Origin: Pseudoxanthomonas dokdonensis
GTDB taxonomy: Bacteria; Pseudomonadota; Gammaproteobacteria; Xanthomonadales; Xanthomonadaceae
Direction of reading: 5' to 3'
NCBI RefSeq assembly: GCF_001431405.1
Contig: NZ_LDJL01000001.1
Location: forward strand, 62,001-126,000
DNA: 64,000 nucleotides
Part shown: in pieces, positions 1 through 64,000 of the stretch
Position numbering within the stretch: position 1 is the stretch's first letter
Layout: every line of letters begins with the position of its first letter
Translations under genes and position numbers: made by a program
Notes under the pieces: model-generated
What the model was told of the DNA's origin: nothing
Seen by the model: the letters and a program-made list of their open reading frames with translations, nothing else
Database searches by the model: none

Positions 1-2134
1 CGCCGGACTCGAACGCGCGCACCAGCCCGGGGTCGTCGGACAGGTGGGCCATGATCCGCAATTCGATCTGCGAATAGTCGCAGGCGATCAGCTTGCGGCC
101 GGGCGGCGCCACGAAGGCCTGGCGGATGCGACGGCCGTCGTCGGTGCGGATCGGGATGTTCTGCAGGTTGGGGTCCGATGAAGACAGCCGTCCGGTCGCC
201 GCGCCGGCCTGGTGGTAGCTGGTGTGGACGCGGCCGGTGTCCGGATTGATCATTTCCGGCAGCTTGTCGGTATAGGTGCTGCGCAGCTTGGCCAGGCCGC
301 GGTATTCCAGGATCACCCGTGGCAGCTCGTGCTGGTCGGCGATCGCTTCCAGTGCTTCTTCGTTGGTCGAAGGCTGGCCCTTCGGGGTCTTGACCAGGGC
401 CGGCAGGCCGAGCTCGTCGAACAGCAGCGCCTGCAGCTGCTTGAGCGAATCCAGGTTGAAGCTGCGCCCGGCCAGCTCGGTCGCTTTCTGCTGCGCGGCC
501 AGCATGCGCTTGGACAGATCGGCGCTCTGCCGACGCAGTTCATCCATGTCGATGCGCACGCCATTGCCTTCGATCCGCCGCAGTACCTGCACCAGCGGCA
601 TTTCGATGCTGCGGTACACATTCTCCAGCGCCGGTTGCGAGGCCAGCTGCGCCGACAGCACCCGGTACAGGCGCAGGGTGATATCAGCATCCTCGGCGGC
701 ATAGCGGGTGGCGTCATCCAGCGCCACGTGCGAGAACGGTATCTGCTTGGCACCCTTGCCGGCGACATCGGCGTACTTGATGGTGTCGTAGCCCAGGTAG
801 CGCTTGGCCAGCGAGTCCATGTCATGGCGGCTGGCGGTGGAATTGAGGACGAAGCTCTGCAGCATGGTGTCGTCGTCGTATCCCTGCACGTCGATGCCGT
901 GGCGACCGAGCACATGCAGATCGTACTTGCCATGCTGGCCCAGCTTGCGGCGCTGCGGATCCTCCAGCACCGGCTTGAGCGCGGCCAGGGTCGCGGCCAT
1001 CTCCAGCTGTGGCGGCGCGCCCGGATAGTCGTGCGCCAACGGGATGTACACCGCTTCGCCCGGATGCACGCAGAAGCTCAGGCCGACCAGATTGGCCTGC
1101 AGCGGGTCCAGCGAATCGGTTTCGGTATCGAAGGCGAACTGCCCGGCGCCCTGCAATTCATCCAGCAAGGCCTGCAGTTGCGACGATGTCAGCACGGCCT
1201 TGTACTGGCCAGGCGAAGCCAGCGCCGAATCCGGCGCCGGGGTGCTGACGGCGGACTTGCCTGCCGCCGCCGCGGCCGGCTCGCCAGTGACGGCGTCCAG
1301 CTCCTTCAATGCCTGGTTGAAGCCGTAGCGCGCATACAGACCGCGCAGGCTGTCGGCATCGCGCTCGCGCAGGGCCAGCGTGTCGGGGCCAGCGTCCAGG
1401 GCCACGTCGGTCTTGATGGTCACCAGCTGCCGGTTCAGCGGCAGCCGCGACATCGCCGCGCGGAAATGTTCGCCGGCCTTGCCCTTGATGGCGTCGGCGT
1501 TGGCGCAGATGCCATCCAGGCTGTCGTGTTCGACCAGCCACTTGGCGGTGGTCTTGGGGCCCCACTTCTCGACTCCGGGCACGTTGTCGACGCTGTCGCC
1601 CATGATCGCCAGGTAATCAATGATCTGGTCCGGGCGCACGCCGAACTTGGCGATGACCGCCTCGTCCGAGTCCAGCCGGCTGCCGCTCATGGTATTGACC
1701 AGCGCGATGCCGGGCCGCACCAGCTGGGCGAAATCCTTGTCGCTGGTGGAAATGGTGACCTCCATGCCAGCCTCGGCGGCCTGCAGTGCCAGCGTGCCGA
1801 TCACGTCATCAGCCTCGACCCCGGGCACCCGCAGCAGCGGGAAGCCCAGCGCCTGCACAATCGCGATCATCGGATCGATCTGGGCACGCAGGTCCTCGGG
1901 CATCGGTGGCCGGTTGGCCTTGTATTCCGGATACAGCTCGTCGCGGAAGGTAGGGCCGCTGGCGTCGAGCACGAAGGCCACGCAATCGGGCTGCTCCTTC
2001 AGCGTCGCCCGCAGCATGTTGACCACGCCGAACAGCGCGCCGGTCGGCTCGCCATCGGCATTGGTCAGCGGCGGCAACGCATGGAATGCGCGGAACAGAT
2101 AGCTGGAACCGTCAATCAGGACAAGTCGTTTCAT
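1..2134 (-). CDS. polA: DNA polymerase I (5' portion of gene; C-terminus outside window)
   Basis: Repair and Okazaki-fragment polymerase with 5'-3' exonuclease. The gene starts at the ATG whose complement is at 2132-2134 (protein start MKRLVLIDGSSY, typical of PolA) and stays open to the window edge, giving about 711 of the roughly 920 residues usual for the family. The 5' nuclease and 3'-5' exonuclease-like domains are complete. The polymerase domain is entered: polymerase motif A (DYSQIELR) is encoded at about 70-95, so the window cuts just after it and motifs B and C are missing. This is a window truncation, not a pseudogene. It is divergent from the DUF2782 gene, and uvrD follows close by; a polA/DUF2782 neighbourhood is common in Xanthomonads and Pseudomonads. 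Most long plus-strand frames over this stretch are its antisense shadows. Confidence 0.97.
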   Translation of the reverse strand, partial: MKRLVLIDGSSYLFRAFHALPPLTNADGEPTGALFGVVNMLRATLKEQPDCVAFVLDASGPTFRDELYPEYKANRPPMPEDLRAQIDPMIAIVQALGFPLLRVPGVEADDVIGTLALQAAEAGMEVTISTSDKDFAQLVRPGIALVNTMSGSRLDSDEAVIAKFGVRPDQIIDYLAIMGDSVDNVPGVEKWGPKTTAKWLVEHDSLDGICANADAIKGKAGEHFRAAMSRLPLNRQLVTIKTDVALDAGPDTLALRERDADSLRGLYARYGFNQALKELDAVTGEPAAAAAGKSAVSTPAPDSALASPGQYKAVLTSSQLQALLDELQGAGQFAFDTETDSLDPLQANLVGLSFCVHPGEAVYIPLAHDYPGAPPQLEMAATLAALKPVLEDPQRRKLGQHGKYDLHVLGRHGIDVQGYDDDTMLQSFVLNSTASRHDMDSLAKRYLGYDTIKYADVAGKGAKQIPFSHVALDDATRYAAEDADITLRLYRVLSAQLASQPALENVYRSIEMPLVQVLRRIEGNGVRIDMDELRRQSADLSKRMLAAQQKATELAGRSFNLDSLKQLQALLFDELGLPALVKTPKGQPSTNEEALEAIADQHELPRVILEYRGLAKLRSTYTDKLPEMINPDTGRVHTSYHQAGAATGRLSSSDPNLQNIPIRTDDGRRIRQAFVAPPGRKLIACDYSQIELRIMAHLSDDPGLVRAFESG

Positions 2135-2227
2135 GCCCCAATTCTACGCCGGCCACGACGGTCGCCGTCACGGCAGATTGCCCGCGCATGCCGCATAATC
2201 AGCCACCGGCCTATCTGGAGAATGCCC

Positions 2228-2530
2228 ATGTGGCTCCCATCCCCGCGCGCATCGGCAATCGCCCTCGCCCTGCTGCTGAGCGCCTGCGCCAGTACCGATC
2301 AGGCGGTCGCCCCCGACATCGACCTGGCCGATGCCCAGGTGGCGGTGAAGACCGAGAAGAATGGTGACGTGATCGAGGAATACCGGGTCGGCGGCCAGTT
2401 GCGGATGGTCAAGGTGACCCCGGCCATCGGCGCTGCCTATTACCTGTATGACGAAAACGGCGACGGCCGCCTGGACAAGAGCAAGGATGGCGACGTGTCG
2501 CCGGTGTACTGGAAGATCTACGGCTGGTAA
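2228..2530 (+). CDS. DUF2782 family lipoprotein
   Basis: Predicted small periplasmic lipoprotein of unknown function, 100 residues. It has an N-terminal hydrophobic segment ending in the lipobox LLSAC, so signal peptidase II processing is expected, followed by the conserved DUF2782 core (EEYRVGGQLRMVKVTP, then YYLYDENGDG and the C-terminal WKIYGW). Two in-frame ATGs exist at 2222 and 2228. The GGAG at 2217-2220 lies 1 nt from the first and 7 nt from the second, so 2228 is preferred. The gene is divergent from polA, matching the usual neighbourhood of this family, and convergent with uvrD, with 27 nt between their stops. No function is established; a link to polA is only positional. Confidence 0.88.
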   Translation: MWLPSPRASAIALALLLSACASTDQAVAPDIDLADAQVAVKTEKNGDVIEEYRVGGQLRMVKVTPAIGAAYYLYDENGDGRLDKSKDGDVSPVYWKIYGW

Positions 2531-2557
2531 CGCGTTGTCGCGCGGCCAGTGCCGGAC

Positions 2558-4753
<2,196 letters not shown>

Positions 4754-4803
4754 CGCGCCATTTTACCCTGTCCGCCGCCTCAGCCGCTGAGACGGCACCG
4801 CGT

Positions 4804-5358
4804 TCAATGGGCCTTGGGCCTGGCCGCGACCTGCGACATCAGCTTGTCGGTATAGGCGATGCCGATCGCCGACAGGATGAACACGCAGTGGATGATGGTC
4901 TGCCACATCACTCCGGCGGTGGTGTAGTCCGAGCCATCGGTGCCCAGCGCATTGATGGCGATGAAGGTCTTGAGCAGGTGAATCGAGGAAATGCCGATGA
5001 TCGCCATCGCCAGCTTGACCTTGAGCACGCTGGCGTTGACGTGGCTCAGCCACTCCGGCTGGTCGGGATGGCCTTTCAGGTTGAGGCGCGAGACGAAGGT
5101 TTCGTAGCCGCCGACGATGACCATCACCAGCAGGTTGGAAATCATCACCACGTCGATCAGGCCCAGCACCATCAGCATGATCTGCTGCTCGCCCCATTCG
5201 GCGGCATGGCTGATGAGGTGCCAGAGCTCCTTCATGAACAGCACCACGTACACGCCCTGGGCCACGATCAAGCCCAGGTACAACGGCAGCTGCAGCCAGC
5301 GCGAGGCGAAGATCAGGGTCGGCAGATAGCCAAGACGGGGCTGCGGCGTGTCGGACAT
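4804..5358 (-). CDS. UPF0114 (TIGR00645, YqhA-like) inner-membrane protein
   Basis: Integral membrane protein of unknown function, 184 residues. Four hydrophobic segments are visible, around the stretches [55 protein letters not shown] and [19 protein letters not shown]. The conserved family signature is [10 protein letters not shown] after the second segment and HPDQPEWL before the third. The start at 5358 ([21 protein letters not shown]) is the family N-terminus; an upstream in-frame ATG at 5418 would add 20 low-complexity residues with no family support. It lies 50 nt upstream of uvrD on the same strand and could be co-transcribed, but no functional link is known. Confidence 0.9.
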
Positions 5359-5535
5359 GTGGTCGTCATCACAAAATGCGGGATGCGGCAGGGTACCGGC
5401 CGCGCCGGCCGCTGCCAAGCGCCCATCCAGCCCGGCGTGGCACTCGCCTTGCCAGGCATGGCGATCGGGCCTGGCGGCTCGGCAAGAAAGCGTGGCACGT
5501 TCTACACTCTTTGTTTGTTAATCCGGAGCCGACCC

Positions 5536-8516
<2,981 letters not shown>

Positions 8517-8529
8517 GCAACCTCAACAC

Positions 8530-8627
8530 CCCGTAGAGCGGAGCTTGCTCCGCTGGACAACCGACATCATTCGACAACTTCGCCGGCGTTTTGCAGGACC
8601 GCAGCGGAGCAAGCTCCGCTCTACGGG
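8530..8627. repeat. GTAG-headed REP-like palindromes in inverted pair (BIME-like)
   Basis: Two identical 25-nt arms (8530-8554 and 8603-8627) face each other across 48 nt. Each contains the head GTAG followed by the stem-loop AGCGGAGC-TT-GCTCCGCT (8537-8554 on the plus strand, 8603-8620 on the minus strand). GTAG heads followed by a palindrome are the hallmark of the REP elements of Stenotrophomonas (SMAG type), which are mobilised by TnpA-REP (RAYT) transposases; none is encoded in this window. The pair sits between two convergent genes, the usual REP location, and could act as a bidirectional terminator or mRNA-stabilising structure. The right-hand head supplies the TAG stop codon of truC. 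Confidence 0.8.
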
Positions 8628-9343
8628 TGGGTGTCCCAGCCGAACAGGGCCATGGCCTTGTCGAACTCGGCATCCAGCGGTGCGTTGACCGTGATCCGCT
8701 GGCCACTGGCTGGATGCAGGAACTCCAGCCGCGAGGCATGCAGCAACATGCGGTGCACGCCATGCATGCGGAAATTGCGGTTGTGGCGGCCATCGCCATG
8801 GCTGGTATCGCCGATCAGGTGATGGAAGCAATGCTTGAGATGCCGGCGTATCTGCCTGAAGCGGCCGGTCTGCGGCACGCAGCGCAGCAGGGCGTAGCGT
8901 GAGGTCGGGAACTGCCCGGCCGGGATCGGCAGCTCGCCGGTGGCCAGCCGGGTGAACGCGGTCAATGCCGGTTTCTTCAAACGCTTGCCGGGACCGCCGT
9001 CGAGCGGATGATCGATGACGAATTCCGGCTCCGGCCAGCCACGGCAAACCGCCAGGTACTCCTTGCGCATCGACTGCGACATCAGGTGCTTGCCCAGTTC
9101 ACTGGCGCTGTCGCGGTCGAAGGCCACCAGCAGGCAGCCGCTGGTGGCGCGGTCAAGCCGGTGAATCAGGAAGATCGGCCGCTGCAGTTGCAGGCGCAGG
9201 CGTTCGGCGACGAAATCGTTCTCGCCACCGGCCAGTTGACTGTCGTGCACCATCAGCCCGGCCGGTTTGTTGACCACCGCGATCCGATCATCGAGATACA
9301 GCAGTTGCAGCGCCCGTTCGGCGGCGAGGTCTTGCTCGTTCAT
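8621..9343 (-). CDS. truC: tRNA pseudouridine(65) synthase TruC (RluA family)
   Basis: Isomerises U65 in tRNA, 240 residues, cytosolic. The RluA-family catalytic motif HRLDRATSG (catalytic Asp) is present, preceded by VVNKPAGLMVH. TruC-specific features include AFTRLATGELPIPAGQFPTSRY, the motif TGRFRQIRRHLKH and IGDTSHGDGRHNR, ending near FGW, as in the E. coli protein. There is no S4 domain, which separates it from RluC and RluD. The start at 9343 (MNEQDLAAE) is chosen because the longer in-frame extension to 9628 would run through the divergent M16 gene and its promoter. The stop codon is formed by the GTAG head of the REP-like element downstream. The intergenic stretch up to the M16 gene (9344-9428) must hold two divergent promoters. 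Confidence 0.88.
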   Translation of the reverse strand: MNEQDLAAERALQLLYLDDRIAVVNKPAGLMVHDSQLAGGENDFVAERLRLQLQRPIFLIHRLDRATSGCLLVAFDRDSASELGKHLMSQSMRKEYLAVCRGWPEPEFVIDHPLDGGPGKRLKKPALTAFTRLATGELPIPAGQFPTSRYALLRCVPQTGRFRQIRRHLKHCFHHLIGDTSHGDGRHNRNFRMHGVHRMLLHASRLEFLHPASGQRITVNAPLDAEFDKAMALFGWDTHP

Positions 9344-9428
9344 TGGCAGGAAACCGGTTTGTTGCCACACTCGACGGCCCGCCCCCCGCGCGAAACGCGC
9401 GCGATGGCGACCGAAACAAGAGGACTGG

Positions 9429-12191
9429 ATGAAATCACCCCGTATTTTCGCACTTTCCGTTGCCGTGGCGTTGAGCCTGGGCTGTCCCTGTCTCGCCCTT
9501 GCCGAGGTCAACCTGCCGAAAGGCATGCTGGCCGGCCCCAGCATCGAAGGCATCAGCGAATATCGGCTGGACAATGGCCTGCGGGTCTTGCTGTTTGCCG
9601 ACGCCAGCAAGCCGACGGTCACCGTCAATCTTGTGTACGGTGTTGGTTCGGTGGATGAGAACTACGGCGAAACCGGCATGGCGCATCTGCTGGAACACCT
9701 GATGTTCAAGGGCACGCCCAGCCAGCCGGACATCAGCGGTGAGATGAAGAAGCGTGGCATCGATTTCAATGCCACCACCTCGATGGACCGGACCAATTAT
9801 TTCTCCTCGTTCCCGGCCAACGCCGACACCCTGCAATGGGTGCTGGGCATGGAAGCCGATCGCATGGTCCATTCCAACATCGCCCGCAAGGATCTCGACA
9901 GTGAGATGACCGTGGTCCGCAACGAACTGGAAAGCGGCGAGAACAATCCGGTCGGCGTGCTGCTGCAGCGAATCCGCTCTTCGGCCTATCTGTGGCACAA
10001 CTATGGCAACAGCACCATTGGCGCGCGCAGCGATGTCGAAGGCGTGCCGATCGAAAACCTGCAGGCGTTCTATCGCCGCTGGTACCAGCCCGACAATGCC
10101 ACCTTGATCATCGCCGGTCGGATTGACCCGGCCAGCACCCTGCAGCAGGTAGCTGCCCGCTTCGGGCCGATCCGCAAGCCCGCCCGCAAGCTGCCGGTGT
10201 TCCACACCCGCGAACCGGCGCAGGACGGTGAGCGCGAGGTCACCGTGCGCCGTGCCGGTGATCTGCAGGTGGTGGCGGCGGCCTATCACGTGCCCGCCGC
10301 CGGTCACCCGGATAGCGCGGCACTGAGCGTGCTGGCCGATGTCATTGGCCATTCGCCCGGCGGACGCCTGCACAAGGCGCTGGTTGAAACGCGGATGGCG
10401 GCCGGCGCCGGCGCCGGCGACGAGGCCATGCATGACCCGGGGCTGATGACGGTACTGGCGGTGATGCCGAAGGATGCCGATGCCGGCAAGGCCGAGTCGG
10501 TGCTGCTGGCCCAGGTCGAGGATGTGGCGGCCCGACCGGTGACCGCGCAGGAAGTGGACGAAGCCAAGCAGCGCATCGCCAATGCCTACGAGTTGTACTT
10601 CACCGACGTCAACGCGGTCGGCATGGGCTTGTCGGAGAATCTGGCCGCCGGTGACTGGCGGCTGTTGTTCGTCAGCCGCGATGCCATCGCCAAGGTCACC
10701 GCCGATGACGTCAACCGCGTCGCGGCCCTGTATCTCAAGCCCAGCAACCGTACTCTCGGGCGCTTCGTGCCGAGCGATGGCAGCGACCGGGTGCAGGTCG
10801 GCGAACGACCGGACATCAGCACCCTGGTCGACGGTTATGTCGGCGGCTCGGTAGTCAGTGCCGGCGAGGCATTCGATCCCAGCCCAGACAACATCCAGGC
10901 GCGCACGCAGACGCTGCAGATCGGCGACGGACTGAAGGTGGCCCTGTTACCCAAGCAGACCCGCGGCAACACGGTGCTGGTCAACGCCAACTTCCGCTTT
11001 GGCAACGCTCAGACCCTGCGTGGCCGCGAGGATGCCGCTGGCCTCGCCGGTGCGATGCTGATGCGCGGCAGCAGCTCGATGAACCGGCAACAGATCGACC
11101 AGCGTTTCGAAGCGCTGAAGACCCAGGCCAGCATCAGCGGCAATCTGCAGGGCGCGGGCATCGGCCTGCAGACCCGCCGCGGGCAACTGGCCGAGGCGTT
11201 GGCACTGGCCGCCGACATCCTGCGCCATCCCGCGTTTCCGCAGGACGAATTCGAGCAGCTCAAGCTGCAAGCGCTGACCGGACTCGAAGCGCAGCGCCAG
11301 GATCCGTCGGCGGTGGCCGCCAATGCGCTGGCCCGTCATTTCGATCCGTGGCCAGTCGGTCATCCGTTGCACATCCAGACCCTGGACGAGTCATTGGCGG
11401 CGGTGAAGGCACTGAGCGTGGAGGATCTACGTCGCTTCCATCACGATTTCTACGGCACCGCACAGGGCGAGATCTCGATTGTCGGCGATTTCGATCCCGA
11501 GGCGGTCAAGGCGCAGCTGCAGGTGCTGTTCGCCGACTGGAAGGCACCGGTCGCCTATGCGCCGATCGACACCCGTTACAGCGAGGTGGCAGCGAGCCAG
11601 CAGCAACTGCAGACCCCGGACAAACCCAATGCGGTACTGCTGGCCCGGCATAACCTGCCGCTCAATGTCACCAGCCCCGACTATCCGGCACTGATGATCG
11701 CCAATCGCATCCTCGGCGGCAGTCCATTGAAATCGCGGCTGGGTGATCGCATCCGCCAGCAGGAAGGCCTCAGCTACGGCGTGGTCAGCGGCATCAGTGC
11801 CGATGACAGTCTGTCCGGTGTCGATGACAACGGCAGCTTCAATGTGCAGGCAATCGCCGCGCCGCAGAACATGGCCAAACTCGAAGCCGCACTGCGCGAA
11901 GAACTGGCCCGCTTCGTCAAGGATGGCATCACCGCCGACGAGCTGCGCGACGCGGTATCCGGCACCCTGACCGAACGCGAACAGGCGCGCGCCGATGACG
12001 CCAGCATCGCCGCCATCCTGGGTGATCACCTGTTCTACGATCGCAGCATGCAGTTCACCAGCGACATGGATGCGCGCTTCAAGGCATTGACGGTGGAACA
12101 GGTCAACGCCGCCATCCGCAAGTACCTGCATCCAGAGCAGCTGAGCGTGTACGTTGCCGGTGATTTCGGCAAGGTTGGCGCACAGCAGTGA
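9429..12191 (+). CDS. M16 family zinc metallopeptidase, exported, two-lobe
   Basis: Predicted periplasmic insulinase-like peptidase, 920 residues, with a signal peptide (MKSPRIFALSVAVALSL...ALAE). The inverted zinc motif HLLEH is at residues 86-90, and the distal zinc-ligand Glu is expected in the stretch DLDSEMTVVRNELESGEN. A second, inactive M16 half follows from about residue 490, with the conserved substrate-binding RxxxY-type segment near IRQQEGLSYGV. This two-half single-chain layout is that of PqqL-type and pitrilysin-like bacterial enzymes. Start: ATG at 9429 preceded by AGAGG. A second, different M16 gene lies at 26501-29356, so the genome has at least two. The substrate is not deducible. 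Confidence 0.9.
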   Translation: MKSPRIFALSVAVALSLGCPCLALAEVNLPKGMLAGPSIEGISEYRLDNGLRVLLFADASKPTVTVNLVYGVGSVDENYGETGMAHLLEHLMFKGTPSQPDISGEMKKRGIDFNATTSMDRTNYFSSFPANADTLQWVLGMEADRMVHSNIARKDLDSEMTVVRNELESGENNPVGVLLQRIRSSAYLWHNYGNSTIGARSDVEGVPIENLQAFYRRWYQPDNATLIIAGRIDPASTLQQVAARFGPIRKPARKLPVFHTREPAQDGEREVTVRRAGDLQVVAAAYHVPAAGHPDSAALSVLADVIGHSPGGRLHKALVETRMAAGAGAGDEAMHDPGLMTVLAVMPKDADAGKAESVLLAQVEDVAARPVTAQEVDEAKQRIANAYELYFTDVNAVGMGLSENLAAGDWRLLFVSRDAIAKVTADDVNRVAALYLKPSNRTLGRFVPSDGSDRVQVGERPDISTLVDGYVGGSVVSAGEAFDPSPDNIQARTQTLQIGDGLKVALLPKQTRGNTVLVNANFRFGNAQTLRGREDAAGLAGAMLMRGSSSMNRQQIDQRFEALKTQASISGNLQGAGIGLQTRRGQLAEALALAADILRHPAFPQDEFEQLKLQALTGLEAQRQDPSAVAANALARHFDPWPVGHPLHIQTLDESLAAVKALSVEDLRRFHHDFYGTAQGEISIVGDFDPEAVKAQLQVLFADWKAPVAYAPIDTRYSEVAASQQQLQTPDKPNAVLLARHNLPLNVTSPDYPALMIANRILGGSPLKSRLGDRIRQQEGLSYGVVSGISADDSLSGVDDNGSFNVQAIAAPQNMAKLEAALREELARFVKDGITADELRDAVSGTLTEREQARADDASIAAILGDHLFYDRSMQFTSDMDARFKALTVEQVNAAIRKYLHPEQLSVYVAGDFGKVGAQQ

Positions 12192-12237
12192 TCGACCGCG
12201 GATTGCAAGCCCCGGCGGCCTGCTACCGGCTGTTTTC

Positions 12238-12251
12238 CTGATCTGGATCAG
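12238..12251. promoter_or_regulatory. FNR/Anr/Dnr-like palindrome upstream of the copper receptor
   Basis: The 14-bp sequence CTGATCTGGATCAG contains TGAT-N4-ATCA, the core of the FNR-family box (TTGAT-N4-ATCAA) with both outermost bases changed. It is 114 nt upstream of the receptor ATG. In pseudomonads the homologous receptor NosA/OprC is linked to nitrous-oxide reductase copper supply, so oxygen or nitric-oxide control would make sense. A simple transcription-pause hairpin is the alternative, since the same palindrome also folds as RNA. Confidence 0.4.
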
Positions 12252-12260
12252 GTTTCCGCA

Positions 12261-12345
12261 CGGGTGCGACGATCGGTCACTGCGGCCGTTGCACCCCGCG
12301 GTGCTGCAATAGACGGCCTGATGACGGCTGGAGCCCGGCATCAGG
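12261..12345 (+). other. Structured 5' leader of the copper receptor gene
   Basis: Two stem-loops can be drawn in the leader. The 9-bp arms 12262-12270 and 12288-12296 pair with a single G-U. The 7-bp arms 12317-12323 (CCTGATG) and 12339-12345 (CATCAGG) pair perfectly just ahead of the CTGGAG ribosome-binding site at 12351-12356. I do not recognise a known riboswitch class. The second hairpin is close enough to the ribosome-binding site to influence translation. Confidence 0.35.
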
Positions 12346-12364
12346 TCATTCTGGAGCAGTCACC

Positions 12365-14431
12365 ATGTCATTTCCGCCGTCATCCTGTCGTCTGGCCATC
12401 GCCATTTCCATTGCCATCCTGCCGGTGATCCCGGCCAGGGCAGCGCCAACAGGGCAAGCCGCTACGCTGGACACGGTGGTGGTCACCGCCGCGCCGGTGT
12501 CGCCGCTGACCTTCGAACTGGATCCGCGGCAACCGCGGCAGCCGGTCCCCGCCAGTGACGGCGCCGATTACCTGAAGACCATTCCCGGCTTCAGCGCCGT
12601 GCGCAATGGCGGTACCAATGGCGATCCGGTACTGCGCGGGATGTTCGGTTCCCGCCTCAACCTGCTGAGCAACGACGGTGCCATGCCTGGCGCCTGTCCG
12701 GCGCGCATGGACAATCCACTGTCGTACGTATCACCGGAAACCTACGATCAGTTGATCGTCATCAAGGGCCCGCAGACCGTGTTGTGGGGTCCCGGCGCAT
12801 CGGCGGGCACGGTGCGCTTCCGGCGCGACACGCCGCATTTCGATCAAGCGGATGTGCAGACGCAGGGCAGCCTGCTGGGCGGTTCGCATGGACGCAGTGA
12901 CCAGGTCCTGGGGGCGACTGCCGGCAACCAGCACGGCTATCTGCGCTTCGATGGCAATCACTCGCGTGCCGACGACTACCGCGACGGTGACGGCAACCGG
13001 GTGCCGTCGGCGTGGGACAAGTGGAATACCGATGCCGCGCTGGGCTGGACTCCCGACGCCGATACCCTGCTCGAGGTCACCGCCGGTGCCGGCGACGGTG
13101 AGGCCCGCTATGCCGGCCGCGGCATGGACGGCTCGCAGTTCAAGCGCAGCAGCTACGGGCTGCGTTTCGAGAAGGGCAACATCGGACCGGTGCTGAAGGC
13201 GCTGCAGGCCAACGTGTATTACAACGACGCCGATCATGTGATGGACAACTACAGCCTGCGTGATCCCAATCCGATGAGCATGATGCCAATGCCGATGGCC
13301 GCCAACGTCGACCGGCGCACCCAGGGCGGCCGCCTGGCCGCGCAATGGCAGTGGACGCAGTTGTCCATCGATGCCGGCATCGACGGTCAGAACAGCCGCC
13401 ATCGCCAACGCAGTGCCAGCGAGCGCGGCAGCTATCGGCAGATGCCGTGGAGCACCGATGCCGAGTTCGACAATGTCGGCCTGTTCTCGGAAGCCACCTG
13501 GGCATTCAATCCGCTGCGACGACTGGTCACCGGTGCGCGGGTGGATCGCGCGCGCGTCACCGACAAACGCCAGACCATCGCGGGCATGGGGATGGGCATG
13601 CCGATGGCCAACCCCAGTGCCGGGCAGACGCGCGAAGAAACGCTGCCCAGTGGCTTCGTCCGCCTGGAACAGGATTCCACGGATGGTGCCATCAGTGGTT
13701 TCATCGGCGTTGGTCACAGCGAACGCATGCCCGACTACTGGGAATTGTTTTCGCCCGACCAGGGACCTGCGGATTCGGTCAATGCCTTCTCGGCGCTGCA
13801 ACCGGAAAAGACCACCCAGCTGGATGTGGGTGCGCAGTACCACAGCCCGAAACTTGACGCGTGGGTCTCGGCTTACGCTGGCCGGGTGCAGGACTTCATC
13901 CTGTTCCGCTACATGCCTGGCGGCATGATGGGACGCATGAGCAGCGACGACAACATCGATGCACGCATCCATGGCGGCGAAGCCGGCCTGCAGTACCGGC
14001 CAGCACAGAACTGGAAGCTGGAGGCGAGCATGTCCCAGGCCTGGGGTGAGAACCGTGACGAGGGCAGGCCGTTGCCGCAGATGCCGCCGCTGGAATCACG
14101 CATCAGCCTGGCCTACGACAATCAACGCTGGAATGCGGGCGCGCTGTTGCGGGTGGTCGCCGGCCAGTCACGGGTGGCCGTCGGTGAAGGCAACGTGGTC
14201 GGCAGCGATCTGGGCCCGAGCCCAGGGTTTGCCACCCTCGCCATCAACGGCGGTTATCGCTTCAACGACCACTGGTGGATCAGCGCGGGCATCGACAATC
14301 TGTTTGATCGCAACTACAGCGAGCATCTCAATCTGGCCGGCAACACCGACTTCGGCTACCCCGCCGATGCGGTACGCATCAACGAACCGGGACGCACCGG
14401 CTGGCTGAAACTCAACTTCAGCTATCAGTAA
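12365..14431 (+). CDS. TonB-dependent copper receptor (OprC/NosA family, TIGR01778)
   Basis: Outer-membrane copper receptor, 688 residues. It has a signal peptide ending near ARAAPTG, a TonB-box-like LDTVVVTAA, and a plug domain with GTNGDPVLRGMFGSRLNLLSND, then the GMPGACPARMDNPLSYVSP-type stretch and IKGPQTVLWGPGASAGTVRF characteristic of the copper-receptor subfamily. The 22-strand barrel ends in LKLNFSYQ, with an aromatic next to the C-terminus. Methionine clusters (MSMMPMPMA, MGMGMPM, YMPGGMMGRM) sit in predicted extracellular loops and plausibly coordinate Cu(I). The start at 12365 follows CTGGAG. An FNR-like box and a structured leader precede it. No copper chaperone or nos gene is nearby, so its role rests on the family assignment. 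Confidence 0.92.
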   Translation: MSFPPSSCRLAIAISIAILPVIPARAAPTGQAATLDTVVVTAAPVSPLTFELDPRQPRQPVPASDGADYLKTIPGFSAVRNGGTNGDPVLRGMFGSRLNLLSNDGAMPGACPARMDNPLSYVSPETYDQLIVIKGPQTVLWGPGASAGTVRFRRDTPHFDQADVQTQGSLLGGSHGRSDQVLGATAGNQHGYLRFDGNHSRADDYRDGDGNRVPSAWDKWNTDAALGWTPDADTLLEVTAGAGDGEARYAGRGMDGSQFKRSSYGLRFEKGNIGPVLKALQANVYYNDADHVMDNYSLRDPNPMSMMPMPMAANVDRRTQGGRLAAQWQWTQLSIDAGIDGQNSRHRQRSASERGSYRQMPWSTDAEFDNVGLFSEATWAFNPLRRLVTGARVDRARVTDKRQTIAGMGMGMPMANPSAGQTREETLPSGFVRLEQDSTDGAISGFIGVGHSERMPDYWELFSPDQGPADSVNAFSALQPEKTTQLDVGAQYHSPKLDAWVSAYAGRVQDFILFRYMPGGMMGRMSSDDNIDARIHGGEAGLQYRPAQNWKLEASMSQAWGENRDEGRPLPQMPPLESRISLAYDNQRWNAGALLRVVAGQSRVAVGEGNVVGSDLGPSPGFATLAINGGYRFNDHWWISAGIDNLFDRNYSEHLNLAGNTDFGYPADAVRINEPGRTGWLKLNFSYQ

Positions 14432-14501
14432 CCGCACACCTGCCGCCCTGTCCGCTACGCCTGCACCGGTGCCGGCTTGGATTCACCGGCGCAGTTCCGC
14501 G

Positions 14502-15242
14502 CTAGTAGCCTTGTTGCTGCAGCAGCGAGTGCAGGATGCGCAGATCCTCGTCATCCAGCATGTCGGTTTCGCTGCCGCGAAAATGGCGATGGAAGGCACG
14601 CACCGTCGCGGCGCGGTCATCCAGCGGATAGCCGATCACGCGCAGCGCATTCCACGGGTCAAACCCCGCCGGTGCCGACGGCGCATCGGCGGCCGGCCAG
14701 ATGCCGAAACCGGCCGCAGCCAGTTGCTGCCAGGGAAACCGCGGGCCGGGGTCCTGTTTGCGGGTCGGCGCGAAGTCGGCATGGGCGACGATCTGGGTTG
14801 GCGGGATGTTGTAGCGGTCGCACAGGTCGCGTAGCAATAGCAGCAGTGACTGGATCTGCGCCGGTGGGAATGCGGCTTCACCGTTGTTGTCCAGTTCGAT
14901 GCCGATCGAAGCCGAGTTGAGATCGGTGATGCTGCCCCAGCGTCCGGATCCGGCGTGCCAGGCGCGTTGCAGGTCATCGACCAGCTGATAGCGCTGGCCG
15001 TCACGACCGATCAGATAATGAGCGCTGACCTGACCACCGCTGTTGCGGGTACGCAAGGTGTCCAGGCTCTGTTGCACGCCGTCCTGTTCGGTGGCGTGGA
15101 TGACGATGATGATCGGCTGCCGCGCGTTGTAGTTGTCGGAAGGTACCCAGGTCGCCAGCGGATTGTGTTTGACCGCGGGCGCGCAGGCCGCCAGCAGGCA
15201 GGTCATCAACACGGTGCTTGCCAATCGAACCCTTCGCATCAT
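14502..15242 (-). CDS. N-acetylmuramoyl-L-alanine amidase, AmiD-type lipoprotein (amidase_2)
   Basis: Predicted outer-membrane-anchored murein amidase cleaving the MurNAc-L-Ala bond, 246 residues. Lipobox LAAC with Cys20 follows a short hydrophobic segment. The amidase_2 fold shows the zinc ligand H49 in IVIHATEQ, a second His in IVAHADFAP and the third-ligand region RKQDPGPRFPW. The fold also contains VSAHYLIGRDG, HAGSGRWGS and SIGIELDNNG. The C-terminal peptidoglycan-binding-like helical region resembles AmiD rather than cytosolic AmpD. Start: the first of two adjacent ATGs, placed 5 nt after GGAG. It could supply muropeptide-derived peptides to the scavenging locus at 31.7-44.5 kb, which is inference only. 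ubiB lies 27 nt upstream on the same strand. Confidence 0.9.
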   Translation of the reverse strand: MMRRVRLASTVLMTCLLAACAPAVKHNPLATWVPSDNYNARQPIIIVIHATEQDGVQQSLDTLRTRNSGGQVSAHYLIGRDGQRYQLVDDLQRAWHAGSGRWGSITDLNSASIGIELDNNGEAAFPPAQIQSLLLLLRDLCDRYNIPPTQIVAHADFAPTRKQDPGPRFPWQQLAAAGFGIWPAADAPSAPAGFDPWNALRVIGYPLDDRAATVRAFHRHFRGSETDMLDDEDLRILHSLLQQQGY

Positions 15243-15269
15243 CTTGTCTCCCTCATTTCCGGCGCGGCC

Positions 15270-16928
15270 TCAGCGCCGCGGCCATGCCGCCAGCAATGCC
15301 CACAGGCCACCGATGCCGGCAATCCACGCCGATGCCGGCACGGTGACGATGCGCGGCCCGCCAGCGTCCAGTCCGTACAGCACTGCCGCCACCAGCAGCA
15401 GGCCGACGCCCAGGATCGCCGCCACCACCCGCCGCTGCATGCCTTTCATGGTGTTGCTGAGCTCGGCCAGATCCCGTGATCGCATGCCCAGTTCGTGCTT
15501 GCCGTCGACCTGTTGCTTGAGCCAGGCGTGGACCAGCCGGGGCATGTCCGGCGCGTGGGTCATGATTTCCGGCAGGCGTTTGCCGATTTCATGCAGCGCG
15601 CGCTGCGGGCTGTAGCGCTCGGCCAGGATCCGCTCCAGCACCGGCCGTGCCACCGCCCAGATATCCAACTGCGGATCCAGCTGGCGACCGACCCCTTCGA
15701 TGTTGAGCAGGGTCTTCTGCAGCAGGATCAATTGCGGTTGCAGGGTCAGCTGGTAGCGCTGGGCGACCCGGAACAGTTTCAGCAGTACTTCGGCCAGCGA
15801 AATCTCCGACAGCGGCCGGGTGAAGTACGGCTCGCAGACCGACCGCGCCGCGGCCTCCAGCTCATCGATGCGCACGTTGGCCGGCATCCAGCCCGCTTCC
15901 ACGTGCAGCTCGGCGATGCGGCGGTAGTCCTTGTTGAAGATGGCCATGAAATTCTCGGCCAGGTAGTACTGATCCTCGCGCGACAACTGGCCGGTGATGC
16001 CGAAGTCCAGGGCGATGAAGCGCGGATTGCGCTTGCGCGCCGGATCGGTGTCGACCCAGATGTTGCCGGCGTGGGCATCGGCATGGAAGAAGTTGTCGCG
16101 GAATACCTGGGTGTAGAACACCCGCACGCCCTTGGCCGCCAGCGCACGGCGATCGATTCCGGCGGCGTCCAGTGCGGCGACGTCGTCGGAAGGAATGCCG
16201 TGCACGCGCTCCATCGTCAGCGCGCGTTCGGCGCTGTGCGACCAGATGATTTCCGGCACGTAGAGGTCGTCCGAATCCTGCCAGAAACGCCGCATCACGC
16301 TGGCGTTGGCGCCCTCGCGCTGCAGATCCAGTTCCGCGGCCAGGGTCGATTTGATCTCGGCGACGATTTCGCGCGGGCGGATCTTGTCGGCATTGGGATG
16401 GGCACGATCAACCAGTGCCGCCACCGATCCCAGCAGCGAAATGTCGCCGGCAATCTGCTCTTCGATATGCGGGCGCAACACCTTGACCACCACCTCGCGG
16501 CCATCGTGCAGGGTCGCCGCATGCACCTGCGCGATCGATGCCGACGCCAGCGGCGTGGTGTCGAAGCTGGCGAAGGCCTGCTGGATCGGCAGCGCCAGTG
16601 CTTCTTCGACGATCGCCTGCGCGCGGTCGCCGTCGAACGGCTTGACCCGGTCCTGCAGCTGGGCCAGTTCTTCGGCCACGTCAGCCGGTATCAGATCACG
16701 CCGGGTCGACAGGATCTGCCCGAACTTGACGAAGATCGGGCCCAGTTCCTGCAGCGCCAGGCGCAGCCGTGCACCGCGCGACTGCGCGGCGATTTCCGGC
16801 GACGCGCTGGGAACGAACGGCCGCGCCAGTTTCAGCCAGCGTTCGGCGGGGGTGCCATCGAGCAGATCGTCCAGTCGATAGCGCAGCAGCACGCGGCCAA
16901 TCTTGCTGGCGCGAAACGCGGCCTTCAT
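15270..16928 (-). CDS. ubiB: Ubiquinone biosynthesis ATPase/kinase-like protein UbiB
   Basis: Membrane-associated ADCK/Coq8-family ATPase needed for coenzyme Q biosynthesis, 552 residues. The family-specific KxGQ motif is K68-F-G-Q71 within [16 protein letters not shown], and the alanine-rich nucleotide loop appears as [13 protein letters not shown]. Further kinase-like elements are [22 protein letters not shown] (catalytic loop) and [10 protein letters not shown] (DFG). Two C-terminal hydrophobic helices ([17 protein letters not shown] and [16 protein letters not shown]) anchor it in the inner membrane. The ATG overlaps the ubiJ stop by 4 nt (ATGA), the normal ubiJ-ubiB coupling. ubiE, which usually precedes ubiJ, is not adjacent here. 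Confidence 0.96.
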
Positions 16929-17569
16929 GCGCCACCGCCCGCGTTGCGCTGCGACAATCGGCGCACCCGCGCCTGCAGCCGCTCGACATCGTCGCGCAGC
17001 ACGTCGACATCGTCGTGGAAGGCATTGAGCTCGGCACGACCGACCACGTCGCGTGACTCTTCGGTCAGGTATTCGGCGGTGGTCTGGGCCAGATTGCCGG
17101 CACCACTGCGCAGTTGCCCGAATCCGTCACGCACGGCGTTGGCAATCTGTACTCCCAGCACATCACCGAACACGCCGGTAAAGGGCAGCTGCCAGTCGGG
17201 ATCGAAACGCTGGGCCAGGGTCTGCAGGCGACGCGCCAGTTCGGCATCGCCGGCGACCCGCACCTTGCCCACCGGTGCGGCGTTGTCGCGGCGGAACAAC
17301 GGCAACTGCCCGAGCAGGCCGCCGAGCGTGCTCTTGACCGACAGGTCGGCTTCGTTGATTTCGCTGGCCGGACCGACCTGCAGGCGGCCTTCGCCGACGC
17401 TGATCTCCATCGCCAGCGGCGGCGATTCGACTACCAGCTGGATCCGCCGGCCTTCCAGCGAGCGCAGCGCCGCGCCGGTATCCGGGTCCAGTGCCAGGGC
17501 ACGGTTGAGTGCGGTTTCCAGCGCGCGGCCGGCAATGGGTTTGAGGACATCAAAGGGGGACGTGGGCAT
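16925..17569 (-). CDS. ubiJ: Ubiquinone biosynthesis accessory factor UbiJ (SCP2 domain)
   Basis: Lipid-binding accessory factor of the soluble Ubi complex, 214 residues. The N-terminal part (about residues 10-120) is an SCP2/sterol-carrier fold: [34 protein letters not shown], then the [20 protein letters not shown] stretch typical of UbiJ. The C-terminal third is predicted coiled coil ([20 protein letters not shown]), also normal for the family. Its stop overlaps the ubiB ATG. The start at 17569 (MPTSPFDVL) fits the family length. The gene upstream is the unrelated DUF1328 mini-protein, separated by a strong hairpin, so the ubi operon probably begins here with its promoter in 17570-17606. 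Confidence 0.9.
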
Positions 17570-17606
17570 GCCGCCATTCTACCCGCCCGTTCGCAGGTGG
17601 TTGACA

Positions 17607-17639
17607 TGACAAGGCCCGGAGCGGGCCCGGGCCTTGTCA
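17607..17639 (-). terminator. Hairpin downstream of the DUF1328 gene
   Basis: Perfect 12-bp stem (TGACAAGGCCCG at 17607-17618 with its complement at 17628-17639) and a 9-nt loop, 39 nt past the DUF1328 stop. There is no U-tract on either strand, so it may be a weak or factor-assisted terminator. Confidence 0.5.
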
Positions 17640-17678
17640 CGGTCGTACCTGCGCGCGCCTGTCAGGCGCACGCTCGGG

Positions 17679-17837
17679 TCAGACCCGGCGACCGCGCAGC
17701 ATCGACACGATGGCCAAGATCAGGAATACGACAAACAGGATCCAGGCGATATTGGTGGCGGCGCCAGCAATACCACTGAAGCCGAGGACGGCAGCAATCA
17801 GTGCGATGACGAAAAAAACGATGGCGTAATGCAGCAT
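17679..17837 (-). CDS. DUF1328 (YtjA, UPF0391) small membrane protein
   Basis: 52-residue inner-membrane protein of unknown function. It has two hydrophobic helices, [20 protein letters not shown] and an [18 protein letters not shown] stretch, joined by a SGIAGAATN turn, and the basic tail RGRRV. This two-helix pattern with GFGGIAGxAxxIAxxLF-like spacing is diagnostic of the family. GGAGAA precedes the ATG at 17837. Members are often stress-induced, but nothing here shows the regulator. It is too short for most gene callers but clear at the protein level. Confidence 0.92.
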
Positions 17838-17902
17838 GGCGACTTCTCCATTGGTCATGCCGGGATGGCGTGGCGACCACTGTCGGAAATCGCAAGTTGA
17901 GT

Positions 17903-18910
17903 TCAGGTGATGACAGGCGTTTGCGCCAGCGATTCCTTCAGCTTGGTGATGCCGGCGTCAAACGAGACCCTGGGCTGGTAGCCGAAATCACGCGTTGCAG
18001 GCGTCATGTCGTACCAGTGGGAGGTACTGAGCTGTTCGGCGAGGAACCGCGTCATCGGTGGTTCGCCCTTCAGCGGCAGCCATTTCCACAGCGTTTCGCA
18101 GACGGCGCCAATCCGGTAGGCGGTCTTGAACGACAGGTGCTTGTCGACCGCCGGTGCACCGGCAGCGGCCAGCAACGCATTCAGCAGCTCATCCATGCGC
18201 TTGGGCTCGCCATTGGATATGAAGTACGCCTTGCCGGCGCAGGCAGCGCCGACCCGCAGATGGGTCAGCGCATCGAAGTGCGCCTGTGCGGCGTTGTCGA
18301 TATAGGTGGTGTCGACCAGGTTGCTGCCGTCACCGACGATGCGCAGGCGGCCGGCACGTGCACGCGCGACCAGCCGCGGCAGGATCTGCTGGTCGCCCGG
18401 GCCCCAGATCAATCGTGGACGCAGGGCGATCGTCGCCAGCTCGTTGTCGTTGGCCGCCAACACCGCTTGTTCGGCAAGCATCTTGGTGGTTGCGTATGGC
18501 GCTTTGAAGCCTTCGCCATACGGCACGCTGTCGGCGCGGCCGCCTTCGACCGGATGGGTGGCGCGATGGGTCACGCTGGGCGTTGAGGTGTAGACCAGGC
18601 TTGGTACGCGTTGCAGTCGACACGCCGACAATACGTTCTGGGTGCCAACCACGTTGGCCAGGTAGTAGCTCTTGTAGCTGCCCCAGGCACCGGCCTTGGC
18701 GGCGTTGTGGAAGATCGCGTCGACGCCGCTGGCGGCATGTACCACCGCATGTTCGTCGGCCAGATCGCCCTGCACCTGGCCCACGCCAAGCCGCGCCAGT
18801 GCCGGATAGTGGCCGCGATTGAAGCTGATGACCTGGTGCCCGCGCTGCAACAGGCCCCGGCACAAGGCCTGGCCGAGGAAACCGCCACCGCCGGTGACCA
18901 GTATCTTCAT
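17903..18910 (-). CDS. oleD: OleD: 2-alkyl-3-oxoalkanoate reductase
   Basis: NADPH-dependent extended-SDR enzyme that reduces the 2-alkyl-3-ketoacid made by OleA to the 2-alkyl-3-hydroxyacid used by OleC, 335 residues. The Rossmann motif GGGGFLG is at residues 7-13, the catalytic motif appears as YATTK with an upstream serine in YTSTPSV, and [10 protein letters not shown] follows the OleD consensus. Start at 18910 (MKILVTGG), because its ATG overlaps the oleC stop by 4 nt (ATGA); an in-frame ATG 10 codons upstream lies inside oleC. It is the last gene of the minus-strand oleC-oleD pair. OleB, OleC and OleD form a multienzyme assembly in Xanthomonas. Confidence 0.94.
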
Positions 18911-20574
18911 GCGTTCCTGCCCAGTTGCGCGGCCGCCCACACGGCCAGTTTCTCACGGCCAATCTTGGCGTTGTGGCGGATATCGACCGGGAACCCGGGA
19001 TGGCGCAGGAAGTGCTGGATATGCGCGGCCGGCGCATGCCCGGCAGCGATCCCGCGCACCGCGGCCAGCGCCTGTGCGTGCTGCGCGCGTGCCACGCCCG
19101 GCTGCAGTTCGTAGCACAGCACCGGCACCTGCTGGCCCCACGGCCCGACCCCGACCAGCGCGCTGCGCCGGATCAGCGGATGGGCATTGAACACCGGTTC
19201 GATGCGCTCGGTGTACATCGGCCCATGGCGGGTTTCCAGACGCTGGGTCTTGCGCCCGCAGAACCAGAGCCGGCCGTGCTCATCGAAATAACCGACATCG
19301 CCCATCCGATGCACCACCCGCTGGCTGCCATCGGCCAGACGTTCGCTGATCTTGGCGGCGCGGGTGGCTTCATCCCGGTTGAAGTAGCAGTCGGTGGCGG
19401 TTGGTCCAGCCACGGTGATCTCGCCGACTTCGCCGGCTGGCAACGGCAGCGCCTGAGACCAGTCGCTGATCGGCTGGTCGTCGATGGCGATGATGCGCAC
19501 CTCGTTGGCCGGCACCGGATGGCCGACGCAGGTACCCGCCCCGGCTTCGGTAGCCGCGCGCGTGCCCTGCAGTTCATTGCCTTCGATCACCGCCACCGGC
19601 AGGCATTCGGTCGCCCCGTACGGGGTCCAGAACCTGGCCCCGGCCGGCAGCAGCGCGCGAATTCCCTCGACCACCTCCGGCGGCACCGGCGCCCCGGCCG
19701 AGGTCACCTGGCGGATGCCTTCAAGCGGTTGGCCATGCTCGGCCAGCACCCGCATCAGTGCCGGTGAGCCGAACAACTGGGTGACCCCGAAACGGGCGAT
19801 CGCCGCGTGCAGCTTGCGCGGGTCGGCCTGCGCCGGCCGGGTCGGATCCATGTCCGGAATCACCGAGGTCAGCCCCAGCGCCGGATCGAACAACGCAAAC
19901 GGCGGGAAGGTCGGCAGATCGACGCCACCGGGCTGCATGTCGAAGGCTTCGCGCAGCAGCGCGATCTGGGCGACGAAATGCCGATGCCGGTAGACCACGC
20001 CCTTGGGTACGCCGGTCGATCCACTGGTGAACAGGATGGCGGCGATGTCCTCGGCTGCGGTCGCGGCCAGTTGGGTGCCGCTGGCGGGCTGCGTCGCGCC
20101 GGCCTGTTCACCGGCCTGTTCGACCTGGACCAGGGTGCTGCCGCCCCAACCCAACCGCCGGCCAACGGTGATCAGGATGCCTGCGCTCGGCGCCCAGCCC
20201 AGCAGCTTGCGCGCCGCATGCGCCAGCGGAATACCGATGAACGCTTCCGGCTGGGCCTCGTCCAGGCATTGTTTCAGTGCCCGTTTGTCGATGCCCGGGT
20301 CAACCAGCACCGGCACCGCGCCGGCCTTGAACAGGGCGAACATCAACAGGAAGAACTCCGGCGACGGCCGCACCATCACCACCGTGCGGGTACCGCGCGC
20401 CACGCCCTGCAACGCAAGCCCGGCGGCGATGGCGTTGCTGCGGCGTTCCAGTTCGGCGTAACTCAGGCCGGGGGTGTAGCGTCCTTTGTCGTCAGGGCAG
20501 TGGATGGCGATCTGGCCGGGGCGCTCGGCGGCCAGATCCGGCAGCACCGCCGCGATATTGCAAATGTCGGTCAT
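18907..20574 (-). CDS. oleC: OleC: beta-lactone synthetase (acyl-AMP ligase superfamily)
   Basis: ANL-superfamily enzyme converting the 2-alkyl-3-hydroxyacid to a cis-beta-lactone using ATP, 555 residues. The adenylation P-loop [13 protein letters not shown] is present, as are the YGATE motif ([12 protein letters not shown]), the hinge-region [17 protein letters not shown] and the C-terminal [13 protein letters not shown] with the catalytic-type lysine. The N-terminus [19 protein letters not shown] matches the family. AAAGGTGA lies about 10 nt before the start. It is coupled to oleD through the overlapping stop/start. Upstream, the sulfatase gene ends in a strong terminator at 20674-20704, so oleC-oleD should have its own promoter within the roughly 100 nt of 20575-20673, where I see no convincing -35/-10 pair. 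Confidence 0.94.
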
Positions 20575-20673
20575 GCCCCATTGTCACCTTTCACGGCGCT
20601 TGCGTCAGCCTGAACCGTCGATTCAATCGGCCAAGGCCCGGTTTCTTGACCTCGATCACTCCCGCATGGACGT

Positions 20674-20704
20674 AAAAAAAAGCGGCCGCACGAGGCGGCC
20701 GCTT
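20674..20704 (-). terminator. Rho-independent terminator of the sulfatase gene
   Basis: On the minus strand a GC-rich stem (AAGCGGCCGC and its complement, 5-nt loop) is followed by an uninterrupted run of eight U, 24 nt after the sulfatase stop. This is the clearest intrinsic terminator in the window. Confidence 0.92.
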
Positions 20705-20727
20705 CTTTCCAGAGGGCGGTGCAGCGC

Positions 20728-23160
20728 CTAATGGCTCATCTGGATCCGCTTGGCTTCGGCTTCCATGTTCACGTATGGCTTGCCCGACACCGTCACACCC
20801 ACGGCCTGGATTTCGCCTCCCGTGAACTTGCCCGGCGTCTGGTACAACTCGCTCACCGCGTCGCCACTGTCGTAGCCCACGCACAATCCGTCTCCGGACA
20901 GGGTGAACTTGGCGGGCTGGGTCTTCATGTCGCCAGAAGCCACCACTTTGTCGTCGACATACAACTTGGTCTTTCCGAGCGACTCACCGTGCTCGCCGGC
21001 ACCGGTACGCTCGAACTCCATGCCCAGGGTGTACTTGCCCGGCTTGAGCTCGGTCGGGGAAACGAAGACCTGTTCTGGCTTGATGCCAAGGAAGTTGTAC
21101 ACGTAGTGCAGCTTGCGATCCTTGATGAACAGCGCGTGGCCACCGAAGCGCGAACCATGGGCGAAGAGCACCCCGGAAGCATTGGGATCGGTGATTTCCA
21201 CATTGGCCAGGATCTTGTAGGAACGGCCACGCACGTTGGCCGCCACGCCCTCTGGCACCGGCGCGGTATTCGGGTAGTAGACGTACGTGTCACGCACCTT
21301 TTCCTCGACGGGACGCTCGATCGTCAGCAACTCGGCCGGTCCACGATCGTCCAGCGGAAGGACGTTGTTCTTCTTGGCCTCGGCGAACCATGCGTCCTGC
21401 AGTTCCTTCAGCTTGTCCGGATACTCGGCCGCCAGATCCTTGGATTCGGAACGGTCCACGTCCACGTGGTACAGCTCCCACTTGTCCTGGTCAAAGTGGC
21501 CCTTGCTGGTCAATGGCGCATGCACGGCCACTGCCTTCCAGCCGTCCTTCCAGATCGCCCGGGTGCCCAGCATGGTGTAGTACTGGATGTGCTTCTGGGT
21601 GGGGCCGTCAGGCTTGGCGTTGAAGGTATAGGCCATCGATACGCCGGACAGCGGGTACTGTTCCACGCCGTGGTTGACCGCCGGCATCTTGTTACCGGTC
21701 AGCTCCAGAATGGTCGGCACGATGTCCACCGAATGATGGTACTGATGCCGCAGTTCGCCATGGGCCTTGATGCCCTTGGGCCACGAGATCACCAACGGAT
21801 CGGCGGTGCCTCCGGAGTAGTTGGAGTAGCGCTTGAACATCTTGAAGGGTGCCGAGAAGGCCGAAGCCCAACCCGTCGGATAGTGCTCGTAGGTCTCCGG
21901 GCCACCGAGCTGGTCGAGGTATTTCATGTTCTCGGCCAGTTCGTCGGGATAGCCATTGAAGAACTTGTTCTCGTTGACCGAGCCGTTCGGCGAACCCTCG
22001 CCGGACGCACCGTTGTCTGCGGCATAGATGACGATGGTGTTGTCGAGCTGGCCGGTCTTCTGCAGGTAATCGATCAAACGACCGACCTGCGCGTCGGTGT
22101 ACTCGGAGAAACCGGCATATACCTCGGCCATGCGCGCGAACAGGCGCTTTTCATCAGCATTCAAGCTGTCCCACGGCCGCACCAAGTCAGCATCGTTGAT
22201 GATGTCGGTGGACAGCGGATTCATCGGCGTGTCGACGGTGCCCTCGGGCAGCACGCCTCGATCGATCATGCGCTTGACCACCCATTCGCGGTAGGCATCG
22301 TAGCCGTCGTCGAACTTGCCCTTGTACTTGTCGATGTATTCCTGCGGCGCATGGTGCGGGGCATGGTTGGCACCCGGATTCAGCCACATGTACCACGGCT
22401 TGGAAGGGTTGGTCGCCTTCTGGTCGCGCAGCATCGTGATGGCCTGGTCGACCAGATCCCTGGACAGGTGATAGCCCTCTTCCGGGCTATAGGGCGCTTC
22501 GATAAAACGGTTGTCCTCGACCAAGTCGGGATACCACTGGTTGGTTTCGCCACCGAGGAAACCGTAGAAGCGGTCGAAGCCCTGCTGGGTCGGCCACATC
22601 TTGCGGCTGGCACCGGCAGCAATGTCCTGCTCGGGCACGTTGTGGTTCTTGCCGATCCAGTAGGTGCTGTAGCCGTTGTTGCGCAGCACTTCGGCAATGG
22701 TCGTCACCTGGTCAGGCAGGCGTCCGTTGGCCCCGGGATAACCGTCGGCGGTCTCGGTGATGGAGGCCATGCCATTGAGATGATGGTTGCGACCGGTCAG
22801 CAAAGTTGAACGCGTCGGCGAGCACAACGCGGTGGTGTGCCACTGCGTGTAGGTCAGGCCGTTGGCCGCCAGCTTGTCCAGCGTCGGCATGTTGATGCGG
22901 CCGCCGTACGGTGACCAGGCACCGAGGCCGGTGTCGTCGTACAGGATGAACAGCACGTTCGGTGCGCCTTCCTTGGCCCGTTTGGGCGTGAAGGGCGTCC
23001 AGTCCGGGGTCGAATCGCGGACGTCAAGTTCGGTCTTGCCCTTGAATCCGGGCACTTCCGGAGACGCGTTGCCACCCCCTTGCGGATGCTGCTGTGCGCC
23101 GGCCAGAGCGGAAAAAAGGGTCAAGCAAGCCGTAGCCAGCAAGGCTTTGTAGCGCTTCAT
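20728..23160 (-). CDS. Type I sulfatase (arylsulfatase family), exported
   Basis: Predicted periplasmic sulfate-ester hydrolase, 810 residues, with a signal peptide ending ALAGAQQ. The metal-binding start PNVLFILYDDTGLGAWSPYGG (two Asp) precedes the signature C113-S-P-T-R-S-T-L-L-T-G-R; C113 must be converted to formylglycine, and no formylglycine-generating enzyme is in the window. Further sites are GKNHNVPEQD, the AADNGASGEGSPNGS metal site and VISWPKG. An extra C-terminal beta-sandwich of about 170 residues starts after the IERPVEEKVRDTYVYYP linker. The start at 23160 follows AAGGGG; a longer start at 23247 would cover the promoter. It sits inside the ole cluster with its own promoter, palindrome and terminator, suggesting an insertion rather than an ole function. 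Confidence 0.92.
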   Translation of the reverse strand: MKRYKALLATACLTLFSALAGAQQHPQGGGNASPEVPGFKGKTELDVRDSTPDWTPFTPKRAKEGAPNVLFILYDDTGLGAWSPYGGRINMPTLDKLAANGLTYTQWHTTALCSPTRSTLLTGRNHHLNGMASITETADGYPGANGRLPDQVTTIAEVLRNNGYSTYWIGKNHNVPEQDIAAGASRKMWPTQQGFDRFYGFLGGETNQWYPDLVEDNRFIEAPYSPEEGYHLSRDLVDQAITMLRDQKATNPSKPWYMWLNPGANHAPHHAPQEYIDKYKGKFDDGYDAYREWVVKRMIDRGVLPEGTVDTPMNPLSTDIINDADLVRPWDSLNADEKRLFARMAEVYAGFSEYTDAQVGRLIDYLQKTGQLDNTIVIYAADNGASGEGSPNGSVNENKFFNGYPDELAENMKYLDQLGGPETYEHYPTGWASAFSAPFKMFKRYSNYSGGTADPLVISWPKGIKAHGELRHQYHHSVDIVPTILELTGNKMPAVNHGVEQYPLSGVSMAYTFNAKPDGPTQKHIQYYTMLGTRAIWKDGWKAVAVHAPLTSKGHFDQDKWELYHVDVDRSESKDLAAEYPDKLKELQDAWFAEAKKNNVLPLDDRGPAELLTIERPVEEKVRDTYVYYPNTAPVPEGVAANVRGRSYKILANVEITDPNASGVLFAHGSRFGGHALFIKDRKLHYVYNFLGIKPEQVFVSPTELKPGKYTLGMEFERTGAGEHGESLGKTKLYVDDKVVASGDMKTQPAKFTLSGDGLCVGYDSGDAVSELYQTPGKFTGGEIQAVGVTVSGKPYVNMEAEAKRIQMSH

Positions 23161-23171
23161 TTGTCGCCCCT

Positions 23172-23234
23172 TAAATGTGAATACATTTATGAACGAAACC
23201 AAAACTATAGCCGCTCTCGTTATGTGAATGTGAA
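23172..23234 (-). promoter_or_regulatory. Sulfatase promoter with operator-like palindrome
   Basis: AT-rich stretch. On the minus strand there is a -10 hexamer TATAGT (23204-23209) with a possible -35 TTCACA (23229-23234, 19-bp spacing). Just downstream lies a perfect inverted repeat TAAATGT-GAAT-ACATTTA (23172-23189), 12 nt before the sulfatase ATG. Its place between start site and ribosome-binding site suits a repressor roadblock. The binder is unknown. Confidence 0.45.
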
Positions 23235-23354
23235 TTCTGGATGACAATTTTCAGGCTCAGGTCGAGCACGACAAACCTGACACTTGCCTGGAACACCAAA
23301 ATGATGAAAATGCCGCACCGCATCCATTTTGTCGCGCCCGGCCCGACGGTTCCC

Positions 23355-23978
23355 ATGCATCCCTGCCTTACCTGCGGCGCCTGCTGCGCGCATTTCCGCG
23401 TCGGTTTCCATTGGTCCGAATCAGACCAGCATGCCGCTGACGGGGTGCCGTCGGAACTGACCGAAATTCTCGACGGGCACCGGCTGGTGATGAAGGGCAC
23501 CTGGGCGCGGCAGCCACGCTGCGTGGCGCTGGATGCCGAGATCGGGGTGTATTCGCGCTGCTCCATCCATCCACAGCGGCCCAGCGTCTGTCGCGATGTC
23601 CCGGCCAGCTGGGAGTTCGGCATCGCCAGCGCGCAGTGCGACAAGGGGCGGATCGCCCACGGTTTGCCGGTACTCACGCCGCAGAGCTGGGATTACCTGA
23701 AGATCGCCCCTGGCGCCGATGCCGATGCCGATGCCGATCGTGGGCATGACAACCCGCCCGACCTGCCGACGCGTGCCCGGATTCCGCATGTCCTGCTGGC
23801 CAGCGCCAGTCCGATCACGGTGGACGCCAATGTCGACCTTGCTTCCGCGGCGCCAGTCCGCCTGGAAGCAGTCAGCCCTGCTGCAATGGATGGCGGTCCA
23901 GGAACTGACGGATCTTCGGCAGCAGATCCGCTGCTTCATCCTCCAGCACATAGTGGCCCGCATCCGGATAACGGGTGA
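23355..23978 (+). CDS. YkgJ-family cysteine-cluster protein (zinc/iron-chelating domain)
   Basis: Small soluble metal-cluster-like protein of unknown function. The start MHPCLTCGACC puts C4, C7, C10 and C11 in the family's CxxCGxCC motif; a second cysteine set is RCSIHPQRPSVCRDVPASW. In-frame ATGs upstream (23241, 23298-23304) would add residues without family support, and none has a clear ribosome-binding site, so the start is uncertain. The recognisable domain ends near residue 115. The tail to residue 207 is low-complexity (an ADADADAD run from a GATGCC repeat at about 23717-23740) and overlaps the 3' end of convergent oleB by 107 nt. The tail may be drift past an ancestral stop. Confidence 0.75.
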   Translation: MHPCLTCGACCAHFRVGFHWSESDQHAADGVPSELTEILDGHRLVMKGTWARQPRCVALDAEIGVYSRCSIHPQRPSVCRDVPASWEFGIASAQCDKGRIAHGLPVLTPQSWDYLKIAPGADADADADRGHDNPPDLPTRARIPHVLLASASPITVDANVDLASAAPVRLEAVSPAAMDGGPGTDGSSAADPLLHPPAHSGPHPDNG

Positions 23979-24807
23979 CCTCGGCCTTTGGCAATGCCGC
24001 TTCGAAACCGGCCAGGAAGTGGTGGTCGAAGACGAAATCTCGCATGCCCCAGCCGACGAATACCGGCCGGTCGGCGTATTCGTGCAGTCGCTTGCCGGCG
24101 GCTTCGACCAGTGACCAGGCCGGATCGCCCGGCGCCAGCGGGATGTCCTGCATGAAGCGCAGCGTGCTGATGCGGTTGGCCCAGTTGTCGTAGGGCGCGA
24201 CATAGGCGCGGCGGACAGCGGCCGGCATCCTGCGGCGCACACCGATGTACGAGGCGCCGCTGGAAAACGCGTTGAACGCACGGATGATGAAAGCACCCAG
24301 TCGGCTGTCGCGGCCGAGCGCGATCTCCCATGGCATCGGCTTGCTGGCCGGCAGCGGAAAGGCGCCGGTATTGAGCAGCACCAGCCGCTTGACCTGCGAG
24401 GCATGCGACAGCGCCCAGCCGAATCCGATCATGCCGCCCCAGTCATGCACTGCCAGCGTCACTGGCGTCTCATCGTCAATGCCGGCGTGACGCAGCAGCG
24501 CCTGCAGGTCATCGACCCGCGACTGCAATGTGTATACATAACCCGGGCGGACACCCGGCGCGTCATCAGGCTTGTCGCTCAGACCCATGCCGACATGATC
24601 GGGGACGATGCAGCGGTAACGCTTGCCCGAGGCCGGATGCGCCAGTGCCCCGACCAGCTTGCGCCAGTAATAACTCCAGGACGGATTGCCGTGCAGCATC
24701 ACCACTACTTCGGCATCGCGCGGACCTTCGTCCAGGTACGACATCTGGATGCCCGGTCGGACTTCGAAACGCTGCGGGGTAAACGGGTAATCAGGCAACT
24801 TGGACAT
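23872..24807 (-). CDS. oleB: OleB: beta-lactone decarboxylase (alpha/beta-hydrolase)
   Basis: Last step of the Ole pathway: removes CO2 from the cis-beta-lactone to give the cis-olefin, 311 residues. It is a haloalkane-dehalogenase-like alpha/beta hydrolase with the oxyanion-hole segment MLHGNPSWSYYWRKL and the nucleophile D122 in VHDWGGMIGFG. The general-base His lies in DAGHYVLEDEA. The start at 24807 (MSKLPDYPFTPQRFEV) has AGGTG 9 nt upstream; the in-frame ATG at 24858 would run through the terminator hairpin between oleA and oleB. Its 3' end overlaps the YkgJ-type gene on the opposite strand. Here OleB is a separate protein, not the OleBC fusion seen in Actinobacteria. Confidence 0.94.
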   Translation of the reverse strand: MSKLPDYPFTPQRFEVRPGIQMSYLDEGPRDAEVVVMLHGNPSWSYYWRKLVGALAHPASGKRYRCIVPDHVGMGLSDKPDDAPGVRPGYVYTLQSRVDDLQALLRHAGIDDETPVTLAVHDWGGMIGFGWALSHASQVKRLVLLNTGAFPLPASKPMPWEIALGRDSRLGAFIIRAFNAFSSGASYIGVRRRMPAAVRRAYVAPYDNWANRISTLRFMQDIPLAPGDPAWSLVEAAGKRLHEYADRPVFVGWGMRDFVFDHHFLAGFEAALPKAEVTRYPDAGHYVLEDEAADLLPKIRQFLDRHPLQQG

Positions 24808-24820
24808 CTTGGGCACCTGC

Positions 24821-24850
24821 AAAAAGGGCCGGACAAACCGGCCCTTTGCA
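24821..24850 (-). terminator. Intrinsic terminator between oleA and oleB
   Basis: On the minus strand a 10-bp GC-rich stem (arms 24823-24832 and 24838-24847, 5-nt loop) runs straight into a TTTTT tract, 20 nt after the oleA stop and 15 nt before the oleB ATG. It is well formed for Rho-independent termination or partial read-through. Confidence 0.8.
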
Positions 24851-24868
24851 TCATTCATCGCGGCTGGC

Positions 24869-25885
24869 TTACCAGACCACCTCGGCCATCGAGCAGTTCA
24901 GGCCCGAACCGATGCCCAGCAGGGCGATGCGATCGCCTTTCTTCAGCCGGCCCAGTTCCTTGAGCTTGCTCAGCACGATCGGCACGCTGGCCGGACCGAT
25001 GTTGCCGTGTTCGCCAAAAATGGTCATGACCTTGGCCGGGTCGATGCCAAAGGATTTGACGAAGGCGGCGGTGTGCGGCTTGCTGACCTGGTGGATGACG
25101 AACTGGTCGAGCTCGTCGACCGCCCAGCCCAGCGCCAGCCTGGCGGCGGCAAAGGTCTTCTGGGCCAGCTTGAGGCCTTCGATCAGCAGCATGCGGGTAT
25201 CGGTGACCATGCGATCAAGATTGCCGCGGCACAGCTTGTTCCATTCGGTCGCCGAGCGGGTGACGCCACCGCGGTAGGTCGGCGCGTCAGGCACCAGCTC
25301 ACTGCGTGCCATCACCATCGCGGCGGCACCGCAACCCAGGGTCAGTGCGGCCAGTTCGTCGCGGAACTCCTGTTCGGTCACATCCGGCGAGCACATCCGC
25401 TCGATGGTTTTTTCGTAGACCAGGTTGGCGGTTTCGCCATCAACCACCAGCGCGTAATCGATCTCGCCGCGTTCCAGCATGCGGCCGGCGATGTCCATGC
25501 CATTGATGAAGGCCAGGCAGGCGTTGGCGACGTCGAAGGTCTGGCACTCCTCGCTCACGCCCAGGTTGCCGCAGACGATGCTGGCGGTGGACGGTTCCAG
25601 GTAGTCGCGGCTGACCGAGGTGTTGACCAGCAGGCCGATCTTCTCGACCCCGATGCCGGCATCCAGCAGCGCCTTGCGCGCGGCCAGCGTGGCCGCATCG
25701 GAGGCCTGCACGTCGTTGTCCCACAGGCGCCGCGCATGCACGCCGACGACGTCACCCAGGACGTCGGTGCGGATGCCCAGGCGGTCCATGGTGGGCTTGA
25801 GCCGCTGGTTGATTTCCAGCGAGGTCAGGATATGCGGCGCATCAATATGCGCGAGCCCCGCGATGGAGACATTCTTGAAAAGCAT
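24869..25885 (-). CDS. oleA: OleA: 2-alkyl-3-oxoalkanoate synthase (thiolase-type, head-to-head condensation)
   Basis: First Ole enzyme: non-decarboxylative Claisen condensation of two fatty acyl-CoAs to a 2-alkyl-3-ketoacid, 338 residues. Catalytic Cys123 is in VANACLAF, with E97 (RDYLEPST), H265 (VIHQVSKPH) and N295 (GEHGNIGPAS). With a constant offset of 20 these equal C143, E117, H285 and N315 of Xanthomonas campestris OleA. The ATG at 25885 is the only usable start: the frame is closed by a TAA 12 codons upstream with no alternative initiator. No clear Shine-Dalgarno precedes it. A CRP/Clp-like box and a second palindrome lie about 80-120 nt upstream. It is followed by a terminator and then oleB. 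Confidence 0.96.
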   Translation of the reverse strand: MLFKNVSIAGLAHIDAPHILTSLEINQRLKPTMDRLGIRTDVLGDVVGVHARRLWDNDVQASDAATLAARKALLDAGIGVEKIGLLVNTSVSRDYLEPSTASIVCGNLGVSEECQTFDVANACLAFINGMDIAGRMLERGEIDYALVVDGETANLVYEKTIERMCSPDVTEQEFRDELAALTLGCGAAAMVMARSELVPDAPTYRGGVTRSATEWNKLCRGNLDRMVTDTRMLLIEGLKLAQKTFAAARLALGWAVDELDQFVIHQVSKPHTAAFVKSFGIDPAKVMTIFGEHGNIGPASVPIVLSKLKELGRLKKGDRIALLGIGSGLNCSMAEVVW

Positions 25886-25966
25886 CGGGATGCGCCAAAG
25901 TTCAGGCGAGAGGGCCGACTAGATTACCCACTTCCGTTCTTCACTGCATCTTTAGGTCTCCTGCGC

Positions 25967-26003
25967 TATGGCAAAGCGCCATAAAACAGTGACTTACATC
26001 ACT
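25967..26003 (-). promoter_or_regulatory. oleA upstream region: CRP/Clp-like box plus palindrome
   Basis: AGTGA-N6-TCACT at 25988-26003 matches the core GTGA-N6-TCAC of the CRP family, which Clp of Xanthomonas also recognises. Next to it is a perfect palindrome TATGGC-AAAGC-GCCATA (25967-25983). Closer to oleA, a strong AGGAG (25958-25962 on the minus strand) precedes a two-codon ATG CAG TGA mini-frame at 25941-25949. The promoter hexamers are not clear. Confidence 0.45.
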
Positions 26004-26025
26004 TAAAGGGCTGAACCGTAGCGGA

Positions 26026-26346
26026 TCAGCGCTGGCCGCCACACTGATAGGCGACGAACCGCTGGCTGCCATCGGCCGGGTCGCCCAGCGGCTGGATGGT
26101 GTTGGCGGGGATTCCCGGCGCCTCGTTGCGGGCCAGGGTTTCCAGTTCGTCGCGAACCTTGAGCGCATTGCGCTCGTACAGCGACACGTTGTCCTTGACC
26201 GAGACACTGACTTCGCCCTGCTTGACGCAGTCGGCGGGCGCCGGACCGGCGGCGATCACCCGTACCTGCTCGGCCTGCGGGGTCAGACTGACCCAGGTGC
26301 AGCTGCTGATGAGGACGGTGGCGGCGGCAATCAGGACAACACGCAT
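26026..26346 (-). CDS. DUF4156 family lipoprotein
   Basis: Predicted small envelope lipoprotein of unknown function, 106 residues. The N-terminus MRVVLIAAATVLISSC gives a lipobox ISSC with Cys16. The mature part contains the family pattern VRVIAAGPAPADCVKQGEVSVSV and RNALKVRDELETLARNEA, and one further cysteine pair (C of ADCVKQG and C of AYQCGGQR) may form a disulfide. The start at 26346 directly precedes the signal peptide; the in-frame ATG at 26442 adds a proline- and serine-rich stretch with no signal character. It lies between oleA and the M16 gene, separated from the latter by hairpins, so it is probably its own unit. Confidence 0.82.
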   Translation of the reverse strand: MRVVLIAAATVLISSCTWVSLTPQAEQVRVIAAGPAPADCVKQGEVSVSVKDNVSLYERNALKVRDELETLARNEAPGIPANTIQPLGDPADGSQRFVAYQCGGQR

Positions 26347-26418
26347 GGAGGTTCTCGCGGAAGATGACGGTGGGAGCAGACTGATTCTGCCTTGTGCGCG
26401 GTGAAACGGATGAATGGC

Positions 26419-26489
26419 GTGCCAAGCACGGGTGCCTGGCACGACCGGGACGACGGTGAGCGGGCCGCATAACCGGCTGCCCGCTCACC
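26419..26489 (-). terminator. Tandem hairpins downstream of the M16 peptidase gene
   Basis: Two GC-rich stem-loops follow the M16 stop on the minus strand. One has a perfect 11-bp stem (GGTGAGCGGGC at 26455-26465 with its complement at 26479-26489). The other is a tight imperfect hairpin (26419-26429 with 26432-26442). Neither has a U-tract. They probably end the M16 transcript before the DUF4156 gene. Confidence 0.5.
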
Positions 26490-26500
26490 GCCTTGCCGCG

Positions 26501-29356
26501 TCAGTGACCGGCGACCGGCTTGCCGTCGGCGTCCAGCACGGTCACCTCGCCCAGCTTGAGCGCCTTGATCGGCGCCTCGATCTGCTTGAGGTCACCGACC
26601 ACCACCCACACCAGCTTGGACGGGTCCAGGGCCTGGGCGGCCTGCTGCACCTGGGCCGGGGTCATCGCCTGGATCTCGGCGTTACGCTGGACGACGTAGT
26701 CATCCGGACGGCCGTAACGGACGATGCCACCGATGGTGTTCATCACCGCGCTGGAGGTTTCGTAGGCACCCGGCAGGCTGCGGCTTTCGTTGGCCTTGAT
26801 GCGATCGATCTCGGCCTGGGTCGCCGGCGCCTTGCCGCTGGCGTATTGCTGCAGTTCGCGCTGCATCTCGGCCAGGGCGTCGGCGGTCTTGTCGATCTGG
26901 ACCGGGGCGATCGCCAGCCACGGGCGCTGGCCCTTGGCGTTGGTCAGCAGGGTGCGGGCACCATATGACCAGTGCTTGTCCTCGCGCAGGTTCATGTTGA
27001 GGCGGGCGACGAAGGAACCGCCGATGACTTCATTGGCCATCTGCAGCAGGGTTTCGCCATCGCTGCCATTACCGGGCATCAATTCGCCGGCAAACAGGTT
27101 GGCCTGCACCGCACCGGGCTGATCGATCAGGTAGACCCTGGCCGCGGACGGCCGCTCGACCTTGCCGATGTCGATGCTGGCGGCGGCTTCGCCAGTGCCC
27201 TTCCAGTCACCGAAGTGGCGGTTGAGCGCCGGCACGATGTCCTTCAGGGTGGTGTCGCCGACCACGATCAGGGTCGCACCCTGCGGCCGCAGCCAGGCAT
27301 TGTGGTAAGCGGTCAGGTCATCGCGGCCGAGCGCGGTGATGCTCGCTTCGGTACCGCTGCCGGTGAACGGTGCCGCATACGGATGACCTTCACCGTAAAG
27401 CAGCGGCGGCAGCACCCGCAGCGCCGCGGTGTTGGGGCGTGCTTTTTCCTGCTTGATGCCGGCAATCCAGCTGCTCTTGACGCGGTCCATCTCGGACTGC
27501 TCGAAGCGTGGTTCGCGCAGCATGTCGGCAAACAGATCCAGCGACGGGTCCAGGTTCTCCTTCAGCGCCGACAGCGTCGCGCTGGTGCCATCGAGTTCGG
27601 CATCCGCACTCAGCACCGCGCCCAGTTCCTCGGCGCGGGCGCGGAAGCCCAGCGCGTCGTACGGGCCGGCACCTTCGTCGAGCATCGACATGGTGAAGCT
27701 GGAGGTACCCAGCTTGGCTGGCGCGTCGGCCTGGTAGCCGCCGTTGAACTCATAGCTGAAGTTGACCACCGGGATGTCATGGCGCTCGGCCAGGATGACT
27801 TCGGTGCCATTGTCCAGCCTGGCCCGCTGCAGTGAGGGGAATTTGAGCGCCGGGAACTGGCTCGGCATCGGCACGCCGTTGCTGCGATCCACGGTGCTGG
27901 CGGTGGTGGTGAATTTGGGATCGACGGCCGGCACGTTGAACGGTTGCGGGGTGACGGCGGGTTCTTCGGCCAGCGGCTTGCGCTCGCCCGGTTCGACGAT
28001 GAGCGTATGCGAGCCCTTGCCCAGCCACTTGCGGCCCATCGCCTGCACATCGGCGGCGGTGGTGTTGTTGACATTGGCCAGCGAGGTGCGGAAGCAACCG
28101 GCGTCGCCTTCATAGATGGCGCATTCGGCCAAGGCATCGGCCTTGCCGCCGAAGCCACCGATGCGCTCGATGCCGCGGATGAAGCCGGCGCGATAGACGG
28201 TCTTGGCCTGGGCCAGCTCTTCGGCACTCGGGCCCTGCTGGATCAGCTTGGCCAGTTCCTCATCCAGCACCGCCTCGACCTTGGCCACGTCGACGCCTTC
28301 CTTGACGCTGACCATAATCATGAAATTGGAGCCCAGCTGCGAAGCGTAGGCACCGGTGCTGACGCTGTCGGCCAGCTTGTCGCCGTGGACCAGGCGCTTT
28401 TCCAGCCGCGACGTGGCGCTGCCACCCAGGATCTGTGAAAGCACATCCAGCTGATCGATGTCGCGGGTGCCCACTTCGGCCACGTTCCAGGCGCGGTAGA
28501 TACGCGTCTGCGGAACCTTGTCTTCCATCACCTCGCGGGTGTCGGCCGGGCGCTGCGCCACGTTGACCGCCGGTTGCGCCATGCTCGGGCCGGCCGGGAT
28601 GTCGCCGAAATACTTGCTGACTTTTTCCTTGGCCGTTGCCAGATCGATATCACCGGCCAACACCAGCACTGCATTGTTGGGGCCATACCAGGCCTTGAAC
28701 CAGTTCTGTACGTCGGCCAGCGAAGCGGCGTTGAGATCGTTCATCGAACCGATGGTGGTGTGGTGGTACGGATGGCCCACCGGATACAGCGCCTTGCCCA
28801 GTTTTTCCCAGACCTGGCCATACGGCTGGTTCTCGCCCTGGCGCTTTTCGTTCTGGACCACGCCGCGTTGTTCGTCGAGGGTCTTCTGGTCGATGGCACC
28901 GAGCAGGTGGCCCATGCGGTCGGACTCCATCCACAGCGCCAGGTCCAGCGCGGTGGTCGGCACGTTCTCGAAGTAGTTGGTACGGTCGGAGTTGGTGGTG
29001 CCGTTCATGTCGGTGGCACCGACCAGTTCGAACGGTTCGAAGTATTCACCACGGTGATTTTCCGAACCGTTGAACATCAGGTGTTCGAACAGGTGGGCGA
29101 AACCGGTGCGACCGGCGGGTTCGTCCTTGCTGCCGACGTGGTACCAGATGTTGACCGCCACGATCGGCGCCTTGCGGTCGGTATGCACGATCACCCGCAG
29201 CCCGTTGGGCAGGGTGAATTCCTGGTACGGAATATCCACGCTGGCGCCGGCTGCCGGCTTGGCAATGGCGGTGTCCGGCATGCCCGACAGGGCCCCCAGC
29301 GCAGTGGTCAAGGCAACGGCAAGCAGCGCGGCGCGCGGTCGGCGGAAATGGCCCAT
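26501..29356 (-). CDS. M16 family zinc metallopeptidase, exported, two-lobe
   Basis: Predicted periplasmic pitrilysin/insulinase-like peptidase, 951 residues, with an N-terminal signal peptide (MGHFRRPRAALLAVALTTALGAL...). The inverted zinc motif HLFEH is at residues 88-92; the distal Glu is expected in DEQRGVVQNEKRQGENQPYG. A second M16 half starts near residue 500 and contains RLNMNLREDKHWSYGARTLL, which corresponds to the R/Y substrate-binding pair. Both halves in one chain fit the family length. It differs substantially from the M16 gene at 9429-12191, so they are not a recent duplication. It is divergent from the SDR gene. Substrates are unknown; a role in clearing envelope peptides is plausible. 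Confidence 0.92.
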   Translation of the reverse strand: MGHFRRPRAALLAVALTTALGALSGMPDTAIAKPAAGASVDIPYQEFTLPNGLRVIVHTDRKAPIVAVNIWYHVGSKDEPAGRTGFAHLFEHLMFNGSENHRGEYFEPFELVGATDMNGTTNSDRTNYFENVPTTALDLALWMESDRMGHLLGAIDQKTLDEQRGVVQNEKRQGENQPYGQVWEKLGKALYPVGHPYHHTTIGSMNDLNAASLADVQNWFKAWYGPNNAVLVLAGDIDLATAKEKVSKYFGDIPAGPSMAQPAVNVAQRPADTREVMEDKVPQTRIYRAWNVAEVGTRDIDQLDVLSQILGGSATSRLEKRLVHGDKLADSVSTGAYASQLGSNFMIMVSVKEGVDVAKVEAVLDEELAKLIQQGPSAEELAQAKTVYRAGFIRGIERIGGFGGKADALAECAIYEGDAGCFRTSLANVNNTTAADVQAMGRKWLGKGSHTLIVEPGERKPLAEEPAVTPQPFNVPAVDPKFTTTASTVDRSNGVPMPSQFPALKFPSLQRARLDNGTEVILAERHDIPVVNFSYEFNGGYQADAPAKLGTSSFTMSMLDEGAGPYDALGFRARAEELGAVLSADAELDGTSATLSALKENLDPSLDLFADMLREPRFEQSEMDRVKSSWIAGIKQEKARPNTAALRVLPPLLYGEGHPYAAPFTGSGTEASITALGRDDLTAYHNAWLRPQGATLIVVGDTTLKDIVPALNRHFGDWKGTGEAAASIDIGKVERPSAARVYLIDQPGAVQANLFAGELMPGNGSDGETLLQMANEVIGGSFVARLNMNLREDKHWSYGARTLLTNAKGQRPWLAIAPVQIDKTADALAEMQRELQQYASGKAPATQAEIDRIKANESRSLPGAYETSSAVMNTIGGIVRYGRPDDYVVQRNAEIQAMTPAQVQQAAQALDPSKLVWVVVGDLKQIEAPIKALKLGEVTVLDADGKPVAGH

Positions 29357-29465
29357 CTATCTCTCCATGTTGTGCAGGTATGCCATCAGGCGTGACCTTT
29401 GATGCTAACCGCAGCGGCAACTCATTACACTAGGCCGCAAGCCATGGTCCACGAGGGTCAGCCGC

Positions 29466-30170
29466 ATGGAACGTCGACACAGCCTGGTCACCGGCGCCAA
29501 CCGCGGGCTCGGCCTGGCGCTGGTACAGCAGTTGCTGCAACGCGGTGACCACGTCATCGCCACCTGCCGGCACCCTGGCAAGGCCAACGCCCTCAACCAG
29601 CTGGTTGGCGAGCATCCGGGCCGGCTGCACGTGCTGCCACTGGATGTCACGGATACACGCAGCCATCGCGAACTGGCACGCGAACTGGCGCTGGTCAGCG
29701 ACGGGGGTCCACTGCACCTGCTGATCAACAACGCCGGCGTGCTGCGTGGCGGCGAGCGCTTTGGCAGCGTCGATGAAAAAGATCTCGATGCCAGTTTCCA
29801 GACCAATGCCCGCGGTCCGCTGTTGCTGACCCAGACACTGGCTGCGCGGATTGGCGATGGCGGCTGCGTCGCCAACATCTCTTCGGAGCTTGGTTCGATA
29901 GCCCTGCGCGACGAGTTCCGTACGCCCAGCTACGCCATTGGCAAGGCCGCGCAGAACATGGCCACGGTATTGCTGGCATCGGCGCTGCGATCACGACGGA
30001 TAAAAGTGCTGGCGCTGCACCCGGGCTGGGTACGCACCGACATGGGCGGCGAACAGGCCGCGTTGACTCCGGCGCAATCGGCCAGTGGCCTGCTGCAGGT
30101 CATCAGCCAGCGCGGACTGGATGACAGCGGCGGCTTCTTCGACTGGCAAAACCAACCATTGCCCTGGTGA
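29466..30170 (+). CDS. Short-chain dehydrogenase/reductase (classical SDR)
   Basis: NAD(P)-dependent oxidoreductase of unknown substrate, 234 residues. The cofactor motif TGANRGLG is at residues 9-16, the structural motif NNAG appears in LLINNAGVLRGG, and the catalytic residues are Ser in ANISSELGS and Y-x3-K in SYAIGKAAQN. The post-catalytic HPGWVRTDMGGEQAALTP resembles the C-factor/sniffer-like subgroup, which often ends with a short GxxFxW segment as here (GGFFDWQNQPLPW). It stands alone, divergent from the M16 peptidase gene with 109 nt between them. The start at 29466 leaves the usual short lead before the TGxxxGxG motif. Confidence 0.9.
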   Translation: MERRHSLVTGANRGLGLALVQQLLQRGDHVIATCRHPGKANALNQLVGEHPGRLHVLPLDVTDTRSHRELARELALVSDGGPLHLLINNAGVLRGGERFGSVDEKDLDASFQTNARGPLLLTQTLAARIGDGGCVANISSELGSIALRDEFRTPSYAIGKAAQNMATVLLASALRSRRIKVLALHPGWVRTDMGGEQAALTPAQSASGLLQVISQRGLDDSGGFFDWQNQPLPW

Positions 30171-30738
30171 TGATGCGTCGGCTGCGCCGCACCGCCTGCT
30201 GCCGCTAAGCCCGACACGTCGAAGCTGTCCGCAGAGCACCCGCCGACCGCCCGCTGCAACCTTCATCGGCTACCGCGACAGCGGACGCGTTGCATTGCCA
30301 CCTCTTTCATTGAGCAGGCGTCGAACCACCGCAGGCGCCGGTGGCAATACCGTTCGCCCACCAGGCTGGCGCGGTTGCAACCGTTTGCCCATTCCAGGCA
30401 TCCCAGTGCAGCAAGAACGAGGACGCTGTTGGTTTGCCGATAACGGCGGGACCACGAAACCACAGGGACCGCGAGCCGGGAAAACGGACATTGACCGGAC
30501 AGCGGACACTCCGCCCAGCGCATTTTGGCTTGATAAATCAATAACTTGAGTTTGGCACGCGATATGCGAGCGTTACCGGCAAGACCGATAAAGCATTGAG
30601 CTGACCATCGGTCAACCATCCAATTACTGAACAAAAGCTGAAAAGAAGACGCACAAATGCAACTTCTGCTTGATCCATCTGCTTAGGTGTACTACCTTAC
30701 TACCACACCACTGCTCAACAACACCAAGAGACCCTGCC
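30171..30738. other. 568-nt intergenic region
   Basis: No gene is supported here; the small open frames (for example 30263-30634 minus) have no signal peptide, domain or ribosome-binding site. The 3' part becomes AT-rich and holds a sigma54-like promoter at 30553-30567. A weak sigma70-like pair (TTGATC at 30670, TACCTT at 30693, 17-bp spacing) lies nearer the gene at 30739. Confidence 0.6.
30553..30567 (+). promoter_or_regulatory. Sigma54 (RpoN)-like -24/-12 promoter
   Basis: TGGCAC-N5-ATGC differs from the RpoN consensus TGGCAC-N5-TTGC by one base and has the exact GG-to-GC spacing. It would start transcription near 30579, about 160 nt upstream of the small secreted protein gene at 30739. 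No enhancer-binding-protein site was identified. Confidence 0.55.
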
Positions 30739-31128
30739 ATGAACGCCAAGACCCTGCTCCCCCTGTCCGCCGCCGCCGTATTTGCTGTCTGCGCAGGCGC
30801 CATGTTCGCCACCGCCACGCATCAGGATTCGGCCACCCTGGCCAGCGTTGAAGCCGCTCACGCCGCTGACATCGTCAACATGCCGACCTTGTCGGTGAGC
30901 CCGGCCGCCGAAGACCTGGCCTATTACCAGACCTACGGCAAAGCCAACATCGTCGAACTGGCCGCGATCAGCGTACGCCCGGCCGCCGAAGACCTGGCCT
31001 ACTACCAGACTTACGGCAAAGCCAAGGTGGTTGAACTGGCCGCCGTGACGGTGACCCCGTCGGCCGCGCAGATGCGTGAGTACGCGTTGCAGGCCGCGCT
31101 GGTCGCCGAACAACTGGCCACCCGCTGA
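30739..31128 (+). CDS. Small secreted protein with internal 26-residue repeats
   Basis: 129-residue exported protein of no family known to me. A signal peptide (MNAKTLLPLSAAAVFAVCAGAMFATA) is followed by near-identical 26-residue units. Two are clear (PAAEDLAYYQTYGKANIVEL and PAAEDLAYYQTYGKAKVVEL); a third, degenerate one starts at TVTPSAAQMREYALQ. Each unit is preceded by an (I/V)V(E/N)(L/M)xx(L/I/V)(S/T)V strand-like stretch. The mature protein is acidic and alanine-rich, with Tyr-Tyr pairs in each unit. No cysteines occur after the signal peptide. It is preceded by a sigma54-like promoter and stands alone, with trmL 78 nt downstream. Possible roles (periplasmic scaffold, stress protein) cannot be decided. 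Confidence 0.75.
   Translation: MNAKTLLPLSAAAVFAVCAGAMFATATHQDSATLASVEAAHAADIVNMPTLSVSPAAEDLAYYQTYGKANIVELAAISVRPAAEDLAYYQTYGKAKVVELAAVTVTPSAAQMREYALQAALVAEQLATR
30891..31046 (+). repeat. Two tandem 78-bp coding repeats
   Basis: Direct repeats of 78 nt (26 codons) with few differences, mostly third-position, inside the small secreted protein gene. They indicate a fairly recent in-frame duplication kept under protein-level selection. Confidence 0.7.
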
Positions 31129-31206
31129 AACCCCGCTTCCGCAGACGTATCCGATTCAACTGCTCCATCGTTACCCCAGGACATGCGCGCCGCGTAAGAT
31201 CCGCGG

Positions 31207-31701
31207 ATGAATCAGCCCTCCGCCGACGACGCCCTGTCCATTGATGTGCTGCTGTACCAGCCGGAGATTCCCCCGAACACCGGCAATGTCATCCGCCTTT
31301 GCGCGAATACCGGCGCGCGGCTGCATCTGATCCAGCCTCTGGGTTTCGAGCTGGACGACAAGCAGCTCCGCCGCGCCGGCCTGGATTACCACGAGTACAC
31401 CCGGCTGCAGGTGCACGCTTCGCTGGCGGACGCACTGGCCAGCATCCAGCCCGGACGCCTGTTCGCGCTGAGCACCCGTGGCCGCCAGCGCTACGATCAA
31501 GTCAGCTACGCCGCCGGCGATGCCTTCCTGTTCGGCCCGGAAACCCGCGGCCTGCCACAGGACGTCCTGGACGCCTTGCCCGCCGAACAGCGCCTGCGCC
31601 TGCCGATGCAGCCCAACAACCGTAGCCTCAACCTCTCCAACACGGTCGCCGTATTGGTGTTCGAAGCATGGCGCCAGCTCGGGTTTGTCGGCGGGCAGTA
31701 G
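31207..31701 (+). CDS. trmL: tRNA (cytidine(34)/uridine(34)-2'-O)-methyltransferase TrmL
   Basis: SPOUT-class methyltransferase modifying the wobble base of tRNA-Leu isoacceptors, 164 residues. The family elements are all present: [20 protein letters not shown] near the start, [20 protein letters not shown], and the trefoil-knot SAM site [10 protein letters not shown], then [26 protein letters not shown] at the C-terminus. The N-terminus has about 12 extra residues before LYQPEIPPN compared with E. coli TrmL; a later start is not available without losing the first strand. It converges on the D-Ala-D-Ala dipeptidase gene with only 11 nt between stops. Confidence 0.95.
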
Positions 31702-31712
31702 CCGATACCCGA

Positions 31713-32453
31713 CTAGCGCACGGGAACGTCGTAGGCCGTATCCGGGGTCGGTTCCGGTTTCAAGGTGTAATGCCACCACTCCAGCGGATAGTTGGCGAAG
31801 CCATGCTTCTGCATTGCCTGCAGCAGGCGCTGGCGGTTTTCGCGCTGCTGCGCGGTAATGCGTGGGTCATCGGTATTGGCGAGGGTGTCGAACAGGTCGA
31901 AACCGGTTCCCATGTCCAAGGGAATGCATTGGCCTGTGCTGCAATCATCCAGGCTCAGATCGACGGTGGCGCCGCGGCTGTGGCCAGAGCTTTCAGCGAT
32001 GTAGCCATCCAGTAGTTGCGATTTGCGCAGGCGCGGATAGAACTCCGGCTTGGTTTTCTGATCCGACAGGTCGTGCGCCCAGCTGACGAAGTCCTTTACC
32101 GCGCGCACCGGTCGATAGCAGTCGAACAGGCGTAGACGCAGTTGCTGGCCGCGCAGCTCATTGGCGGCACCTGCAAGCGCCGTCGCCGCCGGTGCCAGCA
32201 GATAGCACTTGGCCGCCTGGTAGCCATCGACAGGACGGCCGACGAAGTTGTGCTGGCCGGCATAGCGGATTTCCAGTTGCGCGTCGGCGATCAGCGTGGC
32301 CACGTCGATCAGGTTGGCCTGCCCGGGCGTGCTGGCGGTGGAGACGCTGATCTGATCAGGCTTGGTAGCGGGCGACTGGGCCAGCGCCGGCGACGACAGC
32401 GCCGACAGCAGCATGATGAGGATGGAATGGCGGTTGGTCAGCCAGCTTTTCAT
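31713..32453 (-). CDS. D-alanyl-D-alanine dipeptidase (VanX/DdpX, M15D), exported
   Basis: Zinc dipeptidase cleaving D-Ala-D-Ala, 246 residues, with a signal peptide ending LSSPALAQS. The zinc ligands are H158 and D165 in SSGHSRGATVDLS and H228 in EWWHY, with catalytic E225; the conserved Arg of VanX corresponds to DCYRPVRA. The chosen ATG (32453) overlaps the stop of the serine hydrolase gene by 4 nt; an ATG 4 codons earlier (32465) is possible, and neither has a good ribosome-binding site. Export points to scavenging or cell-wall turnover, not to vancomycin resistance, and no vanHA-like genes are near. It is the last gene of the leftward arm of the murein-peptide divergon. Confidence 0.92.
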   Translation of the reverse strand: MKSWLTNRHSILIMLLSALSSPALAQSPATKPDQISVSTASTPGQANLIDVATLIADAQLEIRYAGQHNFVGRPVDGYQAAKCYLLAPAATALAGAANELRGQQLRLRLFDCYRPVRAVKDFVSWAHDLSDQKTKPEFYPRLRKSQLLDGYIAESSGHSRGATVDLSLDDCSTGQCIPLDMGTGFDLFDTLANTDDPRITAQQRENRQRLLQAMQKHGFANYPLEWWHYTLKPEPTPDTAYDVPVR

Positions 32454-34042
32454 CGAGGTGGACATGCGTCGACGCGTTTGAAATCCAGGTCCTGGTAGTC
32501 GTAACTGAAATCCGCGTCCGGATCCACCGCCGACATCCGCATCCGCGGCACGCCATCTGCTGCGGCATCCTCGAACACCAGCCAGGCTTCGGCGTCGACG
32601 CTGTCGTCATCCCAGTCGATCCGCTGGCGCTGGCCGACCTGCATGATCCGTCCGCGCAGGCGTGGTGAACGTTGCGCACTCCAATACACCTGTCCATTGT
32701 CACCGCAGACGCTGACCTGGCCGAACCACGGATCCCGGTACACACCCAAACGCGACTGCATGTCGGTGGCGCTGGCCGTTTGTCGCGCCGATGTGTCGGG
32801 CAGCGGCGCGTGCTGGGCATCCTGCTGCGCCTCGACATCCAAAAGCTGCGCGTAGTCGTCCACGCCGCGGGCATCCTGCGGCGCGGTGAAATGCTTGGCC
32901 AGCACTTCGCCCAATGCCGTGCGTGCGGCTTCACCCTCGCCGTTGATCAGGATCACGATGCCTACCTGCTTGTCCGGCAACAGGATCACCGATGAATACA
33001 TCCCGGACAGCGTGCCGGTATGGGCGACCTTCCAGACCCCGTCCATATCCGACAGGCGCCAGCCGTAACCGTAGGCCGAGAAATGGCTGTTATCCCACTC
33101 CCGCATGCGTGCTGATACCGGCATCGGCATATGCGCGGTCCACACCGCGCGACGTTGCTCGTCGCTGATCCAGGCCGGTTGCCGTTGCGGATCCAGCCAC
33201 ATCCGCAGCCACTTGACCATGTCGTTGAGGCTGCAGCGGATGCCACCGGCTGCCATCGAGGTGGTATCCGGCACAGTCTCCTCATCCTCGCGCACGACCC
33301 GGTTGCCGGTCGCGGTGCGCGCATGTGGCTGGGCCACGTTGCCGACCTGGCGCTGGTTCCAGCGGCCTACCTGGCAGCGATCCATGGCCAGTGGTTCGAA
33401 CAGCTGCTCGCGAACCAGCTGATCGTAGGGCTTGCCGGCCGCAGCGGCAGCAACTTCGCCGGCGACCACGTACAACAGGTTGTCGTAGGCGTAGTGCGAG
33501 CGGAAGCTGTGGGTCGGCCGCAGATGCGCCAGCCCGGCGATGATGTCGGCGCGGCTGAAGTCGTTCGGTTCCGGCCACAGCATCAGGTCGCCTGCGCCCA
33601 GTCCCAGCCCGCTGTTGTGCAGCAGCAGATCGCGGACCTGCATGTTGCGGGTGACCCACGGATCATGCATGCGGAACTGCGGCAGGTATCGGGTGACCGG
33701 ATCGTCCCAGCGCAATTTGCCCGCATCGACCAGCCGTGCCAGCACCCCGGTGGTCATCGCCTTGCTGTTGGAAGCGATCTTGAACAAGGTATCGGCATCG
33801 ATTTTTTCGCCACTGCCGGCAACCCGTTCGCCGGCGGTGCGCTGGTAGATGACCTGATCATCCTGGATGACCGCGACCGCCAGTCCCGGCAGCTGGTAGC
33901 GTTCGAACGTCTGCTCGAAGGCCTGATCGAAGTCGTGCCGGCTCGCATCCGCTGCCGCCTGCGCGGCGCTGTCGAATGAAAAGAAAAGCCCCGCCAGCAG
34001 GCAGGGCAACAGGAGCTTGCGGCAGCAATGAGGCAGTGACAT
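32450..34042 (-). CDS. Serine hydrolase, beta-lactamase/penicillin-binding-protein fold with C-terminal DUF3471-like domain
   Basis: Exported class-C-like serine peptidase/esterase, 530 residues. Signal peptide LLPCLLAGLFFSFDSAAQA; SxxK motif S91-N-S-K94; YxN motif Y186-D-N188; third-motif region HTGTLSGMYSS instead of KTG. A C-terminal beta-rich domain of about 110 residues (RLGVYRDPWFGQVSVCGDNG, ending RVDACPPR) is the kind found in D-aminopeptidase- or esterase-like members. In context it may trim D-amino-acid-containing peptides rather than act as a true beta-lactamase. Start: ATG at 34042; an ATG 7 codons upstream has no ribosome-binding site. Its stop overlaps the dipeptidase start. A hairpin separates it from the TonB receptor gene. 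Confidence 0.85.
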   Translation of the reverse strand: MSLPHCCRKLLLPCLLAGLFFSFDSAAQAAADASRHDFDQAFEQTFERYQLPGLAVAVIQDDQVIYQRTAGERVAGSGEKIDADTLFKIASNSKAMTTGVLARLVDAGKLRWDDPVTRYLPQFRMHDPWVTRNMQVRDLLLHNSGLGLGAGDLMLWPEPNDFSRADIIAGLAHLRPTHSFRSHYAYDNLLYVVAGEVAAAAAGKPYDQLVREQLFEPLAMDRCQVGRWNQRQVGNVAQPHARTATGNRVVREDEETVPDTTSMAAGGIRCSLNDMVKWLRMWLDPQRQPAWISDEQRRAVWTAHMPMPVSARMREWDNSHFSAYGYGWRLSDMDGVWKVAHTGTLSGMYSSVILLPDKQVGIVILINGEGEAARTALGEVLAKHFTAPQDARGVDDYAQLLDVEAQQDAQHAPLPDTSARQTASATDMQSRLGVYRDPWFGQVSVCGDNGQVYWSAQRSPRLRGRIMQVGQRQRIDWDDDSVDAEAWLVFEDAAADGVPRMRMSAVDPDADFSYDYQDLDFKRVDACPPR

Positions 34043-34073
34043 GACCGGGCCTACTGGGTGCATATGTGAATCA

Positions 34074-34101
34074 ACGGCGGGTGGACGCAGCCACCCGCCG
34101 T
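34074..34101 (-). terminator. Hairpin after the TonB receptor gene
   Basis: Perfect 11-bp stem (ACGGCGGGTGG at 34074-34084 with its complement at 34091-34101, 6-nt loop), 7 nt past the receptor stop on the minus strand. It has only a weak U-rich tail (TTGATT), so read-through into the serine hydrolase gene is likely. Confidence 0.55.
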
Positions 34102-34108
34102 GCCGTAC

Positions 34109-37096
34109 TCAGAACTTCAGCGACACCACCAGCTGCGCATAGCGTGGCGCCTGGAACGAAGTACCGACGTTGAAGAACTCGTTCAAATCCGGCTGGCTGG
34201 CATCGTCCGGGTCCATGCCGATGCTGGTCTGCAGATCCTGATCGACGCGGATCTTCTTCTGCTGGTTGAGCAGGTTGTAGACCGCGAACTTGACGCTGAG
34301 ATCGGTATCGCCGAACGAATGCAGCCAGGTCACGCTGGTGCCGACGTTGTAGGTCCATGGCAGGCGACCATAACCACCGCGCTCGGACAGCTCGTAGACG
34401 CGCTCGGAGATGTCGCCCGAATCGCAGCCCTGCACGCAGATGTAGTAGCTGTGATAGCTCTGCGCGTCGTAGGGGTTGCCGACGCCAAAGCCGGTGATCG
34501 GGCCACCGGATTGCGCGTCCAGCGTCGCCGCGACCTGCCAGCTGTCGGTGATCGCGTAGGTGCCACGCAGTTTCAGCTGGTGCTCGCGATCATTGGCCAG
34601 CGGCCCATAACCGTTGAGATTCACCCACGGATCATCAAAGTTCTCGGTACGGCCGGTATCACCGAAGTTGGTGTCCGAGTTGACCGGGCCTTCCGCGTTG
34701 CCCTCGCTCTTGGACCAGGTATAGGACGCATTGAAGGCCCACTTCTGATCCCAGGCGCGATCCAGTTGCAACTCAACGGCTTTGTAGGTGCGCTTGGGCT
34801 TCTCCCAGCCGCGCTGGCCGAGATAGTTGCCATCTTCGTCGTACAACGCCCAGCCTTCCTTCGACGTATCAACGTTGACCCAACCCATGGTGCCATCGCA
34901 ATCGGTATCGCCCCACACGGTGACCTGTTCGCCCGGATTGGCCATCACCCAGCCGACATAACCGGCTTCGCCGCACTTTCCGGTGGCGCTGATTTCCATG
35001 TCATCGATGGCGTTGTTGAGACGGCGGTAGATACCGCGCACGCCCCATGACCAGACTTCATTGAGCATGCTCTGGAAGCCGAGGATGGCCTCGTCCTGAT
35101 AGACCGGATCCATATCGCGATCAACTTCCGAACGCAGATCGCCGACCGTGCCATCACCCTGCGACACATCGACGGTGCCTACCTGCGGCCCCAGGCGCGG
35201 GAACAGGTACTGGTTGCCGTTGAGCTCACGCACTTCCCAGCCGTCGAAGGCGTAATAGGTACGCTCGTCGAGCAGACCACCGGCTTGCTTGATGTTGATG
35301 ACGTTGGCCACCGGCAGGAAGTAGCGGCCGACATTACCAAACAGTTTGGTGCTGCCATCCCCGCGCATGTCCCAGGCGAAGCCGAAGCGCGGTGCCCACA
35401 TGTCGTCCATTTTGATATAGCTGTTGCCGGCCGCGTCCTTGTTGTCGAAGGACTCGTTGCGAATGCCCAGGTTCAGCACCAGATTGTCGGTGACCGACCA
35501 GTTGTCTTCCAGGTAATAGGCGGCGTTGGTGCTTTCGAAATTACCGGAGATTTCGTTGCGGCGGGCACGTACATAGCCGCTGTAGCCAGCCGGCACCGTG
35601 CCCCCCGGTGGGTTCGGGATGGAGGAGCCCAGGTAAACGTTGTAGTACAGGGCGCCCGGACCTGCGTAGTACTGGTTGTGTTCGGACGTATTGACTTCGT
35701 GGTCGTAGCCGAAGCGCAGCAGGTGATCACCCAGGCTCCATTCGAAATCGGCACGCCCCTGTTCACGCAGATCATTGCGGTCGAACACGGTGGAGTTGGT
35801 GCTGCAACCCAGGCGATAGCCTGCCGGCGTTGGCACGCCGTTGGCGGCGACAACACGATTGCATTCCAGGTCCAGCTGCGAGCGATTGAACGAATTACGC
35901 TCGTTCTCACCGTACATCAGCTTCATCGACAGATTGCTGGTGAAGTTCGAGGTCCAGCTCAGCGCCCAGTTGTCGCCACCGGTATCGCTGTAGATCTCGT
36001 TACTGAAAGCGCCGGTGCGGGAGGTCTCGTAGTCGTAGGAGTATTCGCGCCCGACTGCGGAATTCTTGTCCGAAAACGCCATCAGGCTGAGGATGTTGTT
36101 GTCGGTGACGTACCAGTCCAGGGTGCCACCCCAGAAACCGTCGTCGGATTCGGTACGGGTGATCGAGGCGCCTTCGTCGTCGGTGTTGGTCGGTGAGTAA
36201 TCACGCGTTTCGTACAAGGCGAAGAAGAACAGACGGTCCTTGATCAAGGGACCGGAGGCCCAGACGTCGAGCTTGTTGGTCTGGTAGTTGTCGCGGCTGG
36301 TGGTCAGATAGCGCTCGCCGTCGAAATAGTGGTCATCACCATTGGCCTGCCAGCCACGCGGCTCCAACGTCAGCTCGGCACCGGCCTTGAATTCATTGCC
36401 ACCGGACTTGGCGATGGCGTTGACCACGCCGCCGGTGGTGCGGCCAAACTCCACCGAGTAACCGCCGGTCTTGACCTGGAATTCCTGGTAGAAGGCGAAC
36501 GGTGCCTGCGAAAAGCCGTTGCGGTTGTAGAAGTCGGTAACGTTGAGGCCGTTGATATAGAACGCGTTCTCGGCCACTGACGAGCCGCTGAAAGACAGGC
36601 CGCCGAATGCCGAATTGCCCTTGGTCACGCCTGGCGCCAGCAACGCCACCGAAGCCAGGTCACGATCCACCGGCAACCGCGCCAGTTCTTCAGTGCTGAT
36701 GTTCAGTGAGGTTTCGGTCGAGGTCACATCGACCAGGTTGGATACCGTGGTGCCGACCACCTGCACCGCCGCCATGGTGGTGGCGTCGCCCGCGGCGAGG
36801 TTGACGGTGGTGGCGCTGCCGACGGCGACCGTCACAGGGATCGGGTTGCCGCCCTGCGCCTGCACCGTGTAGCTGCCCACCGGCAATTGCGCCAAACGAT
36901 AGTTACCATCCGCGCCGACGGTGACCTGACGGGTCAGTCCGGTCTGGGTATTGTTGATGGTGATGACTTCGCCCGGATTGGCGCGTCCGACCACCGAGCC
37001 GGTGACGCTCTGTGCCATTGCCATCGGCGCCATTGACGCGATGCACGCGCCCAGCGCGACACCAAGCGCTGCTTTCCGAAAATGCTTGCCGTTCAT
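34109..37096 (-). CDS. Oar-like TonB-dependent receptor with N-terminal carboxypeptidase-regulatory domain
   Basis: Large outer-membrane receptor, 995 residues. After the signal peptide (ending MAPMAMAQS) comes a CarboxypepD_reg-like domain (SVVGRANPGEVITINN to about residue 85), then a plug domain starting VQVVGTTVSNLVDVTSTET and containing FYINGLNVTDFYNRNGFS and YSVEFGRTTGGVVNAIAKSG, and a large barrel ending APRYAQLVVSLKF with terminal Phe. This is the Oar/adhesion-protein type common in Xanthomonads. The start at 37096 is supported by AGGAGA 8 nt upstream; the in-frame ATG at 37114 overlaps it. Flanked by murein-peptide enzymes on the same strand, it is a candidate importer of muropeptides or stem peptides (inference). 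Confidence 0.92.
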   Translation of the reverse strand: MNGKHFRKAALGVALGACIASMAPMAMAQSVTGSVVGRANPGEVITINNTQTGLTRQVTVGADGNYRLAQLPVGSYTVQAQGGNPIPVTVAVGSATTVNLAAGDATTMAAVQVVGTTVSNLVDVTSTETSLNISTEELARLPVDRDLASVALLAPGVTKGNSAFGGLSFSGSSVAENAFYINGLNVTDFYNRNGFSQAPFAFYQEFQVKTGGYSVEFGRTTGGVVNAIAKSGGNEFKAGAELTLEPRGWQANGDDHYFDGERYLTTSRDNYQTNKLDVWASGPLIKDRLFFFALYETRDYSPTNTDDEGASITRTESDDGFWGGTLDWYVTDNNILSLMAFSDKNSAVGREYSYDYETSRTGAFSNEIYSDTGGDNWALSWTSNFTSNLSMKLMYGENERNSFNRSQLDLECNRVVAANGVPTPAGYRLGCSTNSTVFDRNDLREQGRADFEWSLGDHLLRFGYDHEVNTSEHNQYYAGPGALYYNVYLGSSIPNPPGGTVPAGYSGYVRARRNEISGNFESTNAAYYLEDNWSVTDNLVLNLGIRNESFDNKDAAGNSYIKMDDMWAPRFGFAWDMRGDGSTKLFGNVGRYFLPVANVINIKQAGGLLDERTYYAFDGWEVRELNGNQYLFPRLGPQVGTVDVSQGDGTVGDLRSEVDRDMDPVYQDEAILGFQSMLNEVWSWGVRGIYRRLNNAIDDMEISATGKCGEAGYVGWVMANPGEQVTVWGDTDCDGTMGWVNVDTSKEGWALYDEDGNYLGQRGWEKPKRTYKAVELQLDRAWDQKWAFNASYTWSKSEGNAEGPVNSDTNFGDTGRTENFDDPWVNLNGYGPLANDREHQLKLRGTYAITDSWQVAATLDAQSGGPITGFGVGNPYDAQSYHSYYICVQGCDSGDISERVYELSERGGYGRLPWTYNVGTSVTWLHSFGDTDLSVKFAVYNLLNQQKKIRVDQDLQTSIGMDPDDASQPDLNEFFNVGTSFQAPRYAQLVVSLKF

Positions 37097-37165
37097 CCCC
37101 GCTCTCTCCTGCAAAGGTTGTTGAGTTGTCCCGCCCGCTTGAACGCGCCCTGTCGAGCGCGGCCG

Positions 37166-38650
37166 TTATTCGCTGCTGCTCTTGACCGGCAGCATCTTCC
37201 ACTTGAAGTCGTAGTCCCACTGATCGAAGTACAGGTTGCCACCGCGCCATTCGGCCTCGCCGCGCTGCGAGTCCACGGTCTCGGAGCGGAAATGCTGCTT
37301 GGCCGGCACCAGCTCACGCGAAAAATCATCGTTGAAGGTGATCCGGTAGGCGTCCAGTCCGCCCAGGTAGAACCAGCGAAGTTTCGGATTGTCCGAATCC
37401 AGCTGGCCGGTGGTCACGTCCATCGGCACCCATCCGTACGGCGCCAGGTAGACCCAGCCCCAGTCATGCATGTTGTCGTAGCCGACCGATTCGTCAGAGT
37501 AGGTCCAGCCGGATTGCCAGCGCGTCGGAATGCCGTTGTAGCGCAGCAGGGTCATCAGCAGCAGCGTCTGCTGGCCGCAATCGGCGTGCCCGGCATGCAG
37601 GGCGTAATCGCTGATGTTGCTGATCGTCGAGTATTCGCGTGCACCGGCCCACGGTGTCTTGTCGACCGCGGCGAACAGCTTCTGGACGATGCGGTAGGGA
37701 TTGGTTTCGGCGCCGACGACCTTCAGTGAGTAGGCCTTGATTGCATCGGTGAACACGATATGCGGCGGCCGCTCCTGCACGTAGGGCGTCAGCTCGTCGG
37801 TCAGCGGTGCGGCGACCACCTTTTCTGGATCGATATCGAAGTAACGGGCATGGATGGTCAGCTCGTAGGTCACCGAGAACTCGGTCGGCTGCCCGGCCTG
37901 CGCTTTCTTTTCCAGATAGGCGGTGCGTTGCAGCGTGGTCTCGGGGGCGATGCGGGCATTGTCCGGCTGGCTGGCAACCAGTTGGATGTCTTCCTGCTGG
38001 CCGGGGATGGCGCGGGGATATGGAATCCAGGCACGGATGGTTTCGCCCGCGGGGACGGCGTCAGCGTCGACGGTCAACGACTGGGTCACCTGCAGGCGCC
38101 GTGGCGCTACGCTGGTGGCGCCGGTCTGCAATGCCTGTTGCAGCGCTTCGGAATGATGCGGATGCAGGTGTTCGAACGGTCCGTCGCTATTGGGCTTGAC
38201 CGGCGGCGCGCGGCGCGCGGCGGCTTCGGGGTTGACCCGGTAGAGATTGGAGGCCGAGCGGTTGAAGTAGAAACGCGAGCCGTCGATATCCAGATGCTCG
38301 ATCGTGCCGGCGGCATCCCAGCGATCGAATTCGGCATCGCTCAAATCCGGAATCTGCTGGCGGATGCGGGCCATCACCTGGTTGCGGTCGAGGGCAAAGT
38401 CGATACGCATCCGGCGCATCCGTTCGCGTTGGAATTGCAATGCCTGTCTCGTGCTGGCCGACAGATCGTCTTGCTGCAGGGCAGCGTCGATGCGCGCGCT
38501 CGCCTGCTGGAAGTGTCCATCATCAATGGCCGCAATAACCGCCGGCAGCGGCGCGGCCTGGCTGGATGCAGCCGGGTCCTGCGCCTGCACCGCCGCGCAC
38601 AGCAACAGCAGCGCGCAACCGATGGTCAGCCGTCCGCGGCGCCATTGCAT
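37166..38650 (-). CDS. Transglutaminase-superfamily protein, exported
   Basis: Predicted periplasmic papain-fold protein, 494 residues, with signal peptide CALLLLCAAVQAQ. The catalytic triad of the transglutaminase core is visible: C358 in HADCGQQTLLLMTLLR, H395 in NMHDWGWVYL and D411 in VPMDVTTGQ. The core is preceded by a helical region (residues 40-110) and a beta domain with RAWIPYPRAIPGQQEDIQL. Bacterial members mostly act as cysteine peptidases rather than cross-linkers. The start at 38650 places the signal peptide correctly; the ATG at 38701 would add a charged leader. It is the first gene of the leftward arm, 69 nt ahead of the TonB receptor, with a TTGACG-17-TACATC promoter upstream. 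The substrate is unknown; murein peptides are plausible from context. Confidence 0.88.
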   Translation of the reverse strand: MQWRRGRLTIGCALLLLCAAVQAQDPAASSQAAPLPAVIAAIDDGHFQQASARIDAALQQDDLSASTRQALQFQRERMRRMRIDFALDRNQVMARIRQQIPDLSDAEFDRWDAAGTIEHLDIDGSRFYFNRSASNLYRVNPEAAARRAPPVKPNSDGPFEHLHPHHSEALQQALQTGATSVAPRRLQVTQSLTVDADAVPAGETIRAWIPYPRAIPGQQEDIQLVASQPDNARIAPETTLQRTAYLEKKAQAGQPTEFSVTYELTIHARYFDIDPEKVVAAPLTDELTPYVQERPPHIVFTDAIKAYSLKVVGAETNPYRIVQKLFAAVDKTPWAGAREYSTISNISDYALHAGHADCGQQTLLLMTLLRYNGIPTRWQSGWTYSDESVGYDNMHDWGWVYLAPYGWVPMDVTTGQLDSDNPKLRWFYLGGLDAYRITFNDDFSRELVPAKQHFRSETVDSQRGEAEWRGGNLYFDQWDYDFKWKMLPVKSSSE

Positions 38651-38735
38651 GGCGGCCACTGGCCGTGCTCCGATTGCATTCCGGTTATCCCCGCGCTCCA
38701 CCCGTCCACACCCCCATGCCGACCCTGGTCACATT

Positions 38736-38802
38736 GATGTAGCACGGTCGCGATAGCGCGTCAATAATTTATTCTTGCCAAACCAGATAAAAGAAGTAAA
38801 TA
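38736..38802. promoter_or_regulatory. Divergent promoter/operator region of the murein-peptide locus
   Basis: Leftward promoter: TTGACG (complement at 38759-38764), 17-bp spacer, TACATC (complement at 38736-38741). Rightward candidate: TTGCCA (38775-38780) with a possible TAAATA at 38797-38802 (16-bp spacer). Between the two -35 boxes, and overlapping both, lies the 16-bp imperfect palindrome CAATAATTTATTCTTG (38762-38777; arms CAAnAAT and ATTnTTG). It is a good candidate operator for the RpiR-type regulator at 41512. Confidence 0.6.
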
Positions 38803-38960
38803 TTCCAACAGCAGCGGCCGGCTCCAGCCTGCCGCCGGGGGCGTGCCAGCGCAACGGGACCTGGGAACCAACGTCCAGCTCGCCGGCACCAACGTTCGCA
38901 GGCCTGGCCTGCCTGCCGTCGCCGTGGCGACGATGTCCTTCCACACCGACAGGAGGTTGC

Positions 38961-40361
38961 ATGCGTCCGCGCTCCGTTTCCCTATCACTGTTGGCCGTGC
39001 TGCTGCTGGCGACTGGCAGTCTGCAGGCACGGCAAACCCCGCCCGCTGCCGACGCCACCAGCGTGGTCGGCGTACGCCAGCTGCAACTGACCCCGCAGTA
39101 CTGGATAGATCGCCTGCCGCAGGCGCAACAGCAGGTGCTCTCGGCCGACGCGATTGCCGAGCAGAATGGCCGGCTGGCACGCATGGATGGCTCGGTCCAC
39201 GATCTCGAAGGCCTGCCGGCGCACTTCAGCCAGGCCGATGTGCACGACTGGATCGACAGGATTTCCAAGCCGCCCAAGCGCGAGCTGTTCGACGAACACG
39301 GCCAGCCACTGGCCAGGTCGCAACTGGATGCAATCCTGGCCAACGCCGCGCTGGATGCCATTCCTGCACAGACCGACGCTATCTATGGCCTGGTGGTCAA
39401 GCGTGCCGATCTGCGTGCCTTCCCCACTGCGCAACGGGTATTCAGTTCGCCGGATGGCACCGACATCGACCGCTTCCAGGAAAGCGCATTGTTCCCCGGC
39501 ACGCCGGTGGTGGTGCTGCACGAAAGCCGTGACCGGCAATGGTCGTTCGTCATCAGTCCGCTGTACGCGGCATGGATGCGCAGCGAGTACATCGCCCGTG
39601 GCGAGCGTGAGCAGGTGCTCGCCTATCCCCGCCAATCGCCGGCTGTGGTGGTGACCGGTGCGACCGTACATACGGTGCATACGCCGGAGCAACCGGGCGT
39701 GTCCGAACTGCAACTGGACATGGGCGTGCGGGTGCCGCTGATCGACGACTGGCCGGCCGAGAATCCGGTCAATGGCCAGCTGGCCTACACCTCGTACGTG
39801 ATCAGGCTGCCCATCCGCGACGCCGACGGCCGCCTGCAGCTGGTGCCGGCCTTGCTGCCGCGTACCGCCGACGTGTCCACCCACTACCTGCCGCTGACCC
39901 AGGCCAACCTGATCAGCCAGGGCTTCAAGTTCCTCGGCGAACGCTATGGCTGGGGACATTCGTACAACACCCGCGACTGCAGTGGTTTTGTCTCCGAGGT
40001 CTATCGCAGCTTCGGGGTGACACTGCCGCGCAATACCAGTGATCAAGGCGTCAGCCCGGCGCTCAACCGTATTGCGTTCGATGAGAACACCAGCCATGCG
40101 CAACGGATGCAGGCCATTGCCGACTTGCAGGTGGGCGATCTGATTTACATCCCCGGCCATGTGATGATGGTGATCGGCAAGGAAAACGGCATGACCTATC
40201 TCATCCATGACACCACCGGCATCAGTTTCCGCGACAACGACGGCAACGTCGTCCGCCGTCCGCTGAACGCGGTGTCGGTAACCCCACTGGAGCCGCTGCT
40301 CTACAACAGCAAGGACTCCTTCATCGACCACATCTACAGCATCCAGCGAATCCGTCGTTAA
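38961..40361 (+). CDS. SH3-domain NlpC/P60 peptidase (YkfC-like gamma-D-Glu-DAP endopeptidase)
   Basis: Exported cysteine peptidase, 466 residues, predicted to cut between D-Glu and diaminopimelate in stem peptides. Signal peptide LSLLAVLLLATGSLQA; N-terminal stabilising region (about 45-135); bacterial SH3-like domains (about 140-225 and 230-300); NlpC/P60 domain from about 315 with C340 in NTRDCSGFVSEVY, H400 in IPGHVMMVIG and H416 in LIHDTTG. The N_NLPC_P60-SH3-SH3-NlpC order is that of YkfC-type enzymes, which need a free N-terminal L-Ala. AGGAGGT lies just before the ATG at 38961. The next gene, 8 nt away, is the L-Ala-D/L-Glu epimerase, the same pair as Bacillus ykfC/ykfB. Confidence 0.92.
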   Translation: MRPRSVSLSLLAVLLLATGSLQARQTPPAADATSVVGVRQLQLTPQYWIDRLPQAQQQVLSADAIAEQNGRLARMDGSVHDLEGLPAHFSQADVHDWIDRISKPPKRELFDEHGQPLARSQLDAILANAALDAIPAQTDAIYGLVVKRADLRAFPTAQRVFSSPDGTDIDRFQESALFPGTPVVVLHESRDRQWSFVISPLYAAWMRSEYIARGEREQVLAYPRQSPAVVVTGATVHTVHTPEQPGVSELQLDMGVRVPLIDDWPAENPVNGQLAYTSYVIRLPIRDADGRLQLVPALLPRTADVSTHYLPLTQANLISQGFKFLGERYGWGHSYNTRDCSGFVSEVYRSFGVTLPRNTSDQGVSPALNRIAFDENTSHAQRMQAIADLQVGDLIYIPGHVMMVIGKENGMTYLIHDTTGISFRDNDGNVVRRPLNAVSVTPLEPLLYNSKDSFIDHIYSIQRIRR

Positions 40362-40369
40362 AGGCCCGC

Positions 40370-41473
40370 ATGAAGATCACAGACATAAAGTTGGGCATGT
40401 TGCGCGTGCCGCTGAAAACGCCGTTCAAGACCGCTTTGCGCACGGTCGACATGGTCGAGGACATCGTGGTCATCGTGCATACCGACAGTGGCCATGTCGG
40501 CTATGGCGAGGCCCCCGCCACCGCGGTCATCACCGGTGACACCCATGGCTCGATCATCGAGGCCATCACCCGCATCATCGGCCCGCGCCTGATCGGCCAG
40601 GACGTGGCCAACCTCAACCACATCACCCAGTTGATCCAATCGTCGATGGAGCGCAACTACAGCGCCAAGGCAGCGCTGGAGATTGCCGTCTACGATTTGT
40701 TCGGCCAGCTCTACCAGGCACCGCTGTACAAGATCCTGGGCGGCGGCGACCCGGTCATCACCACCGACATCACCATTAGCGTGGATTACATCGACAAGAT
40801 GGTGGCCGACTCGATCAGCGCGGTGGATCGCGGTTTCGAGTCGCTGAAGATCAAGGTCGGCAAGGACATCGGCCTGGATATCGAGCGGGTCAAGGCAATC
40901 TATTCCGCGGTCGAGGGCCGTGCCCTACTGCGGCTGGATGCCAACCAGGGCTGGACCGCCAAGCAGGCGGTGTTCGCGATGCGCAACCTGGAAGAGTCCG
41001 GAGTGGTGCTGGAACTGCTGGAGCAGCCGGTCAAGGCACGCGACATCGACGGGCTCAAATATGTGACCGATCGCGTGCATACGCCGGTAATGGCCGATGA
41101 AAGCGTATTCGGGCCGACCGAGGTGATCGACCTGATCAAGATGCGCGCGGCCGATATCATCAACATCAAGCTGATGAAGACCGGTGGCATCTCCAATGCC
41201 ATCCGCATCGCCGACATTGCCGCGCTGTATGGCGTTGAATGCATGATTGGCTGCATGATCGAAACCAGCATCAGCGTCGCCGCGGCCGTGCACGTGGCGG
41301 TGGCCAAGTCCAGCGTCATCACCAAGGTCGATCTGGACGGGCCGTCGCTGTGCCAGTTCAATCCGGTCGATGGTGGGGTTATCTTCAACGAATCGGAGAT
41401 TTCCATCACCGATGCGCCGGGGCTTGGCATCCGCGATATCCGCGGGCTGGAACTGCTGCCAGCCCAGGCCTGA
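40370..41473 (+). CDS. L-Ala-D/L-Glu epimerase (dipeptide epimerase, enolase superfamily)
   Basis: Cytosolic enzyme converting L-Ala-D-Glu from murein to L-Ala-L-Glu for further catabolism, 367 residues. The muconate-lactonizing-enzyme-type barrel has catalytic lysines K160/K162 (SLKIKVGKD) and K267 (NIKLMKTGG), and the metal ligands D190 (LRLDANQGW), E218 (LLEQP) and D243 (MADESVFG). These positions agree within one residue with those of Bacillus subtilis YkfB (K160, K162, D191, E219, D244, K268), which strongly supports the dipeptide-epimerase assignment over other enolase-superfamily reactions. Other X-X dipeptide specificities exist in this family, so the exact dipeptide is inferred from context. 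There is AAGG before the ATG and no signal peptide. Confidence 0.93.
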   Translation: MKITDIKLGMLRVPLKTPFKTALRTVDMVEDIVVIVHTDSGHVGYGEAPATAVITGDTHGSIIEAITRIIGPRLIGQDVANLNHITQLIQSSMERNYSAKAALEIAVYDLFGQLYQAPLYKILGGGDPVITTDITISVDYIDKMVADSISAVDRGFESLKIKVGKDIGLDIERVKAIYSAVEGRALLRLDANQGWTAKQAVFAMRNLEESGVVLELLEQPVKARDIDGLKYVTDRVHTPVMADESVFGPTEVIDLIKMRAADIINIKLMKTGGISNAIRIADIAALYGVECMIGCMIETSISVAAAVHVAVAKSSVITKVDLDGPSLCQFNPVDGGVIFNESEISITDAPGLGIRDIRGLELLPAQA

Positions 41474-41511
41474 ACACCGCCACCACCGTACAGGGACGCA
41501 AGCCAAACACG

Positions 41512-42360
41512 ATGCCGCCACTGGTCAAAATCCGATCCGAACGCGACCAGATGTCGGCGATCGAGCGCCGCATCGCCGACTTCATCCTCGACAATGCGCA
41601 TCTGCTGCGCGACTACTCCTCGCAGCAACTGGCCAGCGCGCTCGGCATCAGCCAGTCCAGCGTGGTCAAGTTCGCCCAGAAATGCGGCTTCAAGGGCTAC
41701 CCGGACCTGAAGTACTCGATCGGCGCGGCGGTTGCCCGCAATGGCGGCGGCGACGAAGAACAGCAGCCGGCCTCCGTCGAGGATGATGACGCGCTGCATG
41801 TCATCGAGACCCTGCGCCGGGCCAAGCTGGAATCGGAAGAAGAAACCGGCCTACTCAATCCCACTCCGGTGCTGGAGCATATTGCCGCAACGCTCGCCAC
41901 CGCTGAGCGGATATTCGTGTGCGGGCTGGGCGAGGACGGACTGGTGGCGCGCGAGTTCGCACTCAAGCTGTCGCTGCTCGGCCTGTTGACGGTGCAGCAT
42001 GCCGACCCGGTGTTGATGATGGCCAACCTGGCCACGGTGGGCCCACGCGATGTGTTGCTGTTGTTTTCCGAACATGGCGAGCTGCCGCAGTTATCGCAGA
42101 TCAGCCGGCTGTTCCAGGATGACGGCGGCCGTGTGGTGTCGGTCACCCGCCATACCGCCAATCCATTGCGCGCGCACGCGGATGCTTCGCTGGCGGTGTC
42201 GGCCCATCACGCCATGCCACACATCGAGCAGATGTTGTACCGTGCTTCGGTGCAGTATTTGCTGGATGTGGTATTCGCACTGCTTTGCCATGCCTATCCG
42301 GAGCGCCGAGGGCAGCTGGATATCAACCTGGAACGCATGCACCACATGATTCATTCCTGA
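41512..42360 (+). CDS. RpiR/MurR-family transcriptional regulator with altered SIS domain
   Basis: DNA-binding regulator, 282 residues. The N-terminal RpiR HTH spans about residues 1-80 (MSAIERRIADFILDN, SSQQLASALGISQSSVVKF, CGFKGYPDLKYSIG), followed by an acidic linker. The C-terminal SIS domain begins at IFVCGLGEDGLVAREFALKL. In typical members the phosphosugar-binding positions read GxGxS and SxSGxT; here they are GLGED and SEHGEL, so the phosphate-contacting Ser/Thr residues are largely lost. It sits inside the rightward operon, 38 nt after the epimerase, and most likely controls the divergent promoters at 38.75 kb. The effector may be a murein peptide or dipeptide instead of a sugar phosphate (inference). 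The start at 41512 has AGGGA upstream. Confidence 0.88.
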   Translation: MPPLVKIRSERDQMSAIERRIADFILDNAHLLRDYSSQQLASALGISQSSVVKFAQKCGFKGYPDLKYSIGAAVARNGGGDEEQQPASVEDDDALHVIETLRRAKLESEEETGLLNPTPVLEHIAATLATAERIFVCGLGEDGLVAREFALKLSLLGLLTVQHADPVLMMANLATVGPRDVLLLFSEHGELPQLSQISRLFQDDGGRVVSVTRHTANPLRAHADASLAVSAHHAMPHIEQMLYRASVQYLLDVVFALLCHAYPERRGQLDINLERMHHMIHS

Positions 42361-42385
42361 TCCGCCGCGCCGAGGACCCAAGCCG

Positions 42386-43210
42386 ATGCTGTTTTCCGTG
42401 TTTCGCCGCGTGTGCGCCCGTCGCCACGCCATATTGCTGGCCGGGATTCTGGGCAGCATGGGTCTGGCCGGTTGCAGCCATGCGCCGTCTGCCAGCTCCG
42501 ATACATCGGCTGCTGCCGCACTGCCGTGGGCCGATGCCGGGCAGCTGGTGCTGGTGCTGACCGCCGGTTGGGATGACAACCAGGGCCGGCTGCAGACGTT
42601 CGAACGGTCCGCCGATGGCTGGCGCGCTACCGCCGACAGCACCGCGATAACCATCGGCCGCAACGGCGCGGCCTGGGGCATCGGCCTGCATCCGCAACAG
42701 GCGGACGGCCCACGCAAGCAGGAAGGTGATGGGCGGGCGCCGGCGGGTGTGTTCGAACTGGGCCCCGCCTTCGGCTACGCATCGACCGTGGCCACCGCAC
42801 TCGATTACCAGCCGATGGCCGACAGCCATTATTGTGTGGACGTGGTCGGCTCGCCGCTGTACAACCAGATTGTCGACAGCCGCGTCACCGGAGCCGCCGC
42901 CGTGAAGGATTCCACCGAGCCGATGCGCCGTGACCTGCACGCCGACGGTGACCAGCGTTATCGCGAGGGCTTCGTGATCCGCCACAATCCGGACAATCTG
43001 GATGGCCAGGGCAGTTGCATCTTTGCCCACTTGTGGAAAGCACCGGGCGAGCCGACCGCCGGCTGCACGGCGATGCCGGCAGCGGTCATGGATCGGCTGC
43101 TGGGCTGGTTGCAGCCGCAGCGCAGGCCGGTGTTCGTCCTGTTGCCGCAGGCCGAGTACCAGCGTCTGCAAGCCGCCTGGAACCTGCCAACGATGACGGT
43201 GCAGCCATGA
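42386..43210 (+). CDS. L,D-transpeptidase (YkuD-like) family lipoprotein
   Basis: Envelope lipoprotein, 274 residues, with lipobox LAGC (Cys30). The catalytic domain belongs to the L,D-transpeptidase/YkuD superfamily in a divergent form: H215 in SCIFAHLWK and the nucleophile C227 in PTAGCTAM, the latter replacing the usual SHGCxR/N. Upstream elements include RAPAGVFELGPAFGYA and HYCVDVVGSPLYNQIVDS. Cross-linking, attachment of lipoproteins, or L,D-carboxypeptidase-like trimming are all possible. It belongs to the rightward operon (25 nt after the regulator), and its stop overlaps the start of the permease gene (ATGA). Confidence 0.82.
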   Translation: MLFSVFRRVCARRHAILLAGILGSMGLAGCSHAPSASSDTSAAAALPWADAGQLVLVLTAGWDDNQGRLQTFERSADGWRATADSTAITIGRNGAAWGIGLHPQQADGPRKQEGDGRAPAGVFELGPAFGYASTVATALDYQPMADSHYCVDVVGSPLYNQIVDSRVTGAAAVKDSTEPMRRDLHADGDQRYREGFVIRHNPDNLDGQGSCIFAHLWKAPGEPTAGCTAMPAAVMDRLLGWLQPQRRPVFVLLPQAEYQRLQAAWNLPTMTVQP

Positions 43211-44511
43211 GCGGCGCCGACAACCAGGCCAGCCTGGTTCGCGCGGTCAGTCGTTGGCAGATCGTTGGCCTGTCGGTCAACGATGTGATCGGCAGCGGCA
43301 TCTATCTGTTGCCGGCTGCGACCTTTCTGCTTCTGGGGCCTTCCAGCGTCTGGGCGGTGTTGCTGGCCGGGCTGGCGGTGACGTTGCTGGTGCTGTGCTA
43401 CGCGCAGGCAGCGAGCTATTTCGATGAACCCGGCGGCAGCTATCTGTATGCACGCGAAGCCTTCGGTCCGTTCGTCGGTTTCGAGATTGGCTGGATGGTA
43501 TGGCTGACCCGCATTGCCTCGGCAGCCGCGCTCAGCAATGGCCTGGCCGATGCGGTGGCGCGTTTCTGGCCGGCGGCCGGCGGTGGCCTGGGACGGCTGG
43601 CGGTGGTGGTCGGTTCGCTCGGCTTTCTGACCATCGTCAATGTCATTGGCGTGCGCTCGGCGGCGCGGACCGGGGTAGTGCTGGTGATCGGCAAGCTGCT
43701 GCCGCTGGCACTGTTCATGCTGATTGGTTTCTTCCACATCGACTGGTCATTCGCGTTGACCGGGGCGCCGCCGGATCTGCGCAACCTGGGCGAAGCGGCA
43801 TTGTTGTTGCTGTTTGCCTATGCCGGTTTCGAGAACATTCCAACCGCTGCCGGCGAGTTCAAGAATCCCAAGCGCGACGTGCCATTCGCGTTGATCATGA
43901 TGATCGCGCTGGTGACGCTGATCTATGCGGTGGTCCAGCTGGTGGCGCAGGGCACGCTGCCTGGCCTGGCGCAATCGGCCACGCCGCTGGCCGATGCCGC
44001 GGCGCGCTTCAGTGGTGAGGGGCTGGCGTTGATCCTCACCGTCGGCGCGACCATCTCGATTCTCGGCACCAACAGCAACACCATGCTGTTCGGTCCACGT
44101 GTGCTGTTCGCGCTGGCACAGGACGGCTATGGTCCACGCATGCTGGGCCAGGTTCATCCGCGCTTCCGCACGCCCGCCGCGGCCATCATCGTGCAGGGCC
44201 TACTGGCGCTGGCACTGGCGCTGTATGGCTCGTTCGTCGGACTGGCGTTGTTGTCGGTGGTTGCACGCCTGTGCGCCTACATCGGCACCGCGGCGTCGTT
44301 GCTGGTGCTGCAGCGGCGCTATGCTGATCGTCCTGGCGCCTTGCAGTTACCGGGCGGCTGGTTGATTCCGGTCGCCGCACTGCTGCTGTCGATTGCCCTG
44401 CTGGCCAGTGCCACCCTGGGCAACCTGATGGCGGCGGCGGCGGCGTTGATGTTTGGTGCGGTGATCTACATGTTCCGGCGCCGGCCGGACGAGCGCACCG
44501 ACCAGCATTGA
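43207..44511 (+). CDS. APC-superfamily amino-acid permease
   Basis: Inner-membrane transporter, 434 residues with about 12 hydrophobic segments. The APC signature region SRWQIVGLSVNDVIGSGIYLLP (TM1 with the unwound GSG), EPGGSYLYAREAFGPFVGF (TM3), LFAYAGFENIPTAAGEFKNPKRDVPFAL (TM6 and loop) and ILGTNSNTMLFGPRVLFALAQDG (TM8) are all present. It starts by overlapping the L,D-transpeptidase-like gene. As the final gene of the rightward operon it probably imports amino acids or dipeptides released from murein by the encoded peptidases. The substrate cannot be read from the sequence. Convergent with the barrel-protein gene. Confidence 0.9.
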   Translation: MSGADNQASLVRAVSRWQIVGLSVNDVIGSGIYLLPAATFLLLGPSSVWAVLLAGLAVTLLVLCYAQAASYFDEPGGSYLYAREAFGPFVGFEIGWMVWLTRIASAAALSNGLADAVARFWPAAGGGLGRLAVVVGSLGFLTIVNVIGVRSAARTGVVLVIGKLLPLALFMLIGFFHIDWSFALTGAPPDLRNLGEAALLLLFAYAGFENIPTAAGEFKNPKRDVPFALIMMIALVTLIYAVVQLVAQGTLPGLAQSATPLADAAARFSGEGLALILTVGATISILGTNSNTMLFGPRVLFALAQDGYGPRMLGQVHPRFRTPAAAIIVQGLLALALALYGSFVGLALLSVVARLCAYIGTAASLLVLQRRYADRPGALQLPGGWLIPVAALLLSIALLASATLGNLMAAAAALMFGAVIYMFRRRPDERTDQH

Positions 44512-44604
44512 TCCGCAGTGGCGGCGGCAGCTGAGCGCTGCCTCGACTACCGCCAGGACTCGAAGCCGACCCCGTCCAGCCCGGCCATTGGCGGACATGG
44601 TGAT

Positions 44605-44623
44605 CGCATCGCAAGGCGATGCG
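44605..44623. terminator. Hairpin between convergent permease and barrel genes
   Basis: Perfect 8-bp stem CGCATCGC/GCGATGCG (44605-44612 and 44616-44623) with an AAG loop, 9 nt beyond the barrel stop. It can form on either strand. No U-tract, so efficiency is uncertain. Confidence 0.4.
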
Positions 44624-44632
44624 GTCGGCGGC

Positions 44633-47600
44633 TCAGTAGCTGCCGACCACGTTGAGGAACCAGCCCTTGTGGTCGTAATCGAAGTCGGTCAGATCGTCAC
44701 TGAACTGGGTGAAGTTGTAACCCACGCCGAGCCGGAAGTTCTGGCCGATGTCGCGATCCAGGCCCACCAGCCAACCGTCGGTGGTGCCACCATCATCGAC
44801 ATCCAGCCAGCGGTACTCGGCCAGCGCATGCCATTGCTGGCGCAGTTCGTAACGGAGCTGGGCGGCGGCGAAGGTGGTGGCCGAATCGAACCACGCGCCG
44901 GTCCCGCGGCCAAAGCGCACTTCGCCTTCGCGCCGCGCGACCTTGCCCGAAAATTCCCAGTGCTGGTCACGCTTGTAAGTGCCTTCCATCGACAGCACCT
45001 GGGTTTTCTGGTCGTAGTCGTTGCCACCTTCCTGACCCAGCGTGGACAGGTCATACAGATAGGTATAACGCCCGAACCACTGCCAGCGCAGGCTGTTCCA
45101 CGGGCGCCAGGCGAAACCTGCATTGCCTTCGATGAAACGGGCGCTGGCCTGACCATCAATGTTGTCTTCGGTGTCGGCGTAATTCAGGCGCGCGGCAATG
45201 CGGAAGCTCTCGCTGAGCTTGTGCACCAGGCGATTGGTGCTGACCCACTGGTCGCGATCCTCGGCACCGCGGTCACGCCGGTATTCGAGCTTGCTCTGCC
45301 AATCAGTGTCGGCTGAGGTGCGGCCGCCGTTGAGGCTGACCGCGCTGCGATCGACCTGACCGCCGGTGACCGTGGTCAACTCGCCATCCTGCAGGGTGAA
45401 GCCCAGGTTCCAGCCCAGGCCCGGATAGAAGTCCATGCCGAAGGTGTTGGCCAGGCCGGACTGACCGTTGGGATCTTTCAGGTACTGGCTTTCGTTGAAC
45501 AGGTTGACCTGCTGCGACAGGCGCCAGCGCTGGCCCAGCGTCCAGCCGTTCTGGCGGTTGGGATTGAACAGCGAATCGTAGGCGGTGGTGTCGGTGGAGA
45601 AGGTGTAGCTGCCGTACAGAGTGTGGTCCGGCTGCAACCGGTATTCGGCGCTCAGGGTCGCCGCATCACCGCGGTCACCGGTGCTGACTTCACCACCAAT
45701 CGAGGACTGGTCACCAAACAGGTATTTACCGCCGACGGCGACCGCGTTGTTGTCTTCGTAGGCGCCGCCATCATCATCCAGCGTCGCCTGGACCAGGCCA
45801 TACAGTTCCAGCGAGGTGCCGAAACGGTGGTTGTACTTCAGCGCACCCAGCAAGCCGGCGGCGTCGAAGCCATCGCGGCTTTCTTCCACCCGCCGGACTT
45901 CGGCACTGAAGGTGCCGTCATCATTGATCCGCCACTCCATTGTCGCCTGCGCCTGGGTCAGCTCGTCGTTGCCACGCTCGGCCTGGCTGTAGCGGCTGTA
46001 GAGTTTCAGGTTGGGAGTGAAATAACCAAGTACCTCGGCACCGGTTTCGGTGATGTCCTGGCCGCTGTCGTAGCGGGCAATCGAATATCCGGCGCTGCTG
46101 TCGCGCCACCAGGCGCCGGCTGCCCAGTCCTGTTCGGTCCAGCCCAGTTCCTTGAAGTTGGCACGCGCTTCAATCGACTTGGCCTCGCCTTCGCGCGGTC
46201 CCTGCGGGTTGAGCTGGGTGAAACTGAGGCCGCCGTTGTCGGAGAAGAACACCGGCGCACTGGTCGACTCGGTCTGCGCATACTCGGCTTTGACATAGGT
46301 GCCCTTGCCGGCCTGCAGGGTGACGTCGCCGCCAGCCAGAGTGTAGTCCTCGCCAGCGCGGTTTTCATCGACATAGGTCACGCCAACGCCGAGGTGGTCG
46401 CCAAACCAGTGCTTGCCGCGTAAGCCAGCGGTGATTTCATCGTCGTCGAAATCAGTCGGCACCCATTCGTAGTCGACCAGCAGTCGCTGCTCGAAACCAT
46501 CGAGCGGAGTGTCACGGGTCAGCGTGGGAATGTTCTCGCGGGTGATCTGCAGCAGCGGCCGGGTCAGGATGATCCGGCCCTGCAGTTCGTCGATCTCGTA
46601 GTCGGCGCCACGCAACAGGTTGACCCGATTCTCGACCCGACCGGTGGTGGTATCGCGGATCTCCAGCACCACTTGGTCCGAGCCCGGCAACACGTCGGTC
46701 TTGCGCAGGTAATACAGGCTGCCGCCGGTACCGATGAACTCATCATGGCCGGGGGCGGTCTGCGCCTGCGATCCAAACGCACGCAGTTCACTGCCCGGGT
46801 CACCCCAGGCATTGGTCGCCCGCGAGCGCCAGTTCAGTGCCGCGCCGTACAGCGAGCGCACGTACTGCGAGTACTCGGTACCGGTCAGGCCGGTCTCGTA
46901 ATTGCCCCACAAGGCCTGGTTCTTGTCCCAGTCGACGCGCACGTAGAAGCGGCCCATCGTGTCGACATCGCGATAGGTGGTCGAGTCATCGCCATACACC
47001 GGGTAGTACAGATCCGGATCCAGGTGACGGAAAATGTCGGTCGGATAGGCGCTGCCGAAACCGTCGAACAGGTGTTCGAGATCGCGTTCGGTGGTATCGG
47101 CCTGGGCGGTGACCAGATACTTGCCACCGAACTTGGCCTTGCCGTAGAACGCCAGCCGGCCATCGCTGATGACGTCGTCGGCATAGCGCGGGTCAACGTC
47201 GGAGGGATCCACCGAACCGCTGACCTCGTTCTGGGCGATGGTCACGTCGGCAATGGCGACGCCGAAGAAGTACTTGCCGGTGACATCCACGCTGAGGTCG
47301 TGGTGGGCCTCGCCACCACCCTGGCCCTTGATGCCGATATCGAAGTCATGCACGCCGACCGGCACCATGTACTCGGCGACGAACTTGCGTTCGAGATCCA
47401 CCGGATAACTGTCGCCATCGATGGTCAGCGCCGAATTGACCGGCAGGTTGCGACCCTGGATACGGATGCGCGAGCCGTAAATCGGGATGTTCTGCTGGCG
47501 CAGGCCATTGCCGGCAAAAACGTTGTCGAGCAATCGCTGCTGGTCGGCCTGGTCGGCGGTCAGGGCGCTGCCAAAGCTCTTCTCGGTGGCATCGCGCAGA

Positions 47601-48475
47601 CGCTGGTTGCCGCTCTGCGCCTCCTCCGGCAGCACCAGCTGCAATGTCTGCGGCCAGGTTTCGTCGAAACTGCCATCGGCACTGTAGGCACGCAGCACAT
47701 AGACCAGTTCGTCACCGGCACGGAAGCGATAGCGTGTTGGCAGTTGCCCATCCCATTCGCCTTCGCTGACCGCGGCCACGTCCAGCGGCAGCTGCGCGAT
47801 CGGTTCGATCAAGTCGCCGTCGCTGGCGCGATAGATGCTGATCTCGTAGCGATCGACAAACTTGCTGTAGTTGCCACGTGCGTAGAACTGCACGGGCTTG
47901 GTGATGACGTTGCCATCGAAGGGCACCAGCGAAGTCGCCGAGATAGACAGCTCCGGCTGGCCCAGGTTGGGATCTTCGGTCGCCCAGATGACACCGCCAT
48001 CCGGCAGATCGACCGAGAACTTGCCCAGCACGGTGGCCTTGCCCGGGCCTTCGCGGCCGACGGTAACCCGGCGATCGGGCGCCAGCGCCTGCGAGCTGGT
48101 GGGCGTACCCGGCGCGGTTACCGGCTGGTCCTCGCTGCGGGTACGCAGCCGGAACAGCAGGCCTTCTTCGTTGCTGCAGCCATTGCTGGTGCAGTCGGCA
48201 ACCGGTGCCGGATTGGCGTCCACCGCATCGGGCAGGGTGGCCGGCGAGGCTACTGAGCCTTCCTGCAGCGCTGGCTCGCGCGCGTCCACGGTCGCCGCCG
48301 GCTCCACGCTGGCGGCGACCGGTTGCGGTTGCGCGGGTGTCGAGCCGGTCGGTGACTGGCCGCTTTCGCGCTCCGGCTCGCGCTCACCGGTTACGTCCTG
48401 GGCCACCGCCAGCGGGCTGAGTCCGGCCAGCAGGCTGATCAGGGTGTAGTCCAGCAGTTTCATCTTGATCTTCAT
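44633..48475 (-). CDS. Large outer-membrane beta-barrel protein coupled to the giant repeat protein
   Basis: 1280-residue exported protein of no named family that I recognise. Order: signal peptide (LISLLAGLSPLAVAQ); a Pro/Ser/Ala-rich linker (residues 30-100) with a cysteine pair (DCTSNGCS); beta-sandwich-like soluble domains to about 420 (for example YGSRIRIQGRNLPVNSALTI and VPVGVHDFDIGIKG); then from about 430 a long series of alternating amphipathic strands, with the DLYYPVYGDDSTTYRDVDT signature, ending WFLNVVGSY (aromatic C-terminus typical of outer-membrane barrels). AGGGGAGGA lies inside the end of the preceding giant gene and its ATG is 3 nt after that gene's stop, so the two are translationally coupled. 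A role as anchor or exporter partner of the giant protein is inferred. Confidence 0.82.
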   Translation of the reverse strand: MKIKMKLLDYTLISLLAGLSPLAVAQDVTGEREPERESGQSPTGSTPAQPQPVAASVEPAATVDAREPALQEGSVASPATLPDAVDANPAPVADCTSNGCSNEEGLLFRLRTRSEDQPVTAPGTPTSSQALAPDRRVTVGREGPGKATVLGKFSVDLPDGGVIWATEDPNLGQPELSISATSLVPFDGNVITKPVQFYARGNYSKFVDRYEISIYRASDGDLIEPIAQLPLDVAAVSEGEWDGQLPTRYRFRAGDELVYVLRAYSADGSFDETWPQTLQLVLPEEAQSGNQRLRDATEKSFGSALTADQADQQRLLDNVFAGNGLRQQNIPIYGSRIRIQGRNLPVNSALTIDGDSYPVDLERKFVAEYMVPVGVHDFDIGIKGQGGGEAHHDLSVDVTGKYFFGVAIADVTIAQNEVSGSVDPSDVDPRYADDVISDGRLAFYGKAKFGGKYLVTAQADTTERDLEHLFDGFGSAYPTDIFRHLDPDLYYPVYGDDSTTYRDVDTMGRFYVRVDWDKNQALWGNYETGLTGTEYSQYVRSLYGAALNWRSRATNAWGDPGSELRAFGSQAQTAPGHDEFIGTGGSLYYLRKTDVLPGSDQVVLEIRDTTTGRVENRVNLLRGADYEIDELQGRIILTRPLLQITRENIPTLTRDTPLDGFEQRLLVDYEWVPTDFDDDEITAGLRGKHWFGDHLGVGVTYVDENRAGEDYTLAGGDVTLQAGKGTYVKAEYAQTESTSAPVFFSDNGGLSFTQLNPQGPREGEAKSIEARANFKELGWTEQDWAAGAWWRDSSAGYSIARYDSGQDITETGAEVLGYFTPNLKLYSRYSQAERGNDELTQAQATMEWRINDDGTFSAEVRRVEESRDGFDAAGLLGALKYNHRFGTSLELYGLVQATLDDDGGAYEDNNAVAVGGKYLFGDQSSIGGEVSTGDRGDAATLSAEYRLQPDHTLYGSYTFSTDTTAYDSLFNPNRQNGWTLGQRWRLSQQVNLFNESQYLKDPNGQSGLANTFGMDFYPGLGWNLGFTLQDGELTTVTGGQVDRSAVSLNGGRTSADTDWQSKLEYRRDRGAEDRDQWVSTNRLVHKLSESFRIAARLNYADTEDNIDGQASARFIEGNAGFAWRPWNSLRWQWFGRYTYLYDLSTLGQEGGNDYDQKTQVLSMEGTYKRDQHWEFSGKVARREGEVRFGRGTGAWFDSATTFAAAQLRYELRQQWHALAEYRWLDVDDGGTTDGWLVGLDRDIGQNFRLGVGYNFTQFSDDLTDFDYDHKGWFLNVVGSY

Positions 48476-48478
48476 GGC

Positions 48479-51400
48479 TCAGTCCTCCCCTTGCGGTGCG
48501 ACGGGGTCGACTGGAGCAGCGGGATCATCGCTGGCCTGGACGCTGACTTTTGCACGTAACTCGGGACTCAATCGTTGGGCGATGGCTTCGTACACGGCCT
48601 TGGCGCGACGCATGCCCAGGGCCGCGTTGTACTCACGCGAAGCACGGCGGTCGGCATGGCCGATGATGGCGATGGAGCCACCATTGCTGGCTTCCAGTGC
48701 CGCGGCGATGCTGTCGAGCAGCGCGTTGTAGCGCGGCTTGATGGTGGCCTGGTCGGTTTCGAACAGCAGCGTGCCCAGCAAAGGTCCACCTTCGGCCACG
48801 CCTGCGACCAGGGTGCCGGCGTCATCGGCCTGGGTACGCACGCTGACCGTCAACGCCTGTGCGATCTCCGGCTCGACGATGCCATCCAGCGCGGTCCTGA
48901 CCGCCGAGGCGCGTTCGAACGCCAATGCTTCGGACTCGCCGGTGGCGGTGATGATGACTTCGCCACCGCGATAGCCGCGCACCTGTTCGGCGACCTTTTC
49001 GACAATCGGCAGGTATTCCTGCCTCAGCGCCGCGCTGCCCGGGGTGAACAACACCTCGCCCAGTTCCAGTTCGACCTGCTCGGTGCCGCCATCCATCAGT
49101 GCCTCGGGCAGGCGGATACCGAAGTCGAAGCGGGTCGGCACACCGCCGGTGATACGCCGGACCAGCGGATTGTCGGTGGTGAACTCGGCACCGGCCGGCA
49201 GCGTCACCGGATCCACCTTGAGGATGAAATTGCGACCCCGTGCCGAATCACCGGCGTCGATGCCGACCAGGTGATAGCGACCGTACTGATCGGTTTCCAT
49301 CAACAAGCCTTCGACCGAGGCGATGCGTACGCCCGGGATCCCGCGTTCGTCGATGCCTTCGTTGCGGATCCGGTAATCGACCACGTAACCATCGGCGGTC
49401 TGCGCGACCTGCCGTTCCACCGTCGGTGCGGCGGCGGTCAGGCCCTTGGCGGCATCACCCCGGGTTTCGATGCGGGTGCTGCCATCGGCGGCCATGTAGA
49501 GGCTGACACCCTGATCGCTGGTCAGGACGAAGTCATCGCTGAAGGCCGGCTCGCGCAGGCGCTGGCGGATGACGACTTGGTGAGCCTGTGCCGGATCGGC
49601 CAGCGACTGGCGGCCACTGATATTGCCGACGGCAAGCCCGTGCAGCAGCGGCGAACTGGCGTCGGCCACCGGTTGCGGGCCGTCGCCGGCGTCCATGGTG
49701 GTGGACCCCGGCACGTAGGCCGAGGCGGCGAAGCCACCTTGCACCTTGACCCCGGTCAGCGCCGCACTGTCCTGCCAGCCATCGCCGTCGCGATCGTTGT
49801 AGGTGGTACCGGAAATCAGGCTTTCATCCAGCAACGGGTCGTTGGCCAGCAGCACTTCAGCGGTGGCCACGTTCGAGGCCGGCACGTCGAAGCTGGGGTC
49901 GAAGGCCTGCGCCTGGTTGACCTGCACGCCCGGGCGCACGCCCGCGCCTACCCGCATCAGGTAGACCAGGGTCGCGGTATTGCCGGCGGCGATGTCCAGA
50001 TGTTCGACCCGCAGCGGCGACGAGCCCACCGCGGTGACCGAGTCGTCATCGTCATCGCCCTGCAGCGAACCATCGACGTAAGTGAAGCCCAGCGCCGGGG
50101 TGTCGATCAGGTAGCCATCGACCAGATCGATGTCGCCGACGTTCTCGACCGTCACCGTGTAGCGGACCAGGTCACCGATGTTGACCTCGCGCACGCCGGC
50201 GGTCTTGGTGACCCGCAGCAGCGCCGGTTCGTTCTGTACTTCAATCGCGACCTCCGCCTGCGCGTTGACCGTGACCGGTTCGCTGGCCACCGTGCTCGAA
50301 CCCTGGGCCAGCACGGTATTGACCAGGGTGCCGGAATCGGACCCCGCTTCCTGCTCGGTGATCACATGGTCGTAACTGTCGCAGGTCGCGGTCTGGCCCG
50401 GCGCCAGCGAGGTCGGCGCACAGGTCAGCACGGTCGCGCTGCCGCCCTGGAAGGTGTCGTTGACGGTGACGTCATGCAGGGTCACGTTGCCGGTGTTGGT
50501 GGCATCGACCGAATAGGTCACCACATCGCCGACGTTGCCCTTGCCCGGCGTGGCGTTGTCCACGCTCAGCACCGCGGTCTTGGTGGTGGCAATGGCCGGA
50601 CGCTGGATGACCGGCACGATGTCGGACGGCGTGCAGCGCTCATCAGTGGAACCGGCCGGGCACGCCTCGGGCGGCAGCGGTGGGCCGTCCGGTGGCGTCT
50701 CGGTGGTCACCACCGCGGTATTGAGCACCTGTCCGGCATCGGCGTCGGCCTGGGTGACGGTGTAGGTGCCTTCCAGCACGCAGTCCTCGCCCGGCGCCAG
50801 CAACGCGCAGACCTTGGTGTCCGGCGTGATCATCGTGTCGCTGATGGTCACGTTGGCCAGCGGAATGTTGCCGGTGTTGGTGGTGGTGATGGTGAAGGTC
50901 AGGGTGTCGCCGGTGCTGACTTCGCCATTGCCATCGGCGTCGTCGTTGGCGGTCATGTCCTTCACGGTTTCAACCGACGGTTTGCTGATCGGGTGATCGG
51001 TCGCGCAGGTTTCGCAGACCGGCTCCGGATCACCGCCTGGTGGGTTGCGCGCGGTCACGCTGTTGCCGACCGAGCCGCTGGCGTCGGCATCGACGGTGGC
51101 GGTGTAGGTCAGCGGATAGCTGCCCGGCAGGGTACCCGCCGGCAGCACGCAGACCAGACTGCCGGTGCAGTCGTAATCACCGGCCGAGGTCACGCTGCCG
51201 AAGGTCAGGCCCGGGGTCAGGGTGTCGGTCAGGGTGATGTCCTGGGTGGTGATCGAACCGGACACCACGGTGGTGATGGTGAAGTTGACCGTCTCACCGG
51301 CGTAGACCACGTTGCCACTGGCCGGGTCCGAGATCTTGTTGACCACCGAGGTCGAATCGATGACCGGATGATCGGTATCGCAGACGGTGCAGACCGGGTC

Positions 51401-54400
51401 CGGATCGGTACCCGGATCCTTGCTCGGCACCACGCTGTTGCCAACCGAGCCGGTGGCATCGGCATCGACGGTGGCGGTGTAGACCAGGTCGTAGCTGCCT
51501 GGCACGGTGCCGACCGGCAACGTGCACACCAGCGGATTGGTGGCATTGCAGGTGTAGCTGCCGGCGGTGACCGTGCCCAGGGTCAGGCCGTCGCCCAGGG
51601 TGTCGGTCAGCGTCAGCTCTTCGTGCAGGGCGGCATCTTCGATGGTGGTGGTGACGGTGAACGTCAGCGTGTCGCCCGGTGCGACCTGCTCGCCACTGGC
51701 CGGATCCGAACGCTTGGCGACGCTGATCGATGACGGTGTCAACGCGGTCGGGGTGACCTCGCTGTCGTCGGCGGTCGGATCGGTGATCGTGCCCGGTGCA
51801 TCGCCGGTGGCGGTCGCGGTGTTGGTGACGTTGCCGGCCAGCTCATCGTCATTGGTGATGACGTAGGTATGGGCGACCGCGACGCAGCTGGCAGTCTGGC
51901 CCGGGGCCAGCGTCTGCACGCGGCAGACCAGGCTGGGTAGCAGCGGATCGGCCACGGTGACCGGCGACAGCACCACGTTGCCGGTGTTCTGCATCGAGAA
52001 CGCATAGGTGATGGTGTCGCCGGCATCGCCGGTGATGCCATCGCCATTGGTATCGGCCACGGTGGCCGTCTTGTCCAGCGTCAGCGAGGCGGTCTGCGGC
52101 ACCGGCACGACATTCGGGGTCGAGCACTTGCCATCGGTGCTGTCGCCAGGCGGACAGGCCGGGCTGGTGCTGGTACCGGTGTTCAATATCTGCCCGGCGT
52201 TCACGTCGTCCTGGGTGACCGTGTAGGTACCGGTCAGCACGCAGCTCGCGCCCAAGGCCAGATCGTTGCAGGTGGTGGTCGCCGGAGTGATGCGGTCATC
52301 GCTGACCACCACCGGGTCCAGGGTGATGTTGCCGGTGTTGGTGACGGTAACGGTGTAGGTCAGCGTATCGCCTACGCTGACAGTGCCGCTGCCATCCTGG
52401 TCGGCATTGGAGGCCAGCGCCTTGACCAGGGTCTGATCCGGAGCCTGGGTACCATCGATGGTTTCGCTGTCATCGTTGGACGTGGTGGTGCCATCGCTGG
52501 CAGTGGCGATGTTGGTCACGCTGCCGGCATCCAGATCCGCCTGGGTCACGGTGTACGAGGCGGTACAGGTGATCGAGGCGTTCGGGGCCAGGCCGCCGGC
52601 CGGCAATGCCGGGCAGCTGACCGTGGCAATCCGGTCATCGCTGACCGTGATCGGCGAGGTGACGGTGACGTTGCCGCTGTTGGTGACCACGTACTGGTAA
52701 TCCAGCGTGTCGCCGACCGCCGCGTAGCTGGTCGAAGTGGTCTGCTTGTCCAGCGTCAACGCACGCGCCTGCGGTACCGGCGTCACGTTGGGAGCGCGGC
52801 ACTGGCCTTCGGTGGTATCACCGGCGGCGCAAATCGGGCTGGTGCTGGTGCCGGTGTTCAATATCTGGCCGGCATCCACATCCGCCTGCTGGACCACGTA
52901 GGTGCCGGTCAGTACGCAACTGCCGCCCGGCGCCACGTTGTTGCAGGTGATGGTGTTGGGGGTCAGCAGGACGTCGCCCACGGTGACCGGGTCCAGCGTG
53001 GTGTTGCCGGTGTTGGTCATGGTGACGGTGTAGGTCAGCGTGTCATCCAGGCTGACGGTCCCGCTGCCGTCTTCATCGGCATTGCCGGTTACCGCCTTGG
53101 CCAGGGTCTGGCCCGGCGTCTGGTCGCCAGTAACGGTTTCAGTATCCTGGTTGGAGGTGGTGGTGCCATCGGTGGCAGTGGCGATGTTGACCACGCTGCC
53201 GGCATCGATGTCGGCCTGGGTCACCGTGTAGGAGCCGGTGCAGGTAATCGAGGCATTCGGCGCCAGCCCACCGGCTGGCAATGCCGGGCAGCTGACCGCG
53301 GCAATCCGGTCATCGCTGACCGTGATCGGCACGGTGATGGTGATGTTGCCGCTGTTGGTCACCACGTACTGGTAATCCAGCGTGTCGCCGACCGCCGCAT
53401 AGCTGGTCGAAGTGGTCTGCTTGTCCAGGGTCAGGCCACTAGTCTGGGTGACGGTGACAACGGCGTCGTCATCGGCGCTGGTGACGCCATCACCATCGGG
53501 CTCCTGGCCGCTGGCATTGGCGCTGTTGGTCACGCTGCCTGCATCAATGTCGGCCTGGGTGACGGTATAGGTCGCGGTGCAGGTGGTGCTGGCCTGCGGT
53601 GCCAGGGTCGTGGCCGGGCAAGTGATCGCCAGTGCGCCGCCGGTACCGGAGAACGAAACTTCGTTGATGGTCAGTGCGCTGACCGTAACGTTGCCGCCGT
53701 TGGTCACCGCGAACGAGTAGGTGACCTGCTGGCCGGCGGCGGTGACGGTGGCCGGGCTGACCGTCTTGTCCAGGATCAGGGTCGATACCGGGGCGATATC
53801 GGTTTCCACCGAATCGTCATCGGTCACCGTGGCATCGGTCGGATCCAGGCCTTGGGCGGTCGCATTGTTGGTCACCACGCCGTTGTCGATATCGGCCTGG
53901 GTCAGGGTGTAGCTGGCACTGCCGCAGTTGGCGGTCTGGCCGGGCTCCAGCGTATTGGGGGTACAGGTCAGCCCGCTCGACAGCGGCAGGGTCTCGGCCA
54001 CGGTGATGGTGCGCAGGGTGACGTTGCCCGTGTTCTGTACCGAGAAAGAATAGGTGATGGTGTCGCCGGCATCGGTGACCGACGGCAATGCGCCCTGGGC
54101 GGTAGTCGGCGGATCGGCGGTCTTGGTCAGCTGCAGCGACGGCTGGCGATCAAGGGTGACCACGGCGGTGTCGGGATCGGAGCTGATGCGTGAGCTGCCC
54201 GGCGGGGTACCCTGCGCGGTCGCACTGTTGGTGACCGTACCAGCGTTCATTTCCGCCGCGGTGATGGTATGCACGCCGGTACAGGTGGTCTGCGAATCCG
54301 GCGGCGATGTCGCCGGGATATCCGCCTTGTCGCAGGTTGCGGGCGCGTCCAGGATCGGATCGGTGATGCCGATCGCGGTCAGGGTGACATTGCCGGTATT

Positions 54401-57400
54401 GGTGACCAGGAAGGTATAGGGAATGGTGTCACCGGCATCGGTGATGGTCGCATCCAGGCCGAGGTTGACCGAGGGTGTGCCGGCGGTCTTGTCGATGGTC
54501 AATGACTGCGACTGCGGCGCGACCGTCACATCGACGCTGTCGCTGGTGTTGCCGCCGGTCCAGGTCGCCTGCGCGGTGTTCTCGATCAAGCCATCGCCAC
54601 CGCCACGCGTGTCGAAGTCCTCCTGGGTCGCGGTGTAGGTACCCGTACATTCGAAATCATCGCCCGGCGCCAATGCCGCAATCGGCATGGCCGGGGTACA
54701 GGTCAGCGTCGCCAGCAGGCTGTCGGTGACGTTGACATTCTGCAGTGTGACGTTGCCATTGTTGACGCCGGTGATGGTGTAGTTGATCGGATCACCGGGG
54801 TTGTCGACCTGGCTGACGTCGGCGACCTTGTCGAAGCCCAGCACCGGGTTCTGGTTGATCGGAATCTGCAGGATATCGGTGGCGTTGAGGGTCACGCTGC
54901 CGTTGGTGTCGGTTGCCTGGCCGGTGGCGCTGGCGGTGTTGTCCAGCGTGCCGCCGGCGTCGACCTGCGCCTGGGTGACCACCCGCGAGGTGCCGGTGCA
55001 GATCTGGTCGGCGCCGGAACCGGCACCGCCAAAGCTCACGCTGGCCTGCGGTTGCAGCGTCGCCACGGTCGGGCAGGACAGGCCCAGGGTCGGATCCGAC
55101 AGGCTCAGGTCGGTGATGCTGACGTTGCCGTTATTGGTGACCGTAAAGGTGTAATTGATCGTCCCCGGCGCGGTCACCTGGGTGACATCAGCGGTCTTTT
55201 CCAACGCCATCGCCGGCAGCCGCACCGGCAGGTTGACCTCGTTCTCGTCACTGACCGGCGCGATGGTGCCGTCACCCGGCACTTCGGCGGTGACCGTGGC
55301 CACGTTGTCGATCTGGCCGTCGCCCGGCTGCGCGTCGCTGCTGCCGGTGTCGATATCGTTCTGGGTGACGGTATAGGTATTGCCCGCGGTGCAGGTAAAG
55401 GTCGCGGTCGCGCCGGGGGCCAGCGAGGCAATCGGCGTGCATACCAAAGCTGGCAGCAACGGGTCGCTGACCTGCAAGTCATTCAGGGTGACGTTGCCCA
55501 GATTCTGGATCTGGAACGAGTAGACGATGGTGTCGCCAGCGGCATTGACCGAGCCGACGTTGGAGGTCTTGGTCAATACCATCTGCGGCGCGCGCGCCGG
55601 CAGATCGACTGACCAGCTGTCGCTGTCGGTTACGGTCACCAGGGTACCGTTGTCGTCGTACTCGGCAGTGCCGGTCACGGTATTGACCAGCTCGGTGCTT
55701 TCGTCGGTCGGATTGCCCTGGTTATCGATATCACCCTGCTGTACGGCGTAGGTATTGCCGGTACAGCTGAACGTGGCTGAAGCCCCCGGCGCCAGGCTTG
55801 CGATCGGCTCGCAGGACAGGCCCGCGCCCAGCAGCGTGTCGTTGGTGATCTGCAGGTTGCTCAGGGTCCGGCTGGAGGGGTTGTTGATGGTGAAGGTGTA
55901 GGTGACGACTTCACCGACGCCGGTGACGAAGGTCTTGTCGGCTGTTTTCACCAGTTCCGCCGAGCCAGGGCCCGGGTTCACGTCCACCGCTGCCGAATCA
56001 TCATCGTCGATGGTGTCGCCGTCGTAGTCACCGGCGGCGGTGGCGGTATTGACGATGTCGGTACCGGCATTGATCTGCGCCTGGCTGACGGTCAGCTGCG
56101 CGGTACAGGTGACGGTATCGCCAGGCGGCATGTCGACCGGCAACGTGTCGGCGCCACAGGTGATCGACCCCAGACCCGGCAGCGGATCGGTCAGATTGAC
56201 GCCGGTGAGGGTGACGTTGCCTGGATTGGTGATGACGAAGGTGTAGGTGACCACCTCGCCGGCCGTGGTCACCGTGCCGGGTGACACCGACTTGTCCAGA
56301 TTGATCAGCGGCTGCGCCACATCGATCGGCTGGCTGCCGGTGGCGTCCTCGGATGCACTGCCGCCATTGCTGCCGGTGGCGTCCATGGTAGCGGTGTTGT
56401 CGATGTCGATGTCGCCGCCACCCTGGTTGTCGATGTCTTCCTGGGTGATGACGTAACCGGTGCCGGTGCAGACCACGTCGGCCGGTGGCGCGACGGGACC
56501 GAACGCCACGGTCGCCCCCGGCGGGATCGGCGCGGTGCTTGCACAGCTGAGCCCCGGCAATAACGGGTCGGTGATGGTGACGGTGTCGATGGAGCTGTTG
56601 CCGGTATTGGTCACCGTGAAGCTGTAGTTGATCGTCTCGCCGACGCTGCCGGTGCCATTGCCATTGCTGTCGCTCAGCGTCGGCGTCTTGGTGAAGCTCG
56701 CCGAAAACGTCTGGCTGGGCAAGTTGACGTCGGTCGAGTCGGTATCGGTGACCGGGGTGCCGTCGTCGGTGGTGCCGTCGGCGGTCGCGTCGTTGTGGAT
56801 CACACCGTCGTCGGTGCCGTCACCACTGCCGTTACGGTCGATGTCAGCCTGGGTCACCGTGTAGGTGCCGGAGCAGCTGATGCTGGCCCCCACCGCCAGC
56901 GTGGCCACCGGCACGGCCGGGGTACAGGTGAAGTTGCCGGCCAGCAACGGGTCGTTGACGGTCACGTTGTTGAGCGGCACGTTACCGGTGTTCTGCGCGG
57001 TCACGGTGTAGGGAATCTGCTCGCCCGCCGTGGTCACGCTGGTGGTGGTGGTGCTCTTGTCCAGGGTCAGTTCCGGACGGATGACAAAGGTATTGCTGTA
57101 GGTACAGGTGATGATGTTGCCGATGTCCGCCGCACTTATCACCAGACCATTGCTGGGGTCGGTGTCGCTGCCATCGCAGGTCAGCGTGGTATCGAAGTCG
57201 CCAGCCGAACCGCTGCTGAAGCTCTCTCCACCCAGGCTGCCGGATTCTTCAATGAACACTTCCACCGGGCCTACCGACGTGGTGGTCGGGAAGGTGGAGG
57301 AGAACGCAGGCGCGTTGTTGATGAACCCGGTCGTAGCCGGGATGTCGACGCTGGCACCGGGGCTGGGACCACCCCAGACCTTCTGCACGACCAGCTGCGC

Positions 57401-60010
57401 GCTCTTGCGATCGTTGGTCCAGGTGCAGGTGATGGGGCCGTCATCCGGCCCGACCGTCAGGGTGCCTCCGACCCCGCCGCCACCAACGACAAAGCCACTG
57501 GTATTGGTACAGCTGATGTCGACATCGTAGTTGTTGGAGGTGCCGTTGTTGAACGACTCCAGCATGCTGATCTGGTCACCGATGAAGACGGTCTGCGCCG
57601 GTCCGGTGACGGTTTGGGTGGCACTACCGTCGGCAATCGACGTCAGCGATGTCAGCCCGCCAGCCGGTCGATCCGCTGCGATGGCGATGGAATCGCCGGG
57701 AATCGCATTCAACCAGGTCTTCTGTATTGTCAGCGTGGTCGTGTCGCGGCTGTTGGTGTAGGTACAGACGATGTTGCTGCCGACGTCGGCCGGCTCGATG
57801 GTCAGCACATTGCTGGCTTTGCCATCGGTGCCGGCCAGGGCGCCGCCGCTGCAGGTCAGGCCGACCGTATAGTTGGCCAGCGCGCCGCCGGACATGGTTT
57901 CAGCCGGCAGCGTGGCCTGCTCGCCGGCAAACACGGTGACCGCCGGGCCGCTGTTGTCGCCGACCGGAGCGGTGGTGGTGAATGCAGGCGTGTTGTTGAC
58001 CAGGCCGGTGGTGGCGCCGATCTGCGCCTGGTCACCGGTGGCGCTGCTGCCGTCCCATGCCTTGGCCAGCTGCAGGGTTGCCGACTGGCGGGTATTGGTG
58101 AAGGTACAGACGATGTTGCTGTCACCCGGGGCCACGGTCAGGGTATCGCCGGACAGGCCGCTGGTGCCGGAACACGCCAGCGCGCTGGAATAGTTGGCCT
58201 CGTTGCCGGGCGTGGCAAACGCTTCAGCCAGCGAGATTGTTTCACCGGCGTAGACGACAGTCGGCGCTGCCGACGCATCGGTTTCGTTGGCGCTGTCGGC
58301 GGTTGAATCCAGGTTGATCACACCACTGGTGCTGCCGCTGGCACTGATCGCAACGGTTTCACCCACGGCGGCATTGACCCAGGTCTTCTGCAGGGTCAGG
58401 TTGGCCGAAATGCGCTGATTGGTATACGTACAGACAATGTCGGTATCGGCCGGATTGATGGTCAGCGTATTGCCGCTGAGCGGCGTGGTATTGCCGGTAC
58501 AGGCCAGGGTCGAGGTGTAGTCGGCCTGGTTGGCCAGGGTTTCCACGATCTGGCCCGATTCGCCGGCAAACACCACGACCGGGGTGCCGGTGGTGGCGTT
58601 GTCGCCGCTGGCATCGGCAGTCGATACGCCGCTGCTGGCATTGTTGCCGAAACCGGTGCTGGTGACGGTGGTGCTGTCACCCGGCAGCGCGTCCACCCAT
58701 TGCTTGATCAGGGTCAGGTTGGCCTGGCTGCGGACGTTGAGGAAGGTACAGCTGACGCCACTGTCGCTGGGCATCGTAAAGCTGCCGGACGGACCGGTGC
58801 CGCTCACGGTGACCGCCACCCCATCCAGATCGCGCGTACAGCTCAGCGTGGTGTCGTAGTTGGCCGCCGCGCCGGTGCCGAAGGCTTCCGTTACGGTGAC
58901 CGTGCTGCCGCCGACCGCGTTGGCGGTGGCCACGGTGGTGGTCGCCGGCGCGGTGGACGTACCCGCCGTGATGTCGATAACCTCCGCCGCGTCACCGGCG
59001 ATCGCCAGCGATACCGTGTCACCGGCGGCGGCATCGGTCCAGGTCTTGTCCAGCGATACCGCGCGCGCCACCGGATTGCTGGTGCTGCACGAAACCGGGC
59101 AGGCATCGCCACCGGTGACATTGTTGCCCACCGAGGCGCCTGCGTTGGCATTAACGGTCGCGTCATAGCTGATGACGTAATCACCCACCGCGGTACCGGT
59201 CGGCACGGTACAGGTAACCACCTGGCCAGCCTGGCTGCATTCGGCCGGCAGGGTGCCGACGGTCAAGCCGGCGTCGATGGTATCGGTCAATACAATCGGT
59301 TCGGTGGTCGCGGTATTGGCGATGGTCGCCGTCAGCGTATAGGTAATGGCGTCGCCGATCGCCACGGCGGTGCCGCTGGCCGGGCTGGCGCTCTTTGCGA
59401 TGCTGCTGGTCGAGGCCACCACGTCGACATCGGTGGCGGTGTTGTCGGCGGTGTTGTTGTCGGCGGTGGCCGCGCTCACCGTGACCGTATTGGTCAGGTC
59501 ACCGGTCGCGCCGGCGGCAATGGATGCGGTCACCACGTAGGTCAGCACGCCGCCACTGGGCAGCGTCGGTACGGTCTGGTTGATACTGCCAGTGCCACTG
59601 GCCGCCGGACAGGTCGCACCGCCCGATGCGGTACAGGTCCAGCCAGTGAAGGTCGCCGCCACCGGGGTGGTCGGCTCGGGATCGGCGATGACCACGTCGG
59701 TGGCTGCCGCCGGGCCATTGTTGGTGACCACAATCGTGTAACTGGTGGTCGAACCGGGCACATAGGAATCGGCGCCGTCATCCTTGCTGACCGCCAGATC
59801 CGCCAGCGGCTCGACCTGGACAGTCGCGGTCGAGCTGTTGTTGCTGGTATCGGCATCGACGATGCCCGCCGGCAACGCGACCACGGCGGTGTTGTCGACC
59901 TGTTCCTGCGCCCACGCCATGGGCAGGACCACCGAAGTGGCCATCAATAGAACCGCCAGACGTGAAATCCTACGGGATACCGACGTCAGTTTATGCAGGT
60001 TCAACATCAT
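48479..60010 (-). CDS. Giant DUF11/DUF7507-type repeat protein with tandem C-terminal OmpA-like domains
   Basis: Exported 3843-residue protein. Order: signal peptide (LAVLLMATSVVLPMAWAQ); DUF11 domains (about 45-320); six SpaA/prealbumin-like repeats of about 100 residues (320-1000; each starts LxxxKxW and ends VCTYTN-like); some 17 DUF7507-type repeats (about 1000 to 3200) ending in variants of YTVTQADIDAG, each with a conserved cysteine pair; a long DUF11-like domain (LLRVTKTAGVREVNIGDLV); a beta region (SLISGTTYNDRDGDGWQDS); a degenerate OmpA-like domain (about 3646-3725); and a canonical one (about 3745-3815, with IGHADRRASREYNAALGMRRAKAV). It is acidic and Thr/Asp/Gly-rich. Probably a peptidoglycan-anchored surface stalk. 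AAGGG precedes two adjacent ATGs (60010 or 60007). Coupled to the barrel gene downstream. Confidence 0.9.
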   Translation of the reverse strand: MMLNLHKLTSVSRRISRLAVLLMATSVVLPMAWAQEQVDNTAVVALPAGIVDADTSNNSSTATVQVEPLADLAVSKDDGADSYVPGSTTSYTIVVTNNGPAAATDVVIADPEPTTPVAATFTGWTCTASGGATCPAASGTGSINQTVPTLPSGGVLTYVVTASIAAGATGDLTNTVTVSAATADNNTADNTATDVDVVASTSSIAKSASPASGTAVAIGDAITYTLTATIANTATTEPIVLTDTIDAGLTVGTLPAECSQAGQVVTCTVPTGTAVGDYVISYDATVNANAGASVGNNVTGGDACPVSCSTSNPVARAVSLDKTWTDAAAGDTVSLAIAGDAAEVIDITAGTSTAPATTTVATANAVGGSTVTVTEAFGTGAAANYDTTLSCTRDLDGVAVTVSGTGPSGSFTMPSDSGVSCTFLNVRSQANLTLIKQWVDALPGDSTTVTSTGFGNNASSGVSTADASGDNATTGTPVVVFAGESGQIVETLANQADYTSTLACTGNTTPLSGNTLTINPADTDIVCTYTNQRISANLTLQKTWVNAAVGETVAISASGSTSGVINLDSTADSANETDASAAPTVVYAGETISLAEAFATPGNEANYSSALACSGTSGLSGDTLTVAPGDSNIVCTFTNTRQSATLQLAKAWDGSSATGDQAQIGATTGLVNNTPAFTTTAPVGDNSGPAVTVFAGEQATLPAETMSGGALANYTVGLTCSGGALAGTDGKASNVLTIEPADVGSNIVCTYTNSRDTTTLTIQKTWLNAIPGDSIAIAADRPAGGLTSLTSIADGSATQTVTGPAQTVFIGDQISMLESFNNGTSNNYDVDISCTNTSGFVVGGGGVGGTLTVGPDDGPITCTWTNDRKSAQLVVQKVWGGPSPGASVDIPATTGFINNAPAFSSTFPTTTSVGPVEVFIEESGSLGGESFSSGSAGDFDTTLTCDGSDTDPSNGLVISAADIGNIITCTYSNTFVIRPELTLDKSTTTTSVTTAGEQIPYTVTAQNTGNVPLNNVTVNDPLLAGNFTCTPAVPVATLAVGASISCSGTYTVTQADIDRNGSGDGTDDGVIHNDATADGTTDDGTPVTDTDSTDVNLPSQTFSASFTKTPTLSDSNGNGTGSVGETINYSFTVTNTGNSSIDTVTITDPLLPGLSCASTAPIPPGATVAFGPVAPPADVVCTGTGYVITQEDIDNQGGGDIDIDNTATMDATGSNGGSASEDATGSQPIDVAQPLINLDKSVSPGTVTTAGEVVTYTFVITNPGNVTLTGVNLTDPLPGLGSITCGADTLPVDMPPGDTVTCTAQLTVSQAQINAGTDIVNTATAAGDYDGDTIDDDDSAAVDVNPGPGSAELVKTADKTFVTGVGEVVTYTFTINNPSSRTLSNLQITNDTLLGAGLSCEPIASLAPGASATFSCTGNTYAVQQGDIDNQGNPTDESTELVNTVTGTAEYDDNGTLVTVTDSDSWSVDLPARAPQMVLTKTSNVGSVNAAGDTIVYSFQIQNLGNVTLNDLQVSDPLLPALVCTPIASLAPGATATFTCTAGNTYTVTQNDIDTGSSDAQPGDGQIDNVATVTAEVPGDGTIAPVSDENEVNLPVRLPAMALEKTADVTQVTAPGTINYTFTVTNNGNVSITDLSLSDPTLGLSCPTVATLQPQASVSFGGAGSGADQICTGTSRVVTQAQVDAGGTLDNTASATGQATDTNGSVTLNATDILQIPINQNPVLGFDKVADVSQVDNPGDPINYTITGVNNGNVTLQNVNVTDSLLATLTCTPAMPIAALAPGDDFECTGTYTATQEDFDTRGGGDGLIENTAQATWTGGNTSDSVDVTVAPQSQSLTIDKTAGTPSVNLGLDATITDAGDTIPYTFLVTNTGNVTLTAIGITDPILDAPATCDKADIPATSPPDSQTTCTGVHTITAAEMNAGTVTNSATAQGTPPGSSRISSDPDTAVVTLDRQPSLQLTKTADPPTTAQGALPSVTDAGDTITYSFSVQNTGNVTLRTITVAETLPLSSGLTCTPNTLEPGQTANCGSASYTLTQADIDNGVVTNNATAQGLDPTDATVTDDDSVETDIAPVSTLILDKTVSPATVTAAGQQVTYSFAVTNGGNVTVSALTINEVSFSGTGGALAITCPATTLAPQASTTCTATYTVTQADIDAGSVTNSANASGQEPDGDGVTSADDDAVVTVTQTSGLTLDKQTTSTSYAAVGDTLDYQYVVTNSGNITITVPITVSDDRIAAVSCPALPAGGLAPNASITCTGSYTVTQADIDAGSVVNIATATDGTTTSNQDTETVTGDQTPGQTLAKAVTGNADEDGSGTVSLDDTLTYTVTMTNTGNTTLDPVTVGDVLLTPNTITCNNVAPGGSCVLTGTYVVQQADVDAGQILNTGTSTSPICAAGDTTEGQCRAPNVTPVPQARALTLDKQTTSTSYAAVGDTLDYQYVVTNSGNVTVTSPITVSDDRIATVSCPALPAGGLAPNASITCTASYTVTQADLDAGSVTNIATASDGTTTSNDDSETIDGTQAPDQTLVKALASNADQDGSGTVSVGDTLTYTVTVTNTGNITLDPVVVSDDRITPATTTCNDLALGASCVLTGTYTVTQDDVNAGQILNTGTSTSPACPPGDSTDGKCSTPNVVPVPQTASLTLDKTATVADTNGDGITGDAGDTITYAFSMQNTGNVVLSPVTVADPLLPSLVCRVQTLAPGQTASCVAVAHTYVITNDDELAGNVTNTATATGDAPGTITDPTADDSEVTPTALTPSSISVAKRSDPASGEQVAPGDTLTFTVTTTIEDAALHEELTLTDTLGDGLTLGTVTAGSYTCNATNPLVCTLPVGTVPGSYDLVYTATVDADATGSVGNSVVPSKDPGTDPDPVCTVCDTDHPVIDSTSVVNKISDPASGNVVYAGETVNFTITTVVSGSITTQDITLTDTLTPGLTFGSVTSAGDYDCTGSLVCVLPAGTLPGSYPLTYTATVDADASGSVGNSVTARNPPGGDPEPVCETCATDHPISKPSVETVKDMTANDDADGNGEVSTGDTLTFTITTTNTGNIPLANVTISDTMITPDTKVCALLAPGEDCVLEGTYTVTQADADAGQVLNTAVVTTETPPDGPPLPPEACPAGSTDERCTPSDIVPVIQRPAIATTKTAVLSVDNATPGKGNVGDVVTYSVDATNTGNVTLHDVTVNDTFQGGSATVLTCAPTSLAPGQTATCDSYDHVITEQEAGSDSGTLVNTVLAQGSSTVASEPVTVNAQAEVAIEVQNEPALLRVTKTAGVREVNIGDLVRYTVTVENVGDIDLVDGYLIDTPALGFTYVDGSLQGDDDDDSVTAVGSSPLRVEHLDIAAGNTATLVYLMRVGAGVRPGVQVNQAQAFDPSFDVPASNVATAEVLLANDPLLDESLISGTTYNDRDGDGWQDSAALTGVKVQGGFAASAYVPGSTTMDAGDGPQPVADASSPLLHGLAVGNISGRQSLADPAQAHQVVIRQRLREPAFSDDFVLTSDQGVSLYMAADGSTRIETRGDAAKGLTAAAPTVERQVAQTADGYVVDYRIRNEGIDERGIPGVRIASVEGLLMETDQYGRYHLVGIDAGDSARGRNFILKVDPVTLPAGAEFTTDNPLVRRITGGVPTRFDFGIRLPEALMDGGTEQVELELGEVLFTPGSAALRQEYLPIVEKVAEQVRGYRGGEVIITATGESEALAFERASAVRTALDGIVEPEIAQALTVSVRTQADDAGTLVAGVAEGGPLLGTLLFETDQATIKPRYNALLDSIAAALEASNGGSIAIIGHADRRASREYNAALGMRRAKAVYEAIAQRLSPELRAKVSVQASDDPAAPVDPVAPQGED
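52086..53435 (-). repeat. 675-bp tandem duplication inside the giant gene
   Basis: Two adjacent 675-nt segments (53435-52761 and 52760-52086) each encode a 225-residue two-domain unit beginning LTLDKQTTSTSYAAVGDTLD and ending TPVPQ- or VPVPQ-like. They align end to end without gaps by eye and are far closer to each other than to other repeats, so this is the most recent expansion of the stalk. A second, older pair of related units lies at about 51000-51730. Confidence 0.75.
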
Positions 60011-60765
60011 CCTTGGACCCTTTCTGGTTTTTTTATCGTGGCGCTGACCTGCCCCGATCTGTACATGACCGCCATCAATTCCGGCAGCAACCCGATATCA
60101 GGTTCTGGCCGACAGCAGCTTGTGGGAGGGTTTTCCGTTCATCCCGGCGTGCGTCCGCGGAGGATTGACGCCATTGCCATTCACGCCTGCCGGATTGGTT
60201 CCGGAAGTGTGAACTACCTGCGTCGAGCGGTTACGTGAAGACCGCGGTGCGAACAACAACAACGGATTGGCCAGATTCCATCCCCCAAAAGAAAACAAAC
60301 TTTCCTGTTGCCAACGTTACGTGTGTCCAACTGCAGCTGACAGCACTCCGGCTGCATTCAGTCCTGATGCGACCTGGTAAGAATTGTGAATTATCTCGCA
60401 GCGCGTCCTTGCTACCTGAACGGAGTTGATATGATTACGTTAAACCGAGCATAACACTTGAATGGTGATTTTCAAGCCGGGCCCACGGCCGTCAGCATCG
60501 ACCGGCAAACAGCGCGGCGTGCCTCGGCGCGGCACCTGATGGCCCTGTCCCGCAGCCTGGCAAACAACGGCATTCGCCAGTCGACACACCACGAACAGAC
60601 AGCGCGCGTCATGTTAATGAAGCGCCGGCCGCAGGGTCGTCACGACCGGACATTTGTGGACGGGCGTGCTAGCTTTGCCCACACCAAACGCCTTTGGCGA
60701 TATCAACGCTATTCATCCATTAGCGGATTAATAATGTGATTAGCGTAACGTCAGAGGAGGCATCA
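60011..60765. promoter_or_regulatory. 755-nt divergent intergenic region (giant gene / sigma factor gene)
   Basis: No gene is supported. It must contain the promoters of the giant-barrel operon (leftward) and the sigma-kinase operon (rightward). It is clearly more AT-rich than its surroundings, notably at 60285-60310, 60375-60470 and 60700-60750. Two direct copies of GTTACGTG occur (60230-60237 and 60316-60323), with related TTACGTT near 60436. I could not identify confident -35/-10 elements; an ECF promoter recognised by the adjacent sigma factor may be hidden here. Confidence 0.5.
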
Positions 60766-61434
60766 ATGGCCAGACAGGATTTTCCGAAGGAGACCATGGG
60801 CGCATCGGACAGCTCGGCGTTTGACGCGACAGGCAATGACGCCGTCCTGGGTACGGTCACCCGCCTGCTGGTCGACGCGGATGCCGGCGACAAGGATGTG
60901 TGGGGAAAGATTTACGGGTTGCTGTACCAGGACCTGCATCGGATTGCCCGCTCCCACGTCCGCCAGCAACGCAAAAGCGCCATCTCGCCAACCTCACTGG
61001 TCAGCGAGACCTGGCTGCGCCTGGCCCGCACTGAAGTCGCCGCTGAAAGCCGCGCGCATCTGGTGTCGCTGATCGCCCGGGCCATGCGCTACGTATTGAT
61101 TGACGAAACCCGACGGTTGTTGCGCAGCAAGCGCGGCGGCGACCTGCAGTTCGTCTCACTGGAAGAACACCACGACCCGGTCAACGATCCGCAGCTGGAG
61201 CAGCTGCTGGCGCTGGACAAGGCGCTGGATGCGCTGGCCGGTGTCGACGAAAGGCTCGCCAAGATGGTCGAGCTGCGTTATTTCGGCGGTCTGGACGTGA
61301 AGGAAATAGCCGACGTGCTCAAGGTCACCGAGCGCACCGTGCGACGCGACTGGCGCAAGGCACGTGCGTTCCTTTATTCGCAACTGGGTAGCGATGACGG
61401 CGGGGCGCTGGAGGACCTGAATGCAGAGCCCTGA
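60766..61434 (+). CDS. ECF sigma factor, TIGR02999/ECF43-like
   Basis: RNA polymerase sigma-70-family factor, 222 residues. Region 2 spans about residues 45-115 (LYQDLHRIARSHVRQQRKSA, SPTSLVSETWLRLAR, AMRYVLIDETRR); region 4 spans about 150-205 (LDALAGVDERLAKMVELRYFGGLDVKEIADVLKVTERTVRRDWRKAR). In region 2.2 the acidic residues that normally contact RNA polymerase are replaced by T76-S77. In ECF43 factors of Xanthomonas (EcfK/PknS) and Vibrio (EcfP/PknT) such a threonine must be phosphorylated by the partner kinase for activity. The start at 60766 has a perfect AGAGGAGG 5 nt upstream. Its 3' end overlaps the kinase gene by 14 nt. No anti-sigma gene is present. Confidence 0.9.
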   Translation: MARQDFPKETMGASDSSAFDATGNDAVLGTVTRLLVDADAGDKDVWGKIYGLLYQDLHRIARSHVRQQRKSAISPTSLVSETWLRLARTEVAAESRAHLVSLIARAMRYVLIDETRRLLRSKRGGDLQFVSLEEHHDPVNDPQLEQLLALDKALDALAGVDERLAKMVELRYFGGLDVKEIADVLKVTERTVRRDWRKARAFLYSQLGSDDGGALEDLNAEP

Positions 61435-64000
61435 ACAGCTTGCGCTCGCGCTGTTCGATGACTTCGTTGATCTGTCACCCAAGGCCCGCGGCAAAGCGCT
61501 GGAAAAACTGCGGCAGGAAAATCCGCGGGTCCACGAGTTGCTGGTGGTGCTGCTGGCGGCCGACGAAGAATCCCACGTCCTCGACGAGCTGCCACTGGAC
61601 AGCCTGGCGCGGGCCACGCTGGAGCCCGACGCCGACGATGTCGCCCAGCAGATGCAGGAGCATCAGGCACGGGTCGGGACCCGGGTAGGCGCCTGGGACC
61701 TGCACGAGATTCTGGGCGTCGGCGGCATGGGCGCGGTCTATCTGGCCCAGCGCGCGGACGGCCATTACGATCAGGTGGCCGCGGTGAAATGCCTGCGCCG
61801 CGACCTGGCCTCGCCGGCGCTGGTGTCGGCCTTCCGCAACGAACGCAACCTGCTGGCACGGCTCAATCACTCGTTCATCGTGCCGATGCTCGACGGTGGC
61901 GTGGATGAGCACGGCAGCCCGTGGTTCGCCATGCAGCAGGTCGAAGGGCTGCCGATTACCGAATGGTGCGACCAGCAGAAGCTCTCGATCAGCCAGCGTA
62001 TCGAATTGTTCATCCAGGCCTGTGACGCGATCAGTTATGCCCACAGCCAGATGATCGTGCACCAGGACATCAAGCCATCCAATCTGATGGTCAACGTCCG
62101 CGGCCGCCCCAAGCTGCTGGATTTCGGCCTGTCGGCGCTGCTCAGCGAAAGCAGCGACGAGAACCGGCGTATTGCCTTTTCCAGTGGCTACTCGGCCCCG
62201 GAAATCCTCGACGGCTCGCCCCCCAGCGCGGCGATGGACATCTATTCGCTGGGCGTGGTGCTGTATCAGCTGCTGTGCGCCGATTGGCCGCGGCGGATGC
62301 GTGCGTCCGACATGCTGGTGCCAATGGCCCGGCAGGAACGGGCACTCTCACCCAGCGAACGTGCGTTGAAGGCCAGTGTCGAAGTCGCCCGGGCCAGGCA
62401 ACGGCGCAGCCCGGAAGCGCTGAGCAAGGCGTTGGCCGGTGATCTCGATGCCATCTGCCTGAAATGCGTGGCGACCAATCCCGAGGAACGCTACGCCTCG
62501 GTGCGCGATCTGCAGTTCGATCTGCGCGCCTATCTGGCTTTCCAGCCAATCAGCATCCGCGGCGGTACCCGCTATCGGCTTGGCCGCGCGCTGCGTCGCA
62601 ACGCACAGCTGCTGACATTGAGTGGAGCCGTGCTGGTGTCGGCCATCGCCGGCCTCGGATTGACCCTGTGGCAATCACAACGGGCCGAGCGCGAGGCTCA
62701 TTCGGCCCAGGTCATCAACCGGCTGTTCGAGGAAACGCTGGGCTCGGCCGCACTTGCCGGGGTTGGCGCCAACCAGGTCAACTCGCGCAGTCTGCTGGAT
62801 GAAACCGAACAACGCCTGCGCGCGCTGCCAGCCGATGAAGCAGACAGCGCGGTGATCCTGCAGCGCGGTCTGGTGGCCCTGGCCAAGGGCTACGCCGCCA
62901 TCGGCGAGTACGCGCATGCGACGGTGCTGGCCAGTGAAGCACGCGAACTGGGCAATGATGATCCGCTGCAGTACGCACGCAACGCCGGCACCCTGGCCAC
63001 CCTGCTCAATCTGCAAGGCAACTATGCACAGGCGGAGACCATGGCCAGGTCGGCGCTGAAAGAGTTGCAGGACAACGCCTCGATGCAGAGCCAGGCCGAA
63101 CAGGTCGCGCTGCAGTCCAGCATCGCCAGCGCGCGCTGGGGCCAGGGCGACAAGCAGACCGCCTTCGACATCATCAACCAGGCGCTGGGCCAGGCGCGCC
63201 ACGTCGGTCCCGACGCCCAGGCGCAACTGCTGATCCTGCGGGGTTCGTGGAACGCGGCACTGTTGCAGTTACATACCGCCGAAAAGGATCTGCAGCAGGC
63301 GGTGGCGCTGAGCCAGGGTCAATATCCGGAAACGTATTATTCGGCCTGCGAAGAACTGGCCAACCTGTATCGCACCATGTTGCGCGTGGATGATGCCGAC
63401 CGCATTGCGCGGATCCTGGTCGAGCAACGCTCCAGCTTCCTCGGCATGAACCATCCGGAAACCGGCCGCGCCTGGCTGGAGCTGGCCCACATCCAGCAGG
63501 TGCAGGGCGATTGGCAGGACGCCACGCAATCACTGGACAATGCCGAACGGATCCTGCGGGCCAGCCTGGGTAGTCACAGTCCGGAACTGGTCGGGGTGTT
63601 GATGGCCCGGTCCACCGAGTCGGTGGTTCTCTACAACGACCGCGAGTTGGCCGTCAGCCAGGCGCGCCAGGCCGCCTTCCTCGCCAGGAAGGCTCATGGA
63701 CCGGCGCACCTGACGACAATCCGGGCAGAGAGCAACCTGGCGGTGAAGTTGACCTTCAACAGCCGGGGCGGGGATGCGGACCGGAGCAAGCATCTGCTTG
63801 AAGCTGAAAAACTGTTCAAGGACATTTTCCAGCGCGCCCAGGCCAACAACGTGCCTACCCCGTCGGATCGGCTCATCTATGCGGTTGCCCTGCTCAACAG
63901 CGGACGCGTGGATGAATCCGAGCAGCAGATTGATCTGGCCGAACCGATGATCCGCAACTACTACGGCAACGGTCACAGCCTGTGGCAGTACCTGCGGCTG
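61421..64000 (+). CDS. Transmembrane Ser/Thr protein kinase with extracytoplasmic TPR-like region (3' end outside window)
   Basis: PknB/PknS-type kinase, 860 codons visible and still open. Order: N-terminal helical part (1-90); glycine loop GVGGMGAVY (99-107); K123 (AAVKCL); catalytic loop H214-Q-D-I-K218-P-S-N (HQD in place of HRD); D234-F-G; activation-segment GYSAPEIL in the APE position; one membrane helix at about 398-417 (LLTLSGAVLVSAIAGLGLTLW); then a long helical, TPR-like extracytoplasmic region with repeated A/L-rich helix pairs. Starts inside the end of the sigma-factor gene (14-nt overlap), so the two are coupled. It presumably senses an envelope signal and phosphorylates the sigma factor. 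Truncated only by the window edge. Confidence 0.93.
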   Translation, partial: MQSPEQLALALFDDFVDLSPKARGKALEKLRQENPRVHELLVVLLAADEESHVLDELPLDSLARATLEPDADDVAQQMQEHQARVGTRVGAWDLHEILGVGGMGAVYLAQRADGHYDQVAAVKCLRRDLASPALVSAFRNERNLLARLNHSFIVPMLDGGVDEHGSPWFAMQQVEGLPITEWCDQQKLSISQRIELFIQACDAISYAHSQMIVHQDIKPSNLMVNVRGRPKLLDFGLSALLSESSDENRRIAFSSGYSAPEILDGSPPSAAMDIYSLGVVLYQLLCADWPRRMRASDMLVPMARQERALSPSERALKASVEVARARQRRSPEALSKALAGDLDAICLKCVATNPEERYASVRDLQFDLRAYLAFQPISIRGGTRYRLGRALRRNAQLLTLSGAVLVSAIAGLGLTLWQSQRAEREAHSAQVINRLFEETLGSAALAGVGANQVNSRSLLDETEQRLRALPADEADSAVILQRGLVALAKGYAAIGEYAHATVLASEARELGNDDPLQYARNAGTLATLLNLQGNYAQAETMARSALKELQDNASMQSQAEQVALQSSIASARWGQGDKQTAFDIINQALGQARHVGPDAQAQLLILRGSWNAALLQLHTAEKDLQQAVALSQGQYPETYYSACEELANLYRTMLRVDDADRIARILVEQRSSFLGMNHPETGRAWLELAHIQQVQGDWQDATQSLDNAERILRASLGSHSPELVGVLMARSTESVVLYNDRELAVSQARQAAFLARKAHGPAHLTTIRAESNLAVKLTFNSRGGDADRSKHLLEAEKLFKDIFQRAQANNVPTPSDRLIYAVALLNSGRVDESEQQIDLAEPMIRNYYGNGHSLWQYLRL

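Follow-up and report, generated by a model that had tools for sequence, protein, structure and literature searches.

A giant OmpA-anchored protein and its putative outer-membrane barrel partner: a near-obligate gene pair with an ECF43-like sigma factor and kinase alongside it in Pseudoxanthomonas dokdonensis

In a 64,000-nucleotide stretch (hereafter the window), positions 62001-126000 of its contig in the 3.55 Mb genome of Pseudoxanthomonas dokdonensis, we found a giant fibre protein encoded immediately next to a putative outer-membrane barrel protein, and established that the two are a near-obligate pair, i.e., one unit that recurs in distant bacteria. An ECF43-like sigma factor and a membrane kinase are encoded divergently from this pair; they stand outside the general giant-barrel module and are a local addition to it. 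We put the probability of the whole account, a giant-barrel surface-fibre module whose operon is driven in this lineage by a divergently encoded, kinase-switched sigma factor, at roughly 55%.

The locus and its giant-barrel pair

The pair lies on the reverse strand, where the ORF list gives the barrel partner (1280 residues) at 44633-48475 and the giant (3843 residues) at 48479-60010, with a gap of 3 nt between them. Beyond an intergenic region of 755 nt (60011..60765), within which both promoters are expected, the forward strand carries the sigma factor (60766..61434, 222 residues) and a Hanks-type Ser/Thr kinase (61421..64000). The kinase gene overlaps the end of the sigma gene by 14 nt and runs past the window end for another 306 nt, making a 961-residue protein. 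The longest sigma ORF begins at 60736, but by eye a good ribosome site goes with a start at 60766, from which the 222 residues and the 755-nt region follow. An earlier, sequence-only reading of this DNA had placed these four genes here, with the giant and barrel divergent from the sigma factor and kinase, and re-derivation of the ORFs showed them to be real at these positions.

The giant begins with a signal peptide (by eye) and continues as a long repeat stalk, in which Pfam finds 17 DUF7507 and 8 DUF11 stretches (both families may match the same repeat). It holds 66 cysteines, mostly one pair per repeat (by eye), and ends with a conserved C-terminal block followed by an OmpA domain (~residues 3745-3843, at 48482..48778 on the reverse strand; Pfam PF00691 at 3749-3832), confirming the OmpA anchor and paired cysteines that had been read from the sequence. 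When this domain was aligned to Pal/OmpA structures, its GHxD and RRA positions were found to be kept; we take these residues, which align with those of Pal, to be peptidoglycan-binding. Just before it there is apparently a second, degenerate OmpA-like stretch (~3636-3742; in relatives, a single stretch matches both of these segments). Of 18 aligned repeats, 15 have Asp and 14 have Asn in columns that could belong to an isopeptide Lys-Asp-Asn triad, the Lys column being cut from many of the repeats. Complete giants of the genus have stalks of ~1400-4200 residues (one broken frame excluded). Among the best 80 of at least 566 loci with a barrel relative (see below), the repeats closest to those of the window giant are in Stenotrophomonas sp. 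PS02289 (53% identity over 2328 aa).

DUF11 and DUF7507 have been renamed CLIPPER and CLIPPER_2, and the available part of the account describes them as Ig-like stalk domains, often with an isopeptide bond and partly with disulfides (PMC12617251). Judged by its domain content, the giant is of a known kind, a predicted OmpA-anchored fibrillar adhesin with a CLIPPER (DUF11) stalk. We had also considered type 11 secretion as relevant to DUF11, and dropped it: the accessible text of PMC12282271 mentions DUF11 merely in passing. An OmpA end of the peptidoglycan-binding kind, together with a partner resembling an outer-membrane protein, would also suit a spacer within the periplasm that reaches from the peptidoglycan to the outer membrane. 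However, ~30 Ig-size domains should, by our estimate, span roughly 100 nm or more, far beyond the periplasm, and CLIPPER stalks are described as extracellular in the part of PMC12617251 available, leaving the spacer only a very slight chance.

The partner of the giant consists of a signal peptide (by eye), a variable linker, a conserved N-terminal domain (~130-280) and a large C-terminal part that closes with a final Tyr. We take this C-terminal part to be a putative outer-membrane barrel, on the strength of the C-terminal aromatic residue, the database labels of its relatives and weak barrel-family matches in distant members. The window protein itself has no Pfam or NCBIfam match at E 0.001. 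Moreover, a profile built from 54 barrel members matched no solved structure and so gives no means of separating exporter from gate, plug or receptor. A strand count from hydropathy alternation was attempted and abandoned, since its 60 peaks over 1151 residues were unusable. We could not find a published description of this barrel partner in the open-access literature searched.

Several relatives of the barrel are publicly annotated as TonB-dependent receptors, in keeping with a nutrient receptor or porin for which the giant would serve as a tether or bait-holder. Yet TonB plug and barrel domains are absent from the window barrel (Pfam, NCBIfam) and from five scanned relatives, and stalks as long as those of the genus would make an odd tether; we regard a receptor or porin as improbable. 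The P. dokdonensis genome also encodes a distant relative of the barrel (26% identity across 315 aa; Big_1 matches it weakly), located ~3 kb from a 1544-aa trimeric autotransporter of the YadA type; no giant was seen beside this relative.

Pairing, fusion and the mobile anchor

We searched 61 related genomes, 37 of the same genus and 24 of other genera, for the barrel and for the C-terminal block of the giant. Barrel relatives were present in 31 of the 61, all of the same genus and one of them with a distant type only; the main barrel type was found in 30/37 genomes of the genus versus 0/24 of the others. From these 24 both giant and barrel were absent, weak OmpA-only matches aside. Within Pseudoxanthomonas, 43 of 45 giants have a same-strand barrel within 400 nt on their 3' side. 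Another has its barrel at 411 nt and was counted as direct, because the matched block stops short of the end of the giant. In the last (G026:C11:689715-701237) the barrel lies 5', the sole reversed order that we saw. Conversely, 45 of the 46 barrels of the genus have a giant, the 46th being at a contig end. The claim that the two are partners is thereby upheld: 44 of 45 giants directly precede a barrel on its 5' side, and the remaining one lies on the 3' side.

A wider scan of genome contigs found at least 566 barrel relatives. The 80 loci that we examined are the best of these by likeness to a Vibrio member, and hence not a fair sample; they represent Vibrionaceae, Xanthomonadales, Kangiella, Comamonas, Variovorax, campylobacters, fusobacteria, some Nitrospirae and Myxococcales bins, and others. 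Among these best 80 of at least 566, a giant is adjacent to the barrel in 69 (L214 included), the giant C-terminal block is fused to the barrel in 9, and 2 lie at contig edges, i.e., the giant is adjacent or fused in 78 of 78 judgeable loci. Among the Pseudoxanthomonas loci, one subfamily (L056-L059, L075-L077, L080 and L081) carries a third gene of the DUF11 type, ~640-750 aa in length, just 5' of the giant.

Barrel relatives also occur in 24 plasmid records. Ten plasmid regions were inspected, 8 of which have a protein of the DUF11, SdrD or OmpA family annotated directly 5' of the barrel; a Vibrio record among the ten is without annotation. The exception to the pairing is a Paracoccus plasmid, in which merely a 612-nt gene, preceded by transposases, lies 5' of the barrel relative. 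On a plasmid of the alphaproteobacterium Croceibacterium atlanticum (L032), a barrel 67% identical to that of the window adjoins a giant of the OmpA family, a sign that the pair may have moved by horizontal transfer.

Along the fused proteins, the giant block is followed by one or more OmpA-like domains, and the barrel protein comes last. Of the nine frames, only L209 has a complete 5' end and the other eight are truncated there, so that the stalk is seen in some only; DUF11 or other Ig-like domains were found in all four fused proteins scanned (L152, L167, L209 and, weakly, L203).

The OmpA anchor changes its place. Using an OmpA profile of our own on the best 80 of at least 566 loci, we located it on the giant in 45, while 16 loci encode it in a separate gene 3' of the barrel and 8 within the fused chain; there was no call in 11, which include the two contig edges and L214. 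Split by arrangement, 7 of the 69 loci with an adjacent giant and 1 of the 9 with a fused one gave no OmpA match to this profile. The separate genes (L135-L150) all belong to Vibrionaceae and lie just 3' of the barrel, and 14 of these 16 encode two OmpA domains. On an Eleftheria plasmid, the OmpA domain is found at the N-terminus of the barrel protein itself. Furthermore, two fused proteins (L192 and L209) have an extra OmpA-like stretch, with weak scores of 5e-5 and 0.004, inside the barrel protein at a point equivalent to about residues 280-290 of the window barrel. This insertion suggests that the junction at ~280-290 faces the periplasm, and it may mark the edge of the barrel N-terminal domain. 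The fusions and the moves of the anchor point strongly to a joint role of fibre, barrel and anchor, and by their arrangement the three look like one unit.

As to what the barrel does in such a unit, it could be an outer-membrane docking ring or plug, the fibre crossing the membrane by another route. Its lack of homology to known exporters (Pfam, NCBIfam and a structure-profile search) would agree with this, and an anchor placed on the barrel protein, as in Eleftheria, or on a third protein, as in Vibrionaceae, is what one would expect of a holding complex. Nevertheless, in 9 of the best 80 loci a single chain holds the giant C-terminal block and ends with the barrel, which is the order of an autotransporter. 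Given these fused chains in classical-autotransporter order, we favour export in cis, and think docking or plugging unlikely as the role of the barrel.

The sigma factor and kinase next to the pair

The sigma factor scores over the cut-off for PF07638 (Pfam) and TIGR02999 (NCBIfam), in agreement with an ECF fold made of regions 2 and 4. Its sigma2.2 motif is SPTS, without Asp and with Thr76 (codon 60991-60993) at the position of the ECF43 phospho-threonine, a position that we took from the available parts of PMC8999054 and PMC13147305. As described there, ECF43 factors do not have the acidic motif DAED, and phosphorylation of a Thr at that place activates them. We therefore call the window sigma factor ECF43-like, a sequence-based assignment that draws on its fold, the adjacent Hanks kinase and the loss of DAED with Thr at the third position; the phospho-switch signature of kinase-activated ECF43 factors, expected from the sequence-only reading, is present in it. 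The Thr is likewise kept and both Asp lost in 14 of 14 sigma factors of 59-62% identity (all SPTS), and in the more distant ones of L103 and L262. In contrast, two ECF loci of the P. dokdonensis genome itself (L084 and L087, the 2 readable of six tried) retain Asp at position 4. The kinase matches Pkinase and TPR models; by eye it has a single hydrophobic segment, at about residue 400, with the TPR region after it. It is of the non-RD type (HQDIKP).

In a midpoint-rooted tree, the kinases separate into two clades (support 100/99): clade A, with the window kinase, that of L103, 13 barrel-linked kinases and 14 others, and clade B, with 20 kinases of the same genus hand-picked from a longer list. 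The catalytic motif is HQD in 27 of the 29 clade-A kinases and HLD in one, with no match found in L103, versus HRD in 20 of 20 in clade B. A matching split appears in the sigma tree (support 99/99), whose bootstrap had not settled; the window and L103 kinases and the L103 and L262 sigma factors sit on long branches, and their placement is unsure. Clade-A sigma factors carry S-P-T-[SV] in 18 of 20 rows (L261 has SATS, and no motif was read in L260), and those of clade B carry D-x-T in most rows. Near the sigma factors of 59-62% identity, 9 of 14 loci (L089-L095, L097 and L100) hold a short ORF, of 82-119 aa in seven and 158 and 275 aa in two, that matches the N-terminal part of the window kinase only and may encode a stand-alone sigma-contacting piece.

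The idea that all four genes form one conserved system did not hold: giant-barrel pairs mostly occur without the sigma factor and kinase, an outcome that the earlier reading itself had named as refuting it. The genus loci L036-L081 comprise 43 giants of at least 900 aa, 7 of which are cut at the 5' end by contig ends, and in none of the 35 other giants with a readable 5' side did we find a sigma factor and kinase of the window type 5' of the giant. Similarly, when sigma relatives were placed at E values up to 1e-20 in the 36 genomes behind 37 named loci, none was near the barrel on the barrel contig, as judged from coordinates or, for five unclear cases, from the length of the contig. Of the co-occurrence proposed for related genomes, then, the giant-barrel pairing stood and the sigma factor and kinase fell away as general members, though their link to fibre genes recurs.

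It recurs in two other places. In the Pseudoxanthomonas genome G022 (L103, L222), a sigma factor (46% identity) and a kinase (32%, catalytic part) are divergent, over ~460 nt, from a fibre cluster that encodes a SpaA/SdrD/DUF11 protein of 2225 aa and an OmpA protein, together with a barrel that is only 24% identical. In Lysobacter maris (L262), a sigma factor (43%) and two kinases are divergent from a window-like giant N-terminus that is cut by the contig end; another contig of this species (L161) has a giant C-terminus with a barrel, and our guess is that the two are one locus. Moreover, a related kinase is found within 10 kb 3' of the barrel in 14 Pseudoxanthomonas relatives. In 11 of these it is convergent with the barrel and within 300 nt of it, and in the other 3 it lies on the same side at a distance of 5.5 to 9.4 kb, in a stretch that also holds DUF11-type genes. 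The same 14 genomes carry the sigma factor of 59-62% identity, at a different place from the barrel-linked kinase. We rejected these species as independent cases of linkage and count them as one event, since 13 of their kinases form a single clade in the tree, as common descent would give.

Surface-protein genes also accompany the kinases of one clade. Of 26 clade-A loci, 14 have DUF11/SpaA-type genes in the fetched stretch (17 with the giant-barrel pair itself included), as against none of 20 clade-B loci. In this comparison the window and L103 are omitted from clade A, the training set of the surface-gene profiles consisted of the window and clade-A loci, the loci are related, and two of the clade-B stretches are cut by contig ends. 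In three clade-A sigma-kinase loci of other genera (L259-L261), no giant was found nearby.

It could be, then, that the sigma factor and kinase are a mere neighbour that controls other genes, in an island where surface-protein genes and regulators gather. Most giant-barrel pairs that we saw are without them, the sigma factor is elsewhere in the 14 species with a barrel-linked kinase, and a search for a promoter motif common to the window and L. maris intergenic regions found nothing beyond chance, with 18 matches compared with 6 to 24 in six shuffles. Even so, the divergent layout appears again with a barrel of just 24% identity and in Lysobacter, and the contrast between clades A and B (17/26 versus 0/20), for all the relatedness of the loci and the clade-A training of the profiles, also speaks against chance proximity. 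Weighing these, we find a mere neighbour unlikely, if less so than the other alternatives considered here, and regulation of the giant-barrel operon by the sigma factor and kinase likely.

Short elements and RNAs were also sought. Rfam gave no match at the gathering score in 7 loci, the window stretch having a single sub-threshold microRNA match that we take as chance. A 29-nt element (G021:C19:2787-2815; L225-L238) occurs once per genome in 14 of 38 genus genomes, namely the 14 with the barrel-linked kinase, in 13 of them exactly and in 1 with one mismatch; none of the other 24 genus genomes has it at up to 2 mismatches. It lies just upstream of the giant start wherever this start is readable, in frame with the giant in some and with a stop between them in L045 (by eye), and is a candidate leader RNA, leader peptide or promoter.

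Proposed mechanism and comparison with known systems

In the model that we favour, giant and barrel would be exported by Sec, on signal peptides recognized by eye, and the barrel would insert into the outer membrane. The N-terminal CLIPPER stalk of the giant would then go out through or beside the barrel and stand as a long fibre braced by disulfides and probably isopeptide bonds. The C-terminal block would be held at the barrel, with the OmpA domain staying in the periplasm, bound to peptidoglycan. This is the simplest topology that we can infer: the fibre would be external, the anchor periplasmic, and the barrel the point at which the chain crosses. In the lineage of this genome, the kinase would sense an envelope signal via its TPR region and phosphorylate the sigma factor on Thr76 of SPTS; the sigma factor, once active, would transcribe the divergent giant-barrel operon. 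We base this proposed switch on the likeness to ECF43 systems, namely Thr76 within SPTS and TPR repeats after the membrane segment, which recall the TPR-rich part of PknS.

The kind of giant and the kind of sigma factor and kinase (ECF43) are both already known, and the barrel partner is the part that we could not find in print. To our knowledge, it is not settled how Gram-negative bacteria bring OmpA-anchored fibrillar adhesins to their surface; the barrel is a concrete candidate for this export question and is open to genetic test. The link with the sigma factor and kinase, if true, would extend the known targets of kinase-activated sigma factors to surface fibres.

Among ECF43 systems, the window sigma factor and kinase resemble EcfK/PknS of Xanthomonas citri and EcfP/PknT of Vibrio parahaemolyticus as described in the available parts of PMC13147305 and PMC8999054: sigma factor and membrane kinase are neighbours, DAED is lost and the phospho-position is Thr. 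The window kinase moreover has a TPR-type sensor like that of PknS, whose periplasmic part is TPR-rich (PMC13147305, PMC8999054). By the same partial accounts, it differs from these systems in being non-RD (HQD), in a sigma motif of SPTS as opposed to QTTA, STTA or QATE, and in having a fibre operon as its neighbour, versus a T6SS or polymyxin regulon in the known ones (PMC13147305, PMC8999054).

Among CLIPPER adhesins, the giant is comparable to B9T28_05395 of Acinetobacter silvestris, a Gram-negative, OmpA-anchored member, with which it shares the signal peptide, the long cysteine-bearing DUF11/DUF7507 stalk and the C-terminal OmpA domain (PMC12617251 and PMC10952558, as far as available). 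Neither a barrel partner nor a sigma factor and kinase are named for adhesins of this type in the available parts of these accounts. The window giant has no known N-terminal adhesive domain among its Pfam matches; it may carry one of a new type, and such a domain may not be needed in every member.

Type V secretion offers a further comparison. Classical autotransporters are one chain, with the passenger first and the barrel last, while in two-partner secretion passenger and barrel are split. The nine fused relatives share the single, barrel-last chain of the former, and the split genes of the window recall the latter. The window pair has no autotransporter domain in Pfam, its passenger and barrel being separate genes, and no TPS domain or POTRA/FhaC-type transporter in Pfam or NCBIfam. 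The window barrel is, in addition, larger than those of type V systems and without a match to their families, and the passenger carries an OmpA anchor. It is tentatively, and at less than even odds, that we propose the barrel as founder of an unnamed class: an autotransporter-like device, split or sometimes fused, for the export and anchoring of OmpA-tail-anchored CLIPPER giants, which would be the export route of many such adhesins and, in some Xanthomonadales, would be switched by its own clade of phospho-activated sigma factors and non-RD kinases.

Inverse autotransporters (intimin and invasin) combine a barrel, a fibre of Ig domains and a periplasmic peptidoglycan-binding domain, LysM. The giant-barrel system has the same three parts, but in the opposite order, with the fibre N-terminal, in separate genes, and with OmpA in place of LysM.
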